From Bifidobacterium sp. WK012_4_13 (GTDB lineage: Bacteria; Actinomycetota; Actinomycetes; Actinomycetales; Bifidobacteriaceae), in assembly GCF_041080835.1 (NCBI RefSeq), contig NZ_CP129683.1, forward strand, positions 1,922,001 to 1,986,000: a stretch of DNA of 64,000 nucleotides, in the 5' to 3' direction. Under the pieces are notes generated by a model, which made no database searches, was not told the DNA's origin, and saw only the letters and a list, made by a program, of their open reading frames with translations. Of the stretch, positions 1-64,000 are shown one piece after another. The position numbers and the translations under genes are program-made. Positions within the stretch are counted from its first letter, which is position 1. Each line of letters starts with the position of its first letter.

Positions 1-199
1 TGGCTGTCGCGAAGACTTCTGGAAGGAAGCGCCCGCAACCAGACAATCCTCTGAAACTTTCAATCCGGGGGATTCCGGCGAGAATCCGCCAGGACTCCCT
101 AAGATTCCAAGGGTATCCCTGATTCCCGTGATCTCCCTGATTCCCGTAATTCCCATGGACGATGGCAATCGAGAAGCATGTGACCCGAGCTGATGAGGG
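1..199. other. Non-coding window edge
   Basis: No convincing gene is seen. It lies downstream of the penicillin-binding protein gene, which ends on the minus strand at 200. The only structure noticed is an 18-bp unit repeated twice at 116-133 and 134-151 (TCCCTGATTCCCGT core), about 50-85 bp past that stop codon. No terminator hairpin with a T-run was found. Confidence 0.6.
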
Positions 200-2488
200 T
201 CACTTGCCGCTGGTCGAAGCCTGTTCGTCCGCCTGTGAACCCTCTTGCCGCGTATCGGTTCCACGATTCGCTGCAGCCTGGTCGCTTTCGGTCGTCGTGC
301 TTGTGGAGGCGCTGGTGCTTGGAGTGGTCGTTGTCGGCTGCGTCGTCGTCGGCGATGCGCTCGGCGAGGCAGAGGTGCTTGCGGAGGCCGATGGGGAGGC
401 TGATTGGGTCGGCGACGTGGTCTGCGTCGAAGAGTAGCTTCCAGTGCCCCACGTGCCATCCGGTCCGCCGACTTTTCCAGTGTCCGTGGCAGCCGGGAAG
501 CTTTCATCGGAGACCCCTGCGAGGGCCTGTGACATGTATTGCGAGAACATGTAGGCCGGGTATCCGGAACCGTGTGCATAGCCAAGGAATGTCGGTACCT
601 CCTCTGCACCTCCGCTAGCCGACGGGTACCATAGGCCGAATGCGGTGAGCGTCGAAGGTGTGAATCCTACGAAGTCAGCCGCTGTATTGTCGTTCGCCGT
701 TCCTGACTTGCCTGCGATGGTCTTTCCGATCGAACGGGCCGCCGAACCGGTTCCACTTTGAATGACGCCCGTCATGGCCTTTTGAAGCAGTGCGACATCG
801 TTTGCGTCGAACACCCTGGTGGTGCCTGTGGAAGTCTTGTATTGCGCCTTGCCTGCCTGATTCTCGACGCTTGCGACGATATGCAGGCTTGGCTTCGCGC
901 CGTCGTTCGCCAAGGTCGAATATCCACGTGCAAGGTCCAGAACGCTCAATGAGACGACACCAAGCGTGTTGAAGGCCGACTTGCTGTCGATGGTCCCCTG
1001 AATGCCGGCATCCTTGGCAATCGAGGCGGTCTTTGCAGGTGTGACATGGTCGTTCAGGTCCATGAAGACGGTATTCACCGAGTTTGCAAGTGCCGTATAC
1101 AGATTGATGTATCCGTAGCTTACCCCACCATCGTTGGCGACCGATTTACCCACGCTTGCGAACGTTCGCGGCGAATTGCCGTTGAAGTACGTGTTCAGGC
1201 TCACGTCGTCCTGAATCGCGCCCAGCAAGGTGAACACCTTCATCGTCGAGCCGACCTGGAACGTGGATTGCGATGCGTTGTTCAGCTCACGCTTCAAATA
1301 GTCGTCGCCCGCATAGAGTGAGATGATCGCACCGGTTTTGGGGTTTACGCTGATGCCCCCGACTTCGAGGCCGGACGGAAGCGTGCCCGATTTCGTCGAA
1401 GGACTTGCGGTCTGAAACATCAGATCCTGCTTGGCCTTGTCTATGGTCGTGATGATCTTGTAGCCGCCGGTGTCCAGATTGCTTTCGGTGAAGGCCTTGC
1501 TTGCGATCAGCTCATCCTTGACCATCCGCAGAAGATATCCCTGCGGTCCGGCATACGCGTTCTGCGTCGTCGGAGTCACGGTCTTTGGCATGCTGGCATC
1601 CTTGAGCTGCTTGGCAGTTATGCGATTGTCCTCGCGCATTATTTTCAGCACCCGGGTGAATCGCAGCTTCGCCTCCTTCGCATTCGTCGCAGGGTCCCAA
1701 TTCGTCGGTGAGGGTATGATTCCTGCAAGCATCGCCGCTTCGGACAGCGTCAGGTTCTTGGCATCCTTGTTGAAGTATGCCTTCGATGCGGCTTCGATGC
1801 CATATGCCCCGCGTCCCAGATAGATCGTATTCATGTAGTTGCACAGCACGGTGCCCTTGTCCTCTGTCTGCGCGATCTTCAGCGCAAGGATGGCCTCTCT
1901 GAGCTTTCCCGAGTAGCTTGTGGTCTCGCCCAGATAATAGCGTTCGGCGTATTGCTGCGTGATCGTTGACCCGCCCTGGCGCGTGCCTTGCGTCACATTG
2001 TTAAGGAAGGCTCGGGCAATGCCCCGCAGGTCGATGCCGCTGTCTTCATAGAAGCTTCGGTTTTCTGAAGAGACGATTGCGTTGCCTACGTATTTTGGCA
2101 GCGTCGAGCAGTCTACTATCTCACGATTCTGTTCGGCGTATGAACCGATCGGCGTCTTGCCATCGGAATAATAGACGGTCGTCTTCTGCGCCAATGCGAT
2201 CGACTCCGGCTTGGGAATCTCGGTTTTTGCATACATGTATGCCAGGGTTCCGGCAACTGCGACCACGCCAAGAAAGAACAGGGCCACGAGGGTAAGCAGA
2301 ATCCTGCGGCCGATGCTGCGCTTCTTTCTGCCGGGTCGTTTGTTGGAATTGTGAGAAGGAGCCTTGTGTGTGCTTCTTCGACGATTCGATGAACCTGCCT
2401 TCTTCGATGTGCCGCCTCTCAGGTTCTGTCTTGCGGTGCTGCGGGCCCCTCCCGCATTTGAACGTATTGATCGCGTCTCAAAATCCAT
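200..2488 (-). CDS. Class A penicillin-binding protein (transglycosylase/transpeptidase)
   Basis: A bifunctional peptidoglycan synthase that polymerises glycan strands and cross-links stem peptides outside the membrane. The 762-residue product has a basic cytoplasmic N-terminus, one membrane anchor near residues 62-85, a GT51 domain (ENRSFYEDSGID, then GGSTITQQY) and a transpeptidase domain with all three motifs: STMK (nucleophile Ser), SVN and KSGTA. The last 100 or so residues are a Ser/Thr/Pro-rich low-complexity tail, common in actinobacterial PBP1-type enzymes. ATG at 2488 is used; a TTG at 2506 would add six residues and has an AGGGGA close by, so the start is not certain. The gene is monocistronic here, divergent from the inositol-phosphate synthase gene. 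Confidence 0.93.
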   Translation of the reverse strand: MDFETRSIRSNAGGARSTARQNLRGGTSKKAGSSNRRRSTHKAPSHNSNKRPGRKKRSIGRRILLTLVALFFLGVVAVAGTLAYMYAKTEIPKPESIALAQKTTVYYSDGKTPIGSYAEQNREIVDCSTLPKYVGNAIVSSENRSFYEDSGIDLRGIARAFLNNVTQGTRQGGSTITQQYAERYYLGETTSYSGKLREAILALKIAQTEDKGTVLCNYMNTIYLGRGAYGIEAASKAYFNKDAKNLTLSEAAMLAGIIPSPTNWDPATNAKEAKLRFTRVLKIMREDNRITAKQLKDASMPKTVTPTTQNAYAGPQGYLLRMVKDELIASKAFTESNLDTGGYKIITTIDKAKQDLMFQTASPSTKSGTLPSGLEVGGISVNPKTGAIISLYAGDDYLKRELNNASQSTFQVGSTMKVFTLLGAIQDDVSLNTYFNGNSPRTFASVGKSVANDGGVSYGYINLYTALANSVNTVFMDLNDHVTPAKTASIAKDAGIQGTIDSKSAFNTLGVVSLSVLDLARGYSTLANDGAKPSLHIVASVENQAGKAQYKTSTGTTRVFDANDVALLQKAMTGVIQSGTGSAARSIGKTIAGKSGTANDNTAADFVGFTPSTLTAFGLWYPSASGGAEEVPTFLGYAHGSGYPAYMFSQYMSQALAGVSDESFPAATDTGKVGGPDGTWGTGSYSSTQTTSPTQSASPSASASTSASPSASPTTTQPTTTTPSTSASTSTTTESDQAAANRGTDTRQEGSQADEQASTSGK

Positions 2489-2688
2489 GCATACAACGCT
2501 AACCAATTCCCCTGATAATCACATGCCGCTCTTAAGGATTCCTTCATTTTCGTACGTTTCGTTCACATCTGCCATGCAATTCACCGTGCGAATAATGCAC
2601 ATATCCGCTCCAGTCTTTGCAAACTCTCATGATTCGAAGGTATGCTAAGGGGTTGGGATTTAACGTTACTGAACTGAGGAGTGGTTTT

Positions 2689-3831
2689 ATGTCAATTCGT
2701 GTTGCCATCGCTGGCGTAGGCAATTGTGCCTCGTCACTGGTGCAGGGTGTTTCCTACTACAAGGACATTGATGATGATGAGCATGTGCCAGGTCTGATGC
2801 ACACGGTCTTCGGAGGCTATCGTGTCCGTGACATCGAGTTTGTGGCCGCATTCGACGTGGATGCCGCAAAGGTCGGCCTCGACTTGAGCAAGGCCATCTA
2901 TGCTTCCGAGAACAACACCTACAAGTTCGAGGATGTTCCTGATCTGGGCGTTGAGGTCCAGCGTGGTCCGACCGGTGACGGCCTTGGCGAGTACTACCGC
3001 CAGATGATCAAGGAATCGGACGCGGAGCCTGTCGACGTTGCCAGCGTGTTGAAGGAACGTCATGTTGACATTCTCGTCAGCTACCTTCCCGTCGGTTCCG
3101 AACAGGCGGACAAGGGCTATGCGCAGGCGGCCATGGATGCGGGCTGCGCTTTCGTCAACTGCCTTCCTGTCTTCATCGCTTCCGATCCCGAATGGGCACA
3201 GAAGTTCAAGGATGCTGGAGTTCCCATCGTCGGCGACGATATCAAGTCTCAGGTGGGCGCAACCATCACTCACCGTGTCATGGCACGTCTGTTCGAGGAT
3301 CGTGGCGTTCGTCTCGACCGCACATACCAGCTCAATGTCGGTGGCAACATGGACTTCATGAATATGCTGCAGCGGACCCGTCTGGAATCCAAGAAGATCT
3401 CCAAGACCCGCGCAGTGACCTCGATCGTTCCTCATGACATGGAGGATCGCAACGTTCACATCGGACCATCCGACTATGTCGCATGGCTGGATGACCGCAA
3501 GCTCGCATTCGTCCGTTTGGAGGGCACCACCTTCGGCAATGTTCCGCTGGAGCTTGAATACAAGCTCACTGTGTGGGATTCTCCGAACTCGGCAGGCATC
3601 GTCATCGATGCCATTCGCGCCGCAAAGATCGCCCTTGACCGTGGTCTCGCAGGCCCGATTCTTGCGCCAAGCTCCTACTTCATGAAGTCTCCTGCCGTTC
3701 AGCATGAAGACAATGAAGCTCGTCGTCTGGTAGAGGAATTCATAGCTGGTTCCGTGGAATCCACGCAGGATACGCTCGATGCCGATGCGGCTGCCGCAAA
3801 GGCGGCTGGCAAGGATGTGTGGAACGCCTGA
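2689..3831 (+). CDS. ino1: Inositol-3-phosphate synthase
   Basis: Converts glucose 6-phosphate to 1L-myo-inositol 1-phosphate with bound NAD, the first step to inositol lipids in actinobacteria. The 380-residue protein opens with a Rossmann motif ([12 protein letters not shown]) and keeps the family core ([24 protein letters not shown]-region equivalents). The ATG at 2689 is preceded by a GAGGAG-like site and starts right at the Rossmann fold; upstream in-frame ATGs would add 24 unlikely residues. It stands alone and is followed by a strong terminator and a dispersed inverted-repeat element. An inositol phosphatase domain occurs elsewhere in the window (36738-38291), which would complete inositol formation. 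Confidence 0.95.
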
Positions 3832-3884
3832 ATTTGCTTCGAGATGAGGCAATAGCGCGAAGTGGTCGCTGACTGTTCGACAGA

Positions 3885-3929
3885 ATATATGGTGGGCGAG
3901 GCTGAAAGCCTCGCCCACCATATATTTTT
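3885..3929. terminator. Hairpin terminator between ino1 and glf
   Basis: A perfect 19-bp inverted repeat (3885-3903 with 3907-3925) encloses a 3-nt loop and is followed by TTTT on the plus strand. The outer stem is A/T-only, so the structure could also end transcription on the minus strand. It directly follows the inositol-phosphate synthase gene. Confidence 0.85.
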
Positions 3930-3963
3930 GCCTCGTTTGCACGAAATTCTCTGTTATTCGTAT

Positions 3964-4084
3964 CGAGATTCCGAGTTTTGCGGCAATTGCGAAGTATCAG
4001 CCTCGATTTTTGGCTTTTCCTCGTCGAGAATTCAACGATTGTTTGCCCTTATACTTCGCAATTGCCGCAAAACTCGGAATCTCG
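3964..4084 (+). repeat. Dispersed inverted-repeat element, copy 1 (arm type A)
   Basis: Two 34-bp arms (3964-3997 and 4051-4084) are perfect inverted repeats around a 53-bp spacer. The arm core is CGAGTTTTGCGGCAATTG. The spacer holds a smaller hairpin (CTCGA 4002-4006 with TCGAG 4024-4028) and the core TTTTTGGC...GTCGAGAATTCAACGA shared with other copies. It lies between the convergent ino1 and glf genes. There is no ORF, and it is not a standard terminator because no T-run follows the stem. Confidence 0.9.
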
Positions 4085-4120
4085 GAATTCAACGCCTGCA
4101 TTGAGCGCATGATTGGGCAG

Positions 4121-5287
4121 TCATTTCTTGAGAAGTGGCTGAACCTCGTTTTCGAATGAGTCGAGAGCCTTGTCGATCACCTGATGCATGTCGTAGTAAG
4201 CATAGGTTCCGAGCCGACCGCCGAAGATGACCTGTGGCTCGGCAGCGACCTTCTCCCTGTATTGGGCATAGAGCTGCTTGTCTGCGGCGGTGCTCACAGG
4301 ATAGTATGGCTCGTCATTGCGTGAGGCGGAACGGGAGTACTCTTCCCACACGACCGTATGCTCATGGTTCTGCCGGTCATGGCGCTCGGGATTGAAATTC
4401 TTGAACTCGATGGCACGGGTGAATGGCACATCCTCGTCGGCATAGTTCATCACGGGGCATCCGAGATGATCGTCCTCGTCATAGCGCTTCTCCTTGAACT
4501 CGACGGTCTTCCATTGCAGGTCGCCGAGCTTGTAGTCGAAATATCTGTCGACGGGACCGGTATACACGATGGGAACCTTGCCGACGAGCGCATCGCGGTT
4601 GAGTGGCTGGCTCGTATCGAAGAAGTCGGTCGAAAGACTGACATGGATGCGAGGGTCATCGATCATCCGCTCGAACCACGCCGTGTAACCGTCGACTGGC
4701 AGACCTTCCCAGGTGTCCTTGAAATAGCGGTTGTTGTAGTTGAACCGCACGGGAAGCCTGCGAATGACCGATGCAGGCAGCGTGCTTGGATCGGTCTGCC
4801 ACTGTTTGGCCGTGTAGTTCTTGATGAATGCCTCATACAGTGGACGTCCGATGAGGCTGATGCCTTGGTCGTTGAGATTGTTGGGGGTGCTTCCCGCCAA
4901 TTCGCCCGCCTGCTCGGCCACGAGCCTTCTCGCCTCTTCCGGGGTGTAGCTGGCGTGGAAGAACTGGTTGATGGTCCCAAGGTTTATTGGCATGGGGAAG
5001 ACTTCGCCATTGTGTGTCGTGTACACATGGTGAACGTAATTCGTGAAGCTCGTGAATCGATTCACATATTTCCATACGCGGGGGTTGGAGGTGTGGAAGA
5101 GATGAGCGCCATACTTATGTATTTCGGCACCGGTCTGTTCGTCCATGTAGCTGTATGCGTTGCCGCCTATGTTCCCGCGAGCCTCGATTATCTCGACCCT
5201 GGCCCCTGTTCGTTCAACGGCCTGCTGCGCGATGGTCAGTCCGAAGAGCCCTGCACCAACGATGACGAGATCAGCTTGTTCGCTCAT
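4121..5287 (-). CDS. glf: UDP-galactopyranose mutase
   Basis: A flavoenzyme that interconverts UDP-galactopyranose and UDP-galactofuranose, feeding galactofuranose-containing envelope polysaccharides. The 388-residue product starts with an FAD dinucleotide-binding motif (VIVGAGLFGLT) and contains the family signatures YGAHLFHT, the N-x-P-x region (PMPINLGTINQFF) and the C-terminal GRLGTYAYYDMHQV. ATG at 5287 has a GGAAG ribosome site and begins at the FAD fold; the 28 residues encoded upstream are not used. No glycosyltransferases are adjacent, so it probably serves a distant polysaccharide cluster. Confidence 0.95.
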   Translation of the reverse strand: MSEQADLVIVGAGLFGLTIAQQAVERTGARVEIIEARGNIGGNAYSYMDEQTGAEIHKYGAHLFHTSNPRVWKYVNRFTSFTNYVHHVYTTHNGEVFPMPINLGTINQFFHASYTPEEARRLVAEQAGELAGSTPNNLNDQGISLIGRPLYEAFIKNYTAKQWQTDPSTLPASVIRRLPVRFNYNNRYFKDTWEGLPVDGYTAWFERMIDDPRIHVSLSTDFFDTSQPLNRDALVGKVPIVYTGPVDRYFDYKLGDLQWKTVEFKEKRYDEDDHLGCPVMNYADEDVPFTRAIEFKNFNPERHDRQNHEHTVVWEEYSRSASRNDEPYYPVSTAADKQLYAQYREKVAAEPQVIFGGRLGTYAYYDMHQVIDKALDSFENEVQPLLKK

Positions 5288-5428
5288 CTGCTTCCTTTCT
5301 CCTGTCGGATTTGGCATGGCGTCGTGGCCTTCTTCACGATGGTGTCCGAGAAGCTGCCATGCGCATGGCACTTCTCACATCGTAGCCGTGATCGCGAACC
5401 CTTGCACGAGAATGTTTTTGGTCTTGGA

Positions 5429-5457
5429 TTGGTAAAATCCAATCAGTCGGGTAGAAT
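5429..5457 (+). promoter_or_regulatory. Promoter of the SRP RNA
   Basis: TTGGTA (5429-5434) and TAGAAT (5452-5457) are separated by 17 bp and end 7 bp before the first paired base of the SRP RNA, the expected distance for a sigma-A type promoter. Confidence 0.65.
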
Positions 5458-5464
5458 ACCATTT

Positions 5465-5550
5465 GCTCCCACGTGGCGTTACGTCACCCAATCCCCCCAG
5501 GGCAGGAATGCAGCAAGGGTAAGTGGCCTCTGACGGGTACGTGGGAGTTT
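5465..5550 (+). ncRNA. ffs: Signal recognition particle RNA, small bacterial type
   Basis: The RNA scaffold of the signal recognition particle, bound by Ffh (encoded at 19139). The ends pair (GCTCCCACGT with ACGTGGGAG) and the apical domain carries the conserved asymmetric loop and tetraloop region CAGGGCAGGAATGCAGCAAGG. The length of about 85 nt fits the short 4.5S form. It is placed between glf and the PAP2 gene; the PAP2 start codon lies about 35 bp after its end, so read-through is possible. Confidence 0.88.
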
Positions 5551-5585
5551 TCATATTTTCATGTCCTACCCTTACAGTCGTGGGT

Positions 5586-6683
5586 ATGAGTGAATTCAAT
5601 GAAAAGTCAGACGACACGACACAGGCTGGTTCATACGGCGCCCCAGATGTCGGTCTCGTCGCAGATTCCGAGGATGCGACGCAGTCCAGTACCACGACGG
5701 GAATGGGACAGGAACCGGTCAGTCTTGCCTTTGGCATGGTTCACAAGGACCCGTTGACGGTTCGTCCACGCCGATCAAGCATCGTCATCTGCGCGTGCCT
5801 CGGCGTCGCAGCCCTGATTCTCAGTGCATGCCTGTGGCTCTTTGCGGTGCGTACGGTGACCGGACAGGAATACGACGATATGGTTTGGAGCCATTTCTCG
5901 CAGATCCTTCCCTCCTGGTTCATCGACGTGCTGAGCATATTCGTGAAAACCTATGTTGACATCGCGGTCGTCGTGGTGTTCTCTCTTGTCGCAGTCATCG
6001 TCAATGTCGTCAGAAGACGCTGGCTGCTGCTGGTGCAGCTTGCGGTGTTCGGGATGCTCTGCTTTGCCGTGGCGGCGACGGTGAAGCGTGTGCTGCCCAG
6101 ACCTTTCCTGGTCAACGTGGCATCGTACAAGTCCAATTCCGCCCCATCGGGGCACACCCTGATGGCAGCTGCTGGAGCGGTGGTTCTCATATGCGCTGTC
6201 CCAAGGGTATGGCGCGCCGTCGCTGCCCTGATCGGGTGGGCATTCACGTTCCTGGTGGCGCTTTCGGTCGTTCAGGCCCAGTGGCATCGCCCCTCGGATC
6301 CGATCATGTCGATGCTCATCGTCGCGGGCTTGGCATTCATCATGCTCGCATTCACCCGTGCAAGTGGCATGGACGAACCCGGTACGCGCATGTCCTCGGC
6401 GAGCATACAGATCGTCGCCACGGTTATGATAACTGCTGGTATCGTGGCTGTGCTCTATGGCGGCTATGTATTCTGGCAAATCGAGCCCGGATTGGACCTC
6501 AGCGCCCAATGGGCGCGCTCTGGTGCATGTGCCGCGGCTTTTGCGCTTATGCTGGGGGTATCTCTGGTGACATTCGGAACGGTAGCCGCGCTGAGGCAGC
6601 TCACGGCATCTCCTCTGAGCAAGCTGGGGTTGATCGGCGCTCCACCCGAACCTCCGAAGCCATCAGAAGAACGCAATGACTGA
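5586..6683 (+). CDS. PAP2-family membrane phosphatase
   Basis: A multi-pass membrane phosphatase, probably acting on a lipid phosphate such as undecaprenyl pyrophosphate or phosphatidylglycerophosphate; the substrate cannot be told. The 365-residue protein has the three acid-phosphatase motifs: KRVLPRP, PSGHT and a C-terminal QAQWHRPSD with the catalytic His. About six hydrophobic segments surround them and two more follow at the C-terminus. The ATG at 5586 is chosen because the upstream extension overlaps the SRP RNA. It is followed by topA after about 100 bp. Confidence 0.85.
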   Translation: MSEFNEKSDDTTQAGSYGAPDVGLVADSEDATQSSTTTGMGQEPVSLAFGMVHKDPLTVRPRRSSIVICACLGVAALILSACLWLFAVRTVTGQEYDDMVWSHFSQILPSWFIDVLSIFVKTYVDIAVVVVFSLVAVIVNVVRRRWLLLVQLAVFGMLCFAVAATVKRVLPRPFLVNVASYKSNSAPSGHTLMAAAGAVVLICAVPRVWRAVAALIGWAFTFLVALSVVQAQWHRPSDPIMSMLIVAGLAFIMLAFTRASGMDEPGTRMSSASIQIVATVMITAGIVAVLYGGYVFWQIEPGLDLSAQWARSGACAAAFALMLGVSLVTFGTVAALRQLTASPLSKLGLIGAPPEPPKPSEERND

Positions 6684-6785
6684 ACCGACAGCCACGTTCG
6701 ACACGGGCAAACGCGAATGCCTTTTGGCTTATGTGTTTCCCTTATGAGTATGATTGCGTGCGTTGGACACGGTAAGGAGATCAAG

Positions 6786-9758
6786 ATGGCAACCGGCAGA
6801 AAGCTCGTAATCGTTGAGTCGCCGACCAAAGCCAAGAAGATAGGCGGATATCTTGGCGATGGCTACACCGTCATGGCGTCAGTGGGTCATATTCGTGATC
6901 TCGCCCAGCCTTCTCAGGTTCCTTCGGCTGACAAGGGCCATTTCGGCAAGTTCGGCGTGGACGTCGACGACGATTTCAAGCCGTATTACATCGTCGATGG
7001 CAACAAGAAGAAGACGGTCGCCGAATTGAAGAAGGCATTGAAGACCGCCGACGAGCTCTACCTCGCAACCGATGAGGATCGCGAGGGGGAGGCCATCGCG
7101 TGGCATCTGGTCCAGACCCTGAAGCCAAAGGTTCCCGTGAAACGCATGGTGTTCCACGAGATCACACGTGATGCGATCCATGCATCCCTGAACAAGACAC
7201 GCAACGTTGACGACAACATGGTGGATGCGCAGGAGACGCGTCGCGTGCTGGATCGGCTCTATGGCTATGAGCTTTCCCCTGTCCTGTGGCGCAAGGTCGG
7301 CCCCGGTCTGAGTGCGGGTCGCGTGCAGTCGGTCGCGACACGACTGATCGTCGAGCGCGAGCGAGAGCGCATGGCCTTCGTTCGCACGGCGTATTGGGAT
7401 GTCGTGGCCACGCTGGTGACCAAGGATGCGCAGGCCACTCCGTTCCCAGCGCGTCTGGTCGAGTTGGATGGGCGCCGGGTGGCCGGTTCCAAGGATTTCG
7501 ACGATCAGGGCAACCCCACGGACGCGGCGAAAAAAGACGATGCGATGCGCATTGACGAGACGACTGCGCGCGAAATCGCGGCAGAGCTCAAATCCGCTGA
7601 CTTCACCGTCACGGGTCTGGACACGAAGCCATACCGCCGTCGCCCTCAGCCGCCGTTCACGACCTCGACCTTGCAGCAGACCGCTGGAAACCGTCTGTCC
7701 ATGAGCTCAAGAAGCACGATGCGTGCCGCTCAGGGACTGTACGAGAACGGATACATCACCTATATGAGAACTGACTCGGTCACGCTCTCACAGGAGGCGA
7801 TCGAGGCGGCCCGCGATGATGTCTCCAAGCGCTATGGCAAGGAATATCTCTCAGAGAAGCCGAAGCAATACACGACCAAAACCGCTGGCGCACAGGAGGC
7901 TCACGAATGCATTCGTCCTGCCGGCGCGCATTTCAGGTCTCCGGATGAGCTGGCTTCGCTGCTTCCTCCTGACCAGCTGAGGCTCTATACGCTGATCTGG
8001 CGTCGGACACTTGCGTCTCAGATGGCAGATGCCACCGGATCCACCGCAACCGTGCACATGCAGGCTCCGTCAGCGGGCCATGGAATCGCACACTTCCAGG
8101 CTTCGGGCACGGTGATAGCGTTCCTTGGCTTCATGAAGGCACTTGGGGAAGGCAACGGATCGCGCAACCAGAGGAACAAGGGCGAAAAGCATCAGGAGGA
8201 GTCTTCGAATGTCGCTTTGCCGCAGCTGGATCGTGGCGATGTTCTGAATGCCGATGACGTCGTGCCCGATGGGCATGAGACGCAGCCTCCGGCGCGCTAT
8301 ACCGAGGCGACCTTGGTCAAGACCCTGGAGGCGCGTGAGATAGGCCGTCCTTCGACCTATGCGAGCATCATCTCGACGATCATCGACCGTGGGTATGTCT
8401 ATGAACGCGGACGAGCGCTGATTCCATCATGGCTTGCATTCTCGGTCATCAAGCTGCTGGAAGGCAACTTCCCGCAATACGTCGATTACCGTTTCACCGC
8501 GCAGATGGAAAATGGACTCGACATGATCGCCCACGGCAAGGAAAAGGGCAAGGACTGGCTGACCGATTTCTATTTCGGCGCTGGCGAGAATTCCGCGAAG
8601 ACCACGTCGCAGATTCATGATGGCCTGCAGAAGCAGGTTGCTCAGCTCGGTGACATAGATGCCCGCGCCATCAACACCATCACGATCGGTGACGGACTAC
8701 AGGTTCGCGTCGGACGCTATGGCCCCTATCTTGAGGACACGGTGAACACCGATGATGAGGGGAATCCGAAGCGGGCCTCTTTGCCAGAGACGGTCGCTCC
8801 GGATGAACTGACCATCGAAAAGGGACATGAGCTTATCGCCACCAACGCGGGAGGACCTCGCGAGCTGGGCGAGGATCCCGAGACCCATGGCAAGGTCGAG
8901 GTCCGCAAGGGCCGTTTCGGTCCATACGTCGCGTTGACCCTGCCTGAGCAAGAGACCGACGAGGCCAAGGCTCCCACGAAGTCGAAGACGGCCGCAAAGG
9001 CGCGAACATCGAAGAAAGCCGCTGCAGCCAAGCCCAAGATGGCATCCCTGTTCAAGACCATGGATCCGGAGACCATCTCTCTCGACGACGCATTGAGATT
9101 GCTGAGGCTTCCACGCGTCGTCGGAGAAGTGGAAGAGACCGACGAGAAGACGGGCGAGGTCTTTTCGGCCACGATTCAGGCCAGCAATGGCCGCTATGGC
9201 CCCTATCTGACCAAGTCGCTGCCCGATGGCAAAAGCGATACGCGCTCGCTTGCCGGCGAGGACGAAATATTCACCGTCGATCTTGACAAGGCCAAGGAAC
9301 TCTTCGCCCAGCCCAAATATGGCAATCGCAGGCGTGGGGGCGCAAAGCCGCCGCTGCGTGAGCTCGGCCCCGATCCGGACAATGGCAAGGCCGTCACCAT
9401 CAAGGATGGCTTCTACGGAGCCTACATCACCGATGGCGAGACCAACAGGACGTTACCGAAGCAATACACACCTGAATCAATCGAGCCTGCGCAGGCATTC
9501 GCGTTGCTTGCAGAAAAGCGCGCAGCGGGCCCAGCCAAGAGACGAGGCTCATCGCGCAAGGGCACGACGCGCAAGACCGCCACCAAGAAGACGCCGACAA
9601 GGAAAGCCTCCACCAAGACAACGAGGAGCAAGACAACGAGGAGCAAGACAACGACGAGCAAGTCAAAGACGGCAGCGTCAAAGGGCACGGCAGCCAAGGC
9701 GAAGCCCTCTCGCCGAGCTAGGCAATCCGTTGCCGAAAGTCAAGTGAAGGAAGCATGA
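6786..9758 (+). CDS. topA: DNA topoisomerase I
   Basis: A type IA topoisomerase that relaxes negative supercoils by single-strand passage. The 990-residue protein has the Toprim acidic motif ([15 protein letters not shown]), the active-site tyrosine in [10 protein letters not shown], and four C-terminal repeats with the pattern GRYGPY (near 8712, 8910, 9189 and, degenerate, 9408). It has no zinc fingers and ends in a Lys/Thr/Ser-rich tail made of [11 protein letters not shown] micro-repeats, as in other actinobacteria. The start is set by AAGGAGATCAAG before ATG 6786. Its last four bases overlap the tmk start, so topA, tmk and holB are probably co-transcribed. Confidence 0.97.
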
Positions 9759-10609
9759 ACGGACTTTTCATATCATTCGAAGGCGTTGATGGCTCCGGCA
9801 AGACAACGCAGATTCAACGGCTGAATGCATACGTCATGGCCCAGGGGCGCAACGCCCTGGTAACCAGGGAACCAGGCGGAACATCCGCGGGTCTGGTCAT
9901 TCGCGAGCTGCTGCTGCACGGCATCGCCTCATTCCCTTCGCTCGCGGTTCTTGGAGCTTCGGACGTGGTCGAGCATGGATCGGATCTGAACGACAAGGCC
10001 GAAGCCCTGCTGTATGCCGCTGACAGGGCGCAGCATGTGGACGAGGTCATCCGACCGGCTCTGGAACGCGGGGATGTGGTGCTGTGCGACAGATACGTGG
10101 ATTCCTCGTTGGCCTATCAGTCAGGTGGCAGGGAGCTTCGGAACTCGAAGATCCTTGATATCAGTACTTGGGCGACCGACGGGCTGATGCCCCGACGCAC
10201 CTATTTGCTGGATATGGATCCCGCCGTATCGCACAAGCGGCTCGAACATCAGCTCGACCGCATCGAGGTGGAGGGCGCTGGCTTCCAGAACCGTACCCGG
10301 GAGCGTTTTCTCGAGTTGGCGCAGAACGATCCAGAGCGGTATCTCGTCATCGACGCGAATCAGTCCGTCGAAGATATCTGGCAGATCATTCAGACCGATT
10401 ACGACGCCTTGGTTGCTGGGGATACGGTTGCTGGAGATACAGTCGCTGGCGATGGAGCTGCCAGCGCTGCGGATGCCGATGCCGATGCGGATGCCGGTAT
10501 CGATGGGGATGAGACAGCCGATTCCCAGCTGAGAACGGATCCGGCTCCGCAGATGCAAGATGAGCCGCAGCCAAGGCAAGGCATTCAGCATGCCGAGGTC
10601 GGCGAGTGA
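9755..10609 (+). CDS. tmk: Thymidylate kinase
   Basis: Phosphorylates dTMP to dTDP for DNA synthesis. It shows the P-loop [12 protein letters not shown], the TREPGGT motif and the [11 protein letters not shown] motif. The catalytic part ends near residue 212; the last 70 residues are acidic and contain GDTVA repeats and a run of alternating Asp-Ala, which is not needed for the family fold. It overlaps topA by 4 bp and holB by 4 bp, implying translational coupling. Confidence 0.95.
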
Positions 10610-11829
10610 GTGTCTGGGATTCCATAGTCGGCCAGCAGCCCACTGTGGACATGCTGAGCAGGCTGGCGGAGCTTTCCGCGCTTGATCGCAGCGCTTCCAG
10701 TGATAGAAGCGATTCCAGTGATCGCAGTCCACAGGAGGCAGACAGGGAGCATCATGGGCTTGCTCAGTCGTGGCTGTTCTGCGGGCCTCCGGGATCTGGT
10801 CGTTCGAATCTCGCCCGCGCCTTCGCTGCCGCCCTGGAAAGTCCCGATCATGGCATGGGCGAGACTGCCAGCAATGTGACCAGGCAGGTTCTGGCAGGGA
10901 CGCATCCTGATGTGACGGTGCTTTCGACCGACAAGGTCACCATCGGCATCGAGGAGGTACGCGGGCTGATAGCCCAGTCCGAGCAGATGCCAAGCACCGC
11001 TCCATGGCGCATCATCATCATCGAGGATGTCGACCGCATGCTCGAACGTACGACGAACGTATTGCTCAAGGAAATCGAGGAGCCTGCGGAGCATGCAATA
11101 TGGATCCTGTGCGCGCCAAGCCCGCAGGACGTGCTGCCGACGATTCGCTCGCGATCGAGAACCGTCAATCTTGCGGTCCCATCGCAGGCTGCAGTCGCCA
11201 GATTCATTCAGGAAAGTACCGGCGCCGACGAGCATGTCGCTGCAAGGGCTTCCCGTCTGGCTGAAGGGCATATCGGAATAGCTCGCCTGTATGCGACCAA
11301 TGAGCGCGTCATGAGCGACAGGGATGACCTGATAGTGGGAGTTCTTGGCATGGAGCGTACCTCCGATGCGGTTTTGCTCGCTCAGGGGCTCATCGACAGC
11401 GCTCAGGGTCAGGCTCAGGAAGAGGTCGAATCCCAGGTCGAGCGTGATGAGCGGGACTTTCGACGGATCAATGGTCTTGACGAAGGGGAGCGGCTCCCAT
11501 CTGAGCTGCGTTCGGCCTTCCATGCCATAGGCAAGAAGGATGATGTGCGCAGGCGTATAACCCGCCGTTCACGTGACGTGCTTGACCGTGCGTTGAATTC
11601 CGTCGCGAGCATCTATCGAGATGTCGGAGTGCTTCAGAATGACGCCGAAGACTCGGCTGGATTGATCAATCTTGAGAACAGAAGCGCCATAACGGAACTC
11701 TCGATTCGGATTGACCGCAATCGGGCAGTCGCATGTCTGGAATTCATCGAGACCGCTCGGCGCAGACTCGCATCGAACGGCGCGCCTCTGCTCGTGTTTG
11801 AGGCGCTGTTCTCCGCACTTGTGCCATAG
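10606..11829 (+). CDS. holB: DNA polymerase III delta-prime subunit
   Basis: A clamp-loader ATPase-like subunit. It has [11 protein letters not shown] at the N-terminus, a P-loop ([11 protein letters not shown]; the usual Lys is replaced by Arg, as tolerated in delta-prime), a Walker-B-like [10 protein letters not shown] and the sensor region [16 protein letters not shown]. It starts with GTG and overlaps tmk by 4 bp. Residues 25-45 hold a Ser/Asp-rich micro-repeat ([11 protein letters not shown]). The stop codon lies inside a 14-bp tandem array (11818-11859). Confidence 0.93.
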
Positions 11830-11859
11830 AGCTTGTGCCATGGAGCTGGTGGCATGTAT
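11818..11859 (+). repeat. 14-bp tandem array across the holB stop codon
   Basis: Units CTTGTGCCATAGAG (11818-11831), CTTGTGCCATGGAG (11832-11845) and the diverged CTGGTGGCATGTAT (11846-11859). The first unit contains the TAG stop codon. One of five arrays in the window with the same 14-bp period placed on a stop codon. Confidence 0.8.
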
Positions 11860-11947
11860 CTTCTGACGCATATCCAGGCGATCGGAGCATGTTCACTTTC
11901 AGGTTGTCGGCATTGTCTGGCGAGGCACGGTGAGCGATACTGTATGC

Positions 11948-12493
11948 ATGAACATTGAGACAGACTTTTCAACCATTCCTGATCGGTACGCCAAGCAGGC
12001 TCCCAAGGAATTCACCATCGATGGCACCCCGATTCTTTCATTCCCGTTCACGGTGGACGATGTCAGCGAAGGAGCGCTCTACCTGCACTGGATGTTCGTC
12101 GATCCCGATTCGATTCCGGTATGCGGATTCCAATGGAATCATTGGGCGGTCGCGAACGTTCCCATCGCATCGCTGAAGTCGCGGAAGGATCACGCGGTGA
12201 CAGTCCCTGAGGATTTCTCACGACATGCCGAGCTGATCGCACCCGAGGCGATGCAGGCAAGGAATTCAGAGGCATCCCCGCTGCTGGGCGCAAAGAATCC
12301 GAAGATAACGACCGGCTATGTGGGGCCAACCCCTCCTGACAGGGATCACGAATATCTTCTTACCGTATGGGCGAGCACTGAGCCCTTCAGAAAGCTGTCT
12401 CAGGACTTCTGGTTCAATGAGCTGCAGAGGGAGATCCGCAATGCGCCCAAGCCACTTGAGCATGCGGACATCTATCTGACAGGCAGGGCCTGA
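11948..12493 (+). CDS. YbhB/YbcL-family PEBP protein
   Basis: Belongs to the phosphatidylethanolamine-binding / Raf-kinase-inhibitor-like family, whose bacterial function is unclear. The 181-residue protein keeps the ligand-pocket strand (LYLHWMFVDPDSIP, equivalent to the usual DPDAP region), the HWAVANVP segment and the GYVGPTPPDRDHEYLLTVWA segment. ATG 11948 matches the usual family N-terminus; a GTG at 11930 with GAGG upstream would add six residues. It is a single gene between holB and pepD. Confidence 0.85.
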   Translation: MNIETDFSTIPDRYAKQAPKEFTIDGTPILSFPFTVDDVSEGALYLHWMFVDPDSIPVCGFQWNHWAVANVPIASLKSRKDHAVTVPEDFSRHAELIAPEAMQARNSEASPLLGAKNPKITTGYVGPTPPDRDHEYLLTVWASTEPFRKLSQDFWFNELQREIRNAPKPLEHADIYLTGRA

Positions 12494-12687
12494 TTCTTGC
12501 TCTTGAGTGACGACAGCGTGTATTAGCGTATGTTACGGTGTCAGGCAGTGCTGGCTGCCGAGCCGGAGCGTGACTTGGGGTGATGTGGCGCTGATAGGGT
12601 TCACCATGATGCATATGGCCATGACCTATATGGGCTCTTCAGGGCTTGCAAATGTGACTTTGGTTTTAAGGGAAAGGTTTTCGGGGT

Positions 12688-14211
12688 ATGGGGTGCACAA
12701 CGATTCTGGTCGGTAAGGATGCGAGCTACGACGGCTCGACGATAATCGCTCGCAACGAGGATTCGGCCAATGGCGAGTTCGAGCCCAAGCGCTTCGTCGT
12801 GGTCCTCCCAGAGGATCAGCCAAGGCATTATCGCAGCATCATCAGTCATGTCCAGATCGACATGCCTCAAAGGCCGATGAGATATACCTCAATGCCCAAC
12901 GCTGATACGAATCAGGGGATATGGGGCGAGGCCGGCGTGAACGAGGCCAACGTCGCAATGAGCGCAACGGAAACTCTCACGACCAACGAGCGCGTTCTTG
13001 GCGCCGATCCGCTCGTGGAGCTCAAGCCTGGCCAGGGAAAGCCCGATGATGTCGACTATCGGCCTGAAGTCCCCGGCGGCATCGGCGAGGAAGACATGCT
13101 CACCATCGTCCTGCCTTATATCCGAACGGCTCGCGAAGGTGTCGCTCGCCTGGGCGCGTTGCTCGAGAAGTATGGCACCTATGAGATGAATGGCATAGCC
13201 TTCAGCGATGACACCGAGATCTGGTGGCTGGAAACCATCGGTGGACACCACTGGATTGCCAAGAGAGTGCCGGACACGGCCTACGTGACCATGCCCAATC
13301 AGCTAGGCATCGATGAGTTCGACATGGACGATGCCTTCAGCGAGCAGTCCGAGCACATGTGCTCACCGGACCTTCGCGAATTCATAGAGGGCCACCATCT
13401 CGACCTCTCCGTAGAAGCCACGACGCCGTTCAATCCACGGGATGCCTTTGGCTCCCACTCTGATTCGGATCATGTATATAACACGCCAAGAGCGTGGTAC
13501 ATGCAGCGCTTCCTGAATCCCTACGACGAGATGTGGGATGGGCAGGATGCGGATCACCGTCCTTCGTCGGACGACATTCCATGGGCACGCCAGCCGGAAC
13601 GCAAGATCACGGTCGAGGATGTGAAATACGTGCTGAGCTCGCACTATCAGGGCACGCCGTTCGATCCATACGGGGCGTTGGGCGATTCGAGAACGCGCGG
13701 CATGTTCCGGCCGATCGGCATCAACAGGAACAGTCAGCTTGCCGTGCTGCAGATACGTCCGTATTGCCCTGAGGGATACCGCGCCTTGCAGTGGATTGCC
13801 TACGGTTCGAACGCCTTCAATGTGCTTGTTCCGTTCTATGCGAACGTCGACCGCACGCCCGAGTATCTCGAACAGACACCATTGCAGGTCAATACCGGAA
13901 GCTTCTATTGGGCCAATCGGGTCATTGCCGCTCTGGCGGACTCGGCATACGCAGAAACCTCGACGGACATTGAAAATTACCGTCAGGTGGTTGGAGCCCT
14001 GGGGCATAGGCTCATTATTGACACCGACGCACAATGCTCGCAGCTCGAGAATGGCGAGCAGCAAGTCGATGCCGATGCGAGCAGCCTGTTGGAAATTGCG
14101 AACGAGACCATGTCGTCATATCTCAAGCAGGAAACCGAACGATTGCTCACAAAAGTGCTCTATGTCGTCAGCATGCGCATGAAAAACCGCTTCAACATGT
14201 CTGATGACTGA
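12688..14211 (+). CDS. pepD: C69-family dipeptidase
   Basis: An N-terminal-nucleophile dipeptidase like lactobacillar PepD. The 507-residue product begins MGCTT, so Cys3 is the candidate nucleophile after removal of the first residues, followed by STIIARNED typical of the family. There is no signal peptide, so it is probably cytosolic and recycles peptides. GGGGT lies just before the ATG. An inverted-repeat element starts 13 bp after its stop codon. Confidence 0.9.
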
Positions 14212-14223
14212 ATCTCTTGCGCG

Positions 14224-14340
14224 AGATTGGGAGTTTTGCGGCATTTTCAAAGTATCAAGCCGATTTTTTGGCTTCCTGGCGTCGCGATTTCAGGCTTTTT
14301 GCTCGCTTATACTGGTAAAATGCCGCAAAACTCGGAATCT
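14224..14340 (+). repeat. Dispersed inverted-repeat element, copy 2 (arm type A)
   Basis: Arms 14224-14255 and 14309-14340 (32 bp each) pair with a perfect 17-bp core GAGTTTTGCGGCATTTT plus matching ends; five mismatches lie on either side of the core. The spacer is 53 bp, the same length as in copy 1, and aligns with it along its length (GATTTTTTGGCTT then CGTCG). It starts 13 bp after the pepD stop codon and ends 26 bp before recG, so it lies in the recG leader. Confidence 0.88.
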
Positions 14341-14366
14341 GGGTTCGAAAAGCTTGAGGAGGAGCC

Positions 14367-16760
14367 ATGGTGATGCTCGATACGGCAGTTTCTGCCGTGC
14401 TTTCGAACAAGAGACGGGCGAATGCGCTCAAGGCTCTTGGAGTTGTCACCTTGCAGGATGCCCTGACCTATTATCCTTTTCGCGTCACCGACCCAGTTCC
14501 AATTCGTCATCTTCGTGAGGCGAAGCTTGATCAGAGCATGGCTTTCGGCGCCACGGTGCGTGCGATCAGAATCATGCCGATGGCGCAGCGACGCGGGCAT
14601 CGCCTCGAAGTCATCATCGAAGATATCTCCGATTCATCCACAGCTTCACTGATTTTCTTCTCATACAAGAAATATTTCGTTGATTGGATGAGCACTCGGC
14701 TCAAGGTCGGCACCGACATCGTGGTGCAGGGATCTCCAACTTATTATAACGACCGGCTTCAATTCACCCATCCCGAAATTCAAGTCGTCGGCGAAGACTG
14801 CGCGAATCTCGAATCCGGGTTGGCGAGCGTCTCACGTCCGCGTCCGATCTATCATGCAAATTCGAGAATATCAAGCCAGCATATTCACGAAACCATCCTT
14901 GGCATCCTGCGCATGCTGGCATCGCACGAAGCGATTGACAGCCTGCAGACGAAAGACCCTGAAGAAGGCCCCTTGGCGGTTATTCCCGTTGAGGAACTAA
15001 CCGCCAAGATTCCCGATATTCTGCCAGACACGATAATCGAAGGCAATGCCCTGCTGCATCGCGCGCAGGCGTTCCTGTCGATTCATGAGCCCGATTCGGT
15101 GCCTGCATTCAAGGCCGCCCTCGCGACCTTGCGATTCGAAGAGGCCTTCGTGTCGCAAACCGCACCGCTTCGCACAAAATCTGATGCGAAGCTTACGCCT
15201 GCATTGCCTTGCATCGGCGAACAGTCAGACGCATTCGTTCAGGAATTCATAGCTTCCCTGCCTTTCGAATTAACCAATGGCCAGCGAGAAGTGATGACGG
15301 ACATTCGAGATGACATGGCTCATCCGTATCCGATGCAGCGCCTGCTGCAAGGTGAAGTAGGTTCGGGCAAAACGATTGTCTCGATCGCTGCGATGCTGCG
15401 TGCAGTTGGAGCCGATCAGCAGGCCGTGCTGGTCGCGCCGACCCAGATCCTTGCTGAGCAGCATTACCAGACATTGAAGCGCATGCTGAGCCAGAATGCG
15501 GATGAGAGCGGTTCAACGAGCGCAGATACACCTCTGAGTTCGATTCCTGTCGTGCTCCTGACCGGAGGCATGCGCCTTGCGGAACGAAGAAAGGCGCTCG
15601 CAGTGGCGTCAAGTGGCAAGCCATGCATGGTCGTTGCCACCCACGCAGCATTTTCGAAGACCTTTCAAGCCCCGAACCTCGGGCTTGTCGTTATCGACGA
15701 GCAGCACCGTTTCGGTGTCGAACAGCGCAATGTGCTGCGCAACAAGTCCGAGCATGCACCGCATCTGCTGGTGATGACGGCAACGCCAATTCCTCGAACT
15801 GCAGCGCTGACATGGTTCGGCGACCTCGACCTTTCCTGGCTCACTGAGCTTCCCGGTGGCAGAAAGCCTATCCGCACGACGGTTATCGAAGAGAGCAATG
15901 CCTCGATGATGGCGAAGATGTTCGTGCATGTTCGCCAAAGGGTAGATGCCGGTGAGCGGGCATATATCGTATGTCCCCGCATCGATGAGGAAAATTCGGA
16001 TGCTGATGCAGCGCAAGGTCCGTCGTCGCCGACTTCAAAGGACAGCCAGCGGCACTCTCAGCGGAGCGAAGATGATCTTGGGTTCGACGATTTCGATGAA
16101 TTCACAGTTGCGGATGCCGACGATGAAGCATCTTCCCAGGCTCTGCCGCCACTGCATTCCGTGACCACCATCGCTTCTCGTCTTGCCGGATTGCCACAGT
16201 TCGCAGGGCTTAGGATAACGACCCTCACCGGCCGCGATGACGATGAGACCAAGACTCGGGTCATGCAGGACTTCTCCTCGGGGAAGGCTCCGATCATCGT
16301 CGCGACGACAGTCGTTGAGGTTGGCATGGATGTTCCTCAGGCCACATGCATTGTCGTCTTCGATGCGGATCGCTTCGGCCTGTCACAGCTGCATCAGCTT
16401 CGTGGCCGTGTTGGTCGTGGTGGCAAGCAGAGCTGGGCGTTCTTCGTCTCGCGTGCTCAGCCCGAAAGCATTGCAGCGCAACGTCTTGATGTCATTCGTG
16501 ATTCCACCGATGGCGCTGAGATCGCCCAGGCTGACATGGAATTGCGCGGTGCCGGCGATGTGCTCGGCGATGCCCAGTCAGGAGGCCAGTCCTCGCTGAA
16601 GCTGCTCCGCGTCATCACTGACGCGAAGATCATCGCACAGGCGCGCTCGCAGGCCGAGGAGCTGCTGGAATCCGACCCGCAGCTGACGCATCAGGTCCAG
16701 CTTGCCGGAGCGGTCCTCGATTTCATGCGCGGCAACGAGCGCTTCCTCACCAGCACCTGA
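14367..16760 (+). CDS. recG: ATP-dependent DNA helicase RecG
   Basis: Remodels stalled replication forks and branched DNA. The 797-residue protein has an N-terminal wedge/OB region, then SF2 motifs: LLQGEVGSGKTIVS (Walker A), VIDEQHRFG (DEQH-box), MTATPIPRTAA and the TRG-proximal QLRGRVGRGG. Between the two helicase lobes, near residues 550-590, is an acidic Ser/Asp-rich insert not typical of the family. GAGGAGGAG precedes ATG 14367 (a second ATG is two codons later). Both sides of the gene carry inverted-repeat elements. Confidence 0.96.
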   Translation: MVMLDTAVSAVLSNKRRANALKALGVVTLQDALTYYPFRVTDPVPIRHLREAKLDQSMAFGATVRAIRIMPMAQRRGHRLEVIIEDISDSSTASLIFFSYKKYFVDWMSTRLKVGTDIVVQGSPTYYNDRLQFTHPEIQVVGEDCANLESGLASVSRPRPIYHANSRISSQHIHETILGILRMLASHEAIDSLQTKDPEEGPLAVIPVEELTAKIPDILPDTIIEGNALLHRAQAFLSIHEPDSVPAFKAALATLRFEEAFVSQTAPLRTKSDAKLTPALPCIGEQSDAFVQEFIASLPFELTNGQREVMTDIRDDMAHPYPMQRLLQGEVGSGKTIVSIAAMLRAVGADQQAVLVAPTQILAEQHYQTLKRMLSQNADESGSTSADTPLSSIPVVLLTGGMRLAERRKALAVASSGKPCMVVATHAAFSKTFQAPNLGLVVIDEQHRFGVEQRNVLRNKSEHAPHLLVMTATPIPRTAALTWFGDLDLSWLTELPGGRKPIRTTVIEESNASMMAKMFVHVRQRVDAGERAYIVCPRIDEENSDADAAQGPSSPTSKDSQRHSQRSEDDLGFDDFDEFTVADADDEASSQALPPLHSVTTIASRLAGLPQFAGLRITTLTGRDDDETKTRVMQDFSSGKAPIIVATTVVEVGMDVPQATCIVVFDADRFGLSQLHQLRGRVGRGGKQSWAFFVSRAQPESIAAQRLDVIRDSTDGAEIAQADMELRGAGDVLGDAQSGGQSSLKLLRVITDAKIIAQARSQAEELLESDPQLTHQVQLAGAVLDFMRGNERFLTST

Positions 16761-16795
16761 AATAGTCGCGCTTTCGGGCCGAAACCGATCGAGGA

Positions 16796-16905
16796 TTCAA
16801 GTTTTTGGCACTTGTCTGAGTATCTCGGCTGTTTTTTGGCGCTATGCCGGTCGAATTTTCAACGAAAATGGAGCTTTCTACTCAGGCAAGTGCCAAAAAC
16901 TTGAA
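16796..16905 (+). repeat. Dispersed inverted-repeat element, copy 3 (arm type B)
   Basis: Arms 16796-16822 and 16879-16905 (27 bp) match at 26 positions; the odd pair is T opposite G, which would still pair as RNA. The arm core is TTCAAGTTTTTGGCACTTG, different from type A, but the 56-bp spacer keeps TTTTTTGGC and GTCGAATTTTCAACGA, which align with copy 1. It lies between convergent recG and the oxidase gene. Confidence 0.88.
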
Positions 16906-16982
16906 AGGTCATGACCCACAGTCATGAACATGAGGCATGAATATGGGCCGGAATCCGAGAACTCCGACCCACATCCATGACT

Positions 16983-17013
16983 TCAGCGGAACAAGCTCAG
17001 CGGAACAGGCTCA
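16983..17013 (-). repeat. 14-bp tandem array at the pyruvate oxidase stop codon
   Basis: Plus-strand units TCAGCGGAACAAGC (16983-16996) and TCAGCGGAACAGGC (16997-17010), then the TCA of the stop codon (17011-17013). Read on the coding strand, TGA occurs at 0, +14 and +28, that is in all three frames. Confidence 0.85.
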
Positions 17014-18858
17014 GAAGCCGCCCTGCTCGATCTTGCCGATATGCGGTTCCAGACCCTCCCTTTCAAGGAAGTATGAGAATGGCTTCAGATCCTCGGCCTC
17101 GTACCTCCTCTTGAATTCGGCGATGTCCTCCTCAGGGCTCAGCCGCGGATCTAGTTCCAGCAACTCGGCGGGCAGAGGCCGCTCGTTGCTTATCTTCGCA
17201 TCGATGACCACAACACGGCCTTCGGCAATGTCCCTGATCGCAGAGTCGAAGACATCCTTCAGCTGGCTGATTTCGGTCACGGTGTATCCGACGGCGCCCA
17301 TCGACTCCGCGAGCTTCTTGTAATCCGTGTCCTGGAACTGCACGCCAAGGAATCCGTTGTTGGTGTCTTCCTGCTCATCCTTGATGAAGCCATACTGCTT
17401 GTTCGCAAAGACGACGTTGATGATTGGCAGCTTGTATTGGACCTGCGTTGCCAGATCCTGCATCACCATGTTGAAGCCGCCGTCACCAGCCAGATTCCAG
17501 ACCTGACGCCCCGGGAAGTCGAGCTTCGCCGCGATGGCCCCGGGAAGTCCGATGCCCATCGTCGCAAAGAGTGCGGAGGTCCTCCACATCTGCTGCGGAT
17601 TCATGTGCAGATGGCGAATGGATGTCTGCGTCACATCACCGACATCGATGGAATAGATGGCGTCTTCCTCCGAGACCCTGTTGATCTGGTTGTAGACCTG
17701 ATAGAGCTGAAGCTCGCCTTCGGCCTTGGTCTCCAAGCGGTGCACGTATTCGTTCCAATTGGCCACATTGGCGAGGTTCGCACGCCACCAGCCAGTCTCC
17801 GGCTTCTCGTCCACCTTGTCATAGATGGCCTTCAGCGCGTCACCCGCATCGCCAAGAATCGCGACGTCGGTGTAGTGACGCTTCCCAAGCTTCGACGGGT
17901 CAATGTCTATCTGAATGAACTTCCTGACATTCTTGAAGATCTTCGAGACCTCCGCGAAAGGGTAGTTGTTGCCGACGAACACGACCACATCGGCCTCCGG
18001 GAAGACCTCGACCGAAGGCTTGGTCGAGACTCGGTTCGGGCTGCCGAGCAGCGCCTCGAAGTCAGATGGGAAGTTGTCCCAGCTGATGCCGGTGTTGGCC
18101 AGCGGAGCCTTGATCTTGCGGCACAGGTCGATGACGACCTTGCTCTTGCCGCGCGTTCCGATGCCTGCGAAGATCACGGGCCGTTCTGCCTCGTTGAGAA
18201 TGTTGGCCGCCAGCGCGATGTCTTCGGGGTCAAGCGTCGGATTCGGGAACTTGCGATGCGAATGCGCTGCCGAATACCAAGAATCCGAAGGAATGTTGAC
18301 CCATCCGAGATTCACAGGGATCTGCACGACTGCAACCCCATGCTTTGCATATGCCTGACGGATCGCCTCGTCGACGACGTGCGGCAGCTGCTCGGCTGTC
18401 ATCACGGTGCGGTTGTATACCGAGACATCGGCGAAGATCGGATTCTCGTTGATCTCCTGGAAGGTGTCCCAGTTCATGCCCGCCGTTCCGAACTGGCCGA
18501 CAAGCGCCAGAACCGGCACATGGTCTTCGCGGGCATCATAGAGCCCGTTCATCAGATGCGTGCCTCCCGGCCCTGCCGAACCGAAGCACACGCCTATCTC
18601 GCCGGTCATCTTGGCATGCATTGCGGCCGCCATTGCGCCGACTTCCTCATGACGAACCTGAACATAGTCGATATGCTCCTGCTCCTCATACAGCGCGTCC
18701 ATCAAGGAGTTGATCGAACCGCCAGGAATGCCATACAGATGCTTGACACCCCACGATTCGAGCAGCTTGACGGTTGCGACGCCAGCCTTGATGGTTCCAA
18801 CCTCACGCTTGTTGGCAACCTTGGTGTCGAATCCGAATTGAATAACGTTCTTGGCCAT
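17011..18858 (-). CDS. Pyruvate oxidase (acetyl-phosphate and H2O2 forming)
   Basis: A thiamine-diphosphate/FAD enzyme that oxidises pyruvate with O2 and phosphate to acetyl phosphate, CO2 and H2O2. The 615-residue product closely resembles lactobacillar Pox: LYGIPGGSINSLMDAL, the catalytic Glu in VRHEEVGAMAAA, GSAGPGGTHLMNGLYDARED and the ThDP motif GDGGFNMVMQDLA. The start at 18858 (MAKNV) has GGAG upstream. It is divergent from ffh and not linked to other central carbon genes. The enzyme is unusual among bifidobacteria and suggests acquisition or retention for aerobic ATP yield. Acetolactate synthase is a paralogue, but the PGGS loop and overall match favour oxidase. Confidence 0.88.
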   Translation of the reverse strand: MAKNVIQFGFDTKVANKREVGTIKAGVATVKLLESWGVKHLYGIPGGSINSLMDALYEEQEHIDYVQVRHEEVGAMAAAMHAKMTGEIGVCFGSAGPGGTHLMNGLYDAREDHVPVLALVGQFGTAGMNWDTFQEINENPIFADVSVYNRTVMTAEQLPHVVDEAIRQAYAKHGVAVVQIPVNLGWVNIPSDSWYSAAHSHRKFPNPTLDPEDIALAANILNEAERPVIFAGIGTRGKSKVVIDLCRKIKAPLANTGISWDNFPSDFEALLGSPNRVSTKPSVEVFPEADVVVFVGNNYPFAEVSKIFKNVRKFIQIDIDPSKLGKRHYTDVAILGDAGDALKAIYDKVDEKPETGWWRANLANVANWNEYVHRLETKAEGELQLYQVYNQINRVSEEDAIYSIDVGDVTQTSIRHLHMNPQQMWRTSALFATMGIGLPGAIAAKLDFPGRQVWNLAGDGGFNMVMQDLATQVQYKLPIINVVFANKQYGFIKDEQEDTNNGFLGVQFQDTDYKKLAESMGAVGYTVTEISQLKDVFDSAIRDIAEGRVVVIDAKISNERPLPAELLELDPRLSPEEDIAEFKRRYEAEDLKPFSYFLEREGLEPHIGKIEQGGF

Positions 18859-19138
18859 AATCGCTCCTTTGCGTAGTGTTAGGTCACGGGCCTGTTTCCT
18901 CATTAAGACAAGCCGTCACCGAATGTTTTCACCCAATGATTTTCTTGCTGCGGCCCCAGCCTGCCGCGGCGGAAATTCAACGATAATTCAACACTATCAA
19001 TCGTGGGAATTATTTGGAAGCGAATGCACTATGAGCTGCATCACAGTTCATCTAAGGTGAAAAAATGGCGCAGAGAGCGCCCTTCGGCAGCGAAGAAATT
19101 GATTCTTCTCCCATGTCCCCATTAGACTGATGTTCATT

Positions 19139-20767
19139 ATGGCAGCTTTTACATCTTTGACCGACAGGCTTTCGCAGGCTTTCAAACACCTGCGTTCCAA
19201 GGGGAAACTCTCTGAGTCCGACATCGACGGAACCATTCGTGAGATTCGCAGGGCTCTGCTCGACGCAGACGTCTCACTTGATGTCGTCCGCTCGTTCGCC
19301 TCGCGAATCCGTGAACGTGCTCTGGGAGAGGAAGTCTCTCAGGCATTGAATCCTGCCCAGCAGGTCGTTTCCATCGTGAACGAGGAGCTGACGAAGATTC
19401 TGGGCGCTGGCGTTGACCGCCCGCTCAACTTCGCGAAGAAGCCGCCGACCGTCATCATGCTCGCCGGTCTTCAGGGCGCAGGCAAGACGACGCTTGCCGG
19501 AAAGCTCGGATACTGGCTGCGAGACACTGGCCACACCCCGCTGCTCGTCGCAGCCGATCTTCAGCGGCCCAACGCGGTCACTCAGCTGCAGGTTGTCGGT
19601 GAACGGGCCGAGGTGCCGGTCTACGCTCCGGAGCCAGGCGTGCAGGCGGATAGTTCGGATGTCGTCGAACCAGGGCAGGCCACCGGCGATCCGGTCAAGG
19701 TCGCCAAGGATTCAATCGCCTTCGCGCAAGACAAGCTCTATGACACGGTGATCATCGACACCGCAGGCCGTCTTGGCGTCGACGAGCAGCTCATGCAGCA
19801 GGCTCGCAACATTCGCGATGCGGTCAACCCGAACGAGATTCTCTTCGTCATCGATGCGATGATCGGTCAGGATGCGGTGCAGACCGCCAAGGCATTCGAC
19901 GAGGGCGTGGATTTCACCGGTGTCGTGCTCTCGAAGCTCGATGGCGATGCCCGAGGTGGTGCGGCGCTTTCCGTCGCCAGCGTGACTGGCAAGCCGATTC
20001 TCTTTGCGTCGACAGGCGAGGGGCTGAAGGACTTCGAAGTCTTCCACCCCGATCGCATGGCTTCGAGAATTCTCGACATGGGCGATGTGCTGACGCTTAT
20101 CGAGCAGGCCCAGCGCACCTTCGACGAGCAGGAGGCCCGCGAGGCCGCAGCGAAGATGCAAGAGGGCAGCTTCGGGCTTGACGACTTCCTGTCGCAATTG
20201 CAGCAGGTTCGCAAGCTTGGTTCGATGAAGAGTCTGCTCGGCATGATTCCTGGCATGGCCCAGCATCGCAAGGAACTCGAACAGTTCGACGAGCATGAGG
20301 TCGACCGCACCGAGGCGATCATTCATTCGATGACCCCTCAGGAACGCCGCGAGCCCAGCATCATCAACGGTTCTCGACGCGCGCGCATCGCCTATGGTTC
20401 CGGCACGATGGTCTCCGCGGTCAACGGGCTGCTGCAGCGCTTCGAACAGGCCGCAAAGATGATGAAGCGCATGAGCAACGGTTCGCGCAGCATGCCCGGC
20501 ATGGCTGGAATGCCTGGCATGGCAGGAATGCCCGGGCAAGGCTCCAAGCGTGGTGGCAAGAAGAACAAGAAGCATCGCTCAAAGTCTGGCAATCCCATGA
20601 AGCGTGAGGCCGAAGACAAGGCATTGCGCGACAGGCTTTCCGGTAATGGGCCAAAGGCTTCCGGCTCCGCCTTCCAGAAGAACCCGCAGCAGCCCCAGAC
20701 GCCAGACGGGCTGCCTGAGCTTCCGCCGAATCTTTCGGGAGGCCTGTCCGGATTGTTCGGGCGTTGA
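19139..20767 (+). CDS. ffh: Signal recognition particle protein Ffh
   Basis: The SRP54 GTPase that targets nascent membrane proteins, partner of the SRP RNA at 5465. The 542-residue protein has the N-domain, G1 GLQGAGKTT, DTAGR, SKLDGDARGG and the methionine-rich M domain (from about residue 330) with MPGMAGMPGMAGMPG repeats. The C-terminus extends into a basic, then Pro-rich tail. ATG 19139 is preferred over ATG 19130; neither has a strong ribosome site. The endonuclease-like gene follows after 40 bp. Confidence 0.96.
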   Translation: MAAFTSLTDRLSQAFKHLRSKGKLSESDIDGTIREIRRALLDADVSLDVVRSFASRIRERALGEEVSQALNPAQQVVSIVNEELTKILGAGVDRPLNFAKKPPTVIMLAGLQGAGKTTLAGKLGYWLRDTGHTPLLVAADLQRPNAVTQLQVVGERAEVPVYAPEPGVQADSSDVVEPGQATGDPVKVAKDSIAFAQDKLYDTVIIDTAGRLGVDEQLMQQARNIRDAVNPNEILFVIDAMIGQDAVQTAKAFDEGVDFTGVVLSKLDGDARGGAALSVASVTGKPILFASTGEGLKDFEVFHPDRMASRILDMGDVLTLIEQAQRTFDEQEAREAAAKMQEGSFGLDDFLSQLQQVRKLGSMKSLLGMIPGMAQHRKELEQFDEHEVDRTEAIIHSMTPQERREPSIINGSRRARIAYGSGTMVSAVNGLLQRFEQAAKMMKRMSNGSRSMPGMAGMPGMAGMPGQGSKRGGKKNKKHRSKSGNPMKREAEDKALRDRLSGNGPKASGSAFQKNPQQPQTPDGLPELPPNLSGGLSGLFGR

Positions 20768-20807
20768 TTCACCCGATGACGCCGATCAATCGATTCCGTG
20801 GTCAGTC

Positions 20808-21899
20808 ATGAGCGCGCTGCTTTGGATTCCCTATGTGCTGATTGCCATATGGATGTGTCTGTGGTTCGTCCCCTATTCGGTGAATGGGAACAGACCTTTG
20901 CCCGAATGCATGGCGCTGATTCCTCTGCTGACTTTCCCCACCGTGCTGCTGATGGCTTGCTCCGCGATAGCAGGGCAATGGTGGCAAGTGGGATTTGCGG
21001 CGTCGCAGCTTGCGGTGCAGGCCTTATGGTTCGTTTCGACCCTGGTCGACATACCGCGCGGCGCCTTGCACATACTCGGGCTTCCGGAACGCCGAAGGCG
21101 TGCCGCTGACGCCCCAATGCCTGCAGAGTCTTCGGCATCGCCCCGGAATCTGCGTTGGAGTCTGATGACGTTGAACTGTCGTTTCGGCCGCGCCGATGCG
21201 AATGATGTGGTGGGGCAGATTCAGCGGCGGCATGTCGACGTGCTTGCCTTGCAAGAGGTCACTCCAGAGCTGCTGCAGCGTCTGGATGATGCCGGAATAG
21301 GTCTGGAACTGCCTTATCGCTCGCTAGGGAAGGCCTCCGACGATGACAATGGGGGCACCAACGCCATCCTGTCTCGTGTCAAGCCTGCTGAATCCAGCAG
21401 CTCCTCCATCGACATCCTTGCGGCAGGCATACCCTCCCTCTCTCTGGACATTCAGGGCAGACGAGTCAGATTCGTATCCGCGCATCCGAAGTCTCCAGGT
21501 CGTGGCGGACGATTCTGGCAGATAGGAATCGAACGACTCGCGGGGTTCTCGAAAAGAATCATCTCGACGCACGAGGCCCCAAGCTCCCATGAGCCGGGGG
21601 GTCTGCCATCATATGCGCCTCTTCCTCAGGAGACGGTCGTCATGGGCGACCTGAATTCCAGCCTGTATCATTCGGTGTTCCGCCATCTGCTCACGGGCTC
21701 GGGCCTCTCCGACGCCGCCTTCGAGATGAAGGCGGGCGTGCACCCAAGTTTTCCGGCTTCCTGGACATACGTTCCATCCATGCTGGAAATCGACCATATA
21801 TTGATGACCGAAGGCCTGATTCCGCTTTCGATATCCACGGCAATCATTGCGGGCAGCGATCACAGGGCTCTGTGCTCTGAGATCTCGATGTCTGCCTGA
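20808..21899 (+). CDS. Membrane endonuclease/exonuclease/phosphatase-family protein
   Basis: Three hydrophobic segments in the first 85 residues are followed by an EEP domain: LMTLNCRFGRAD, ALQEVTPE, a VSAHPKSPGRGG segment, GDLNSS and the C-terminal DHILMTEGL...GSDHRAL. These provide the metal-binding Asn/Glu/Asp and catalytic His pattern. It probably hydrolyses a phosphodiester (nucleic acid or lipid head group) on the outer membrane face; the substrate is unknown. ATG 20808 is chosen because earlier codons lie inside ffh in another frame. It closely follows ffh and may share its transcript. Confidence 0.82.
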   Translation: MSALLWIPYVLIAIWMCLWFVPYSVNGNRPLPECMALIPLLTFPTVLLMACSAIAGQWWQVGFAASQLAVQALWFVSTLVDIPRGALHILGLPERRRRAADAPMPAESSASPRNLRWSLMTLNCRFGRADANDVVGQIQRRHVDVLALQEVTPELLQRLDDAGIGLELPYRSLGKASDDDNGGTNAILSRVKPAESSSSSIDILAAGIPSLSLDIQGRRVRFVSAHPKSPGRGGRFWQIGIERLAGFSKRIISTHEAPSSHEPGGLPSYAPLPQETVVMGDLNSSLYHSVFRHLLTGSGLSDAAFEMKAGVHPSFPASWTYVPSMLEIDHILMTEGLIPLSISTAIIAGSDHRALCSEISMSA

Positions 21900-22065
21900 A
21901 ATCTCTCCATAGCCGCAAGGCAAAGCCCGGCAGTTCCGTAAAATCTGAACGAACTGTATTCTGTGTATTATATTGTGTGTATGATTATTAACACTATGTC
22001 TATGTTATGTCTACGCACGATTTCATAGACGGTCTACAAGATTGATTATCAGAAAGAGCGGAACC

Positions 22066-25000
22066 ATGGGAAAACATGTTCGTTTTGAAGGAAAGCGAGG
22101 GAGCTGCAATCTCGTCAAATACCTAGCGATGCTGGTATCTATCGTGATGCTGTTCAGCTTCGTCTCGACGAATGCAAGCGCCGACAGCTCAGTGGACGAA
22201 GAATTGGAGACTCAGCTTATCGCCGTGTGTTCCGACACCGTCGCCGATGGGGTCGAAGACGAATTCTGCGAAGGGTTGGTCGAAGCGGTTCTTGACTCGT
22301 CAGGCACGTTCGAAGATGGTGAGGCAGCCACACTTGTCGAGAATCTCTCTTCTCCCATCAACGGCTACCTCGACACGGTGATTGCCAAGGTCACGGCAAA
22401 ACAGCTCACCGTCGACGGCATCCAAGCCGACATCAGGAAGGAGTTCGCTCCCATTCTTGCCAAGGCGGTCGCCGATGCGAAGCAGATTGCATACGACGTC
22501 ACCTACGATTACGGATACACGAAGCATTTTGTCCAAGAACCAGTTGATTCCCAAGGCCAGACGCATACCGATGCCTATTGGGCCGCGTATGACACTGAAT
22601 ACACCACGGCACTTGAAGAGGAGCAGGACGAGGTCAGTTACGACGAGGCTGTCGAAGCTCAGGAAGAAGCGCAGTCGGCACTTGAAGAGGCTGAGGAAAC
22701 GCTCGAAACATATCAGGCCTTGGATGATGAAGATGGACTCATTGACGATGTCGTCGCCGGTGAGGATTCATACACAGAAGGCACCTTCAAGGATGAGGCT
22801 CTCGATGACGCCATGACCGCTTTGCAAAGTGCCTATGATGACTATGCCTCAAAGGATGGAGCCAGCACCGAGGCGAAGGCGGCTCTTGATGCGGCTGAAA
22901 CACAGCTTGCGGACGCGATCCAGGCGTTGACTGACCAGGGCCATAACGAACAATGGTGCACTGGCGAAGGATCTTCCGATACCTTGTGCACGGGCGACAC
23001 CGGCTACAACAAGTCACTTGAGAAGAAGAACGCGGCTGAAGGCGTTGTAGCTGACGCAAACAGCGAGCTGACAAGCTCCACCGAGGCATTGAATGTTGCG
23101 AAGGCGACAGCTGTCACAGCTGCACAGGGAGCGAGTGAGCGTGCGGAAGAGACTCGTGACGAAGCCCAGACAGCCCTCAACGAAGCCACCGCAACCGCTG
23201 AAGGCAAGGGCGACGCGGCTAAACAAGCTGCCATAGCCCGGGCCGAGGCAGCAGGAACCACGGCAGAAACCGCACTGCGCAATCAAGCAGTTTCCGATGC
23301 GAATAGCAGAAAAGGCTCCATCGGCGAGGCGGTCACAGCCGGAATGAACGCACTCCTTGAGGCATTCGTCACGAAGGCTGCGGCTGCGCAGCAGAGTGTC
23401 GAAGATCTGATTGACACTGCTGCAGGGGAAGAGGCAGATACCGCCGAAAGTGCTTTGGAAGAGATCCAGACCGATCTTGAATCGATCAAGACCGAACTTG
23501 AATCGATCAAGGATAACGTAAGTGGCGGGATAGCATCGGCGAAGAAGCGTTACCAGGCACTCTACAAGCGTCTTCTGGACCTCAACACCAAGGCTCAGCA
23601 GATCGCTCCCGAAGGCATCACTACCCTTGCCAGCAAGCTTCCCACCAAGGTCGATGACGCGATAGCCAGTCTGGATGCTCTCGATGGTGAGATTGAAGCT
23701 GTTCTCGAAACCATTGAAGATGGCTTCGCCGGGAATCTGTCTGAGGCTCTCTGGGCTCTGGCGCTCAACAATGATGAAGCCGCATCCAACAATGGTTGCG
23801 TGTCAATGCAGCATGTGATTGCAGCGGCTCTTGAAGGAATCGAAACCAGTGAGAATTCGAACGATGATCTGTCGGTCGAAGAGAAGCTGACGAACGCCTC
23901 CGCAGCCATTCTCAATGAGTTCGATGCCAGGCTCAAGGCTGGCTGCAAGGTCATCCTCAACGACGGCGTGCAGGTCTGGGCGAATGAAATCCCCGTGGCC
24001 GAATCACACACCTATGACGGTGAAGTCGTCAGTGATGTTGTCGGCGACATCACGTTGCAGGTCATCGAACAGGGTCATGTGACGACGGTTGATGGCGAGC
24101 AATACACCCTTGCCTATGCCGCAGTCAAGGGCACTGCTTCCAACACCTCAAACTGCCCCGCACAGGAAACATGGGTAGGCAGTGAGTCTGAACTCGCATT
24201 GAAGAACGCTGGAATCTACAACATCTGCATCCGCGCCACATATGATGCGACTGCGTATTACACCCAGGTGAAATATACGATCAAGCAGAAGGACATCTCG
24301 GTGCGTGCCAACGCAGCGACATCCGAATACGGGGAGGAGCTTCCAGGATTCAGCTATGCAGTGAGTGGAGAAACCCTACTTATCGAAGGCGACTCGCTCA
24401 CCGGTTCGCTGACCGTCGGTACCGCCACAAATGTCGGTGCTCATGCGATCACGCAGAACAAAGATGACCTGATCAGGGATTCCAGCGGCAACGACAACTA
24501 TAAGATCACCTTCACTTCGGGAACCTTGACGATAACCCCGCGGGAGATCGTGGTGTGCGCCGCGGATACATCCAAGACCTTCGGAGACAAGGATGTGTTC
24601 TCCTATGAGGTCGGAAGATACCTTGAGGACGATGACAACGACGACTGCGACGCAGAAGGCGGACTTGTCGGATCGGACACCCTAAAGGGCGTGACGTACG
24701 ACCGTGACGCAGGCGAGAACGCGAACCAGGATTATACGGTCCGTGTGCTTGTCGACGTTGAAAGCAATCCGAATTACGACGTCAAGGTCAATGTTGACGG
24801 CAAGCTGACCATCAACCGCCGACCATTGACCATCGACGTGGATAAGAAAGCGATCACCTACGGCGACGCCAATCCCAAGCTGACCTACACCTTCGGTGAC
24901 AAGACCGCTCCTGTCGACGACAAGGCATTGACCATCGCGCTCGCCGTGAACACCGGCGACTCGACGTACGCGCCAGTCGGTACCTATGACATCACCGCCA

Positions 25001-26253
25001 CGGTGACCGGCAAGGACGTCGATAACTACACCATCACGAAGCATGAGAACGTGCTTCAGGTGAAGCAGCGTGCGATAGCCATCAAGGCATCGGACACGGG
25101 CAAGGTTTATGGCTATTCCGATCCAGGCTCGCTGCAATATGCGGTCAGTTCCAAGATCGGTCTTGTCGAAGGCGATAAGCTCAATGGCATTTCGGTCATC
25201 CGAGATGACGGAGAGAACGCAGGCACCTATGCGCTGCGCTTCGCCGAGGCCGAGTCGGAAATCAGCGCGGCGAACCCCAACTATGCGCTGACATTCGAAA
25301 ACGGCATCTTCACCATCAAGCCGCGCCCGCTGACCATAACCCCGAAGTCGCTTTCCAAGACCTTCGGCGCAAAGGATCCAGCATCATTCCCCTATGTGAT
25401 AAGCGCGGGAACCGTGTTTGGCAACGATGATCCGGGCATCGTGGTCATTCGTGAAGCTGGCGAGAATGTTGGCACCTACAAGTATCTCGTTGATGCAGCA
25501 AAGACAAATAAGAATTATGCGATTTCGGTATCGAAGTCTGCCACATTCAAGATTGTCAACAATGCTGCCATGGACGAGGTGGTCGACATCATCAACGATC
25601 TTCCTGACACGATCAAGACCCCTGCCGATGCAGAGAAGGTTCTTGAGGCCACCAAGGCTCTTGAATCGCTCACTGATGCTGAGCGTGCCCAGATTCTCGC
25701 CAAGATCAAAGAGAAGCTGGCCGCTTTGCAGAAGCAGGCGCAGCAGGTCAATCAGTCAGACAGCAAGGGCAACACCGTCGAATCGAAGCCTGCCCTGCCT
25801 TGGTACGTTCGTCTGGTGGTCGAACCGGAGAATACGGCAGACCACACCCAGCGCTTTGCAAGATTCATCGACGGCAATACGAAGCTCGAGGCCGTGTTTG
25901 ACATTCATCTGGTGGACTCAAGGAATGGCAAGGAATTCGAACTGGCCAAGGGTCAGGCGGTAACGGTGACGATCGACGATGAAAGACTGTCAAGGCTTTC
26001 TGGCGGCAAGGTCATCCACGAGATAGCTGCAGACAGCTTCGAAGAGGTCGAATCTGCCTTTGACGCGCAGTCAAAGACGGTGAGCTTCAAGACGTCATCG
26101 TTCAGCTATTTCGCTGTCTTCTCCACAGGTCAGGGTGACGCTCTTGGAAAGACGGGCTCTGCGGCGCTCCCGGTTGCCATCATCGCAGTCGCTTTGACTC
26201 TGTGCGGCGTGGGAGCTCTCCTGTCAAGGAAGTTCGGAATCCTCAAAAGGTGA
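22066..26253 (+). CDS. Giant cell-wall surface protein with MBG-type repeats and LGKTG anchor
   Basis: The 1395-residue product has a signal peptide (residues 1 to about 41, cut after NASA), a long Ala/Glu-rich coiled-coil region (about 180-570) containing a repeated TDLESIK / TELESIK segment, then a stretch of about 440 residues with five beta-rich MBG-like repeats (markers YGDANPKLTY, YGYSDPGSLQY, FGAKDPASFPY, each ending GTLTITPR-like). A short helical module (LTDAERAQI) and a terminal beta domain (SFSYFAVF) follow, then LGKTG, a hydrophobic segment and a basic tail. This is the layout of a sortase substrate with a non-LPXTG motif. It is probably an adhesin; the ligand is unknown. It is paralogous to the next gene. 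Confidence 0.85.
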   Translation: MGKHVRFEGKRGSCNLVKYLAMLVSIVMLFSFVSTNASADSSVDEELETQLIAVCSDTVADGVEDEFCEGLVEAVLDSSGTFEDGEAATLVENLSSPINGYLDTVIAKVTAKQLTVDGIQADIRKEFAPILAKAVADAKQIAYDVTYDYGYTKHFVQEPVDSQGQTHTDAYWAAYDTEYTTALEEEQDEVSYDEAVEAQEEAQSALEEAEETLETYQALDDEDGLIDDVVAGEDSYTEGTFKDEALDDAMTALQSAYDDYASKDGASTEAKAALDAAETQLADAIQALTDQGHNEQWCTGEGSSDTLCTGDTGYNKSLEKKNAAEGVVADANSELTSSTEALNVAKATAVTAAQGASERAEETRDEAQTALNEATATAEGKGDAAKQAAIARAEAAGTTAETALRNQAVSDANSRKGSIGEAVTAGMNALLEAFVTKAAAAQQSVEDLIDTAAGEEADTAESALEEIQTDLESIKTELESIKDNVSGGIASAKKRYQALYKRLLDLNTKAQQIAPEGITTLASKLPTKVDDAIASLDALDGEIEAVLETIEDGFAGNLSEALWALALNNDEAASNNGCVSMQHVIAAALEGIETSENSNDDLSVEEKLTNASAAILNEFDARLKAGCKVILNDGVQVWANEIPVAESHTYDGEVVSDVVGDITLQVIEQGHVTTVDGEQYTLAYAAVKGTASNTSNCPAQETWVGSESELALKNAGIYNICIRATYDATAYYTQVKYTIKQKDISVRANAATSEYGEELPGFSYAVSGETLLIEGDSLTGSLTVGTATNVGAHAITQNKDDLIRDSSGNDNYKITFTSGTLTITPREIVVCAADTSKTFGDKDVFSYEVGRYLEDDDNDDCDAEGGLVGSDTLKGVTYDRDAGENANQDYTVRVLVDVESNPNYDVKVNVDGKLTINRRPLTIDVDKKAITYGDANPKLTYTFGDKTAPVDDKALTIALAVNTGDSTYAPVGTYDITATVTGKDVDNYTITKHENVLQVKQRAIAIKASDTGKVYGYSDPGSLQYAVSSKIGLVEGDKLNGISVIRDDGENAGTYALRFAEAESEISAANPNYALTFENGIFTIKPRPLTITPKSLSKTFGAKDPASFPYVISAGTVFGNDDPGIVVIREAGENVGTYKYLVDAAKTNKNYAISVSKSATFKIVNNAAMDEVVDIINDLPDTIKTPADAEKVLEATKALESLTDAERAQILAKIKEKLAALQKQAQQVNQSDSKGNTVESKPALPWYVRLVVEPENTADHTQRFARFIDGNTKLEAVFDIHLVDSRNGKEFELAKGQAVTVTIDDERLSRLSGGKVIHEIAADSFEEVESAFDAQSKTVSFKTSSFSYFAVFSTGQGDALGKTGSAALPVAIIAVALTLCGVGALLSRKFGILKR

Positions 26254-26517
26254 ATCGATGCGATGACGATCAATCTGCATTGAGATTCATGTGAGATGAA
26301 CAATGGTGCTCTGGCTTGCCAGAGCATCATTTGCATGTCTGCAGCTGATGATGGTCATAGTGGGAATTGGGGTCATGGCGGCAGCAACCGCTTTAGCTGC
26401 TCGCATAACGATACACTCTGTCTGAAATTTCCTTGTAAGTTCAATACTGTCTGTTTAACAACATTCAGCATGTCCAATTTGTTGACATGGAAACCTAACG
26501 AAGGAAACCATTCAGGA
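26254..26517 (+). promoter_or_regulatory. Spacer between the two surface-protein genes
   Basis: About 260 bp, richer in A/T than the genes around it. No hairpin terminator with a T-run was seen. It holds a possible minus-10-like A/T tract near 26430-26480, but no promoter can be assigned with confidence. The in-frame upstream extension of the second gene (from 26296) lacks a signal peptide start and is not considered coding. Confidence 0.35.
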
Positions 26518-29500
26518 ATGAGAATGAATCAGAAAAATCAGGATGTGCCGGTATGGAAGAGAGGGAGACGCAATCCCGTTCAATACATGGCATTATTCGT
26601 CTCGATTGCAATGTTCTTTGGCTGCTTCGCGATGAATCCCAGTGCGTATGCGGCTCCTATCGATGATGCGAAGGAAGCGCTGAGGGCCGAACTGATCGCT
26701 CAATGCAAGTCGAGCATCGCGTTTGATGATCCGTCAATTGCCGAATCTGTCTGCACACAGATTGTAGAGACCTCACTGGATTCGCTATCAAGGTTGGATG
26801 AGGCAAGCGCCAAGCAGCTCGTCAAGGAACTGGCGCAGACAGTGGGAAGCTATCTCAACGATATCGTCAGCAAAGTCGTTTCAGGCGATGTGGCCCTTGA
26901 CGATGTGGACGATGAAGTCAAGCAGTCCATCAGTTCCCTTATCGACCAGGTAGGGGAGCGAGTTGGCAATATCGCGTACGATGCTGCTTTCGACTCGCTT
27001 TATGCAAGTCGCATGGTGAGTGCACGAACAGATTCACATGGAGCTGAGCACACCGACGCGTATTGGACAGCGTATGACGATGCCTATGACGATTTGCTCG
27101 CAGGATTTGAAAGTGACGAGGGTCTGGCAGCCGCCGAACAGGCGCTTTCAACTGCGCAGACGGCATTGACGGCCGCAACGGCGACGCTTGCAATCTATCA
27201 GACTGTGGTCGGTCCAGAAGGATTGATCTCTGGTATTGCAAACGGCTCGGCAGTGTATTCCAATGGGCAGATTGCCGATGCCGGTTTGAATGCAGCGCTC
27301 AAGGCACTGCAGGCCACCAAGAACGATTTGGCCAACTTTGACAACAACAAGGTTGCTGCTCAGCAGGCGGTGACCGATGCTCAGCAAGCGTTTGATAGTG
27401 CCAAGACGGCGCAGACTCAGGCAGAACAAGCCGTTACTGACAAGGGCTGGACGCTTGCATCATGTGCTTTGTTCGTCGGAGCGAACCGTAATGCGGTCGA
27501 ATGCAAGAATTATCGCAATGCAGTATCTTCGACGGCGACTGCGACGGCGACTTTGGGTGCTAGGCAAGCAACGTTGGCGACCTATTCCGATACCGCACGC
27601 GATATCAAGCAGGGCGCCTTTGACCTTGCAGTCGGCGCTGCACAAGGCGTCGCACAGACTGCGGTCAACGAGGCTCAGAACGCCCTCGGCGCTCCTTCGT
27701 CTGGTGGAAGTCCGGCAACAGGACTGTACGAGGCTCTGGAAGATGCCCAGGCCGTTGTGAACGATAAGAAATCGACAGCAGAGCAGAAGGCGGTCGCCGC
27801 TGCCGAGTTGCTAGGTGAAGCTGCAGAAGCGTTGTTGAAGGCATCGGCCGTTGCTGCTGCGACGGGAGCTAAGTCGGTAGTGTCGAGCGCAGTGAAAAGC
27901 GTGCTGAACGGCGCTGCTCAAACCATATATGACGAGGTCGAAAAGATTGCTGCACAGATCTCCACTGCAATAGACACTGCAGTTGATGCCGCGACCACCG
28001 AAGCCCAGAGGCAGCTCACAGCGATCAATGCCGAGGTTGCTCGAATCAAGGCTGAGCTTGAACGTATCGAAGCGCAGGTCAATGCGGGCGCTGATTCAGC
28101 GCGCCAGCAGTATGAGGCCTTGCGCGCTCAATTGCAGGACTTGGTTGAAGAAGCACGTTCCATCATATCCAGCGGAATCTCTGAACTCGATCCTGCTGAT
28201 TTGAACACCATCGAGGACCTGCAGAACGCTGTGGCGAAGTTCCAGAAAGAAGTCAAGTGTGCTCTGGATTATGTGAAAACCGCTGAGTTCAAGGCGGCGT
28301 TGCAGAAGGAGATAAAGGACTTCCTGAACAACGAGCCTTCCACAGCTCAAGGATGCGCAACCATGTCCGCCATCCTCGCCACGCTCATTGACAAGGTAGG
28401 TGCTGCGTCAAGCTCAAGCAACATCGGTCAGACCATTCAACAATCTGTGGTAAAGGCATTGGAAGCGCTGAAAGCGAAGCTTGATGCCACCTGTGCAATA
28501 CTCACGTCGGAAAGCAAGTTGGAGGTATATGCCGACGAGATTCCCGCATCGAATGCGAAGACCTACGATGGACAACCGGCTTCATATGTAGCCACCGGCA
28601 TCACTGTTCAGAGTGTAAAGCACGGTCATGTGCACACCATCTCGGATGGCTACACCCTGAAATATGCGGCTGTGCAGGCAGGCAATGCAACTGAGCCGGC
28701 AGCCGATACGGACTGGGTGGACACCCAGCAGGCTTTGAAACTTGTGAATGCCGGCACCTACACGGTGTTCATACAGGCGGGCTACAAAGGCCAGACTGCC
28801 GTATCGTCAGTGCGCTTCACTATCGGCAAGCGAGTCGTTACTGTAAAGCCCGTCGGTGGCGAAAAGAAATATGGAGAAGCAGATTCCGTTTCTTTCACGT
28901 ATGTGGTGAGTAAGGGAACGGTTGTCGGAGATGATGATTTGGGTATCTCATTCTCTCGCGAAAGCGGCGAGAATGTTGGCAGCTACAAATTCATCGTTGA
29001 CGCGTCTGCTTCCAACAGAAACTATTCGATTGTTGTTTCGGCAACAGCCCGCTTCACCATCACCAACAATGCCGCGATTCAAGCAGTGATTGATGCAATC
29101 AACGCGCTTGCAGAGAATCCGACAAGCATTGACGATGCTGATGCAGTTGCGGAGGCAACGAATATGTATGATGAGCTGACAGATGGCGAGAAAGCGCAAA
29201 TTGAACAGCCGATAATGGACACGCTCGAAAACAGGCAAGACGGCGTTGCAGCCATCAATATGACGACCGACATTGCGCGAGTGGATGTTTCTACAAGTGC
29301 ACTTCCTTGGAATGTGCGTCTTGTTGTGGTTGCAGAAACAGTATCTGTTCATGCTGATCGTTTCTCAGCCTTGAGTCAAGATGGGCGTGAGTTGAAGGGT
29401 GTGTTCGACATTTACTTGAAGGACACGCTCACCGGAGAGAAGTATGAGCTCGATGATGGTCAGTCAGCCACCATTGCGATACGTAACGCAGAATTGGCGG

Positions 29501-29856
29501 CACTGAAAGGTGGAAAGGTAATTCACGAAAAGAGTGATGGTGGTTTTGAAGAGCTGGAATCTGACTTCGACGCAGATAGTGGCTTACTTCATCTCACCAC
29601 GTCATCCTTCAGCTATTTTGCCGTGACTGCCAGTGCTGCAACTGTGGATGATGAACGAACTGAGGGAGCATCTGACAAAGTTGCTGAGAAAGAACACTCA
29701 GTAGCTCCGAAGGCTTCCACTGTTGAAAACAAAGCATCCAAGGTCATGTCGTTAGCCAAGACCGGAGTTGCAACTGCGGTAATACTCTATGCGATTATTG
29801 CTTTCTCGGTTTGTGGCGCATCACTTCTTGCGGCGCAAAAAATGAAAAAAGAGTAG
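26518..29856 (+). CDS. Second giant surface protein, LAKTG anchor
   Basis: A 1112-residue paralogue of the gene upstream. It has a signal peptide ending near PSAYA, the same N-terminal module (AELIAQCKSS... CTQIVETSLDS), the same HTDAYWTAYDDAY segment, an Ala-rich coiled coil, only one clear MBG-like repeat (KKYGEADSVSFTY), the helical LTDGEKAQI module, the same terminal domain (SFSYFAV) and LAKTG followed by a membrane segment and a KMKKE tail. The loss or gain of four MBG repeats separates the pair. LAXTG motifs are known for class E sortases of actinobacteria. ATG 26518 is chosen (alternative 26524) because AAGGAAACC precedes it and the signal peptide follows. Confidence 0.83.
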   Translation: MRMNQKNQDVPVWKRGRRNPVQYMALFVSIAMFFGCFAMNPSAYAAPIDDAKEALRAELIAQCKSSIAFDDPSIAESVCTQIVETSLDSLSRLDEASAKQLVKELAQTVGSYLNDIVSKVVSGDVALDDVDDEVKQSISSLIDQVGERVGNIAYDAAFDSLYASRMVSARTDSHGAEHTDAYWTAYDDAYDDLLAGFESDEGLAAAEQALSTAQTALTAATATLAIYQTVVGPEGLISGIANGSAVYSNGQIADAGLNAALKALQATKNDLANFDNNKVAAQQAVTDAQQAFDSAKTAQTQAEQAVTDKGWTLASCALFVGANRNAVECKNYRNAVSSTATATATLGARQATLATYSDTARDIKQGAFDLAVGAAQGVAQTAVNEAQNALGAPSSGGSPATGLYEALEDAQAVVNDKKSTAEQKAVAAAELLGEAAEALLKASAVAAATGAKSVVSSAVKSVLNGAAQTIYDEVEKIAAQISTAIDTAVDAATTEAQRQLTAINAEVARIKAELERIEAQVNAGADSARQQYEALRAQLQDLVEEARSIISSGISELDPADLNTIEDLQNAVAKFQKEVKCALDYVKTAEFKAALQKEIKDFLNNEPSTAQGCATMSAILATLIDKVGAASSSSNIGQTIQQSVVKALEALKAKLDATCAILTSESKLEVYADEIPASNAKTYDGQPASYVATGITVQSVKHGHVHTISDGYTLKYAAVQAGNATEPAADTDWVDTQQALKLVNAGTYTVFIQAGYKGQTAVSSVRFTIGKRVVTVKPVGGEKKYGEADSVSFTYVVSKGTVVGDDDLGISFSRESGENVGSYKFIVDASASNRNYSIVVSATARFTITNNAAIQAVIDAINALAENPTSIDDADAVAEATNMYDELTDGEKAQIEQPIMDTLENRQDGVAAINMTTDIARVDVSTSALPWNVRLVVVAETVSVHADRFSALSQDGRELKGVFDIYLKDTLTGEKYELDDGQSATIAIRNAELAALKGGKVIHEKSDGGFEELESDFDADSGLLHLTTSSFSYFAVTASAATVDDERTEGASDKVAEKEHSVAPKASTVENKASKVMSLAKTGVATAVILYAIIAFSVCGASLLAAQKMKKE

Positions 29857-29914
29857 CGCGCACATTAGTCAAATGAGCTTTGGTGTTGCTCACTTGCCCT
29901 GAATCCATGAAAGC

Positions 29915-29952
29915 CAATCGGGCATCTGGTTGATCGACCAGATGCCCGATTG
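29915..29952. terminator. Long hairpin after the second surface-protein gene
   Basis: A perfect 16-bp stem (29915-29930 with 29937-29952, CAATCGGGCATCTGGT arm) with a 6-nt loop starts 58 bp after the stop codon. No T-run follows, so it may be a terminator of weak form or a 3'-end stabiliser. Confidence 0.6.
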
Positions 29953-30134
29953 CTGATGGAGAACAGGTAGCGAGCGTTCATTGGCACTTGGCATGTCTAA
30001 GTGCGTTCCTTAGGAGCATAGAGCGTTACGTTACAATTGATGAAAGTGAAATAGGAGCGAATTCGATCATCTGCTCATAATCCGTAATGCCCATCATCGT
30101 CATCATGCCGAATGATTGAGAAGAGGAGACTGCT

Positions 30135-30419
30135 ATGGTTCAACACCGCGAAGCCACATTCAGTTACGACCCCATGATCTACGACGTGATGCGTGAAAGC
30201 GCGAACTATCTCAAAGGCACATACAGCCATCTTGCAGATCTTGCAGAAGATCCCAAGATCAAGGCGGCACTCATGGAGACAGTGTGGCAGATTGGACGCG
30301 AAGTAGAGGAAGTCAACGCCTCTGACATGCAAGCTGTAGAGAGCAAAAGCAGGGAATTCACGCAGCGGCTTCAATACATCAGCAACGCAGGCAAGAAATT
30401 GAAAAGGGCAGCGGCGTGA
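30135..30419 (+). CDS. Putative antitoxin of an epsilon/zeta-like module
   Basis: A small (94-residue) mostly helical protein whose sequence is not itself diagnostic. It is called antitoxin because it precedes and overlaps by 4 bp a zeta-type toxin gene, the usual order of such modules. GAGGAG precedes the ATG. It is intact although the toxin reading frame is broken. Confidence 0.6.
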   Translation: MVQHREATFSYDPMIYDVMRESANYLKGTYSHLADLAEDPKIKAALMETVWQIGREVEEVNASDMQAVESKSREFTQRLQYISNAGKKLKRAAA

Positions 30420-31425
30420 ACGATTCTCGCTGCCAGCTTGACGAGGAAACTCTCCTTGAAATCTGGACGGAAAAAATTCTGCCAGAATTCTCCCTCGCCA
30501 CGGTCGAGACATCACCGACGCTGTTCATGGTTGCAGCACAGCCAGGAGCTGGCAAAACCAGGCTCGTCAGTTCAATCCAACGAGCCAACAGGAACGCCAA
30601 GGCGATAATCGGAGATGACTATCGCCCGTTTCACCCCATGTAGATGGAACTCTTGAGCGTGCATCCCGAAATCATGCCCGACGCCACTGCACAGGCAGCG
30701 GGAAGATGGGCGGAAATGAGCTTGAATTGGCTGCGGAATCATCGAAGAAGCGTGATCGTGGAAACGACTATGAGACATCCCAGGGCGACTGAGAATACCC
30801 TGAAGCAATTCAAAGCGGCCGGATACAGAACGCAAGTCATTGTCGTTGCGGTACCGCGAGAACTGAGTCTCATGGGCACATTGACCCGATACGTGAACCA
30901 GATATTGGCTCAGGGCCAGGATAGATGGGTCAATCCTATGGTTCACGATGAGGCAGCGACACAGCTTATTGAGACGTTGTCCAACCACATTGCGAACGGA
31001 GTCGTGGATAAGATCGATATCGTAGAGCGCTCAGGTAAAGAGCTGTTCTCGAAGACGATATCTGATACCAACAGAATGACCATCATCGAGCAAACATTGG
31101 CAGCAATCGAAAAGGTCGACGATTTGATGGACTCGATGAAGAGCAACGCAAACAATGGTTGGCCGAACTCAAAACAGTCCAAGATTTTGTCAGACAGCAT
31201 CCAGACATGAGCACTCTGATTGCAACACTCAAGAGATTTGAACATGCCACGGAGTCCCTGATGGCCTCACAATCATTCGCACCTTTGGGATCTGAGGAAA
31301 TTCCAGACAGTGCAGCCCCAATGACTGTCGAATGGTGGCTTGGTTTTCAGGAGAAAATCGGCAGTTTTGATATTAGGCATTCGAATTCGCTAAGAACAGA
31401 AAGCACCATCCGGCATGTTTATTGA
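30416..31425 (+). pseudogene. Zeta-toxin family kinase, interrupted
   Basis: Zeta toxins phosphorylate UDP-GlcNAc. The first segment (GTG 30416) has the P-loop AAQPGAGKTR and GDDYRPFHP, then meets an in-frame TAG at 30641-30643; the same frame continues at once with MELLSVHPEIMPDATAQAAGRW and IVETTMRHP to 31210. Near 31120-31140 the coding signal moves to another frame, which reads LDEEQRKQWLAELKTVQ to a stop at 31423-31425. One nonsense change plus one frameshift therefore inactivate it. Two sequencing errors or programmed events are less likely but possible. Confidence 0.72.
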
Positions 31426-31431
31426 GAGCAG

Positions 31432-31468
31432 TTGGCAATTTGACCATGCATGTGCCTATAATTGCACA
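31432..31468 (+). promoter_or_regulatory. rpsP operon promoter
   Basis: A consensus TATAAT at 31457-31462 is preceded by TTGGCA at 31432-31437 (19-bp spacer). The minus-10 box sits between TGTGC (31451-31455) and GCACA (31464-31468), a 5-bp inverted repeat that could be an operator. A leader of about 110 nt precedes rpsP. Confidence 0.55.
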
Positions 31469-31582
31469 CTGTTATTCATGCGAACGGCGCCCTCTAAACC
31501 CGTTTTCATGAGGACACGCTGAACAACCGTTGTGCCCCACACATCTGGCTCGGGAAGCACCTATTGTACAAGGAGAGCCATT

Positions 31583-32038
31583 TTGGCAACCAAGATTCGT
31601 TTGAAGCGCCTGGGTAAGAAATTCTATGCCTTCTATCGCGTTGTTATCGTTGATTCACGCAAGAAGCGTGATGGCGAGGTCATTGAAGAGGTCGGCGTTT
31701 ACGATCCGAATAAGCAACCTTCGTTGATCCAAATCGATTCAGAGCGCGTGCAGTACTGGCTCGGCGTTGGCGCACAGCCATCTGAGCCTGTTTTCAAGCT
31801 GCTGAACATCACTGGTGATTGGCAGAAGTTCAAGGGTCTTCCAGGTGCCGAAGGCACGCTGAAGATGCCTGAGGGCCACGCAGATGCCGCAACACGCATC
31901 GAAGAGGCTGAGAAGTCCGCACAGAAGCTGAAGGCAGCGAAGTCCGAGAAGGACGCCAAGGCCAAGGCAGAGGCAGAAGCAGCGAAGACTGCAGAAGCTC
32001 CAGCCGAGGAAACTGCCGCTGAGGAGAAAGCCGAGTAA
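31583..32038 (+). CDS. rpsP: 30S ribosomal protein S16
   Basis: A small-subunit protein needed for 30S assembly. The family N-terminus [12 protein letters not shown] follows directly on a TTG codon at 31583, which has AAGGAGAG five bases before it; the ATG-initiated extension upstream is not conserved, so TTG is taken as the start. The 151-residue product carries an Ala/Glu/Lys-rich tail after residue 90, common in actinobacteria. It is first gene of rpsP-khpA-rimM-trmD. Confidence 0.95.
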
Positions 32039-32041
32039 ATC

Positions 32042-32275
32042 ATGTTGGCACAAGCTGTCGAGCATCTTATTCGCAACATCGTCGATTTCCCTGATGATGT
32101 TTCAGTGAAGTCACACGAGAACAATCGCGGCGAATTGCTGCGCGTTCGGGTCAATCCTGAAGATATCGGCCGAGTGATCGGTCGTAGTGGGCGCACGGCC
32201 AATGCCATACGCACCATCATTCAGGCTTTGGCCGACCATAAGGTCCGTGTGGACATCATGGATGTTCGAAAATAG
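32042..32275 (+). CDS. khpA: KH-domain RNA-binding protein
   Basis: A 77-residue single KH domain with the RNA-contact loop VIGRSGRTANAIR. KhpA-type proteins bind RNA and act in cell division and ribosome-related control in Gram-positive bacteria. It is three bases after the rpsP stop codon and overlaps the likely rimM start, as in the usual S16 operon. Confidence 0.93.
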   Translation: MLAQAVEHLIRNIVDFPDDVSVKSHENNRGELLRVRVNPEDIGRVIGRSGRTANAIRTIIQALADHKVRVDIMDVRK

Positions 32276-32972
32276 CGTGCCGAACGTGAGCGGTTTGAAC
32301 CATGGCAACGATGTTGACAGCACTGTTGTCAACGATGTTACCAACGATGACCCTCAGCAGCGTGAGTTGCTGAGGGTCTGTCGTATAGGTCGCGCGCAGG
32401 GCATCAAGGGCGAGGTGAACGTATGGGCATTCACCGACGAACCTGAGCTGCGCTTCGCGCCTGGAGCGGTCCTCGCGGATTCAGCGGGTCATGAATATCA
32501 CATCGTGAGGTCACGCCAATTCAAGAAGCGCTGGATCATCTTGTTCGAGGGCATCGCCGATAGAAATGCAGCGGAAGCCCTGAACGGCATCGAACTGTTC
32601 TGCGATGCGGATGACCCTGACGAGATGGAAGACGAGGAAGCCTGGTATCCATCCGACCTGATCGGTCTGGAAGTTCGTCTTGACCCCGGATTCTGCGAGA
32701 GGAATCATTGCGACGGCACGGTCACGATTGCGAAGGTAGGCGATGTGCTCGATGGCGCGGCACAGTCCTTGCTCGAGCTGAAGTCCATCGCTGCCTCTGA
32801 TGCCAATGCCGATGCCAATGAACATGCCAATGAACATGAACCAATGAGTGTGCTGGTTCCGTTTGTCGAAGCAATAGTTCCTGAAATCGATCTTGAACAC
32901 GGGTATGTGTCTATCGACCCGCCGAGTGGACTGCTTCCTGATGCAATGCTTGATGTGGCAAAGAAAAGTTAA
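32262..32972 (+). CDS. rimM: Ribosome maturation factor RimM
   Basis: Assists 30S head assembly near S19. The conserved core starts at LLRVCRIGRAQGIKGEVNV (about residue 37), with the PRC-barrel segment WYPSDLIGLEV later. Near residues 180-197 is an insert of Asn-Ala-Asp / Asn-Glu-His micro-repeats. ATG 32262 overlaps khpA by 14 bp; GTG at 32277 or 32286 are alternatives, and none has a strong ribosome site. trmD follows after 11 bp. Confidence 0.9.
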   Translation: MFENSVPNVSGLNHGNDVDSTVVNDVTNDDPQQRELLRVCRIGRAQGIKGEVNVWAFTDEPELRFAPGAVLADSAGHEYHIVRSRQFKKRWIILFEGIADRNAAEALNGIELFCDADDPDEMEDEEAWYPSDLIGLEVRLDPGFCERNHCDGTVTIAKVGDVLDGAAQSLLELKSIAASDANADANEHANEHEPMSVLVPFVEAIVPEIDLEHGYVSIDPPSGLLPDAMLDVAKKS

Positions 32973-32983
32973 GTGTATCTGCA

Positions 32984-33895
32984 ATGAAGATTGACATCGT
33001 TTCCGTATTCCCGGAATATTTCGAAGTGCTGAATCTGAGCCTTCTTGGCAAGGCGCAGGAGCGTGGGCTGCTTTCTATCGATGCGCATGACCTGCGCGAT
33101 TGGACTCACGACGTCCACCATTCCGTTGATGATACGCCGATTGGCGGCGGTGCAGGCATGGTCATGAAACCAGAGGTATGGTCCGAATGCCTTGATTCGC
33201 TGCTTGGCGAACGGTCCCTGGTCAACATCGAACAGTCGGATGTAAAAAAGCCTGATGGAGAACACTCTGATGTAGAAAAGCCTGATGCCGAACAGCACAG
33301 TGCCGAACAGTCGGACGAGGGCTATGCGGCGAGCGATCCCGCACCAGGGACCACGATTGTTTTTCCGAATCCGTCGGCTCCACTGTTCACTCAGGACGAT
33401 GCCCAGGAGCTTTCTCACCAGAACAGGCTTATCTTCGGATGTGGCCGCTATGAGGGCTATGATGCCCGCATTCCCGCATACTATTGCTCCAAAGGCTATG
33501 ATTTCCGGGAATATTCGATTGGTGACTACGTGCTCAATGGGGGAGAGGTGGCGGTGTCGGCGATGGTCGAGGCCATCACCCGTCTGCTTCCGGGGTTCAT
33601 GGGCAACCCCGACTCGATTGTTGAGGAATCGTACACGGGCAAGCAGGCGCTTTTGGAATACCGTCAATACACTCGCCCCGCGCAGTGGCGCGGTCGAGAC
33701 GTGCCAGATATTCTGCGCAGTGGCGATCACGCCAAGGTCGACCGTTTCCGCCGAGACGAGGCACTCGTGCGAACCGCCAACATCCGCCCCGATCTGATCG
33801 AGCAGCTCCGAGTCGAAGACCTCGACAAGGCCGATCGCAAGCTCCTGACGAGCCTGGGCTGGGATCTGACGAACAGCTATCCCGAAGCTCACTGA
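32984..33895 (+). CDS. trmD: tRNA (guanine-N1-)-methyltransferase
   Basis: Methylates G37 of tRNAs, preventing frameshifts. It shows the N-terminal IDIVSVFPEYF, GGGAGMVMKPEV, the knot-forming GRYEGYDARI and YSIGDYVLNGGE. Between residues 83 and 118 lies an extra loop made of repeated SDVKKPDGEH / SDVEKPDAEQ units. The stop codon is the first triplet of a seven-unit 14-bp tandem array. Confidence 0.95.
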   Translation: MKIDIVSVFPEYFEVLNLSLLGKAQERGLLSIDAHDLRDWTHDVHHSVDDTPIGGGAGMVMKPEVWSECLDSLLGERSLVNIEQSDVKKPDGEHSDVEKPDAEQHSAEQSDEGYAASDPAPGTTIVFPNPSAPLFTQDDAQELSHQNRLIFGCGRYEGYDARIPAYYCSKGYDFREYSIGDYVLNGGEVAVSAMVEAITRLLPGFMGNPDSIVEESYTGKQALLEYRQYTRPAQWRGRDVPDILRSGDHAKVDRFRRDEALVRTANIRPDLIEQLRVEDLDKADRKLLTSLGWDLTNSYPEAH

Positions 33896-33989
33896 CTCAT
33901 TGGCGCTGACTCATTGACGCTGATTCGTTGATGCAAACTCATTGGCGCGATTCATTGATACTGACTCATTGATACTGACTCATTGTGCG
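33893..33989 (+). repeat. Seven-unit 14-bp tandem array starting at the trmD stop codon
   Basis: Units begin at 33893, 33907, 33921, 33935, 33949, 33962 and 33976; six are 14 bp and one is 13 bp. The consensus is TGACTCATTGRYRC. The first TGA is the trmD stop; the next two at +14 and +28 close the other two frames. The rest of 33990-34120 shows no gene or structure. Confidence 0.9.
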
Positions 33990-34120
33990 AGCTCGCTATC
34001 GAGAGACACTCCAGACAAGACATGCCATGGCACCTGGCCGCGATCAACGATTGCGATTGAGCGATGGGACCGTCTCCATGCGATGCCGAGCCCGACTGTC
34101 GAAAGAAACGCCGTCGGAAC

Positions 34121-34151
34121 TTGACTTGGAGTTAACTCCAAGTTTTAGAAT
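34121..34151 (+). promoter_or_regulatory. MerR-type promoter and 20-bp operator
   Basis: TTGACT (34121-34126) and TAGAAT (34146-34151) are 19 bp apart, the long spacer typical of MerR-controlled promoters. Filling the spacer is a perfect 20-bp palindrome, ACTTGGAGTTAACTCCAAGT (34124-34143). The merR gene starts 9 bp after the minus-10 box, so its mRNA would be almost leaderless. Confidence 0.85.
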
Positions 34152-34159
34152 CATGTCTT

Positions 34160-34603
34160 ATGGAAGACAGCAATGAGAAGTCTCAAGACAGATTGCTGGG
34201 CGAATCGGATGGAGTGCCCAGTGAATGGATGCAGCCTCAGTACTCGATCGGGCGTGCAGCCGAACGCACGGGTGTGCCAGCGGACACCTTGCGATACTAC
34301 GAGCGCGAAGGCATCATGGCGCCGGCAGGTCGCACGTCTGGCGGTTCACGGCGATACAGCGAGCTCGATCTCGAGAAGATCGCATGCGCGCACTGGCTGC
34401 GGGAGGCAGGCGTGCCAATCGCCGTCATCAAACACTTTGATGCACTGCGTGATCAAGGTCGTGAAACGGTAAGTGCCAGAAGGAGTCTGCTTATCGCCCA
34501 TCGAGACGAACTGCAGAGGCGTCGAGACCGCATAGAGGCTTCCATGGTGGCGATCGAAGAAAAAATCGCCAAATATGACAGAATCATGGAGGCTCGCCGA
34601 TGA
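34160..34603 (+). CDS. MerR-family transcriptional regulator
   Basis: A 147-residue regulator with the winged-helix signature YSIGRAAERTGVPADTLRYYEREG, dimerisation helix in the C-terminal half, and no cysteine metal site, so it resembles the aldehyde/redox-type MerR group rather than metal sensors. It likely controls its own promoter at 34121-34151 and the overlapping transporter gene (4-bp overlap). Confidence 0.88.
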   Translation: MEDSNEKSQDRLLGESDGVPSEWMQPQYSIGRAAERTGVPADTLRYYEREGIMAPAGRTSGGSRRYSELDLEKIACAHWLREAGVPIAVIKHFDALRDQGRETVSARRSLLIAHRDELQRRRDRIEASMVAIEEKIAKYDRIMEARR

Positions 34604-35508
34604 AGCGGCACACGAAGGCCATCGTCGCACTCGTCGCAGCGTCGGCATTCTGGGCAGGCAACTATGTCTTCGGCAAGGTCGCCGTCGAAGACATGTCTCC
34701 GTTCAGCATCGTGCTGCTGCGCTGGGCCATCGCGCTCGTTCCGCTGGCGATCATCGCCCAGACGGTCGAGCACCCTGACTGGCTGGCGGTGATGCGGCAC
34801 TGGCGCTTTCTGCTCATGCAGAGCCTGCTTGGACTCTTCGCATATAACTTTCTTCTCTACGAAGCCTTGCGCGGATCGACGGCGTTCGGGGCATCCCTGA
34901 TCAATGCTGCGAATCCTGCGTTGATCGCATTGGCGGCGCTGTTTGTGTTGCATGAAGGCATTGGTTGGAGAGGTGGCGCTGGCATCGCGCTGGCACTCGT
35001 TGGGGTTCTTATCGTGCTCACTCACGGCGACTTCACGACTCTGACGACCATATTCGATCCGAGCAGCATACTCATGCTCGCTGCGATCGGCGTCTGGACC
35101 GCCCACACGATTGCGGCGCGCAAGGGCCCTCGACTTCCTCCGGTAACCGCAGTAACCATCCAAGTCGCCTTCATCGTCGTAGGGCTGGGCGTGGCGGCAC
35201 CATTCGTAGGGGTCACCCTGCCAAGCACTGGATCCGCATTGGGTTCGCTGCTGTTCATCGCCATATTTCCCTCATGCCTGTCATATGTGCTATGGAACAC
35301 TGCACTCACCGTCATATCGTCGGGGAAGGCAGGGGTGTTCCTCAACCTCATCACGGTATTCACTGCGCTGTGGGCGCTCGCCACAGGCGAAGCCATAGGA
35401 GCCTCGCAGATCGTCGGGGGAGTGACCATCATCGTGGGCGTTCTTCTCACATCATGGTCTTCGCAAGGCGCTTCTGGCTCACCCATTCATGGGCGCGACC
35501 GGGATTGA
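34600..35508 (+). CDS. EamA/DMT-family transporter
   Basis: A 302-residue drug/metabolite transporter with about ten hydrophobic segments and two EamA repeats (first: ASAFWAGNYVFGKVA, LLRWAIALVPL; second: LWNTALTVIS). It probably exports a small metabolite. Coupled to merR by overlap, so the regulator ligand is likely its substrate or a related stress signal. The stop codon lies in a 10-bp duplication (35497-35516). Confidence 0.85.
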   Translation: MKRHTKAIVALVAASAFWAGNYVFGKVAVEDMSPFSIVLLRWAIALVPLAIIAQTVEHPDWLAVMRHWRFLLMQSLLGLFAYNFLLYEALRGSTAFGASLINAANPALIALAALFVLHEGIGWRGGAGIALALVGVLIVLTHGDFTTLTTIFDPSSILMLAAIGVWTAHTIAARKGPRLPPVTAVTIQVAFIVVGLGVAAPFVGVTLPSTGSALGSLLFIAIFPSCLSYVLWNTALTVISSGKAGVFLNLITVFTALWALATGEAIGASQIVGGVTIIVGVLLTSWSSQGASGSPIHGRDRD

Positions 35509-35569
35509 CCGGAATATGGCCGCTCGGGCCCCATGGCCGGATGCCATTGTCATGAGCTCCCGAGCGGCG

Positions 35570-36658
35570 TCATCGAGCGTCTCCCAAGGTGTCGCCTGCC
35601 ACGAATGACGTCTCGAAACGAATATGCTCAACGGCGTGAGTGTCTTCGATGATCTGATTTGCCAGACGATCGGCGCAGCGGCCACGTTCCTCCAAGGGCT
35701 GGCTCATGGTCGTCAGAGATCTTGCGAGCCATGGCAGATGCAAGCCGTCAAAGCCGGTGATGCTCAGATCTTCCGGTACGCGAAGCCCGGATGCCTGAGC
35801 GGCGCGCAGTGCACCTTCCGCAAGCAGATCGTTCTGCGCCATGATGACTGAGATGTCAGGATTTGAGGTCAGCAGAGCGCGCGCTGCCGCTTCGCCTGCG
35901 TTTGAGTCGCGCGCTGCCGCTTCGACGCGCACCGCCTGGGGGAACCTTTGAGCAACCGCTCTGAGTCTTCCCTGAATCGTTGGATTGGCGATGAGATCGA
36001 TATCGGTGTCTATGGGAATGACGTCTCCTGGCGGACCGCAATATCCCAGCCGTGTGGTTCTCATAAGAACTCCCACATTTCTGTGGCCATGAGCCTGCAC
36101 TATGTCGGCGAGCTGGCCCATGCCCTCTTCGTCGGCGATCTCCACGGAGGAGATGTCGTCGGCATAGGGCCCTTCGACTCCCACCATCGCAATGCCATGC
36201 TTGCGCGCCAGCTCAACCAGTTCAGTGAATGGCTCTCCACGGCTGATGAATATCAGGGCATCCAGCGGCACCGTGCTCAAGCGTCTCAGGGTCCTGGCAT
36301 CGACCTTCGCACTTGCCTGAAGCAGCAGCATGCTGTGGCCTGCCTCTTCGAGTGCAAGGCTCAGGCCATTCATGGTTTCGATGGTCGTCGGATTGTCAAA
36401 GGCGTGCGCGATCTGTTCGGCGATCGCGACGCCCACGATTCCCATGCTTCCACTCTTCAAGGAGTGGGCTATGGGATTCGGCCCCGTGTAGCCGACTTCG
36501 CTGGCAACCTGCAGCACATGGGAACGCATCCGAGCCGATATCGGACCCGACTCCCGAAAGGCCAGGGAGACGGTCGATACGGAAACATGTGCACGATCCG
36601 CTACCTGGGTGATGGTCGCCCTGGAACCATTCAGACGCGATGAACGATCGATGCTCAA
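35570..36658 (-). CDS. LacI-family transcriptional regulator
   Basis: A 362-residue repressor with the helix-turn-helix ITQVADRAHVSVSTVSLAF and a periplasmic-binding-type ligand domain (VGVAIAEQIAHAF, MGQLADIVQAHGHRNVGVL, TGFDGLHLPWLARSLTTM). It is the last gene behind the binding protein, permease, ATPase and phosphodiesterase genes (79-bp gap), so it presumably senses the imported compound. The palindrome at 42731-42756 ahead of the operon is a candidate operator. Confidence 0.88.
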   Translation of the reverse strand: MSIDRSSRLNGSRATITQVADRAHVSVSTVSLAFRESGPISARMRSHVLQVASEVGYTGPNPIAHSLKSGSMGIVGVAIAEQIAHAFDNPTTIETMNGLSLALEEAGHSMLLLQASAKVDARTLRRLSTVPLDALIFISRGEPFTELVELARKHGIAMVGVEGPYADDISSVEIADEEGMGQLADIVQAHGHRNVGVLMRTTRLGYCGPPGDVIPIDTDIDLIANPTIQGRLRAVAQRFPQAVRVEAAARDSNAGEAAARALLTSNPDISVIMAQNDLLAEGALRAAQASGLRVPEDLSITGFDGLHLPWLARSLTTMSQPLEERGRCADRLANQIIEDTHAVEHIRFETSFVAGDTLGDAR

Positions 36659-36737
36659 TGGCCTGGCTTTCTGTGAGATGTGGAGGTGCTGATTGCAAGG
36701 CTATGCCCCAGAACGGACGACTGGGAAGCTGCGGGAT

Positions 36738-38291
36738 TCACTCGCGCATCAGCGATTCATGCCATACGTCGATTATCGCATTCGCGCAGCGTCTGTCGCG
36801 TGCAGCCAGGAATCCTGCATTCCGGGGGTTCAGGGTTTCCTTGCCCGTCTCGTCCATGATCACCCCGCCCGCCTCATGAACGATGAGCACTGCGGCGAAA
36901 TGATCCACGGTTCCGAACTTTCCGATCAGAGTCGCCACGCCACGTCCGAGTGCGACGCCGGTCACGCTTGCCGTGCCGGTTCCTGGCACTCGCATCGTGC
37001 AGAAGCGCTTCGACAGCCGTTCGAAGATTCCGGGCAATCCTGGCCATGCATAGTTATTGGCCAGTTCGACGGAGACGATGGTTCCTTCGACGGGGTCTTC
37101 GGCATTGTCGAACGAGCGTTCGGGAATGGTGATTCTCCGATCGCCAATCCATGCGCCCTTGTTCTTCTGGGCTGTGATGACCCGCCAGCCTGCGGGGTCT
37201 ATCACGGCGCCGACTATCGGATCGTCGCCGTTGCGAACCAGCGCGAGAGAGAAGCTGAACCAGGGGATTGCATTGGCATAGTTGATCGTGCCGTCCAAGG
37301 GATCGAGGAACCAGCAGTCACCCTGTCTGGGCTCGTTGCCGCCCATCTCCTCGCCAACGACGGGCGTCTCCGGAAACTGTGCATGCAGCGCCTCCCGAAC
37401 TTCCTGCTCGATGAGCCCGTCGAGGTCGGTCACCAGATCTGCCGGGGTTGCCTTGCCATGTATGTTGGTTCGGAACTGGCCGTTTGACTCCTGGATTGTC
37501 TCGACAGCAGCAGCGGCGATTTCACCGGCTATGAATCGCGCCCGTGCATCATGCTCTTCGACGCTCTCTTGAGCATTTCCATCCACTAGCTGAAGCGCAT
37601 CGCGAACGGCATTCATACGGTTCGAGGTTATGCCGTCGACGCCGACGCTGCGTAGATGGGCGGCCTGCATGGTGTTGTCCACGGTCCAGCAGGAAACCCC
37701 GAGGCCGAGGGCGTGAGCGCTTTCCACCAGTTCGCTTCCCACCATCAGATAAGGCAGATTCAGCATCTGCGGATGCAGTTGTTCGATCTCCGATTCATCC
37801 GGTGCCTGGGCGTGCCGCCACGGCATCCAGATGAACGCCTCCCTGTCGAGTGAACGAATGTCAAGCATGGCTTGGTATTTGCCGCACCACTCGACTTCGT
37901 CGTTCAGCCCGAGTGCCTTGACGACATCGTATGCCGGTTCGGCGAAGCGTTCATCATCCATGTCGATGAGCAGACGGGATCCACTGTCATGGATGACGTT
38001 CAGCACCTCTTCCAGCGTTGGAACGCATGAATCAGGGTCGCCTTGCATGGCGCGCAGCTCATCGAAGCCAAGATCCTCGACCTTTCGGGAATCGCCCCAC
38101 ACGCGCAGCAGGTCAGGGTCATGAAGGACGATGACGCGTCCATCGCGCGTGCATCGCACATCGATTTCGACCAGGTCGGCGTGGGCGGCGATCGCTGACT
38201 TCACCGAAGCCAGAGTGTTTTCCTTGATTCCCAATCGATCTGGATGAACTCCGCGATGTGCGGCGAAGCGCATGGTGCTACTGATCGTCAT
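36738..38291 (-). CDS. Fused glycerophosphodiester phosphodiesterase - inositol monophosphatase
   Basis: Residues 8-240 form a GDPD domain: AHRG, ENT, EIDVRCTRDG, LHDP and the C-terminal GVSCWTVDN. Residues 250-517 form an inositol-monophosphatase domain: EEMGG and DPLDGTINYAN (metal-binding) and VDHFAAVLIVHEAGG. The first domain would split a glycerophosphodiester, the second remove a phosphate, so one protein could turn glycerophosphoinositol into inositol or otherwise process both products. The substrate is inferred. It overlaps the ATPase gene by 4 bp, tying it to the ABC importer. No frameshift separates the domains. Confidence 0.88.
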   Translation of the reverse strand: MTISSTMRFAAHRGVHPDRLGIKENTLASVKSAIAAHADLVEIDVRCTRDGRVIVLHDPDLLRVWGDSRKVEDLGFDELRAMQGDPDSCVPTLEEVLNVIHDSGSRLLIDMDDERFAEPAYDVVKALGLNDEVEWCGKYQAMLDIRSLDREAFIWMPWRHAQAPDESEIEQLHPQMLNLPYLMVGSELVESAHALGLGVSCWTVDNTMQAAHLRSVGVDGITSNRMNAVRDALQLVDGNAQESVEEHDARARFIAGEIAAAAVETIQESNGQFRTNIHGKATPADLVTDLDGLIEQEVREALHAQFPETPVVGEEMGGNEPRQGDCWFLDPLDGTINYANAIPWFSFSLALVRNGDDPIVGAVIDPAGWRVITAQKNKGAWIGDRRITIPERSFDNAEDPVEGTIVSVELANNYAWPGLPGIFERLSKRFCTMRVPGTGTASVTGVALGRGVATLIGKFGTVDHFAAVLIVHEAGGVIMDETGKETLNPRNAGFLAARDRRCANAIIDVWHESLMRE

Positions 38292-39388
38292 TGCATAACC
38301 TCCAATAATGCATTGTCCTTATAGTGATAGATTCTTGTGGCGCTCAGATGGACCTGGGCTCCCAGGGCGATGGTGGGCTGATCCAGCTGACGCAGTCCTG
38401 TGATGGATGTGCCGTCGAATGCGTCGAAGATGACTTCCTCGTATCTGCCGTGTGGAATCGTTCTGACGACCTTCGCATCGCAGACTGGAAGGGAAGTGCT
38501 GCCGAGCTCGCTGCCTTCGGATGCATAGCGTATGTCCTCTGGACGAACGAGCCAGTGTTCCTTGGGCTCAGATGGACCGAAGGCACCGTCAAAATCGCTC
38601 ATCGTACCGATGAAGCGGGCTATGTTCTCCGTTTCCGGTCGCATATAGAGATCTTCGGGAGCGCATACCTGTTCCAGTCTGCCGTCGTGCATCACTGCGA
38701 TTCGATCGGATATCGCCATCGCCTCCTGCTGATCGTGGGTCACCATAATCGTCGTGATGTTCAAACGCTGCTGAATCTCACGGATGTCCTCGCGCACGCG
38801 CTCCCTCAGCTTCGCATCCAGATTGCTCAGCGGCTCATCGAGCAGCAGTATCGAGGGCTCTCGGACCAAGGCGCGAGCCAGAGACGCTCGTTGCTGCTCC
38901 CCACCAGACATCTTGCCTGGTCTGGCCCGACGTCGCTGGGTGAGATTGACCAGCTCGAGCACGGCATCGACGCGCTGCGCGATCTGCGCCTTCGGCACCT
39001 TGGCTACCCTGAGTGGGAAGGAGATGTTTCTTTCCACGGACATCTGTGGCCATAGGGCATAGTTCTGGAAAACCATTGCGCTTGGCCTGCGTTCGGCTCC
39101 ATATTCGGTAACGTCGCGCGAGCCCATCCACACTTTGCCGGCATCGGGATGCAGGAATCCGGCGATCATTCGCAATGTCGTGGTTTTCCCACAGCCGGAT
39201 GGTCCGAGAAGGGAGACGAGCTCGCCTGGTTCCACCTTGAGCGTGACATCGGTGATGACCTGCCTTCCTCCAAAGGACTTATGCAGTCCCTGAAGATACA
39301 GCCCATCGCTGTTGGAATCGAGATGCTGGCCTTCGGTCGCATGATTCGTGACCCTGCCTTCGCGGGGCGTGATATTGTGCATTGACAT
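38288..39388 (-). CDS. ABC importer ATPase (PotA/FbpC-like)
   Basis: The 366-residue ATPase has Walker A GPSGCGKTTTLRM, Q-loop QNYALWPQM, signature MSGGEQQRAS, Walker B ILLLDEPLSNLD and the H-loop VTHDQQEA, with a C-terminal OB-type regulatory domain. It energises the permeases encoded just upstream. The ATG at 39388 has AAAGG at good distance; a TTG five codons earlier is less likely. It overlaps the phosphodiesterase gene by 4 bp. Confidence 0.93.
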   Translation of the reverse strand: MSMHNITPREGRVTNHATEGQHLDSNSDGLYLQGLHKSFGGRQVITDVTLKVEPGELVSLLGPSGCGKTTTLRMIAGFLHPDAGKVWMGSRDVTEYGAERRPSAMVFQNYALWPQMSVERNISFPLRVAKVPKAQIAQRVDAVLELVNLTQRRRARPGKMSGGEQQRASLARALVREPSILLLDEPLSNLDAKLRERVREDIREIQQRLNITTIMVTHDQQEAMAISDRIAVMHDGRLEQVCAPEDLYMRPETENIARFIGTMSDFDGAFGPSEPKEHWLVRPEDIRYASEGSELGSTSLPVCDAKVVRTIPHGRYEEVIFDAFDGTSITGLRQLDQPTIALGAQVHLSATRIYHYKDNALLEVMQ

Positions 39389-39431
39389 GTGTGTGCCTTT
39401 CAATGCCGAGATCTATTGGTGATTGTCGGAT

Positions 39432-40373
39432 TCATCGGATCTGGAAGCCTTCCGCGAGGCGACCGCCCATGATGTACTTTCTGCACGAGACGAGCAGCAC
39501 GACCGAAGGCACCGCAAGTATCAGTGCGAAAACCGCGGATACCTGCTCTGGATAGTTGAGCACCATCGAATACATCTGCGTCGGCATCGTCATGTATTTC
39601 GGCGCGCCTACGAGGTAGGTGCCTTGGGACTCGTCGAACGATGCAAGGAATGACATGACCATGGCGACGATGATGCCTGGCGCGGCAAGTGGCAGCGTGA
39701 CCGAGAAGAACACTCTGAACTTGCCTGCCCCAGCGTCCGATGCGGCCTCTTCCAATGATCGGGGAACGCTTGAGAACGCTGCCGCAGGAATCCATGTCAT
39801 GTTGACCAGGGTGCTGATCAGATGAACGATCAGGATGCCAGCGACGGTTTCCATCAGATGCAGTCCATAGAAAATCGCAGCCATGGCCACGAACAGGCCC
39901 ATCTTGGGGAAGGCGTTGACTGCCAGAAGGCTGACCTGGAATGCGCGTCTTCCAGGAAAGTTGAACCGCGAGAAGGCGTATGCCGCTGGAAGGCACACCA
40001 GTGACGAGATGATCACCGTCACCGGCGCAAGGATGAGAGAATTGCCGACCGATGACATAAGCTGCTCGTCCGAGAAGACGACCGACCACCAGCGAGTGGT
40101 GAAGCCGTCTGGCCACAGATTCGGATACGTCCATGACGTCACGAACGCGTGGGAGACAAGCCATAGGAACGGTCCGAAAATGAACAGCATGGCAATGATG
40201 GCCACAAGCCATGTGAGTGCGGCTTTCACGACCTTTCCCATCGAAGTCGATACGGCATTCGCTGGCTTGGAATCAGCAGTGGGGACTTCGGAGCGATCGG
40301 CTGATGTCCCGACGGAAGGATGGGAAGACGTCGTCTCGATGGTTCCTTGCGAGGATTGCGTGAGGGGAGGCAT
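39432..40373 (-). CDS. ABC importer permease
   Basis: A 313-residue inner-membrane permease with about six hydrophobic segments and the EAA loop (SLEEAASDAGAGKFRVFF). The first 60 residues are a Ser/Thr-rich cytoplasmic extension. AAAGGAG precedes ATG 40373. It begins one base past the stop of the companion permease gene. Confidence 0.9.
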   Translation of the reverse strand: MPPLTQSSQGTIETTSSHPSVGTSADRSEVPTADSKPANAVSTSMGKVVKAALTWLVAIIAMLFIFGPFLWLVSHAFVTSWTYPNLWPDGFTTRWWSVVFSDEQLMSSVGNSLILAPVTVIISSLVCLPAAYAFSRFNFPGRRAFQVSLLAVNAFPKMGLFVAMAAIFYGLHLMETVAGILIVHLISTLVNMTWIPAAAFSSVPRSLEEAASDAGAGKFRVFFSVTLPLAAPGIIVAMVMSFLASFDESQGTYLVGAPKYMTMPTQMYSMVLNYPEQVSAVFALILAVPSVVLLVSCRKYIMGGRLAEGFQIR

Positions 40374-40374
40374 C

Positions 40375-41394
40375 TTATGACTCCTTTCTCGAGCCGTCGT
40401 CGCCGCGAACGGATGTGACCACATAGGTGACGGCTATGCCAATGCCGATGATGAACATGACCACGGCGATGGCAACGGATTGTTGGGGACGATTGAATGA
40501 TTGGTAATACTTGGCTATATCGACTCCAAGCATCGTCGGCGCATTGGGACCGGTGAAGTAGGGGACGGTGAACTGCCCAAGAATTCCGATTGCGGTCAGT
40601 GTCGAAGCGATGAGTATCTGTGTCTTGGCCAGCGGAAGCAGGATCTCCCATACGATTCTCCAGGACGATGCCCCGGAATCCCTGGCACAGTCGATAAGAT
40701 CGTCTGGGACCCCCTGAAATCCAGAAACCGTCATCAGCATCGCGAATGGCAGATTCACCCATATCGATGTGATGATCACACCAGTCGTCGTGAATCCCCA
40801 GATTGGGGCGTTCAGACCGAACTGTGCAAAGACGGATCGCAGAAAGCCGTTTGACTGATAGAAGATCAGATTCGCCCAGGAGGCTATGACCACCGGTATG
40901 AACAGCGGTATCACTCCCAGTCCGGCAAGCAGGGATCCAAGCCTTGAATGGCTCAGACGCATGTATACCGCTATGGATGTCGTGATGAGCACCACCACCC
41001 CAGTGCTGACGACGGTTATGACCAGTGTCACGAGAAGGTCTCGTATGAAACGGCTGTCGGCGATGATGTCGGCATAGGCGTCCAGTGTCAGCGGCTTGCC
41101 CTGATGGACATCCATGCCAATCTCGGCTGCGATCTGATTGAGTCCACCGGTATATCCCAGACTGAACAGTATGGCCAGAATGACCGGAATGCCGACGAAC
41201 AGCAGAAGGACGACGATAGGAGGCATCGCCATCAGAAATCCGATGAGGCTGCGCCTGCGATCCCGTCTCTTCTGATATCCGCCCGCATGTGGCGCGGAGG
41301 GGCGCAGCGCTTCATGCTTCGTGGCGCGCCCCTCCGGTTCAGCGTTGGGCCGCACCATTGATGCGGGCGACCCATCAAGGTCATGGACGCTCAT
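40375..41394 (-). CDS. ABC importer permease
   Basis: A 339-residue permease with the EAA-like loop (DDLIDCARDSGASSWRIVWEI, conserved Gly) and about six membrane segments. ATG 41394 overlaps the binding-protein stop codon by 4 bp. It pairs with the 39432 permease to form a heterodimeric channel. Confidence 0.9.
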   Translation of the reverse strand: MSVHDLDGSPASMVRPNAEPEGRATKHEALRPSAPHAGGYQKRRDRRRSLIGFLMAMPPIVVLLLFVGIPVILAILFSLGYTGGLNQIAAEIGMDVHQGKPLTLDAYADIIADSRFIRDLLVTLVITVVSTGVVVLITTSIAVYMRLSHSRLGSLLAGLGVIPLFIPVVIASWANLIFYQSNGFLRSVFAQFGLNAPIWGFTTTGVIITSIWVNLPFAMLMTVSGFQGVPDDLIDCARDSGASSWRIVWEILLPLAKTQILIASTLTAIGILGQFTVPYFTGPNAPTMLGVDIAKYYQSFNRPQQSVAIAVVMFIIGIGIAVTYVVTSVRGDDGSRKES

Positions 41395-42566
41395 TGCTGA
41401 CCCGGTACCAGCTGATCCCACTGGTCATTCATATCCGAGGCAACTTCGGAGTAGTATCCTGCCCGGAGCGAACTGATGTTGGCATCCTTGAACTCGGCGG
41501 CGACGGATTTATCCATCTTGTCGAGTGAGATCACCGGGTATCCCGAGACCTCGCTGGCCACAACCTTCTGACCTGCCGCACTGAGCACGAAATTCAGCAG
41601 CTTGTAGACGAGCTTCTTGTTGCTGGCAGTCTTGGGGACGCCAAGGTATGAGGCGCTGCCCGTGAACGAGGGGTCCGAGATTTGCGTGTATTTCACCGTC
41701 GAAGGAATGGTGCCGCTCTTCTGCGCCGTGATGAACTGATCTGACCACACGGGTGCCATCTCGATGGATCCCTGGCCTAGCAGCGTGAGAACCTGCGTGT
41801 TGCCATTGGGATACACGCCCTTCTGATAGACATAGGGGTTGAGCGAGGCAAGTTTGGCAAAGCCCTTCTTCCAGGCTGCTTCTGCCGCTGCATTCTTCTC
41901 GAGGCGAAGCACCTTCTGCTGCTTCGTCGTCAGATAGCTGTCAAGGACAGTGCTGACGAATGCGCCGCCTGAACCGCCGCTTGCGGGGGAATTGTAGGCG
42001 AACTGACCTGGATTCTTGACAATCCACTTCAACAGCGCCTTCAGGGTCTTCGGCGGCTTGCTGACCTTCGTCGAATCATAGGCGAGCAGCACTGAGGAAG
42101 CGCGATAGGGAACGCCCACTCCAAGACCCGCCTTCACCGTTGCTGACGGCACGTCTGTCAGGTTGGAGATGTTCGAGGAGGAAACCTTGGTGAGCAGATT
42201 GGCCTGTGCTGCCTGACCGGTCACCCATCCGGCATCGACCAGCTGATACCCTGGGTCGTCGCCGGACTTCGTCGATGTGGCGAGCTTGGCCACGGTCTGC
42301 TGGTCATGCTCACCGTGAAGATCGATCTGCGTCTTTACTGTGATTTTTGGATACTTCTTGTTGAATGCGGGAATGATGCCCTTATCCCATAGATCCTGAA
42401 CGTTCGTGTCGCCGGATATGAACACGGTGACCGTTCCGCTTGCCGAACTGTCTGAAGTCGTCGATGATGCTGTCGAGCCTGTGCTCGACGTCACGCCGCA
42501 TCCTGCGGTGAACATGGCTATTGCCAACGTTCCTGCCACCGCGCTGAGCATTCGTTTGATTCTCAT
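41391..42566 (-). CDS. Solute-binding lipoprotein of the ABC importer
   Basis: The 391-residue product has a lipoprotein signal (AMFTAGCG; Cys23 lipidated), then a family-1 binding fold. Its closest style is the PotD / iron / aminoethylphosphonate group with short linker motifs (GVPYRASSVLLAYDS, MAPVWSDQ). First gene of the six-gene minus-strand operon that includes the phosphodiesterase-phosphatase fusion, so a glycerophosphodiester or another organophosphate is the likely cargo. Confidence 0.85.
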   Translation of the reverse strand: MRIKRMLSAVAGTLAIAMFTAGCGVTSSTGSTASSTTSDSSASGTVTVFISGDTNVQDLWDKGIIPAFNKKYPKITVKTQIDLHGEHDQQTVAKLATSTKSGDDPGYQLVDAGWVTGQAAQANLLTKVSSSNISNLTDVPSATVKAGLGVGVPYRASSVLLAYDSTKVSKPPKTLKALLKWIVKNPGQFAYNSPASGGSGGAFVSTVLDSYLTTKQQKVLRLEKNAAAEAAWKKGFAKLASLNPYVYQKGVYPNGNTQVLTLLGQGSIEMAPVWSDQFITAQKSGTIPSTVKYTQISDPSFTGSASYLGVPKTASNKKLVYKLLNFVLSAAGQKVVASEVSGYPVISLDKMDKSVAAEFKDANISSLRAGYYSEVASDMNDQWDQLVPGQQ

Positions 42567-42730
42567 GTCCTAACCCCTTCTGATGATCTGGCTCATACGG
42601 AAGTCAGATCGCAACAGATTTCACGACTCCCAGCCGTCAACATGTGGCGAAGAGCCGAAAATGATTCATGCCAGCATGCATCTTCTGATCCCATGCATGC
42701 CGAGGCTTTCTTCTTGAAGTACGTCGAAAA

Positions 42731-42756
42731 CCTAATTCGAATTGTTTCGAATCAGG
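42731..42756. promoter_or_regulatory. Candidate operator upstream of the ABC operon
   Basis: A 26-bp palindrome with one mismatched pair: CCT A ATTCGAA - TTGT - TTCGAAT C AGG. It lies about 165 bp ahead of the binding-protein start codon. A LacI repressor is encoded at the end of this operon. Confidence 0.45.
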
Positions 42757-42936
42757 GTTAACTAACATGCGACTGAGCATTAACTAGGGGAGAATTCTTA
42801 TGGACGAATGGATAAATATGATCTGATGGACCGCCCATTCCTTGCAGGACTGACCGCATTGATCCGGCATGCCCGAGCGCGCGTGATGAGATGGTCAATT
42901 CATGAGCATGGCTGGGAGGGTGTGACGGAGCATGGC

Positions 42937-43020
42937 GGGGAACACGACCGAGAGCACGACCGAGAGCACGACAGAAAGCGTGGCAGGGAGAAGAGCAGGG
43001 AGAAGAGCAGGGAGAAGAGC
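42937..43020. repeat. 12-bp tandem array downstream of rsmD
   Basis: Seven 12-bp units: a first GGGGAACACGAC, two of CGAGAGCACGAC, one AGAAAGCGTGGC and three of AGGGAGAAGAGC, 42937-43020. It lies just past the rsmD stop codon; GAGCACGAC in the array is also the complement of the rsmD end (43044-43052). Confidence 0.8.
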
Positions 43021-43040
43021 AGAGACATCATCGAATCTAT

Positions 43041-43673
43041 TCAGTCGTGCTCGATATAGAATACCTTCGTCTCGCCATAGTTCTTGATCTGCGTGGCATT
43101 CCACCCCGTTGGAATCGTGGGATCTGCGGTCCGGTCCGAACGCTCGAGCACGATGATGGTCGCGGCATTGACCAGGGTGCCCGCCGCCAGTTCTTGCAGC
43201 AATTGCTCGCATTCCTCGGTGGAATATGCATAGGGTGGGTCGATGAAAATCAAGTCGAATCCCGGTTCTGCAATGTCGGGGTTCTCGCTCGTCTGAGGGT
43301 GGGATTGCGAAGCCGTGTCGGCACGCTGGCCGTGCGACCGCACGAACTTCTCCGCCTGAGTCTGCACGGTTCTTGCGCTGGTTTCGCCATCCCAGCTTGA
43401 GAGCTTTCTGAGTCGAGAGAAGGTGTTGCGAAGCAATGAACCAGCCTGGCCCGCCGATTCGACAGAAACAAGTCCAGAGGCGCCGCGAGAGAGTGCCTCG
43501 ATGCCAAGAGCTCCGGTTCCTGCGAACAGGTCGAGCACCTGGGCTTCCTGAACCTGTCCATACGACTCAAGGTGCGAGAAGATTCCCTCTTTCGCGCGGT
43601 CGGTCGTCGGTCTGGTTCCTGACTTCGGTACGGTCAGCTGAAAGCCCTTGTATCTGCCCGAAACGATTCTCAT
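43041..43673 (-). CDS. rsmD: 16S rRNA (guanine-966-N2)-methyltransferase
   Basis: Methylates G966 of 16S rRNA with S-adenosylmethionine. It has MRIVSGRYKG at the N-terminus, RPTTDRAKEGIFS, the SAM-binding DLFAGTGALGIEALSRGA and the catalytic FIDPPYAYS. A 30-residue Ser/Gln-rich insert (about 105-125) precedes the DPPY motif. It follows cysS after 42 bp in the same direction. Confidence 0.93.
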   Translation of the reverse strand: MRIVSGRYKGFQLTVPKSGTRPTTDRAKEGIFSHLESYGQVQEAQVLDLFAGTGALGIEALSRGASGLVSVESAGQAGSLLRNTFSRLRKLSSWDGETSARTVQTQAEKFVRSHGQRADTASQSHPQTSENPDIAEPGFDLIFIDPPYAYSTEECEQLLQELAAGTLVNAATIIVLERSDRTADPTIPTGWNATQIKNYGETKVFYIEHD

Positions 43674-43715
43674 ATGAATATTCTTTCATCAACGCTGTGC
43701 TTGGGATTGCCAGTT

Positions 43716-45302
43716 TTATTCCATGCTCCAGCTCGACCCGCTCGAGGTGTCTTCAATCACGATTCCAGCCTTGCCAAGCTCGTCACGAATGGCATCGGCC
43801 TGCGCGAAGTCCTTGTTCTTCCGAGCCTTGGCACGCTTTTCAAGCTGCTCGCCAATCAGTGCATCCAAGGCATCATGCTCTTGGCTCGAATGGTCATCGT
43901 GGGCGTCGCCCGCGACCCACTGAGCGTTCAGCGGGTCAAGTCCCAGCACATCGAGCATGGCTCGCAGCTGCACGACCATGGTCCGCAACCTTGAACCTGT
44001 GTCAGTCGCGGGCTGTGCATCAAGCAGTGCGTTGCCCTGGCGGATGGTCGTGAAGATGCTCGCGGCAGCTCCCGAGACGTTGATGTCCTCGTTCAACGAG
44101 CCTATGAATTCCGCGGGGAATTCTGTTATGGGCAGTGCAGCGACGTCATCGGTTGAGATGGGCGAGTCAAGCAGGGCGTCGGCGCGATCAAGGAAGTTCA
44201 TGATACGCTCATGGGCGCTTTCGGCCTCGGCAATCGTCTGTTCGCTCCATTCAAGCATCGAGCGGTATTGCACCGTCGCCATTGCATAGCGCACGACCCA
44301 CGCCGAATGTTCGGCAAGAATCGAGTCAACCGACAGCCCGTTGCCGAGCGATTTGCTCATTTTCTCGCCCTTGGCCGTGACCCATGCCGAATGCATCCAA
44401 CGGTGGGCGAATCCCCAGCCAGCGGCCTTGGACTGCGCCATCTCGTTCTCGTGATGGGGGAAGCGCAGGTCGAGGCCGCCGCCATGAATGTCGAAGTCGG
44501 CGCCAAGGTAGCGATGGCTCATGGCCGAGCATTCGAGGTGCCAGCCCGGACGTCCCGTTCCGAATGGGGTTTTCCATCGAGCCGTCTCTGGATCGGATGG
44601 CTTCGGCGACTTCCACAATGCGAAATCCCGTGGGTCGTGCTTGTCTTCTGAATTGTCTGCGGCATCGGCTGGATTGTATTTGTCATCACCGGTGCTGTCG
44701 ACGCTCGGCCCCATTCTGTCGGCCACGGCTGCGCTTTCATCCGCTGCCTGTGTGCCAGCCTGCTGATGGGTGAGCTCGCCATACTGTGGCCATGATGGCA
44801 CGTCGAAATAGACGTTCCCCGAAGGCTTGCCGTCTGCATCGGGCACGACATAGGCATGGCCATTGTCGAGAATGCGCTGAATCAGATCGATCATGTCGGT
44901 GATATGGCCGGTTGCGCGTGGTTCATATGTTGGCGCGAGCACGCCAAGCCTTTCGTATGCATGGGTGAATTCGCGCTCATATATATATGCGCGTTCCCAC
45001 CATTGCTGACCGGCAGCCCGTGATTTATCGATGATCTTATCGTCGATGTCGGTGACGTTGCGAATGAAGGTCACCTTGTATCCAAGCCGGATGAACCATC
45101 GACGGACGACGTCAAAGGCCACCGCCGCACGAATGTGACCGATGTGGGGCGAGCTCTGCACAGTGGCCCCGCAGACATAGATGCCCACCTCGCCTGGGTG
45201 AATCGGCGTGAACGGCGTTATCCGATGAGTCGCGGTGTCGTAGAGCCTGAGCTGGGGCACTTGGGAAACGCTGGAATCATGCGGTTTAGGGCTTTCTGTC
45301 AT
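43716..45302 (-). CDS. cysS: Cysteine-tRNA ligase
   Basis: Charges tRNA-Cys. HIGH motif SSPHIGHIR, zinc ligands starting with YVCGATVQ, and GEKMSKSLGN as KMSKS. At about residues 160-195 sits an acidic insert (AVADRMGPSVDSTGDDKYN region) extending the usual length of about 460-480 to 528. ATG 45302 is used; ATG 45332 would add ten residues. The ribosome site is weak for both. Confidence 0.94.
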   Translation of the reverse strand: MTESPKPHDSSVSQVPQLRLYDTATHRITPFTPIHPGEVGIYVCGATVQSSPHIGHIRAAVAFDVVRRWFIRLGYKVTFIRNVTDIDDKIIDKSRAAGQQWWERAYIYEREFTHAYERLGVLAPTYEPRATGHITDMIDLIQRILDNGHAYVVPDADGKPSGNVYFDVPSWPQYGELTHQQAGTQAADESAAVADRMGPSVDSTGDDKYNPADAADNSEDKHDPRDFALWKSPKPSDPETARWKTPFGTGRPGWHLECSAMSHRYLGADFDIHGGGLDLRFPHHENEMAQSKAAGWGFAHRWMHSAWVTAKGEKMSKSLGNGLSVDSILAEHSAWVVRYAMATVQYRSMLEWSEQTIAEAESAHERIMNFLDRADALLDSPISTDDVAALPITEFPAEFIGSLNEDINVSGAAASIFTTIRQGNALLDAQPATDTGSRLRTMVVQLRAMLDVLGLDPLNAQWVAGDAHDDHSSQEHDALDALIGEQLEKRAKARKNKDFAQADAIRDELGKAGIVIEDTSSGSSWSME

Positions 45303-45465
45303 ATACAAGAGATTATTATCGTTGCCCGACATAGCTTCATTGATGGTGCATTGATAGTGCATGGATGTGCAAGTCATCTTGCGCGCATCGCGCAAATCCC
45401 ACTCCGATTGAACCGATGACACATATGACACCAAGGTTGTTGTGGAGTTTAGAGAAGGTGAGACA

Positions 45466-46200
45466 ATGGAGATTATGGCACAATCAAAGGTCCTCATACT
45501 CCAGCATGTCCCTTGGGAGCGACCGGGTCGCATTCTCGAAACCTTGGAGGATGTAGGTTTGGAGACGAATACCTTGAACATCGTCGATGAGAAGAAGCCT
45601 GATTTACCAGATTTCAAGGATATTTCCGGGGTTGTGATCATGGGTGGGCCGATGGGTGCCCTTGATTTCGAGAAGCATCCCGGTCTGAAGACCGAGGCAA
45701 AGCTGGTTCGCGCGTCCATCAGCGTAGGCAAGCCGATTCTTGGCATCTGCCTGGGGCATCAGATAATCGCGACGGCCCTCGGAGGCAAGCTCACGAGCAA
45801 TGCGGTCGAGGAAATTGGCTTTGCCCCCATCAAGCGCTTGGATCGGCATGATTATTTTTCCATGTGGAGCAAGGAAGTCAACGTTCTGCACTGGCATAGC
45901 GACGTCGTAGGATTGCCCGAAGGCGCGCAATTGCTCGCACGGTCTGAGAAGACGAAGGTTCAGGCCTTTCGCATAGCCTCGGCACTGGGCCTGCAATTCC
46001 ATCTGGAAGTGACGCCGGCCATGCTCGAGGAATGGCTCGCAGAGCCGAAGATGGCCGGAAAGCTGAGCAAATCCGAAAAAAAGAGGATGCTTGCCGACTT
46101 TGAGGAGTGCAATTCGCAGCTGCTCCCGCTCGCAGACTCGGTCTTCAATGGCTTTGCCGCACGCTGCTCGACGTATGCGGGGTTTTTGCAGGGAAAGTAG
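45466..46200 (+). CDS. Class I glutamine amidotransferase-like protein
   Basis: A 244-residue GATase1 domain with the nucleophile Cys in ILGICLGHQ, and the His-Glu pair in LQFHLEVT, so a full catalytic triad. No synthase partner is attached, as in the GuaA-like stand-alone enzymes of unknown substrate. AAGGTGA precedes ATG 45466. An inverted-repeat element starts 13 bp after its stop codon. Confidence 0.85.
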   Translation: MEIMAQSKVLILQHVPWERPGRILETLEDVGLETNTLNIVDEKKPDLPDFKDISGVVIMGGPMGALDFEKHPGLKTEAKLVRASISVGKPILGICLGHQIIATALGGKLTSNAVEEIGFAPIKRLDRHDYFSMWSKEVNVLHWHSDVVGLPEGAQLLARSEKTKVQAFRIASALGLQFHLEVTPAMLEEWLAEPKMAGKLSKSEKKRMLADFEECNSQLLPLADSVFNGFAARCSTYAGFLQGK

Positions 46201-46212
46201 CCGACTTCGAGT

Positions 46213-46333
46213 CGACTTTCCGAGTTTTGCGGCAATTGCAATGTATAAAGCCTTGAAAGTGTTGATTTTCCGACGCCAATCTGCGAAAAATGTCCGCCGC
46301 TACTTCGAGATTGCCGCAAAACTCGGAAAGTCG
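46213..46333 (-). repeat. Dispersed inverted-repeat element, copy 4 (arm type A, inverted)
   Basis: Arms 46213-46245 and 46301-46333 (33 bp) match over the outer 24 bp (core CCGAGTTTTGCGGCAAT) and diverge near the spacer. The 55-bp spacer aligns with copy 1 only when reversed (GTTGATTTTCCGACG here), so it lies in opposite orientation. It is between the convergent amidotransferase and GH4 genes. Confidence 0.87.
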
Positions 46334-46433
46334 CCCGGAAAGGGCGTATCGAGAGCAGAAAAAAGGATTCCATTGAGGTGGCATCGTCCACGGCGGTCGC
46401 AAATCGCGCCAATTGACTGGGCATGAACCGGTA

Positions 46434-46483
46434 CACGCAAAAACGCGTACCTTGGAAGGCTAGGCTGAGAATCCAAGATACGC
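46434..46483 (-). terminator. Terminator of the GH4 gene
   Basis: On the minus strand GCGTATCTTGGA (46483-46472) pairs with TCCAAGGTACGC (46456-46445), 11 of 12 positions, followed by GTTTTTGCG. It lies downstream of the GH4 stop codon. Confidence 0.65.
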
Positions 46484-46503
46484 GAAGTGGGGAACGATTC
46501 GAA

Positions 46504-46545
46504 TCAGTGCTCTTTAATCAGTGCTCTTTGCTCAGTGCTCTAGCG
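46504..46545 (-). repeat. 14-bp tandem array across the GH4 stop codon
   Basis: Plus-strand units TCAGTGCTCTTTAA (46504-46517), TCAGTGCTCTTTGC (46518-46531) and TCAGTGCTCTAGCG (46532-46545). The stop codon complement TCA is 46518-46520, the first triplet of the middle unit; each unit has TGA in a different frame on the coding strand. Confidence 0.88.
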
Positions 46546-47885
46546 ACGCCTGGAATGGCTTGCGTATAGCCTTCCAGCAAATCATGTGCGATAGAGATCG
46601 AATCCACAAGAGGATGAAGGCCGAAGGCAAGCAGAGCCTCGTGCGTTGAATGTTCGGTTGCAGCAAGAATCGCGTGGCGCTCCACTGACTTGACCTGCTG
46701 CATCAGACCAAGCTGATGCAGGTCTGGCTGCGCATAGAGTGACAGAGGGTGAACTCCATTGCCATCCACAAGCGTGGGGACCTCAACCACGGCATCGTCC
46801 GGCATTGCGTGAACGGTCCCGCTGTTGCGAACGTTGAGAATCATGGTCTGCCGTTCGTTTCTGCTTATGGCTGCCATGACCGCAAGGGCGACGCCTGCGT
46901 AGCCAAGCTGCGAGGGGTCGATGTCGTTGTCTCTCTGAGTTGTGGGAGCACCCTGGACGCCCCCCAACGCCTCTGCCATATAGCTGGCATTGCGGGCGTC
47001 GACGGTATTCCACCAAATCTGAGTGGCATTCGGCAGATCAGTGCCGGCATGCCGATAGAAGGCAGTCTGGGTCTTGAGCAGATAGTCGCCGCGAGTCTGT
47101 GGCGATTCTATGATTCGCCGGACGGCATCCTTATTGTCATAGTAATAATAGAGATATTCGTTCGGCACGGCGCCCAGCTCGCGTATCCAGTCTTTGCCGA
47201 ATATCTTTGACTCTTCCATCTTGTCGAGCAGGGTGTCCTGCGCCAGAAGTTCGGGCAGCACATCCTTGCCGTTCGAGACGACGCGGCGCATCCACCCTAA
47301 ATGATTGAGCCCTACGTAATCCATTTGGATGCTGGCATGGTCGACCCCCAGGATTCCCGCCACGCGTCGACCCAGCTCCGATGGTGTGTCACAGATTCCA
47401 ACGACGCGATCTCCGAGCACGGACTGCATCGCCTCTGTTATGATTCCGGCGGGGTTGGTGAAGTTGATGAAGAATGCCTGAGGTGCGACTTCCTTGACCA
47501 GTTGCGCGATGTGCAGCATGATCGGCACCGTTCGTATCGCATAGGCTATGCCGCCAGGACCTGTCGTCTCTTGGCCCAGGACGTTGTGGTCCAGGGCCAC
47601 GTGTTCGTCGCAGCAGCGTCCTTCCAGCCCGCCCTCACGGATCGCTGCGAATATGAAGTCGGCACCTTCCAAGGCTTCCTTGAGATTGGTCGTGACGGTA
47701 AGCGTGGGAACATCGTCGAAGCCTTGGGACAGCTCCTTCAGAATGTTTTCGATGATGCCAAGCCGGGATTCGCTGATGTCATAGAGCGTGACGTGGTCGA
47801 CTCGCGGTGTGCCCATGTCACGGATTAGCGCCTGCCAGACGAATGGCGTGCGGAATCCACCGCCTCCTAGAATTGCAAGTTTCAT
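46518..47885 (-). CDS. GH4-family glycosidase (6-phospho-beta-glucosidase type)
   Basis: GH4 enzymes cleave glycosides by an NAD-dependent redox elimination that needs a divalent metal. The N-terminal Rossmann GGGGFRTPFVWQAL, the metal-binding Cys in VGICDTP and the His in YVGLNHLGW are all present. Sequence resembles 6-phospho-beta-glucosidases, but this cannot be told apart here from members acting on unphosphorylated sugars. It overlaps the DeoR gene by 4 bp and is divergent from a PfkB-kinase/ABC gene set, not from a phosphotransferase system. Confidence 0.88.
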   Translation of the reverse strand: MKLAILGGGGFRTPFVWQALIRDMGTPRVDHVTLYDISESRLGIIENILKELSQGFDDVPTLTVTTNLKEALEGADFIFAAIREGGLEGRCCDEHVALDHNVLGQETTGPGGIAYAIRTVPIMLHIAQLVKEVAPQAFFINFTNPAGIITEAMQSVLGDRVVGICDTPSELGRRVAGILGVDHASIQMDYVGLNHLGWMRRVVSNGKDVLPELLAQDTLLDKMEESKIFGKDWIRELGAVPNEYLYYYYDNKDAVRRIIESPQTRGDYLLKTQTAFYRHAGTDLPNATQIWWNTVDARNASYMAEALGGVQGAPTTQRDNDIDPSQLGYAGVALAVMAAISRNERQTMILNVRNSGTVHAMPDDAVVEVPTLVDGNGVHPLSLYAQPDLHQLGLMQQVKSVERHAILAATEHSTHEALLAFGLHPLVDSISIAHDLLEGYTQAIPGVARALSKEH

Positions 47886-48658
47886 GCGACAATGACCTTT
47901 CTGCCGCCGCTGCGGCTGTTTTTCAACGATGATTCGGATGTTCCGCTGGTAGTGATGATGGTGTCGATGTGATCGAGATCGCAGAGACGCAGACTTCCCG
48001 TCCCGGGGAACTTGTTCTCGCCCGCGAGCAGGACTGTCTGATCTGCGGATCGTATGAGACCGCGTTTGATGGGTGCCTCGACTGCCATGTCATCGACGAC
48101 GAAGTTGTTCTTGACTCCGGTGCAGCTGAGAAACATCAGGTCGGCGCTCATCTCGTGGATGGCGTCTTCGGCAAGCGGGCCCACAAGCGACTGGTGATTC
48201 CTGCGCAGGACTCCTCCCAGCAGAATGATGTCGACGGCGTCATCATCCCGGACCTGATCGAGGACCGCCAGGCTTGACGTGATGATGGTTATGGGTCTGC
48301 CGCGCAGCTCGAGTGCGATCAGTGGCGTCGTGGAACCGATGTCGAGGATGATCGTGCTGTTGTCCCTTACCAGAGAGGCTGCCACCTTTGCCATGCTCCG
48401 GCGAAGCTCCAGATCCTTCGCGCGGTCGATGTCGATCGGCTCTTCGGCTTCTCCGGTATCGGTTGTGTTGGCGTGGCTTCCACGCGCAAGGACCGCCCCT
48501 CCATACTTTCTCTCCAGCAGCCCCTGCTGTTCGAGTCGCGTCAGGTCGCGCCGGATGGTCGACTGACTCACATGCAATGATTCGGCAAGCTCCTTCACGC
48601 TTTGGTCGTGCGTGGCTAGGGCAGTCATGATTTCTGTACGTCGTTGATCGAGAAGCAT
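47882..48658 (-). CDS. DeoR-family transcriptional regulator
   Basis: The 258-residue regulator has an N-terminal HTH (SVKELAESLHVSQSTIRRDL) and a phosphosugar-binding C-terminal domain (ILDIGSTTPLIAL, LGGVLRRNHQSLVG). DeoR proteins usually sense a phosphorylated sugar intermediate. It is upstream of and overlaps the GH4 gene; the divergent promoter region 48687-48812 carries four related boxes. ATG 48658 is taken; ATG 48670 is possible. Confidence 0.9.
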   Translation of the reverse strand: MLLDQRRTEIMTALATHDQSVKELAESLHVSQSTIRRDLTRLEQQGLLERKYGGAVLARGSHANTTDTGEAEEPIDIDRAKDLELRRSMAKVAASLVRDNSTIILDIGSTTPLIALELRGRPITIITSSLAVLDQVRDDDAVDIILLGGVLRRNHQSLVGPLAEDAIHEMSADLMFLSCTGVKNNFVVDDMAVEAPIKRGLIRSADQTVLLAGENKFPGTGSLRLCDLDHIDTIITTSGTSESSLKNSRSGGRKVIVA

Positions 48659-48686
48659 GATTGCAATCATATACGCAGATGATTAC

Positions 48687-48812
48687 AAATGAGCAAACAA
48701 TTCCATAAAAGTTCATTCAAATGAGCAATGTAACCAGAATTGTGCTTGATTGAAACATGGATGTGATTTTTAATGCGCAAAATAATCATCAATTGATCAC
48801 CACAATGAGCAA
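48687..48812. promoter_or_regulatory. Four repeated boxes between the divergent DeoR and PfkB operons
   Basis: AAATGAGCAA at 48687-48696 and 48719-48728, TAATGCGCAA at 48771-48780 and CAATGAGCAA at 48803-48812. The first two and the last two are each exactly 32 bp apart (three helical turns), with 52 bp between pairs. They are the best candidate operators for the adjacent DeoR regulator and make a start upstream of box 4 less likely for the kinase gene. Confidence 0.65.
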
Positions 48813-48819
48813 ATGGGGA

Positions 48820-49818
48820 ATGATGGACTCAACTTCTGTGGATGTTTTGGTAACGGGGGACGTTTACAGCGATCTCATATTCTCCGGTGTGAAAATTCCT
48901 CGTCAGGGAACGGAGACATTCGCACAGAACTTCACCATATCCCCAGGGGGAGCTGCCAACAGGGCTGTTGCAAGCGCGCGCATCGGTGCAGATACCGCGT
49001 TGCTCAGCGCCATGGGGGACGATCCGATAGGAAGCATTGTCAGGCAGATGCTCAGCACGGAGAACAACCTCGACATGACGCAGACGCGGTGTCTGACGGG
49101 TGTCACGAATCCCGTCAGCGCTGCGATAACCAATGGGTCTGACCGGTCGTTCGTCACATTCCATACCGACAATCCGCAGCCAGTCTGGAATCCGGTCAGG
49201 AGCGTCAGGACTGTGATGCTTCCGGCGGAGGAGGAGGTTCCCGATTGGGCGCATCGACTGCATGAAGACGGAACGACGCTCTTCGCAAGCGTCGGATGGG
49301 ATCCAACTGGCGAGTGGTCGGATTCCCTGCTGCAGCGATTGCGGTCCTTCGATGTGCTGATGCTCAATGATGCGGAAGCCAAAGGCTACTCGCATCGTGA
49401 TGACTTGAATGAGGCGCTTGAAATATTTTCCGAAGTAGTCCCCACCACAGTCATAACCCTCGGGTCTGGAGGGGCGATGGCGGCATCGGCTGACGGACGG
49501 TCTGCCATCCCAGGGATTGCTGTCGATGCCAAGGATCCTACGGGTGCCGGCGACATCTTCAGCGCAGCTTTCATGGCGGGAACGGCATGGAACTGGCCGA
49601 TTGACGACTGTCTGCAGCTGGCATCCGCCTGCGCCGCATACTCCGTCACCCAGCCAGGCGGCGCGGTGAGCGCGCCCCGACGCGATCAGCTTTCGGAATT
49701 CCTCGACGCTCACCATTGCAATGACGAGGATTGGTCCAGGCTCTTGAGCTGGGCGGATTCGAGGGACCGACCGTTGGATTTGTCACCTGATAACAGCTCG
49801 TCACCTAATAACAACTAA
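48820..49818 (+). CDS. PfkB-family carbohydrate kinase
   Basis: A ribokinase-fold sugar kinase with the substrate-binding GGAANRAVASARIGADTALLSAMGDD and the catalytic DPTGAGDIFSAAF (Asp base, anion hole). Its sugar is unknown; co-location with the GH4 gene and an ABC importer suggests it phosphorylates an imported sugar or glycoside. Start 48820 is chosen because earlier ATGs lie within the regulator boxes; 48757 and 48805 are alternatives. The last codons are an 18-bp duplication (49783-49800, 49801-49818) ending on the stop. Confidence 0.83.
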   Translation: MMDSTSVDVLVTGDVYSDLIFSGVKIPRQGTETFAQNFTISPGGAANRAVASARIGADTALLSAMGDDPIGSIVRQMLSTENNLDMTQTRCLTGVTNPVSAAITNGSDRSFVTFHTDNPQPVWNPVRSVRTVMLPAEEEVPDWAHRLHEDGTTLFASVGWDPTGEWSDSLLQRLRSFDVLMLNDAEAKGYSHRDDLNEALEIFSEVVPTTVITLGSGGAMAASADGRSAIPGIAVDAKDPTGAGDIFSAAFMAGTAWNWPIDDCLQLASACAAYSVTQPGGAVSAPRRDQLSEFLDAHHCNDEDWSRLLSWADSRDRPLDLSPDNSSSPNNN

Positions 49819-49830
49819 GGGGAGTGCACT

Positions 49831-51186
49831 ATGAAAAAGAGTCGAATGAGGCTTATGGCCATCGTTTCCATGGCTTCCAGCCTGATGCTTACCATCGCTG
49901 CGTGCGGCCCAGGTGCATCGACGGCAAGCCAGACGAAGCTGGGCGATGTGTCGAAGGATGTCGCTTCGGCCGGCAAGGTCACTCTTGTCGTCTGGGACCA
50001 GAACACCGACGGTGGAATGCCTCAGGCCCAGAAAGAATTGAATGCCGAGTTCCAGAAGAAATATCCGAATGTGACGATAAAACGCAATTCCCAGTCATTC
50101 AGCGATTTGAAGACCACCCTGAAGCTTGCACTCTCTTCGAACAATCCACCCGACGTGGTCCAGGCGAATCAGGGCTACCCCGACATGGGCGCCTTCATCC
50201 AGGCGGGGATGATACGGCCAGTCGATGACTATGCAAAGCTGTATGACTGGTCATCGTACTATCCGAGCAAACTGCTGAAGCTCAACAGTTTCAGCAAGGA
50301 TGGGAAAACATGGCAGGGCAAGAGCCTCTATGGAATCTCCCAGACCGGCGAGCTCGTCGGAGTATATTACAACAAGACGCTCATGAATCAGCTCGGGCTG
50401 AAGCCACCGACCACCATCACCGAGCTTCAAAGTGAAATGGCAGTTGCCAAGAAGGCGGGAATACAGCCCCTGTCCTTTGGAGACCTCGACAAATACCCCG
50501 GCATCCATCTCTTTGGCTTCGTCCAGTCCGCAATGGCTGGGTCCACCTATGTCAACGATCTTGTCAAAGGCTCCTCCGGGTCCTGGACCAGTTCGGCAAC
50601 TGTCAAGGCTGCCACGACTATCCAGAATTGGGTCGAGAAGGGATACATAACGCAGGACGCCAACGGTGTATCTGCGGATAGCGCTGCCTCTGACTTCGCA
50701 TCCGGAAAGGCCCTGTTCAACGTGAATGGCACCTGGCAGCAGCAGACGTACGCAGCGGCGATGGGGAACACCAATGTTGGATTCGTCACCATGGACACGA
50801 AGGATGGCAAGCCATCTGCAATGGGCGGCGAAGGCCTGGCCTGGGCGATAACCTCGAAATCCAAGCATCCTGACGTTGCGGCGGCATACATCGACTTCGT
50901 GAATACGAGCCATGCCGCGCAGGTGCTGCTCAAGACCGGCAACCTGCCTTCCGTGCTTCCCTCAAGCTATGAGCCCGAAAAATCGACGCTGGCGGCGAGC
51001 ATCGCGACTCAGTATCGCAAGGTGCAGAAGGCTGACGGCGTCGTCCCCTATCTTGACTACACCACATCGACCTTCTATGACACGTTGACCGCAGGAATGC
51101 AGAACCTCATAGCCCGGCAATCCACCCCAACCGAATTCACCGGTGAGCTGCAGAAGGACTATGCCTCCTTCCTGGACAAGCAATAG
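49831..51186 (+). CDS. Sugar-binding lipoprotein of ABC importer
   Basis: A 451-residue family-1 (CUT1) binding protein with a lipoprotein signal (LTIAACGP, Cys lipidated), VVWDQNTDGGMPQAQKELNAEF and YGISQTGELVGVYYNKTLM. GGGGAG precedes the ATG, 12 bp after the kinase gene. Delivers an oligosaccharide or glycoside to the two permeases that follow. Confidence 0.9.
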   Translation: MKKSRMRLMAIVSMASSLMLTIAACGPGASTASQTKLGDVSKDVASAGKVTLVVWDQNTDGGMPQAQKELNAEFQKKYPNVTIKRNSQSFSDLKTTLKLALSSNNPPDVVQANQGYPDMGAFIQAGMIRPVDDYAKLYDWSSYYPSKLLKLNSFSKDGKTWQGKSLYGISQTGELVGVYYNKTLMNQLGLKPPTTITELQSEMAVAKKAGIQPLSFGDLDKYPGIHLFGFVQSAMAGSTYVNDLVKGSSGSWTSSATVKAATTIQNWVEKGYITQDANGVSADSAASDFASGKALFNVNGTWQQQTYAAAMGNTNVGFVTMDTKDGKPSAMGGEGLAWAITSKSKHPDVAAAYIDFVNTSHAAQVLLKTGNLPSVLPSSYEPEKSTLAASIATQYRKVQKADGVVPYLDYTTSTFYDTLTAGMQNLIARQSTPTEFTGELQKDYASFLDKQ

Positions 51187-51198
51187 GGAGATATTCCA

Positions 51199-52164
51199 AT
51201 GACTCGAGATGACGAATCAGGTGACGGCAGGTCAGTGCAGCCAGGCCTGGCAGCGAGCAACGAGGAGTATGACGAGAAAAAGCTAAGGGGCAGCAGGTTC
51301 AGATCGATCATCGCGCCGTATCTCTATGTCGCGCCTGCCTTCGTGGTTTTCGCCGCATTCCTGGGATGGCAGCTTGTGCAGACAGCCGAATATTCGCTAT
51401 TCGACTGGGATGGCTTGGGCGCATCGACATTCGTCGGACTGTCGAACTATCTCGAGACGTTTCAGGATCCTGAGATCAGGAGCTCCTTCATCCATGCCCT
51501 GGTGCTGACTCTGTTCTATGCCGGAATTCCAGTGATCGTTGCGTTGATACTGACGGTGCTGATTTCTCGTTCGTCCAAGATGAAGGTGATGTCGTTCTAT
51601 AGGACGGTCCTGTTCCTGCCACAGGTCATCTCATCGGTGGTCGTCGCGACGATATGGGTCTCCATGTATTCCCAGAACGGCTTCATCAATCAGATTCTCA
51701 ATGCGTTTCATCTTGGCGGTCTCACGCATGCCTGGCTGGGGGATTATTCCACGGCCCTGATTGCGATCGGAGTCGTAGGGACATGGACCAACATGGGCCT
51801 GTGCCTGGTGCTGTTCCTTTCGGGAGTCGGAAACATCGAACCGGAGCTTTTTGAGGCGGTGCGGCTGGACGGTGCGAACAAGTGGCAGGAGTTCTTTGCC
51901 ATTACCCTGCCTGAGCTGAGAGGACAGATCTCGGTTGCGCTGACGCTGACGGTCATCTCGGCATTCAAGACATTCGATCTTGTGTTCGTCACGACGCGAG
52001 GAGGTCCAGGCAACAGCACATCCGTGCCGGCATGGGAGGCATATAACAGAGCGTTCAATACCGGGCAGGTGGGCTTGGCGTCGGCGGTCGCCGTGGTCCT
52101 GACCGTGCTGATCGTAATCATCACCTGGGCAATCGGCCGCATCGATGCGAAGGAGACAGCATGA
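51199..52164 (+). CDS. Sugar ABC permease (MalF-type)
   Basis: A 321-residue permease with a polar N-terminal extension of 40 residues, about six membrane segments and the EAA loop ELFEAVRLDGANKWQEF. It starts 12 bp after the binding-protein gene and overlaps the second permease gene by 4 bp. Confidence 0.92.
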   Translation: MTRDDESGDGRSVQPGLAASNEEYDEKKLRGSRFRSIIAPYLYVAPAFVVFAAFLGWQLVQTAEYSLFDWDGLGASTFVGLSNYLETFQDPEIRSSFIHALVLTLFYAGIPVIVALILTVLISRSSKMKVMSFYRTVLFLPQVISSVVVATIWVSMYSQNGFINQILNAFHLGGLTHAWLGDYSTALIAIGVVGTWTNMGLCLVLFLSGVGNIEPELFEAVRLDGANKWQEFFAITLPELRGQISVALTLTVISAFKTFDLVFVTTRGGPGNSTSVPAWEAYNRAFNTGQVGLASAVAVVLTVLIVIITWAIGRIDAKETA

Positions 52165-52985
52165 AATTATCCAGAAGAGAAGTGGTTGCCAATAACGTGG
52201 TGCTGATTGCATTCTCTCTGTTCGCAGTGATACCGCTTGTCGGAGTGCTGCTCTCCTCGTTGACTCCATCGGTTGAGAATTCTGGTGGATTCAGCATTCC
52301 CAAGAGTCTGGTCTTCTCCAACTATGGGGATGCATGGACCCAGGGGAGCTTTGGCAGCTATCTGATGTCCAGCGTCATCGTCACCGTGGCCGTTGTCGCC
52401 CTTACCGCAGTGCTGGGCATATTCGCCGGATTCGGCTTCTCCCGCTTTCGCTTCCGCGGATCGGGAATTCTTTTCGGCCTCATCGTGATCGGCATGGCCC
52501 TTCCATCCGAAGCGTTCATCATACCGCTGTACTTCAATCTGCGGGATGTCGGACTTACTGACAGCTATTGGGCGTTGATTCTGCCTCAGACAGCACAGTC
52601 ACTGGGATTCGCCGTTTTTTGGATGCGCAACCAATTCCGGGCATTCCCGCTTGAGATCATCGAGGCCGCCCGCCTGGACGGCGCCAGCGATACGCGTGTG
52701 CTCTGGCAGATAATGGTGCCGCCCATGATCTCACAGATTGGAACCATGCTGTTGCTGGTGATGATGTGGACGTGGAATGAATTCCTCATTCCTCTGGTCA
52801 TGATCGTATCCACATCCAGAAAGACGGCACCTCTCGGACTTGCAAGCTTTCAGGGGCAGCATCTCACCAACTACTCGCTGCTCTCTGCGGCGGGTGTTAT
52901 GGTCGCGATTCCGGTGGTCCTCATATACTTCATCATGCAGAAGAAGTTCATCAGCGGCGTCGCAGGGGGCATCTCGCTGCGGTAG
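52161..52985 (+). CDS. Sugar ABC permease (MalG-type)
   Basis: A 274-residue permease with the EAA loop EIIEAARLDGASDTRVLWQI and C-terminal FIMQKKFISGVAGGI typical of CUT1 MalG partners. No ATPase gene is in this locus, so a shared ATPase (MsiK-like) encoded elsewhere must serve it. Its stop codon begins the long inverted repeat at 52983-53078. Confidence 0.92.
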   Translation: MKLSRREVVANNVVLIAFSLFAVIPLVGVLLSSLTPSVENSGGFSIPKSLVFSNYGDAWTQGSFGSYLMSSVIVTVAVVALTAVLGIFAGFGFSRFRFRGSGILFGLIVIGMALPSEAFIIPLYFNLRDVGLTDSYWALILPQTAQSLGFAVFWMRNQFRAFPLEIIEAARLDGASDTRVLWQIMVPPMISQIGTMLLLVMMWTWNEFLIPLVMIVSTSRKTAPLGLASFQGQHLTNYSLLSAAGVMVAIPVVLIYFIMQKKFISGVAGGISLR

Positions 52986-53078
52986 CTCGACGCTCGATTC
53001 TGCGAAAGTCGAACCGAAAGGTCGCGTCGAAAGCTGAAAAAGTCCGTCCTTTCGCTTCGATGACGCTATGTCGAGCTA
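52983..53078. repeat. Long inverted repeat ahead of the ABC-F gene
   Basis: Outer arms TAGCTCGAC (52983-52991) and GTCGAGCTA (53070-53078) are perfect; inner arms TCGAACCGAAAGG (53009-53021) and CCTTTCGCTTCGA (53048-53060) differ at one position. It covers the whole space between the permease stop codon and the ABC-F start. It differs from the dispersed element family. It may be a terminator or leader attenuator. Confidence 0.6.
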
Positions 53079-53090
53079 TATTTGAGCATC

Positions 53091-55121
53091 ATGCCTGTTT
53101 ATGACCTTGGATTAGAACACGTCTCCCTTGCCTTTGCCACCACAAATGTTTTCACTGATGTGACGCAGGGCGTTTTCGAAGGCGATAGGATCGGCATCGT
53201 CGGCCGCAATGGTGGCGGAAAATCAACGCTGCTGCAACTTCTCGCCGGTCAGCGGCAACCCGATGACGGTCGTGTGACCAGACGCAACGGGCTTGCATTC
53301 GGACTTCTTGACCAGCGAGATCCTCTTGACGACAGCCAGACCATCCGAGAGGCTGCGCTCGAGAATCGGGCTGACTATGAATGGGCTGCGGATGCTGCAT
53401 CGCGCGACATCGTCGAGGCGCTTCTCGGCGGACTGCACCTGGACACGAAAATAGGAGAGCTTTCCGGCGGGCAAAGGCGGCGCGCTGATCTCGCCCGCCT
53501 GCTGCTTCACGATTGGGATATTCTCGCGCTTGACGAACCGACGAACCATTTGGATATCGTCACGATTCACTGGCTGGCCGAACACCTGAGGAACCGTTGG
53601 TCCAATGGCAGCGGAGCCCTGCTTCTGGTCACGCACGACCGTTGGTTCCTTGATGAGGTCTGCGAAAGCATGTGGGAGGTCCACGACGGCTCCATCGACC
53701 CCTTCGAGGGTGGGTACAGCGCATATATGCTTCAGCGGGTGGAACGCGACCGACAGACGGAAGTCGCCGAAACAAAGCGTCGCAATCTTGCGCGAAAGGA
53801 GCTTGCCTGGCTGACTCGCGGGGCAAGGGCCAGAGCCACCAAGCAGAAGTTCCATGTCAAGGCGGCGAACGATCTGATCGCTGACGTTCCACCCATGCGC
53901 AACACGCTTGAACTCAGACAGATGGCTACGTCCCGTCTTGGCAAGCAGGTAGTCGACCTGAAGCACGTCACTCAGATCTATCAGGAATCCGCAAGTCGGT
54001 CGGACGATTCCTCGGCGATACCATCGCCATACGCGGCGCCGACAGTGGAAGCCTCCGTGAAGGTCACCGTGGATGAGACGGTGCATGACCATGCATCCCC
54101 TTCGCAGACCGTGGATTCCATGCATGGCGCAGATGGGGTGTCCGCTGCGAAAACCGTTACCGTCACGGGCAGGCGCATCCTCAATGATGTGACATGGCTT
54201 ATCGGTCCAGGTGACAGAATCGGCATCGTCGGGGCGAATGGGGCAGGAAAATCAACCCTGCTCCGCATACTCGACGGCACGCTTCAACCGACGAAGGGGA
54301 ATGTCAAGATTGGCAAGACGGTGAGATTCGCAGTGCTTACCCAGCGGCTTGACGAACTCGAGAAGCTCGGCAAATACCGTATAAAAGAGGTGCTGAGCCG
54401 ATACAAGACAAGCTATGTCGTCGATGGCAAGGAAGTCACGCCCGGCCAGCTGATGGAACGCCTTGGCTTCGAGTCCGCTCAGCTCATGACCCGCATTCAG
54501 GATCTTTCCGGAGGGCAGAAGCGCCGCATGCAGCTGCTGCTCATTCTGCTTGACGAGCCGAATGTGCTGGTCATGGACGAACCTGGCAACGATTTGGACA
54601 CCGACATGCTCGCAGTCATGGAAGACCTGCTCGACACATGGCCTGGAACGCTGATAGTGGTCTCCCACGACAGATATCTGCTTGAACGGGTGACAGACCA
54701 GCAGTACGCCCTGTTCGATGGCAAGGTTCGTCACTTGCCTGGGGGAGTGGATGACTATCTTCGCATGGTCGAATCCGGGGACTCTGGCGGTGATGCTGAT
54801 GTCTCCAATGGTCAGGCAGGAAATGGTTCCGCCGCATCGGAGCTTGGGGAAGACGGAGAGTCCCGTGAAGATGTCAAGTCCCGTGAAGACGTCAAGGCGG
54901 AACGCGTTGCAAGACGAGAAGCTGCGAAACGCATCTCGGCCATTGAAAGAAAAATGTCCAAATTGGAAGAGAGCAAGAAGAAGATCGAGCAGCAGATGGC
55001 CAATCACGATCCTGCCGATTATGAAGGTCTGAACAAATTCAATGCGCAACTTGAGTCCGTGACGAAGGAAAATGCCGATTTGGAAGACGAGTGGCTCACT
55101 TTAAGCGAAGAAATTGCCTGA
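53091..55121 (+). CDS. ABC-F family ATPase (Uup-like)
   Basis: A soluble protein of two ABC domains without membrane segments, likely acting on the ribosome or in DNA/translation stress. Domain 1: GRNGGGKSTLL, signature LSGGQRRRADLARLL, LALDEPTNHLD. Domain 2: GANGAGKSTLL, LSGGQKRRMQLLLILL, VMDEPGNDLD. Between them is the linker with an added Ser/Val-rich insert (about residues 305-355). The C-terminus is an Arg/Lys/Glu coiled coil with a repeated SREDVK, as in Uup. ATG 53091 is chosen. Confidence 0.9.
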   Translation: MPVYDLGLEHVSLAFATTNVFTDVTQGVFEGDRIGIVGRNGGGKSTLLQLLAGQRQPDDGRVTRRNGLAFGLLDQRDPLDDSQTIREAALENRADYEWAADAASRDIVEALLGGLHLDTKIGELSGGQRRRADLARLLLHDWDILALDEPTNHLDIVTIHWLAEHLRNRWSNGSGALLLVTHDRWFLDEVCESMWEVHDGSIDPFEGGYSAYMLQRVERDRQTEVAETKRRNLARKELAWLTRGARARATKQKFHVKAANDLIADVPPMRNTLELRQMATSRLGKQVVDLKHVTQIYQESASRSDDSSAIPSPYAAPTVEASVKVTVDETVHDHASPSQTVDSMHGADGVSAAKTVTVTGRRILNDVTWLIGPGDRIGIVGANGAGKSTLLRILDGTLQPTKGNVKIGKTVRFAVLTQRLDELEKLGKYRIKEVLSRYKTSYVVDGKEVTPGQLMERLGFESAQLMTRIQDLSGGQKRRMQLLLILLDEPNVLVMDEPGNDLDTDMLAVMEDLLDTWPGTLIVVSHDRYLLERVTDQQYALFDGKVRHLPGGVDDYLRMVESGDSGGDADVSNGQAGNGSAASELGEDGESREDVKSREDVKAERVARREAAKRISAIERKMSKLEESKKKIEQQMANHDPADYEGLNKFNAQLESVTKENADLEDEWLTLSEEIA

Positions 55122-55134
55122 ATGAAGAGCAGAT

Positions 55135-55265
55135 GCCGATTTTTGTGGCCGGATCTAATCTGAATCGCCATTGTTGCGGTTTTTCGTTACGCCGCATCAA
55201 CGATCTCGACTGAGTTTTTTGCCAAGCAAGCCACAACAACCGGAATGTGCCGCAAAACCGGAGCT
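55135..55265 (+). repeat. Dispersed inverted-repeat element, degenerate copy
   Basis: GCCGATTTTTGTGGCC (from 55136) resembles the type-A left arm and GTGCCGCAAAACCGG (55247-55261) the right arm; between them CATCAACGATCTCGAC and TTTTTTGCC recall the core of copy 1. Arm pairing is imperfect, so this is a probable decayed relative. It starts about 14 bp after the ABC-F stop codon, between convergent genes. Confidence 0.5.
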
Positions 55266-55274
55266 TTGCGGCAC
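55247..55274. terminator. Hairpin between ABC-F and ilvN
   Basis: A 10-bp perfect inverted repeat, GTGCCGCAAA (55247-55256) with TTTGCGGCAC (55265-55274), 8-nt loop. It lies just past the ilvN stop codon between convergent genes; no long T-run follows. Confidence 0.45.
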
Positions 55275-55285
55275 TAAACCTTGAT

Positions 55286-55840
55286 TCAGCGGCCAGTGAC
55301 CGTCGAGCCGACGACCTTTTCGCTCAATGCCTTCGGTCCGCGCGTCATGGCGACGGATCCGGAACGTACCAGTTCGATGATGCCATAGTTCTGAAGCAGC
55401 CCAAGCAGCGCATCGAGCTTGCCGCCAGCGCCGGTCGCCTCAATCGTGAGCGATTCGGGATGCACGTCGACCACGCGCACGCGGAAGAGCTTCACTATCT
55501 CCAAGACGTCGGAGCGGTTGCGTTCGTTCGCCGAGACCTTGATCAGCACCAGCTCTCGCTCGACGGTGTTTTCTGGGTCGAGTTCGACGATCTTCAGCAC
55601 GTGCAGCAGCTTGTTCAGTTGCTTGATGACTTGTTCCAAAGGAACGGCCTCCACATCCGCCGTGACCGTGATGCGAGAGATGTCATCGCGTTCCGTCGGA
55701 GAGACTGAAAGCGAGTTGATGTTGAAGGCGCGGCGTGCAAAGAGTCCGGCAACGCGTGCGAGCACGCCTGGACGGTTCTCGACGAGCACGGAAAGCGTAT
55801 GGCGGCCTGAGCCAATCTGTGACACTGGATAATTCACCAT
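55286..55840 (-). CDS. ilvN: Acetolactate synthase small subunit
   Basis: The regulatory subunit of acetohydroxyacid synthase, binding branched-chain amino acids through an ACT domain (LSVLVENRPGVLARVAGLFARRAFNINS core) and a C-terminal ACT-like domain. It starts 9 bp after the ilvB stop codon. Confidence 0.95.
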   Translation of the reverse strand: MVNYPVSQIGSGRHTLSVLVENRPGVLARVAGLFARRAFNINSLSVSPTERDDISRITVTADVEAVPLEQVIKQLNKLLHVLKIVELDPENTVERELVLIKVSANERNRSDVLEIVKLFRVRVVDVHPESLTIEATGAGGKLDALLGLLQNYGIIELVRSGSVAMTRGPKALSEKVVGSTVTGR

Positions 55841-55849
55841 GATGTTTTC

Positions 55850-57817
55850 TCAGCCTTCATTCTTGGTTGTTGGCGTTGCAGCCTTGGGCAAGTCCGGCGC
55901 AGCCGCGGTCTCCGTGGCTTCTCCATCCTGATTGGGTGAGTAGCGCAGTGGCATCACGCCGGGCTTGTACATCACATCGTCGTTCGAACGTCCGGCCGGA
56001 ACCATCGGCCAGACCATCGCGTCCTTCCATACTCGGAAATCGATGATGACGGTGCGGTCATTCGTGGCGTTGGCGATGTCGATCGCTTCCAAGGCCTGCT
56101 CCTTGGTGAAGGCACGAATTCCCACGCAACCGTAAGCCTTCGCCAAAGTCACGAAATCAGGGATGTCCACGATGGAATCATCGTTCTCGGATGCGAGGCC
56201 ATCTTCAAGATTCGTCTTCGAGTAATGCTTCTCATAGAACAATGTCTGCCATTGACGAACCATGCCGTACACGGAGTTGTTCAGAATGGCGATCTTCAGC
56301 GGGGCGTGCTCGAAGAAGGCTACGGCCAATTCCTCGGAGGTCATCTGGAAGCTGCCATCGCCATCGATGAGCCATACTGGCTTTTTCCCGGCAAAGTCGC
56401 GCTGCGACCCGATTTCGGCTCCTATCGCTGCAGGAAGGCCGTATCCCATCGTTCCCAGGCCTCCTGAGGAGACCCATGTATGTGCCCGCTCGAAGTCAAT
56501 GATCTGGCTGGCCCACATCTGGTGCTGTCCGACGCCGGATACCCAGATGGTATCTGGAGAGGATTGCTTCGAAAGCTGTTCGACGACCCATTGAGGTGCC
56601 AGGCTCCCATCGGTCGGCTCGTCATAGCTCAGTGGGTAGCTCTCACTCCAGGCATCGATCGTCTTCCACCATGAATCCAGGTCGGGCTTTCCATGAACGC
56701 TCTGAAGACGTTCGATCTCGGGGATCAAGTCGTCCAGCACCTGGGACACGTCGCCGACGATCGGAACGTCCGCATAACGGTTCTTTCCGATCTCCGCGGG
56801 GTCGATGTCAATATGTATCACGCGTGCGGAAGGCGCGAATTCATCGACGTTGCCGGTTACCCGGTCGTCGAATCGAGCTCCGATGGCGACCAGCAGATCG
56901 CAGCGCTGCACCGCCGCGGTGGCTGCGACCGTGCCATGCATTCCCAGCATGCCAAGCACGGCATGATCCGAGTCGGGCACTATTCCACGCGACTGAAGCG
57001 TGGTGACGATTGGCGCACCAGTGAGCTCGGCAAGCTGCTTCACCTCTCGCGAGGCATCCGAGCGAACGGCGCCACCGCCGACATAGAGCACCGGACGATA
57101 CGAGGTGGTGAAAAGCTTGGCGGCATCGGTCAGCACATGGCCATGCGCCTTGGTCGTTGGGTTGTACCCTGGCAGGATCATGCGCTGTGGCCAGGAATAG
57201 TGCATCTCTCCTGTCTGCGCCGTCTTGGTGAGATCGACGACGACCGGACCGGGACGTCCCGATCTGGCAATGTAGAAGGCCTCTGTGAGCACGCGCGGAA
57301 TGTCTTCCGCATTGGTCACCAGAAATGAATGCTTGGCCACCGGGTATGTGATGCCGACGATGTCGGCCTCCTGGAATGCATCGGTGCCGATCGAAGAAAC
57401 ATTGACCTGTCCAGTGATCACCACGAGTGGGACGGAATCCATCATCGCATCCGCAATGGGCGTGACCATATTCGTCGCCCCGGGACCTGATGTGACCAGG
57501 CATACGCCAACGCGTCCGGTGGTGACGGCATATCCTTCCGCCGCATGACCTGCGGCCTGCTCGTGCCGAGACAGGATGAAACGGAATGCGGTGTCGTCGT
57601 GAATGGCGTCATAGGCTGGAAGAATGTATCCTCCCGGAATGCCGAAAACGTCCTTGACGCCTAAATCGACCAGCGAGCGTACCAGAGCCTGAGCTCCGGT
57701 CATCGTTTCGCCGTTTGCGGCTGTGCCGCTGGCGGGAGTCTTTGCTGATTGCTTGGCTGAATCGTCCGGGGTGTTGGGAACCCCACTGAATGCCTGTAGA
57801 GGCGTGGGCAAAACCAT
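55850..57817 (-). CDS. ilvB: Acetolactate synthase large subunit
   Basis: The ThDP/FAD catalytic subunit making acetolactate and acetohydroxybutyrate for valine, leucine and isoleucine. It shows GIPGGYILPAYDAI, the catalytic Glu in SRHEQAAGHAAEGYA, and the ThDP motif GDGSFQMTSEELAVAF. The first 38 residues are a Ser/Thr/Pro-rich extension. It is related to, but distinct from, the pyruvate oxidase at 17011. No leader peptide rich in branched-chain amino acids was seen upstream. Confidence 0.95.
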   Translation of the reverse strand: MVLPTPLQAFSGVPNTPDDSAKQSAKTPASGTAANGETMTGAQALVRSLVDLGVKDVFGIPGGYILPAYDAIHDDTAFRFILSRHEQAAGHAAEGYAVTTGRVGVCLVTSGPGATNMVTPIADAMMDSVPLVVITGQVNVSSIGTDAFQEADIVGITYPVAKHSFLVTNAEDIPRVLTEAFYIARSGRPGPVVVDLTKTAQTGEMHYSWPQRMILPGYNPTTKAHGHVLTDAAKLFTTSYRPVLYVGGGAVRSDASREVKQLAELTGAPIVTTLQSRGIVPDSDHAVLGMLGMHGTVAATAAVQRCDLLVAIGARFDDRVTGNVDEFAPSARVIHIDIDPAEIGKNRYADVPIVGDVSQVLDDLIPEIERLQSVHGKPDLDSWWKTIDAWSESYPLSYDEPTDGSLAPQWVVEQLSKQSSPDTIWVSGVGQHQMWASQIIDFERAHTWVSSGGLGTMGYGLPAAIGAEIGSQRDFAGKKPVWLIDGDGSFQMTSEELAVAFFEHAPLKIAILNNSVYGMVRQWQTLFYEKHYSKTNLEDGLASENDDSIVDIPDFVTLAKAYGCVGIRAFTKEQALEAIDIANATNDRTVIIDFRVWKDAMVWPMVPAGRSNDDVMYKPGVMPLRYSPNQDGEATETAAAPDLPKAATPTTKNEG

Positions 57818-58191
57818 GATTTCCTCTCACATAGATGTACGTGGAATTCGTACTCATGTCTAAATCGTATCGCGGGAATTTCAGCACCAGCATGGCTCCG
57901 GATCGTGGAACTCGTGATTCCAACGTATCTGCGCGAAGCCAGATGGCGCGCACTTTTGCATTCATCCTAGTGTAGGTGTCCGGACGTTGAAAATCGTTCA
58001 CGTGTCACATTGCGGATAACGTCAGCTCATGGGGAGCTCCAAAAGCCGAGGTAATTACAGCGAGATTCCGAGTTTTGCGGCAAATCGTGAGTATAAATGC
58101 CCCAAAACGGCTTTCTGGCGGTGCCAAATCAACGATTACAACACGTTATACTTCAGAATTGCCGCAAAACTCGGAATCTCGAATCAAACGA
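57818..58191. other. Region between ilvB and rnc
   Basis: This 374-bp non-coding stretch holds the presumed ilvB leader and promoter on the minus strand (57818-58060) and inverted-repeat copy 5 (58061-58181). No attenuator hairpin or leader peptide is obvious. Confidence 0.55.
58061..58181 (+). repeat. Dispersed inverted-repeat element, copy 5 (arm type A)
   Basis: Arms 58061-58094 and 58148-58181 (34 bp) agree over the outer 23 bp (CGAGATTCCGAGTTTTGCGG onward), then four mismatches and a matching AGTAT end. The spacer is again 53 bp and shares GGCTTTCTGGCGGT and AAATCAACGATT with the other copies. It ends 11 bp from the rnc stop codon. Confidence 0.88.
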
Positions 58192-59007
58192 TCATGATTG
58201 CGGCTGTTGCTGGCTCTTTTCTGCGTCCAAAAGCTTCCACGCAACCTCTGCCGCAGCCAACTGGGCCTTGCGCTTGCTGCTGCCCTCGGCACTGGCAAGA
58301 ATCTTGGGCGAATCGCCAAGCATGACCTCTGCAGTGAAGGTCTGCTGATATTCAGGGCCTGAAACCTTCATGCGGTAGTGAGGCTCGCCAAGATTCATAT
58401 GGTTTGCCTTCACTGTCAGCGAGGTTTTCCAGTCCAGAGCCGGACCTTCGGTCGCGACTTCCGCCAGGGTATCGTCAACGAGACGATGCACCACCTTGCG
58501 GCCACCTTCGATGCCATGCTCGACAAAAACCGCACCGATCAGCGCCTCGACGGTGTCGCAGAGAATGGAATCCTTGTCGGCGCCGCCGCTTGCGGACTCG
58601 CCGTGGCCAAGAAGGATGTATGGGCCCAGCTTCAACTTGGTTCGAGCGATTGCGGAAAGCGCCTCTTCCGATACGGCCTTTGCCCGCATCTTCGCGAGCT
58701 GCCCTTCGTTCATGTCAGGGTGAATCCTGAACAGTGTCTCCGTGGATACGAGCTCAAGCACCGCGTCGCCAAGGAATTCCAAACGCTCATTGTTTGGCAG
58801 TCCATGGTGCTCATTGGCAAAGGAACGATGGGTGAGCGCATGGACGAGAAGATCCGGACTCACCGGACTTCCCAAAGCTTCCAGCAGCTCATCCGGGCCA
58901 CTGGGGGCTTTCGGCTGGGAAGCCACGAAAGACGGGTTTCCGGTCGATGCAGAGGCCGTTTCGGATGCTGATTGGTTCGAGATTTCCTTGTGTTCCTGCT
59001 GAGACAT
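58192..59007 (-). CDS. rnc: Ribonuclease III
   Basis: A double-strand RNA endonuclease for rRNA and mRNA processing. It has the signature NERLEFLGDAVLELV with catalytic Glu/Asp, the second acidic cluster DTVEALIGAVFVEHG, and a C-terminal dsRNA-binding domain (LDWKTSLTVKAN... SSKRKAQLAAAEVA). The N-terminus has a 35-residue Ser/Ala-rich extension. It is last in the coaD-sepIVA-like-DUF177-rpmF-rnc order. An inverted-repeat element able to form a long RNA stem lies directly after its stop codon. Confidence 0.96.
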   Translation of the reverse strand: MSQQEHKEISNQSASETASASTGNPSFVASQPKAPSGPDELLEALGSPVSPDLLVHALTHRSFANEHHGLPNNERLEFLGDAVLELVSTETLFRIHPDMNEGQLAKMRAKAVSEEALSAIARTKLKLGPYILLGHGESASGGADKDSILCDTVEALIGAVFVEHGIEGGRKVVHRLVDDTLAEVATEGPALDWKTSLTVKANHMNLGEPHYRMKVSGPEYQQTFTAEVMLGDSPKILASAEGSSKRKAQLAAAEVAWKLLDAEKSQQQPQS

Positions 59008-59143
59008 GAATCCTCCTGAACGCGCAACGATTGAACGGCATATCGGTCAATCGTTCTGCGCGGATTGACGACCGACTGGACTTACTGGCTGAGTGACCGA
59101 AAACGACCTTTGGAGCAACTGTCATCAGCCATCGAAGAAACGA

Positions 59144-59173
59144 AAACCCCGCCACCCGTCGATGGCAGGGTTT
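59144..59173 (-). terminator. Terminator after rpmF
   Basis: On the minus strand AAACCCTGCCA pairs with TGGCGGGGTTT and is followed by TTCGTTTC. The stem is 10-11 bp (59144-59154 with 59163-59173). It suggests rnc has its own promoter or receives reduced read-through. Confidence 0.65.
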
Positions 59174-59198
59174 CATTGATGAGCCTGAACGCTCCTCA

Positions 59199-59393
59199 TT
59201 ACTTGCTGAAGACTGATTTCACCGCATCCTGATAGACGCGGCCGCGGAATGAACCGCAGCTTGGGCAAGCCATGTGTGGCAGCGTCGCTGCGCCGCAATT
59301 CGGGCAGGTGACGGTCTGTGTTGCCGATGCTTTCCAGTTGGCGCGACGCGAATGAGTGTTTGCGCGCGAAGTCTTATACTTTGGCAGTGCCAT
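59199..59393 (-). CDS. rpmF: 50S ribosomal protein L32
   Basis: A 64-residue basic protein with the zinc-binding four-cysteine pattern (CPNCG ... CPSCGSFRG), so the zinc-containing C+ form. The conserved start [11 protein letters not shown] fixes the ATG. In the usual order it follows the DUF177 gene. Confidence 0.96.
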
Positions 59394-59607
59394 AATTTCC
59401 TCTATTTCGATTAATCTACATAGCTTAAGCGTTCAGTATCTTAGCGCATGGTGCTGATTTTGTCATCTTATGACAATGCGCGCTTGTCATGAGCACAAAT
59501 CAGCCGAAGAAGTCTGCTGGCCGGTCCTGGTACGAGGCACATGAAGATGTTCAGATGCTGTTCGAACTGAGACATGCAGCCAGTGCCAGTCAGCCGTCAA
59601 CCAGTCG
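59394..59607. promoter_or_regulatory. Gap between the DUF177 gene and rpmF with nested inverted repeats
   Basis: The genes are normally tightly linked, but here 214 bp part them. Around 59451-59504 lie TTGTCAT-CTT-ATGACAA (59460-59476), a third TTGTCAT (59484-59490) and outer arms GCTGATTT (59453-59460) / AAATCAGC (59497-59504). They may form an operator or RNA structure before rpmF. Confidence 0.35.
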
Positions 59608-60237
59608 CTAGTCCGTCGCGTCGTCGCCTTTGTCTTTCAACTGATCGCTGAGCCCTGCGAGACCCGCCCATCGAATGTCGGTGACGTCATGGTGATGATC
59701 CGGATTATCGTTCAGATTGATGCCGCATTGGGGGCAGAGTCCTTGGCAATCCTCTTCGCACAATGGTTGCAATGGCAGTGATTCGACGAGATTGTCGCGG
59801 ACAAGGGCCTCGACGTCGGCATATGCGGAACCGGCCGAAAGCGGATAGGTGTCCTCTGCCTCGTCTTCCTCAGCGATGATGTCGATGTCGCCATGCTTGT
59901 CTGCCGGGGTTGACCGCGAAGCGCCGCGTCCTGCAACGTCGGAATTATATGGAAAGAATGCCATCGCATTGACATGCCAATCCTTGGATATCGGCTTGAG
60001 GCAGCGGATGCATTCTGCATGGACGGGTGCAACGATCAGTCCGTTGAATATGAGTCCGTCGGCAATCGAGTCGAAGCTACCCTCAACATGCACGTCGGAG
60101 CCCTCTTCGACGCCTATGATTCCATCTCCGATGCCGCTTGGCGCAGGGCAATCAAGGTCGACCGACTTGCTCTGCCCCGCCCTGCTGGCAACCTGTGCCA
60201 CGGGAATCGACCAAGGTGAATCCTCTGGTCTACTCAT
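59608..60237 (-). CDS. DUF177 (YceD-family) protein
   Basis: A 209-residue protein of the family linked to 23S rRNA maturation and encoded with rpmF. It carries the cysteine pattern CIRC (usual CxRC) and the terminal CEEDCQGLCPQCG. ATG 60237 has GGAG upstream; an in-frame start at 60270 is unlikely. It follows the SepIVA-like gene by 50 bp. Confidence 0.9.
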   Translation of the reverse strand: MSRPEDSPWSIPVAQVASRAGQSKSVDLDCPAPSGIGDGIIGVEEGSDVHVEGSFDSIADGLIFNGLIVAPVHAECIRCLKPISKDWHVNAMAFFPYNSDVAGRGASRSTPADKHGDIDIIAEEDEAEDTYPLSAGSAYADVEALVRDNLVESLPLQPLCEEDCQGLCPQCGINLNDNPDHHHDVTDIRWAGLAGLSDQLKDKGDDATD

Positions 60238-60287
60238 ATCATTCTCCTCTGCTGCCGCTGCAAGCTGCATGGTGTTCGAGAATCAGC

Positions 60288-61325
60288 TCACTGATTCTGC
60301 TGGGATTGCTGAGACTGCTGCTGAGCCTTCTGCTGCCGTTCATCAAGGACCCTCAGTCCCGCCTGCACATCCTGCTGAATCTTGTTGAGTTGCTCGTCCA
60401 GGTCATTCATCACTCTGATGGAATAGCGATCAGCTCCCTGAGAGAGTGTAGACGCCTTCGAGCGTGCCGTGTCAAGAATGACCTTCGCCTTCTGTTCCGC
60501 GATGGCGACCACATTCTCTTGACCGGCAAGAAATTGCGCCTGCTCCTTGGCTTCGCGGACGGTGTCGGCGGCCCTGCTCTGAGCGCTTGCAATGATTGCG
60601 TTCGCCTGAGTTCTGGCATTCTGCAATCTGCGCTCTGACTCTCGCATCAGGGCAGATGCACGTTCAAGCTGAACCGGCAGCATCTTTTTCAGTTCCACTA
60701 TGCTGTTGGAGAACTCATTCTTGTCGATTTTCACCACCCCGGGCGTGAACAGCCCGGCCTTGGCTTCGTCCAGACTCTGCTGCATAGCGTCGATGATGTC
60801 ATAGACCGTGGTGAATTCGGCATGCGATGAATCTTCGTCACCGTCATCAAAAGACTGGCCGCCATGGCGTTCGCTCATATCGGGCAGCGAATCTGGAGAG
60901 AAGAGCGGTTGAGCGTTCTGCTTGGAATCCGCGTATGACGCGGAGTTGACTGCAGCCGCGGGAACGAACCCCGTCGCCTCATTGTCGGCATCTTCATTGT
61001 CGGCGACTTCATCGTTGGTCACCTCACTCTGTCTGCGATAGGCGGCGTAGGGGTCCTTGGTGGATTCGCCGCGCTGGGCTGAGCTGCTCGACGCTGGGGC
61101 GGGACGCGGCATCGGCGAAGGTTCAACGGAATCGTGATTGGGTTCGTCTTCTTGGTCTGCTGGGGAAGTTGAGTCTGAAGATTTACCAGCAGCCTGTGGC
61201 ACCTGAGGAGCCTGAGGAGCGACGCTCCCGTCGGCTGACACGGCGAAGCTGCGCACTTCCGATTCGCCCGTGTCGTCGTCCATCGCGCTGCCATGCAAGT
61301 CATTGTTCTCTGTGTTGTCTGTCAT
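60288..61325 (-). CDS. DivIVA/SepIVA-like septation protein
   Basis: The C-terminal 210 residues are a continuous coiled coil with [40 protein letters not shown] and [19 protein letters not shown], as in mycobacterial SepIVA, which lies in the same place next to the DUF177 gene and rnc. The first 135 residues are acidic, disordered and Pro/Ser-rich. It is expected at the septum or in lateral envelope growth, by homology and position only. It overlaps coaD by 4 bp. Confidence 0.82.
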
Positions 61326-61819
61326 ATTGAACTCTTTTCACCGTTAAGTGCTCGACGCAGCATGGCCACGACGCAATCGGGAACCATGCCGGTAACATCG
61401 CCACCATGTCTGGCGACATCCTTGACGATGGAGCTGGAAATGTGCTCCCTCACCGGATCCGCCGGAAGAAACAGCGTCTCAACGTTGGAGAGCTTTCGAT
61501 TCACCAGAGCCATCCCCAACTCGGCCTCGTAATCGCCATTCTGTCGTAATCCCTTCACGATAACCGAAGCACCCACATGCATGCAATAATCGGTTATCAA
61601 TCCGCTGGTGGCGACAACCTTGATTTTCGAGTATCCATCGTCGTCCAAAGCCCTTCGAATCATCAGAACGCGCTCCTCGTCGGTGAAGAGCGGCGTCTTT
61701 GCCGCATTCGCGGCCACGACGACGTGAACCTCGCAGAAAAAGTTGCTGCATCGTTCGATAACATCCATATGTCCCGATGTCACGGGGTCATATGAGCCTG
61801 GGCACACTGCAATAGTCAT
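61322..61819 (-). CDS. coaD: Phosphopantetheine adenylyltransferase
   Basis: Makes dephospho-CoA from ATP and 4'-phosphopantetheine. It has the nucleotidyltransferase motif [34 protein letters not shown] and [19 protein letters not shown] 61819 begins at the fold; the extra 29 upstream residues are not conserved. It overlaps the SepIVA-like gene by 4 bp. Confidence 0.96.
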
Positions 61820-61944
61820 ATGAAACAGAGTAGCGCGTTTGGCGCATTCACGGTGCATGATGAAACCGCGTGGTCCGAGAGTCATATGAGATTTCTCTTG
61901 CAGCATGAGGTGTTCCCCATGGAATTGCTTCTAAGATGGTAGGC

Positions 61945-62277
61945 ATGAGCATGATGAACGAGCGGATGAGCAAGCGAGAGAACAGCCCCTTGCGGATAAT
62001 GAACGAGGAAGGCGAATCGCCTCTTTCCGATCCTGACCAGTCCACTGGGACCGCGGTCCTGGAACGTCCTGAGACCAAGGAAGAGACGAGGCAGTCCGAT
62101 GACGGCGATGCGGACAGATTCGCCCATTATGTTTCGAGAGAGCGCATCGCTGAATCGCGAATGACCGGAAGGCCGGTGGTTGCGCTGTGCGGCAAGGTGT
62201 GGGTGCCGAAGCACGACCCGTCGCAGTATCCGGTCTGCCCGGATTGCAAGCGCATATATGAGGAGATGCGCCGCTGA
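61945..62277 (+). CDS. DUF3039-family protein
   Basis: A small actinobacterial protein of unknown function. The conserved part is DRFAHYVSRERIAESRMTGRPVVALCGKVWVPKHDP, with three cysteines that could bind zinc (ALCG, PVCPDCKRIYE). The first 45 residues are acidic. Start 61945 is a choice among four close ATGs. It is divergent from coaD. Confidence 0.85.
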   Translation: MSMMNERMSKRENSPLRIMNEEGESPLSDPDQSTGTAVLERPETKEETRQSDDGDADRFAHYVSRERIAESRMTGRPVVALCGKVWVPKHDPSQYPVCPDCKRIYEEMRR

Positions 62278-62607
62278 GTCCTCGTTTTCAGTGCAGACTG
62301 GTCGACGAATGGAGCGGGCTTGCAAGTTTTTGGCACTTCCTCAGGTATGCAAGCTGACTTTCGGCCTAATCGCGCGCATTCGTTCGCGTCCTTTAGCGGC
62401 TTTTGGATTTCTATACTTGAGGAAGTGCCAAAAACTTGAAGATTCGTCCCTCTGCTGCCGTTCGCCATCATGGTAACCGGGGATTCTCAGCAAGGCGTGC
62501 GCATCAGAGCCATGGCCGGGTCGGCTGACGGAGCATTCGGGTCGGCTGCCCTGCAGGTCTCTGAATCACTCAGCGTCGATTACTCAGCATCGATCACTCA
62601 GTGTCGA
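62278..62607. other. Convergent region with inverted repeat and tandem array
   Basis: This 330-bp region contains inverted-repeat copy 6 and most of the 14-bp array of the aldo/keto reductase. The 62439-62565 part shows nothing recognisable, apart from GTCGGCTG repeated at about 62519 and 62541. Confidence 0.55.
62323..62438. repeat. Dispersed inverted-repeat element, copy 6 (arm type B)
   Basis: Arms 62323-62348 and 62413-62438 (26 bp) match at 25 positions; the exception is G opposite T, still a pair in RNA. The arm core CAAGTTTTTGGCACTT equals that of copy 3, then both arms share a different inner part (CCTCA). The 64-bp spacer does not clearly align with the others, so orientation is unknown. 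It lies between convergent DUF3039 and reductase genes. Confidence 0.85.
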
Positions 62608-62621
62608 TCACTCAGCATCGT
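62566..62621 (-). repeat. 14-bp tandem array across the aldo/keto reductase stop codon
   Basis: Four plus-strand units, each 14 bp: TCACTCAGCGTCGA (62566), TTACTCAGCATCGA (62580), TCACTCAGTGTCGA (62594) and TCACTCAGCATCGT (62608). The stop codon is the TCA at 62608-62610. On the coding strand TGA, TGA and TAA appear at 0, +14 and +28, closing all frames. Confidence 0.9.
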
Positions 62622-63654
62622 TTCCAAGTGAGATTCGATCGATGCTTCGTAGCTCGTCATCGCTGAACGAGAGATTCTTCAAGGCTCCGATGTCATCGAG
62701 AATCTGCGACGGCTTGGAAGCTCCGATAAGCACGCTGGTGATGCTGCCATCCTTGAGAATCCATGCAAGCGCCATCTCTGCAAGAGTCTGACCACGATGC
62801 GAGGCGACGTCATTGAGCTCGCGAATCTGCTCCAAGCGTTTCTTGGTTATTGCTGATGAATTCAGGAACCGTCCGTCACGTGCGATTCTGCTGTCTGAAG
62901 GAATGCCATGAAGATAGCGGTCAGTGAGCAGCCCCTGTGCAAGGGGACTGAAGGTGATGATGCCCTTGCCAAGCTCGTTCGCCGCGTCCTTGAGGCCGTT
63001 GCGTTCGATGGTTCTGTCGAAAATGGAGTAACGATTCTGATTGATGATGAATGGGCAATGCAGCTCGTCAAGCATCCTGGCTGCACGCTTCATGGTCTCG
63101 CCGTCGTAGTTTGAGAGTCCGACGTACAGTGCCTTTCCGCTCTTCACAGCCGAATCCAGAGCCCCCACTGTCTCTTCCAAGGGAGTGTCCGGATCCATGC
63201 GATGGTGATAGAAGATATCGACATAGTCGAGGCCCATGCGTTCGAGACTCTGATCCAGGCTGGCTAGCAGATACTTTCGGCTGCCGCCATCGCCGTAGGG
63301 GCCGTTCCACATGGGGTAGCCGGCCTTGGTGCTGATGACCAGCTCATCGCGATAGTCGCGAAGGCCACGTCCGAGTATGCGACCAAGGTTGCGCTCTGCG
63401 CTGCCGCTGGAAGGCCCGTAGTTGTTCGCTGCATCCATATGCGTGATGCCGTTGTCGAATGCCGTATAGATCAGTTCCTCCATGCGGTCCATCGCGGCTG
63501 CATCGCCGAAGTTGTGCCACAGTCCGAGACAGACCTCTGGCAGCTTCAGTCCGCTGCGCCCTGCTCGGTTGTAGCGCATTGAATCATAGCGACCCTCGTT
63601 CGGTTCGATATGTCCATTGATGTATTGCATGGATTGCCTTGTCTGCTCTGTCAT
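62608..63654 (-). CDS. Aldo/keto reductase
   Basis: An NADPH-dependent oxidoreductase of the family including L-glyceraldehyde 3-phosphate reductase (YghZ-like). The catalytic tetrad is visible: Asp in HMDAANNYG with the Tyr, Lys in STKAGYPM, His in YHHRMD. Length 348 is usual. GAGGTGAACG precedes the ATG. It follows an unrecognised gene on the same strand after about 70 bp. Confidence 0.92.
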   Translation of the reverse strand: MTEQTRQSMQYINGHIEPNEGRYDSMRYNRAGRSGLKLPEVCLGLWHNFGDAAAMDRMEELIYTAFDNGITHMDAANNYGPSSGSAERNLGRILGRGLRDYRDELVISTKAGYPMWNGPYGDGGSRKYLLASLDQSLERMGLDYVDIFYHHRMDPDTPLEETVGALDSAVKSGKALYVGLSNYDGETMKRAARMLDELHCPFIINQNRYSIFDRTIERNGLKDAANELGKGIITFSPLAQGLLTDRYLHGIPSDSRIARDGRFLNSSAITKKRLEQIRELNDVASHRGQTLAEMALAWILKDGSITSVLIGASKPSQILDDIGALKNLSFSDDELRSIDRISLGNDAE

Positions 63655-63709
63655 CGTTCACCTCATTGTGTCTCGAAGTTGGATTGCTTGGTCTGCGCCG
63701 GTTCGTCTT

Positions 63710-63730
63710 CTAGAGGACTTAGAGGACTCA
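63710..63730 (-). repeat. 9-bp duplication giving three in-frame stop codons
   Basis: On the coding strand TGA (63730-63728), TAA (63721-63719) and TAG (63712-63710) follow each other in the same frame, each joined by GTCCTC. This is the end of the partial gene below. Confidence 0.8.
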
Positions 63731-64000
63731 GAGAACGGTTATCTCGGTGGGAATCGCCGGATCGCCCTTCATCAGGCTCTGAGCGGTGATCGGCAGCTCA
63801 TGCAGGGCCTGGGTCCTATGCTCCTGCGCTGTGATTATCGCATCGTTGCCTTGGTATTCGGCATTGATCTCGCCCTTCACCACGTAGTCGACCAGCAGAT
63901 CGCGCCAGCCATCCTGCGGATGATACTGAGCAAGCTGGTCTTCCGAACCGGAGACGATATGCTCGCAGTCAGCCAGATTGTATTCATATGAACGGTATGC
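63728..64000 (-). CDS. C-terminal end of an unrecognised protein (gene continues beyond the window)
   Basis: An open frame of 90 residues runs off the right edge (phase ends at 64000) and stops at 63728. It contains LADCEHIVSGSEDQLAQYHP and GWRDLLVDYVVKGEINAEY. No family was recognised; it is mixed alpha/beta in character, and codon use and base content match its neighbours. It may be in one operon with the aldo/keto reductase. Confidence 0.6.
   Translation of the reverse strand, partial: AYRSYEYNLADCEHIVSGSEDQLAQYHPQDGWRDLLVDYVVKGEINAEYQGNDAIITAQEHRTQALHELPITAQSLMKGDPAIPTEITVL

What the first reader, a model, noticed from the sequence alone, without database searches (positions are those of the whole stretch)
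3964..62438. A family of intergenic inverted-repeat elements (110-121 bp) behind gene ends
Seen: six clear copies (3964-4084, 14224-14340, 16796-16905, 46213-46333, 58061-58181, 62323-62438) and one decayed copy (55135-55265). Arms are 26-34 bp and close to perfect; spacers are 53 bp in three copies and 55-64 bp in the others, with a shared interior TTTTTGGC...GTCGA-AATTCAACGA in the clearest ones. Four begin or end 11-14 bp from a stop codon and four of the six lie between convergent genes. They carry no ORF and no T-run, so they are neither classical terminators nor insertion sequences. Possible roles: non-autonomous mobile element (MITE), REP-like nucleoid or gyrase site, or a structured RNA protecting mRNA 3' ends. 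I know of no named family with this sequence, but cannot search.
Basis: partly seen in the sequence, partly recalled or inferred. Interest (0 to 1): 0.85.

Follow-up and report, generated by a model that had tools for sequence, protein, structure and literature searches.

The report
Paired DNA words with matched nuclease
About a hundred 121-base palindromes scattered behind genes in this Bifidobacterium look like one half of a two-part system not found in the searches made here: each well-studied palindrome type has a nuclease-like gene sitting between two copies of it, and both differ together between species.

Summary
They do not behave like RNA hairpins or ordinary MITEs. Each element is two inverted ~15-bp words whose outer edges lie 101-105 bp apart (242 of 252) or about one helical turn further (112-115 bp, 10 of 252). 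Another genome shows ~10-11-bp steps. G.U mismatches do not exceed A.C, so selection is probably on DNA. Many copies sit at orthologous sites, yet both arms can switch word together between species.

The partner is a ~280-aa protein with a Vsr/EDxHD-type nuclease fold. All 7 strong genes in the genus lie between two elements carrying one word. Blind test: the G024 gene is bracketed by an unrelated word that then proved to occur 198 times in that genome and 0-2 times in 25 of the other 26. Homologues in the family also sit by long palindromes: 26 of 26, then 12 of 20 at a preset threshold, versus 14 of 200 control genes.

It resembles REPIN-RAYT with a different enzyme. Binding, cutting and copying are inferred.

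The parts
3964..4084 (+). Element copy 1, word class A (left word 3973-3988, right word 4060-4075 on the - strand), between convergent genes
   Evidence: orthologous copy in G006 at 542413, lone left arm remaining in G005
14222..14342 (+). Element copy 2, class A variant, between codirectional genes
   Evidence: orthologous copy in B. aquikefiri with both arms in class B
16790..16911 (+). Element copy 3, class C, between convergent genes
   Evidence: no element at the aligned site in B. aquikefiri
46213..46333 (-). Element copy 4, class A, between convergent genes
58061..58181 (+). Element copy 5, class A, between codirectional genes
62315..62446 (+). Element copy 6, class C, with about one extra helical turn of spacing (word starts 99 bp apart)
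55135..55265 (.). Possible decayed copy, not established, between convergent genes
   Evidence: 15.9 bits, E 0.15; gene calls

Best explanation
The window elements are the dispersed half of a two-part, DNA-level system. Each element carries two inverted copies of a ~15-bp word about ten helical turns apart, with a conserved AAGTATA-type motif inside each word and, in about half of the copies, a CGTTGAAATT motif near the centre. The other half is a gene for a ~280-aa protein with an N-terminal part that varies more and a C-terminal Vsr/EDxHD-type PD-(D/E)XK nuclease domain; the gene sits between two elements of one class. SHOWN: the elements, the near-fixed helically stepped spacing, shared sites between species, coordinated change of both arms, the bracketing, and its success in a blind test. 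INFERRED: the protein binds both words of an element at once and nicks or cuts there, and the repair that follows copies elements or rewrites their arms. The elements would so be maintained and converted towards the protein's current word, while selection leaves them where they do least harm, behind genes. This is the strategy of REPIN-RAYT with a different enzyme and a double-stranded, helically phased substrate.
Against: G016 has 132 words but no such gene was found, even with the profile. G006 has an abundant class A, and G005 classes A2 and B, with no gene of that class found, and those words are no more decayed than classes with a gene: either a protein reads several words or something else maintains them. 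Four of the six own element pairs closer than 1.6 kb enclose something other than the nuclease gene. In four other genomes the bracketing word was not dispersed in samples of 58-120 kb. 8 of 20 loci failed the preset palindrome test, including both from outside the family, and 10 of the 20 came from genomes already used. No clean insertion or target duplication was seen, so copying is not demonstrated. Foldseek's own E-value for the fold match is weak (0.014) and Pfam matches lie under the curated cut-offs. Nothing here tests binding or cutting.
Confidence: 0.65

Rival explanations
1. Chromosome or transcription-boundary sites: the protein is a DNA-binding organiser with a repurposed nuclease domain that bridges the two words behind genes to insulate transcription units or fold the chromosome; nothing is copied, and words co-evolve with the protein by selection at fixed sites.
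For: Sites shared between species while interiors diverged; of 255 copies 90 are convergent and 12 divergent, median 25-52 bp from 3' ends against about 187 bp from 5' ends; near-fixed spacing.
Against: 42 of 50 own class-C copies have no orthologous copy among those found, so sites appear to come and go; acidic active-site residues are invariant in 46 aligned homologues; bracketing of the gene itself is not explained.
Confidence: 0.18
2. Classical MITE: deletion derivative of a transposon whose conventional transposase acts on the ends.
For: Near-constant length, inverted ends, high copy number.
Against: All 81 exact word-A cores fall in ~121-bp elements; no target duplication noticed in flanks or in the site comparisons printed; interiors diverged to near random while length stayed; words unrelated in sequence share one layout.
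Confidence: 0.06
3. Structured RNA at mRNA 3' ends (stability element or terminator).
For: The stem covaries: 19 of 34 pairs change on both sides, score 0.236 against 0.082 shuffled, 0 of 500 shuffles; location behind genes.
Against: No excess of G.U over A.C in the sense strand (199 to 221; 120 to 139); helical steps in what would be the loop; no T-run after the six window copies.
Confidence: 0.06
4. The arm symmetry is a mutational by-product (template switching in a quasi-palindrome) and the gene neighbourhood is incidental.
For: The variable arm bases match within a copy more than between copies (last four: 0.55-0.65 against 0.35-0.39), in a strand-symmetric way. This process may well contribute.
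Against: Explains neither genome-wide words, nor 7 of 7 bracketing, nor the blind prediction.
Confidence: 0.05

Closest known systems
REPIN-RAYT (REP elements with a REP-associated tyrosine transposase)
   Same: High-copy intergenic palindrome pairs; a cognate gene often flanked by the repeats; repeats that persist; genomes with repeats but without the gene (PMC8049555 and PMC3733652, passages seen)
   Different: No Y1/HUH transposase found in this genome; no GTAG-tagged short palindromes; the protein has a Vsr/EDxHD nuclease fold; two words at helically stepped spacing
TIRtrons (tyrosine transposases flanked by other inverted repeats; PMC3733652, passages seen)
   Same: Gene flanked by inverted repeats that can form a repeat family
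   Different: The enzyme is again a tyrosine (HUH) transposase
EDxHD homing endonucleases (I-Bth0305I) and Vsr
   Same: Fold of the C-terminal domain; I-Bth0305I is reported to dimerise on a target of nearly 60 bp (PMC3943268, passages seen)
   Different: Free-standing chromosomal gene with up to about 100 dispersed paired sites; activity untested
DUF559 / MTES_1575 proteins
   Same: C-terminal similarity (protein C: E 6e-4 and 3e-5)
   Different: Below the curated cut-offs; the listings show no paper linking DUF559 with such palindromes
ERIC/IRU and Correia elements (recalled, not compared here)
   Same: Intergenic imperfect palindromes of about 100-150 bp
   Different: No bracketed nuclease-like gene or helical spacing that I recall

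Membership tests
REPIN-RAYT | Cognate Y1/HUH tyrosine transposase | tested here: not met
   PF01797: 0 matches in the own genome; the same search rings in 5 of 14 control genomes. Not searched in G005 or G006.
REPIN-RAYT | Short GTAG/CGTC-tagged REP palindromes as units | tested here: not met
   By inspection of the arms printed (output of 40 was cut); no systematic scan
REPIN-RAYT | Cognate gene flanked by the repeats | tested here: met
   7 of 7 strong genes, though with another enzyme
MITE | Terminal inverted repeats and near-constant length | tested here: met
MITE | Target-site duplication or clean empty site | tested here: inconclusive
   None noticed by eye in the 12-base flanks of 42 own copies or in the 12 of 18 site comparisons printed; species are far apart, no strain comparison was possible
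MITE | Related autonomous transposon with the same ends | tested here: not met
   No longer element with exact A-word ends in the own genome; 19 of 77 exact C words are unpaired
Intrinsic terminator | Hairpin followed by a T-run | tested here: not met
   No T-run after any of the six window copies; a few other copies have one by position
Structured RNA | Wobble pairs tolerated in the transcribed strand | tested here: not met
   GU 120, AC 139 in codirectional contexts
EDxHD/Vsr nuclease fold | Fold of the catalytic domain | tested here: met
EDxHD/Vsr nuclease fold | Conserved acidic active-site residues | tested here: met
   E172, D205, E216 and D232 of own protein A invariant in 46 sequences; the FH histidine in 7 of 7; that these are the catalytic residues is by family knowledge
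EDxHD/Vsr nuclease fold | DNA cleavage | not testable with these tools
   needs purified protein
DUF559 / MTES_1575 | Score above the curated cut-off | tested here: not met
   Protein C: 20.1 against 20.6 and 24.4 against 38.2 bits; the other five proteins are also below

The most novel reading that the evidence does not exclude
A previously undescribed kind of chromosomal drive: a Vsr-like nuclease that recognises two helically phased words, copies its ~100-bp paired-word site around the genome and rewrites existing sites to its current word when its specificity changes, so that dozens of fixed sites change in step with one protein. The gene-plus-palindrome pair is widespread in Bifidobacteriaceae, with outbreaks to about 100 copies in some lineages.
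Probability: 0.45. Interest if true: 0.95.

Novelty: categorically new. Interest (0 to 1): 0.9.

Why it matters
The dispersed bacterial palindromes with a cognate enzyme that I found described (REP/REPIN, TIR) are tied to HUH tyrosine transposases. Here an unrelated nuclease fold has a matched palindrome family, which suggests this lifestyle arose more than once. The system is unusually readable: the word is written on both sides of the gene and in up to about a hundred places in the genome, so specificity could be read from sequence, and natural variants (words A, B, C, E, H and the G024 word) are ready pairs for testing how protein and DNA co-evolve. It offers a testable role for part of the large, mostly uncharacterised DUF559/MTES_1575-like group.

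Tried and rejected
RNA structure: strong covariation first pointed to a structured RNA. Dropped because G.U and A.C mismatches are about equally common in the sense strand and the spacing moves by helical turns.

RAYT: no Y1 transposase in this genome. Phage or plasmid origin: no match of copy 1 among 50,697 phage and 72,556 plasmid records and no exact match of one class-A arm pattern in IMG/VR; other classes were not searched there.

Terminator role: terminator-like sites are rare by my criteria, 5-10% of gene ends without an element and 1-7% beside one, so the test says little. Just upstream of elements they are somewhat more common than in shuffled sequence (6-7% against 1%).

Decay of classes without a gene: predicted, not found. 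Dispersal of the bracketing word in four other genomes: not found in the stretches sampled. Gene in G016: not found. Weak homologues in G006 (L220) and G023 (L216) have hairpins with another word on the 3' side.
Full report
WHAT IS THERE. The window is bases 1922001-1986000 of a 2.43-Mb contig in a genome labelled G000. The nearest named relative fetched is Bifidobacterium aquikefiri (78% amino-acid identity over a 797-aa gene). The six clear elements of the finding are confirmed. A covariance model built from 34 copies of this genome finds 95 distinct copies on the main contig (counted), a lower bound because only 150 candidates were scored; three more class-C word pairs appeared. Among 27 genomes of the genus held, two others are also rich: G006 with 82 copies and G005 with 78 (counted). 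G005 is B. aquikefiri: its contig C15 has the length of NZ_MWXA01000006.1 and the same element. G006 is probably B. aquikefiricola: a protein of that name lies on a contig of G006's length. Three other genomes had one hit each at E 0.0016-0.0033, which I take as chance.

ANATOMY. An arm reads [outer word, 15-16 bp][3-4 variable bases][AAGTATAAAC], and two arms face each other. Words fall into classes: own A GAGTTTTGCGGCAATT and C AAGTTTTTGGCACTT with near variants; G006 A, B GAGTTTTGTTGCCTTT and E GTTCATTGTGAACTT; G005 A2 GAGTTTTGTGGCAATT, B, E, F and H TTATTTTGCGGCCTG. In the own genome no copy mixes A with C: of 95, 43 are A/A, 50 C-type on both sides, one A/B2 and one A/A3. The variable bases match within an element more than between elements (0.55-0.65 against 0.35-0.39 over the last four). 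All 81 exact occurrences of the 13-base A core lie in listed elements. Of 77 exact C words 58 are in pairs and 19 unpaired.

IT ACTS AS DNA. From outer edge to outer edge of the words the distance is 101-105 bp in 242 and 112-115 bp in 10 of 252 copies, with none outside these ranges (3 of 255 copies left out because a word was not recognised). The model favours its own length, so the unbiased check matters: exact words alone give 85-89 or 98-99 bp start to start in 66 of 66 pairs within 5 kb. A CGTTGAAATT motif (8 of 10 bases or better) is in 119 of 242 copies against 9 of 242 with shuffled interiors; it sits 37-39 bp from a word in 97, 28-29 in 12, 49-50 in 8 and elsewhere in 2. In transcribed orientation, codirectional copies have 120 G.U and 139 A.C mismatches in the arms (199 and 221 over a wider stretch), so wobble pairs in RNA are not favoured and the covariation of the arms (19 of 34 pairs changed on both sides) is strand-symmetric.

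WHERE THEY SIT. Of 255 copies 90 lie between convergent, 137 between codirectional and 12 between divergent genes, and 16 at the edge of a stretch. None overlaps a called gene by more than 40 bp. Medians are 25-52 bp to 3' ends and about 187 bp to 5' ends (genes called by my own script). With both flanks homologous there are 104 orthologous pairs: 33 G000-G006, 28 G000-G005, 43 G006-G005; a few count one site twice, where two elements stand close. At least one orthologous copy exists for 41 of 95 own copies, 56 of 82 in G006 and 51 of 78 in G005; 42 of 50 own class-C copies have none. Interiors at shared sites are only a little more alike than random pairs (0.64-0.68 against 0.59-0.60), yet words persist, or both arms change class. 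Of 15 G006-G005 pairs with A/A in G006, 12 have A2-type words (A2/A2, A2/A4 or A2/A3) in G005. In G006 493404 versus G005 C15:94883 the interiors are very similar while both arms switch from A-type to B words. Of 18 candidate sites lacking a listed copy in one species, 12 were printed: one holds a lone arm (G005, window copy 1), one an element the model had missed, and none shows a clean insertion.

THE PARTNER GENE. Two close pairs of own elements enclose genes for homologous proteins (54% identical): 2052100-2052924 between two A elements, and 563990-564835 between two C elements. Four other own pairs closer than 1.6 kb enclose something else. In G006 one such gene lies between B elements and one between E elements; in G005 one between H elements (whose two sides differ at 2 of 12 bases) and one between E elements. 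The search of 27 genomes found 7 strong genes in four genomes plus two weak matches; all 7 are bracketed on both sides. The fourth genome, G024, had no match to the model, so it was a blind test. Its gene is bracketed by palindromes with an unrelated word. That word, TTTGTGTAGGGATT with up to one mismatch, then proved to occur 99 times on each strand of G024, 67 and 65 times in G016 and 0-2 times in each of the other 25 genomes; the reversed-pattern control gave 0-2. The 34 G016 pairs that I took from that (incomplete) list have start-to-start distances 76 (1), 85-86 (8), 96-98 (23) and 107-108 (2). Two G016 element sites are orthologous to G024 element sites, one pair with spans 110 and 101 bp, the other 111 and 111; a third shared site has outward-facing words in G016.

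HOW FAR IT REACHES. With a profile of the seven proteins 206 of 299 relatives have a match. The 26 loci returned from other genomes of the family (L255-L280, one per genome) all have a palindrome of 75-160 bp span scoring 13 or more within 600 bp of the gene, against 5 of 200 random windows and 1 of 26 for stretches further away in the same loci; that threshold was chosen. In 20 more loci with the threshold fixed, 12 of 18 inside the family and 0 of 2 outside it passed; 10 of the 20 came from genomes already used. Control genes of 200-450 aa passed in 14 of 200. Five of the first 26 are bracketed on both sides by one word; the swapped-flank control gave 8 of 150, some perhaps from flanks of the same class. 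Stretches of four of those genomes (58-120 kb each) held no inverted pair of the bracketing word, so high copy number looks lineage-specific.

HOW IT PROBABLY WORKS. Shown: matched words on gene and elements, stepped spacing, shared sites, joint switching. Inferred: the N-terminal part reads the word; two proteins bind the two words of an element on one face of the helix; the nuclease domain nicks or cuts there; repair copies the element elsewhere or rewrites an arm from the other arm or another element. When the protein's preference shifts, old sites are gradually rewritten; A/B-type mixed elements in G006 could be intermediates.

WHAT SPEAKS AGAINST. G016 has the words but no detectable gene. 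Class A in G006 and classes A2 and B in G005 have no gene found and are not more decayed. Copying has not been seen as a clean new insertion. A purely structural role, with the protein as organiser, is therefore kept as the main rival.

KNOWN OR NEW. The nearest known thing is REPIN-RAYT. Its defining enzyme was not found in this genome and the element layout differs, so I do not file it as a member, though it seems to live the same way. Ten literature searches listed no description of it, within an open-access library only. I rate it categorically new, with the caution that no biochemistry has been done.

Noticed in passing
window 5460-5556 (+): Bacterial small SRP RNA (Rfam RF00169, 55.8 bits); my gene call 5523-6683 overlaps it, so that gene's start is probably further in.
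   Followed up: no
window 3884-3926 and 29915-29952: Near-perfect short-loop hairpins (20 bp with a 3-base loop; 19 bp with no loop) that may be ordinary terminators.
   Followed up: no
L216:2135-2271 and L220:1414-1457: Weak homologues of the nuclease in G023 and G006 share a different hairpin word, CTCTACCTGCACATCTGA, just behind the gene; another related system, or only a terminator.
   Followed up: partly
L262, L264, L265 (genomes G111, G165, G175): Homologues in three genomes of another genus of the family share the palindrome word TCTGAGAGGCAG; not dispersed in the 100 kb of G111 sampled.
   Followed up: partly
G005 C16:100596-100716 and 100721-100818: A class-F and a class-H element stand 4 bp apart, at a site where G006 has a single class-A element.
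   Followed up: no
L239 (G016 C1:235402-235530): Two words of the G024 type face outwards about 100 bp apart; meaning unknown.
   Followed up: no
G000 C1:1776605-1778730: Three class-C elements about 1 kb apart enclose genes that look, from their first 60 residues only, like a short-chain dehydrogenase and a HigA-like antitoxin, so bracketing by elements is not unique to the nuclease gene.
   Followed up: partly
G126 C30:16377-17162: A strong nuclease homologue (E 8e-92) lies in a 633-aa open frame, perhaps a fusion.
   Followed up: no
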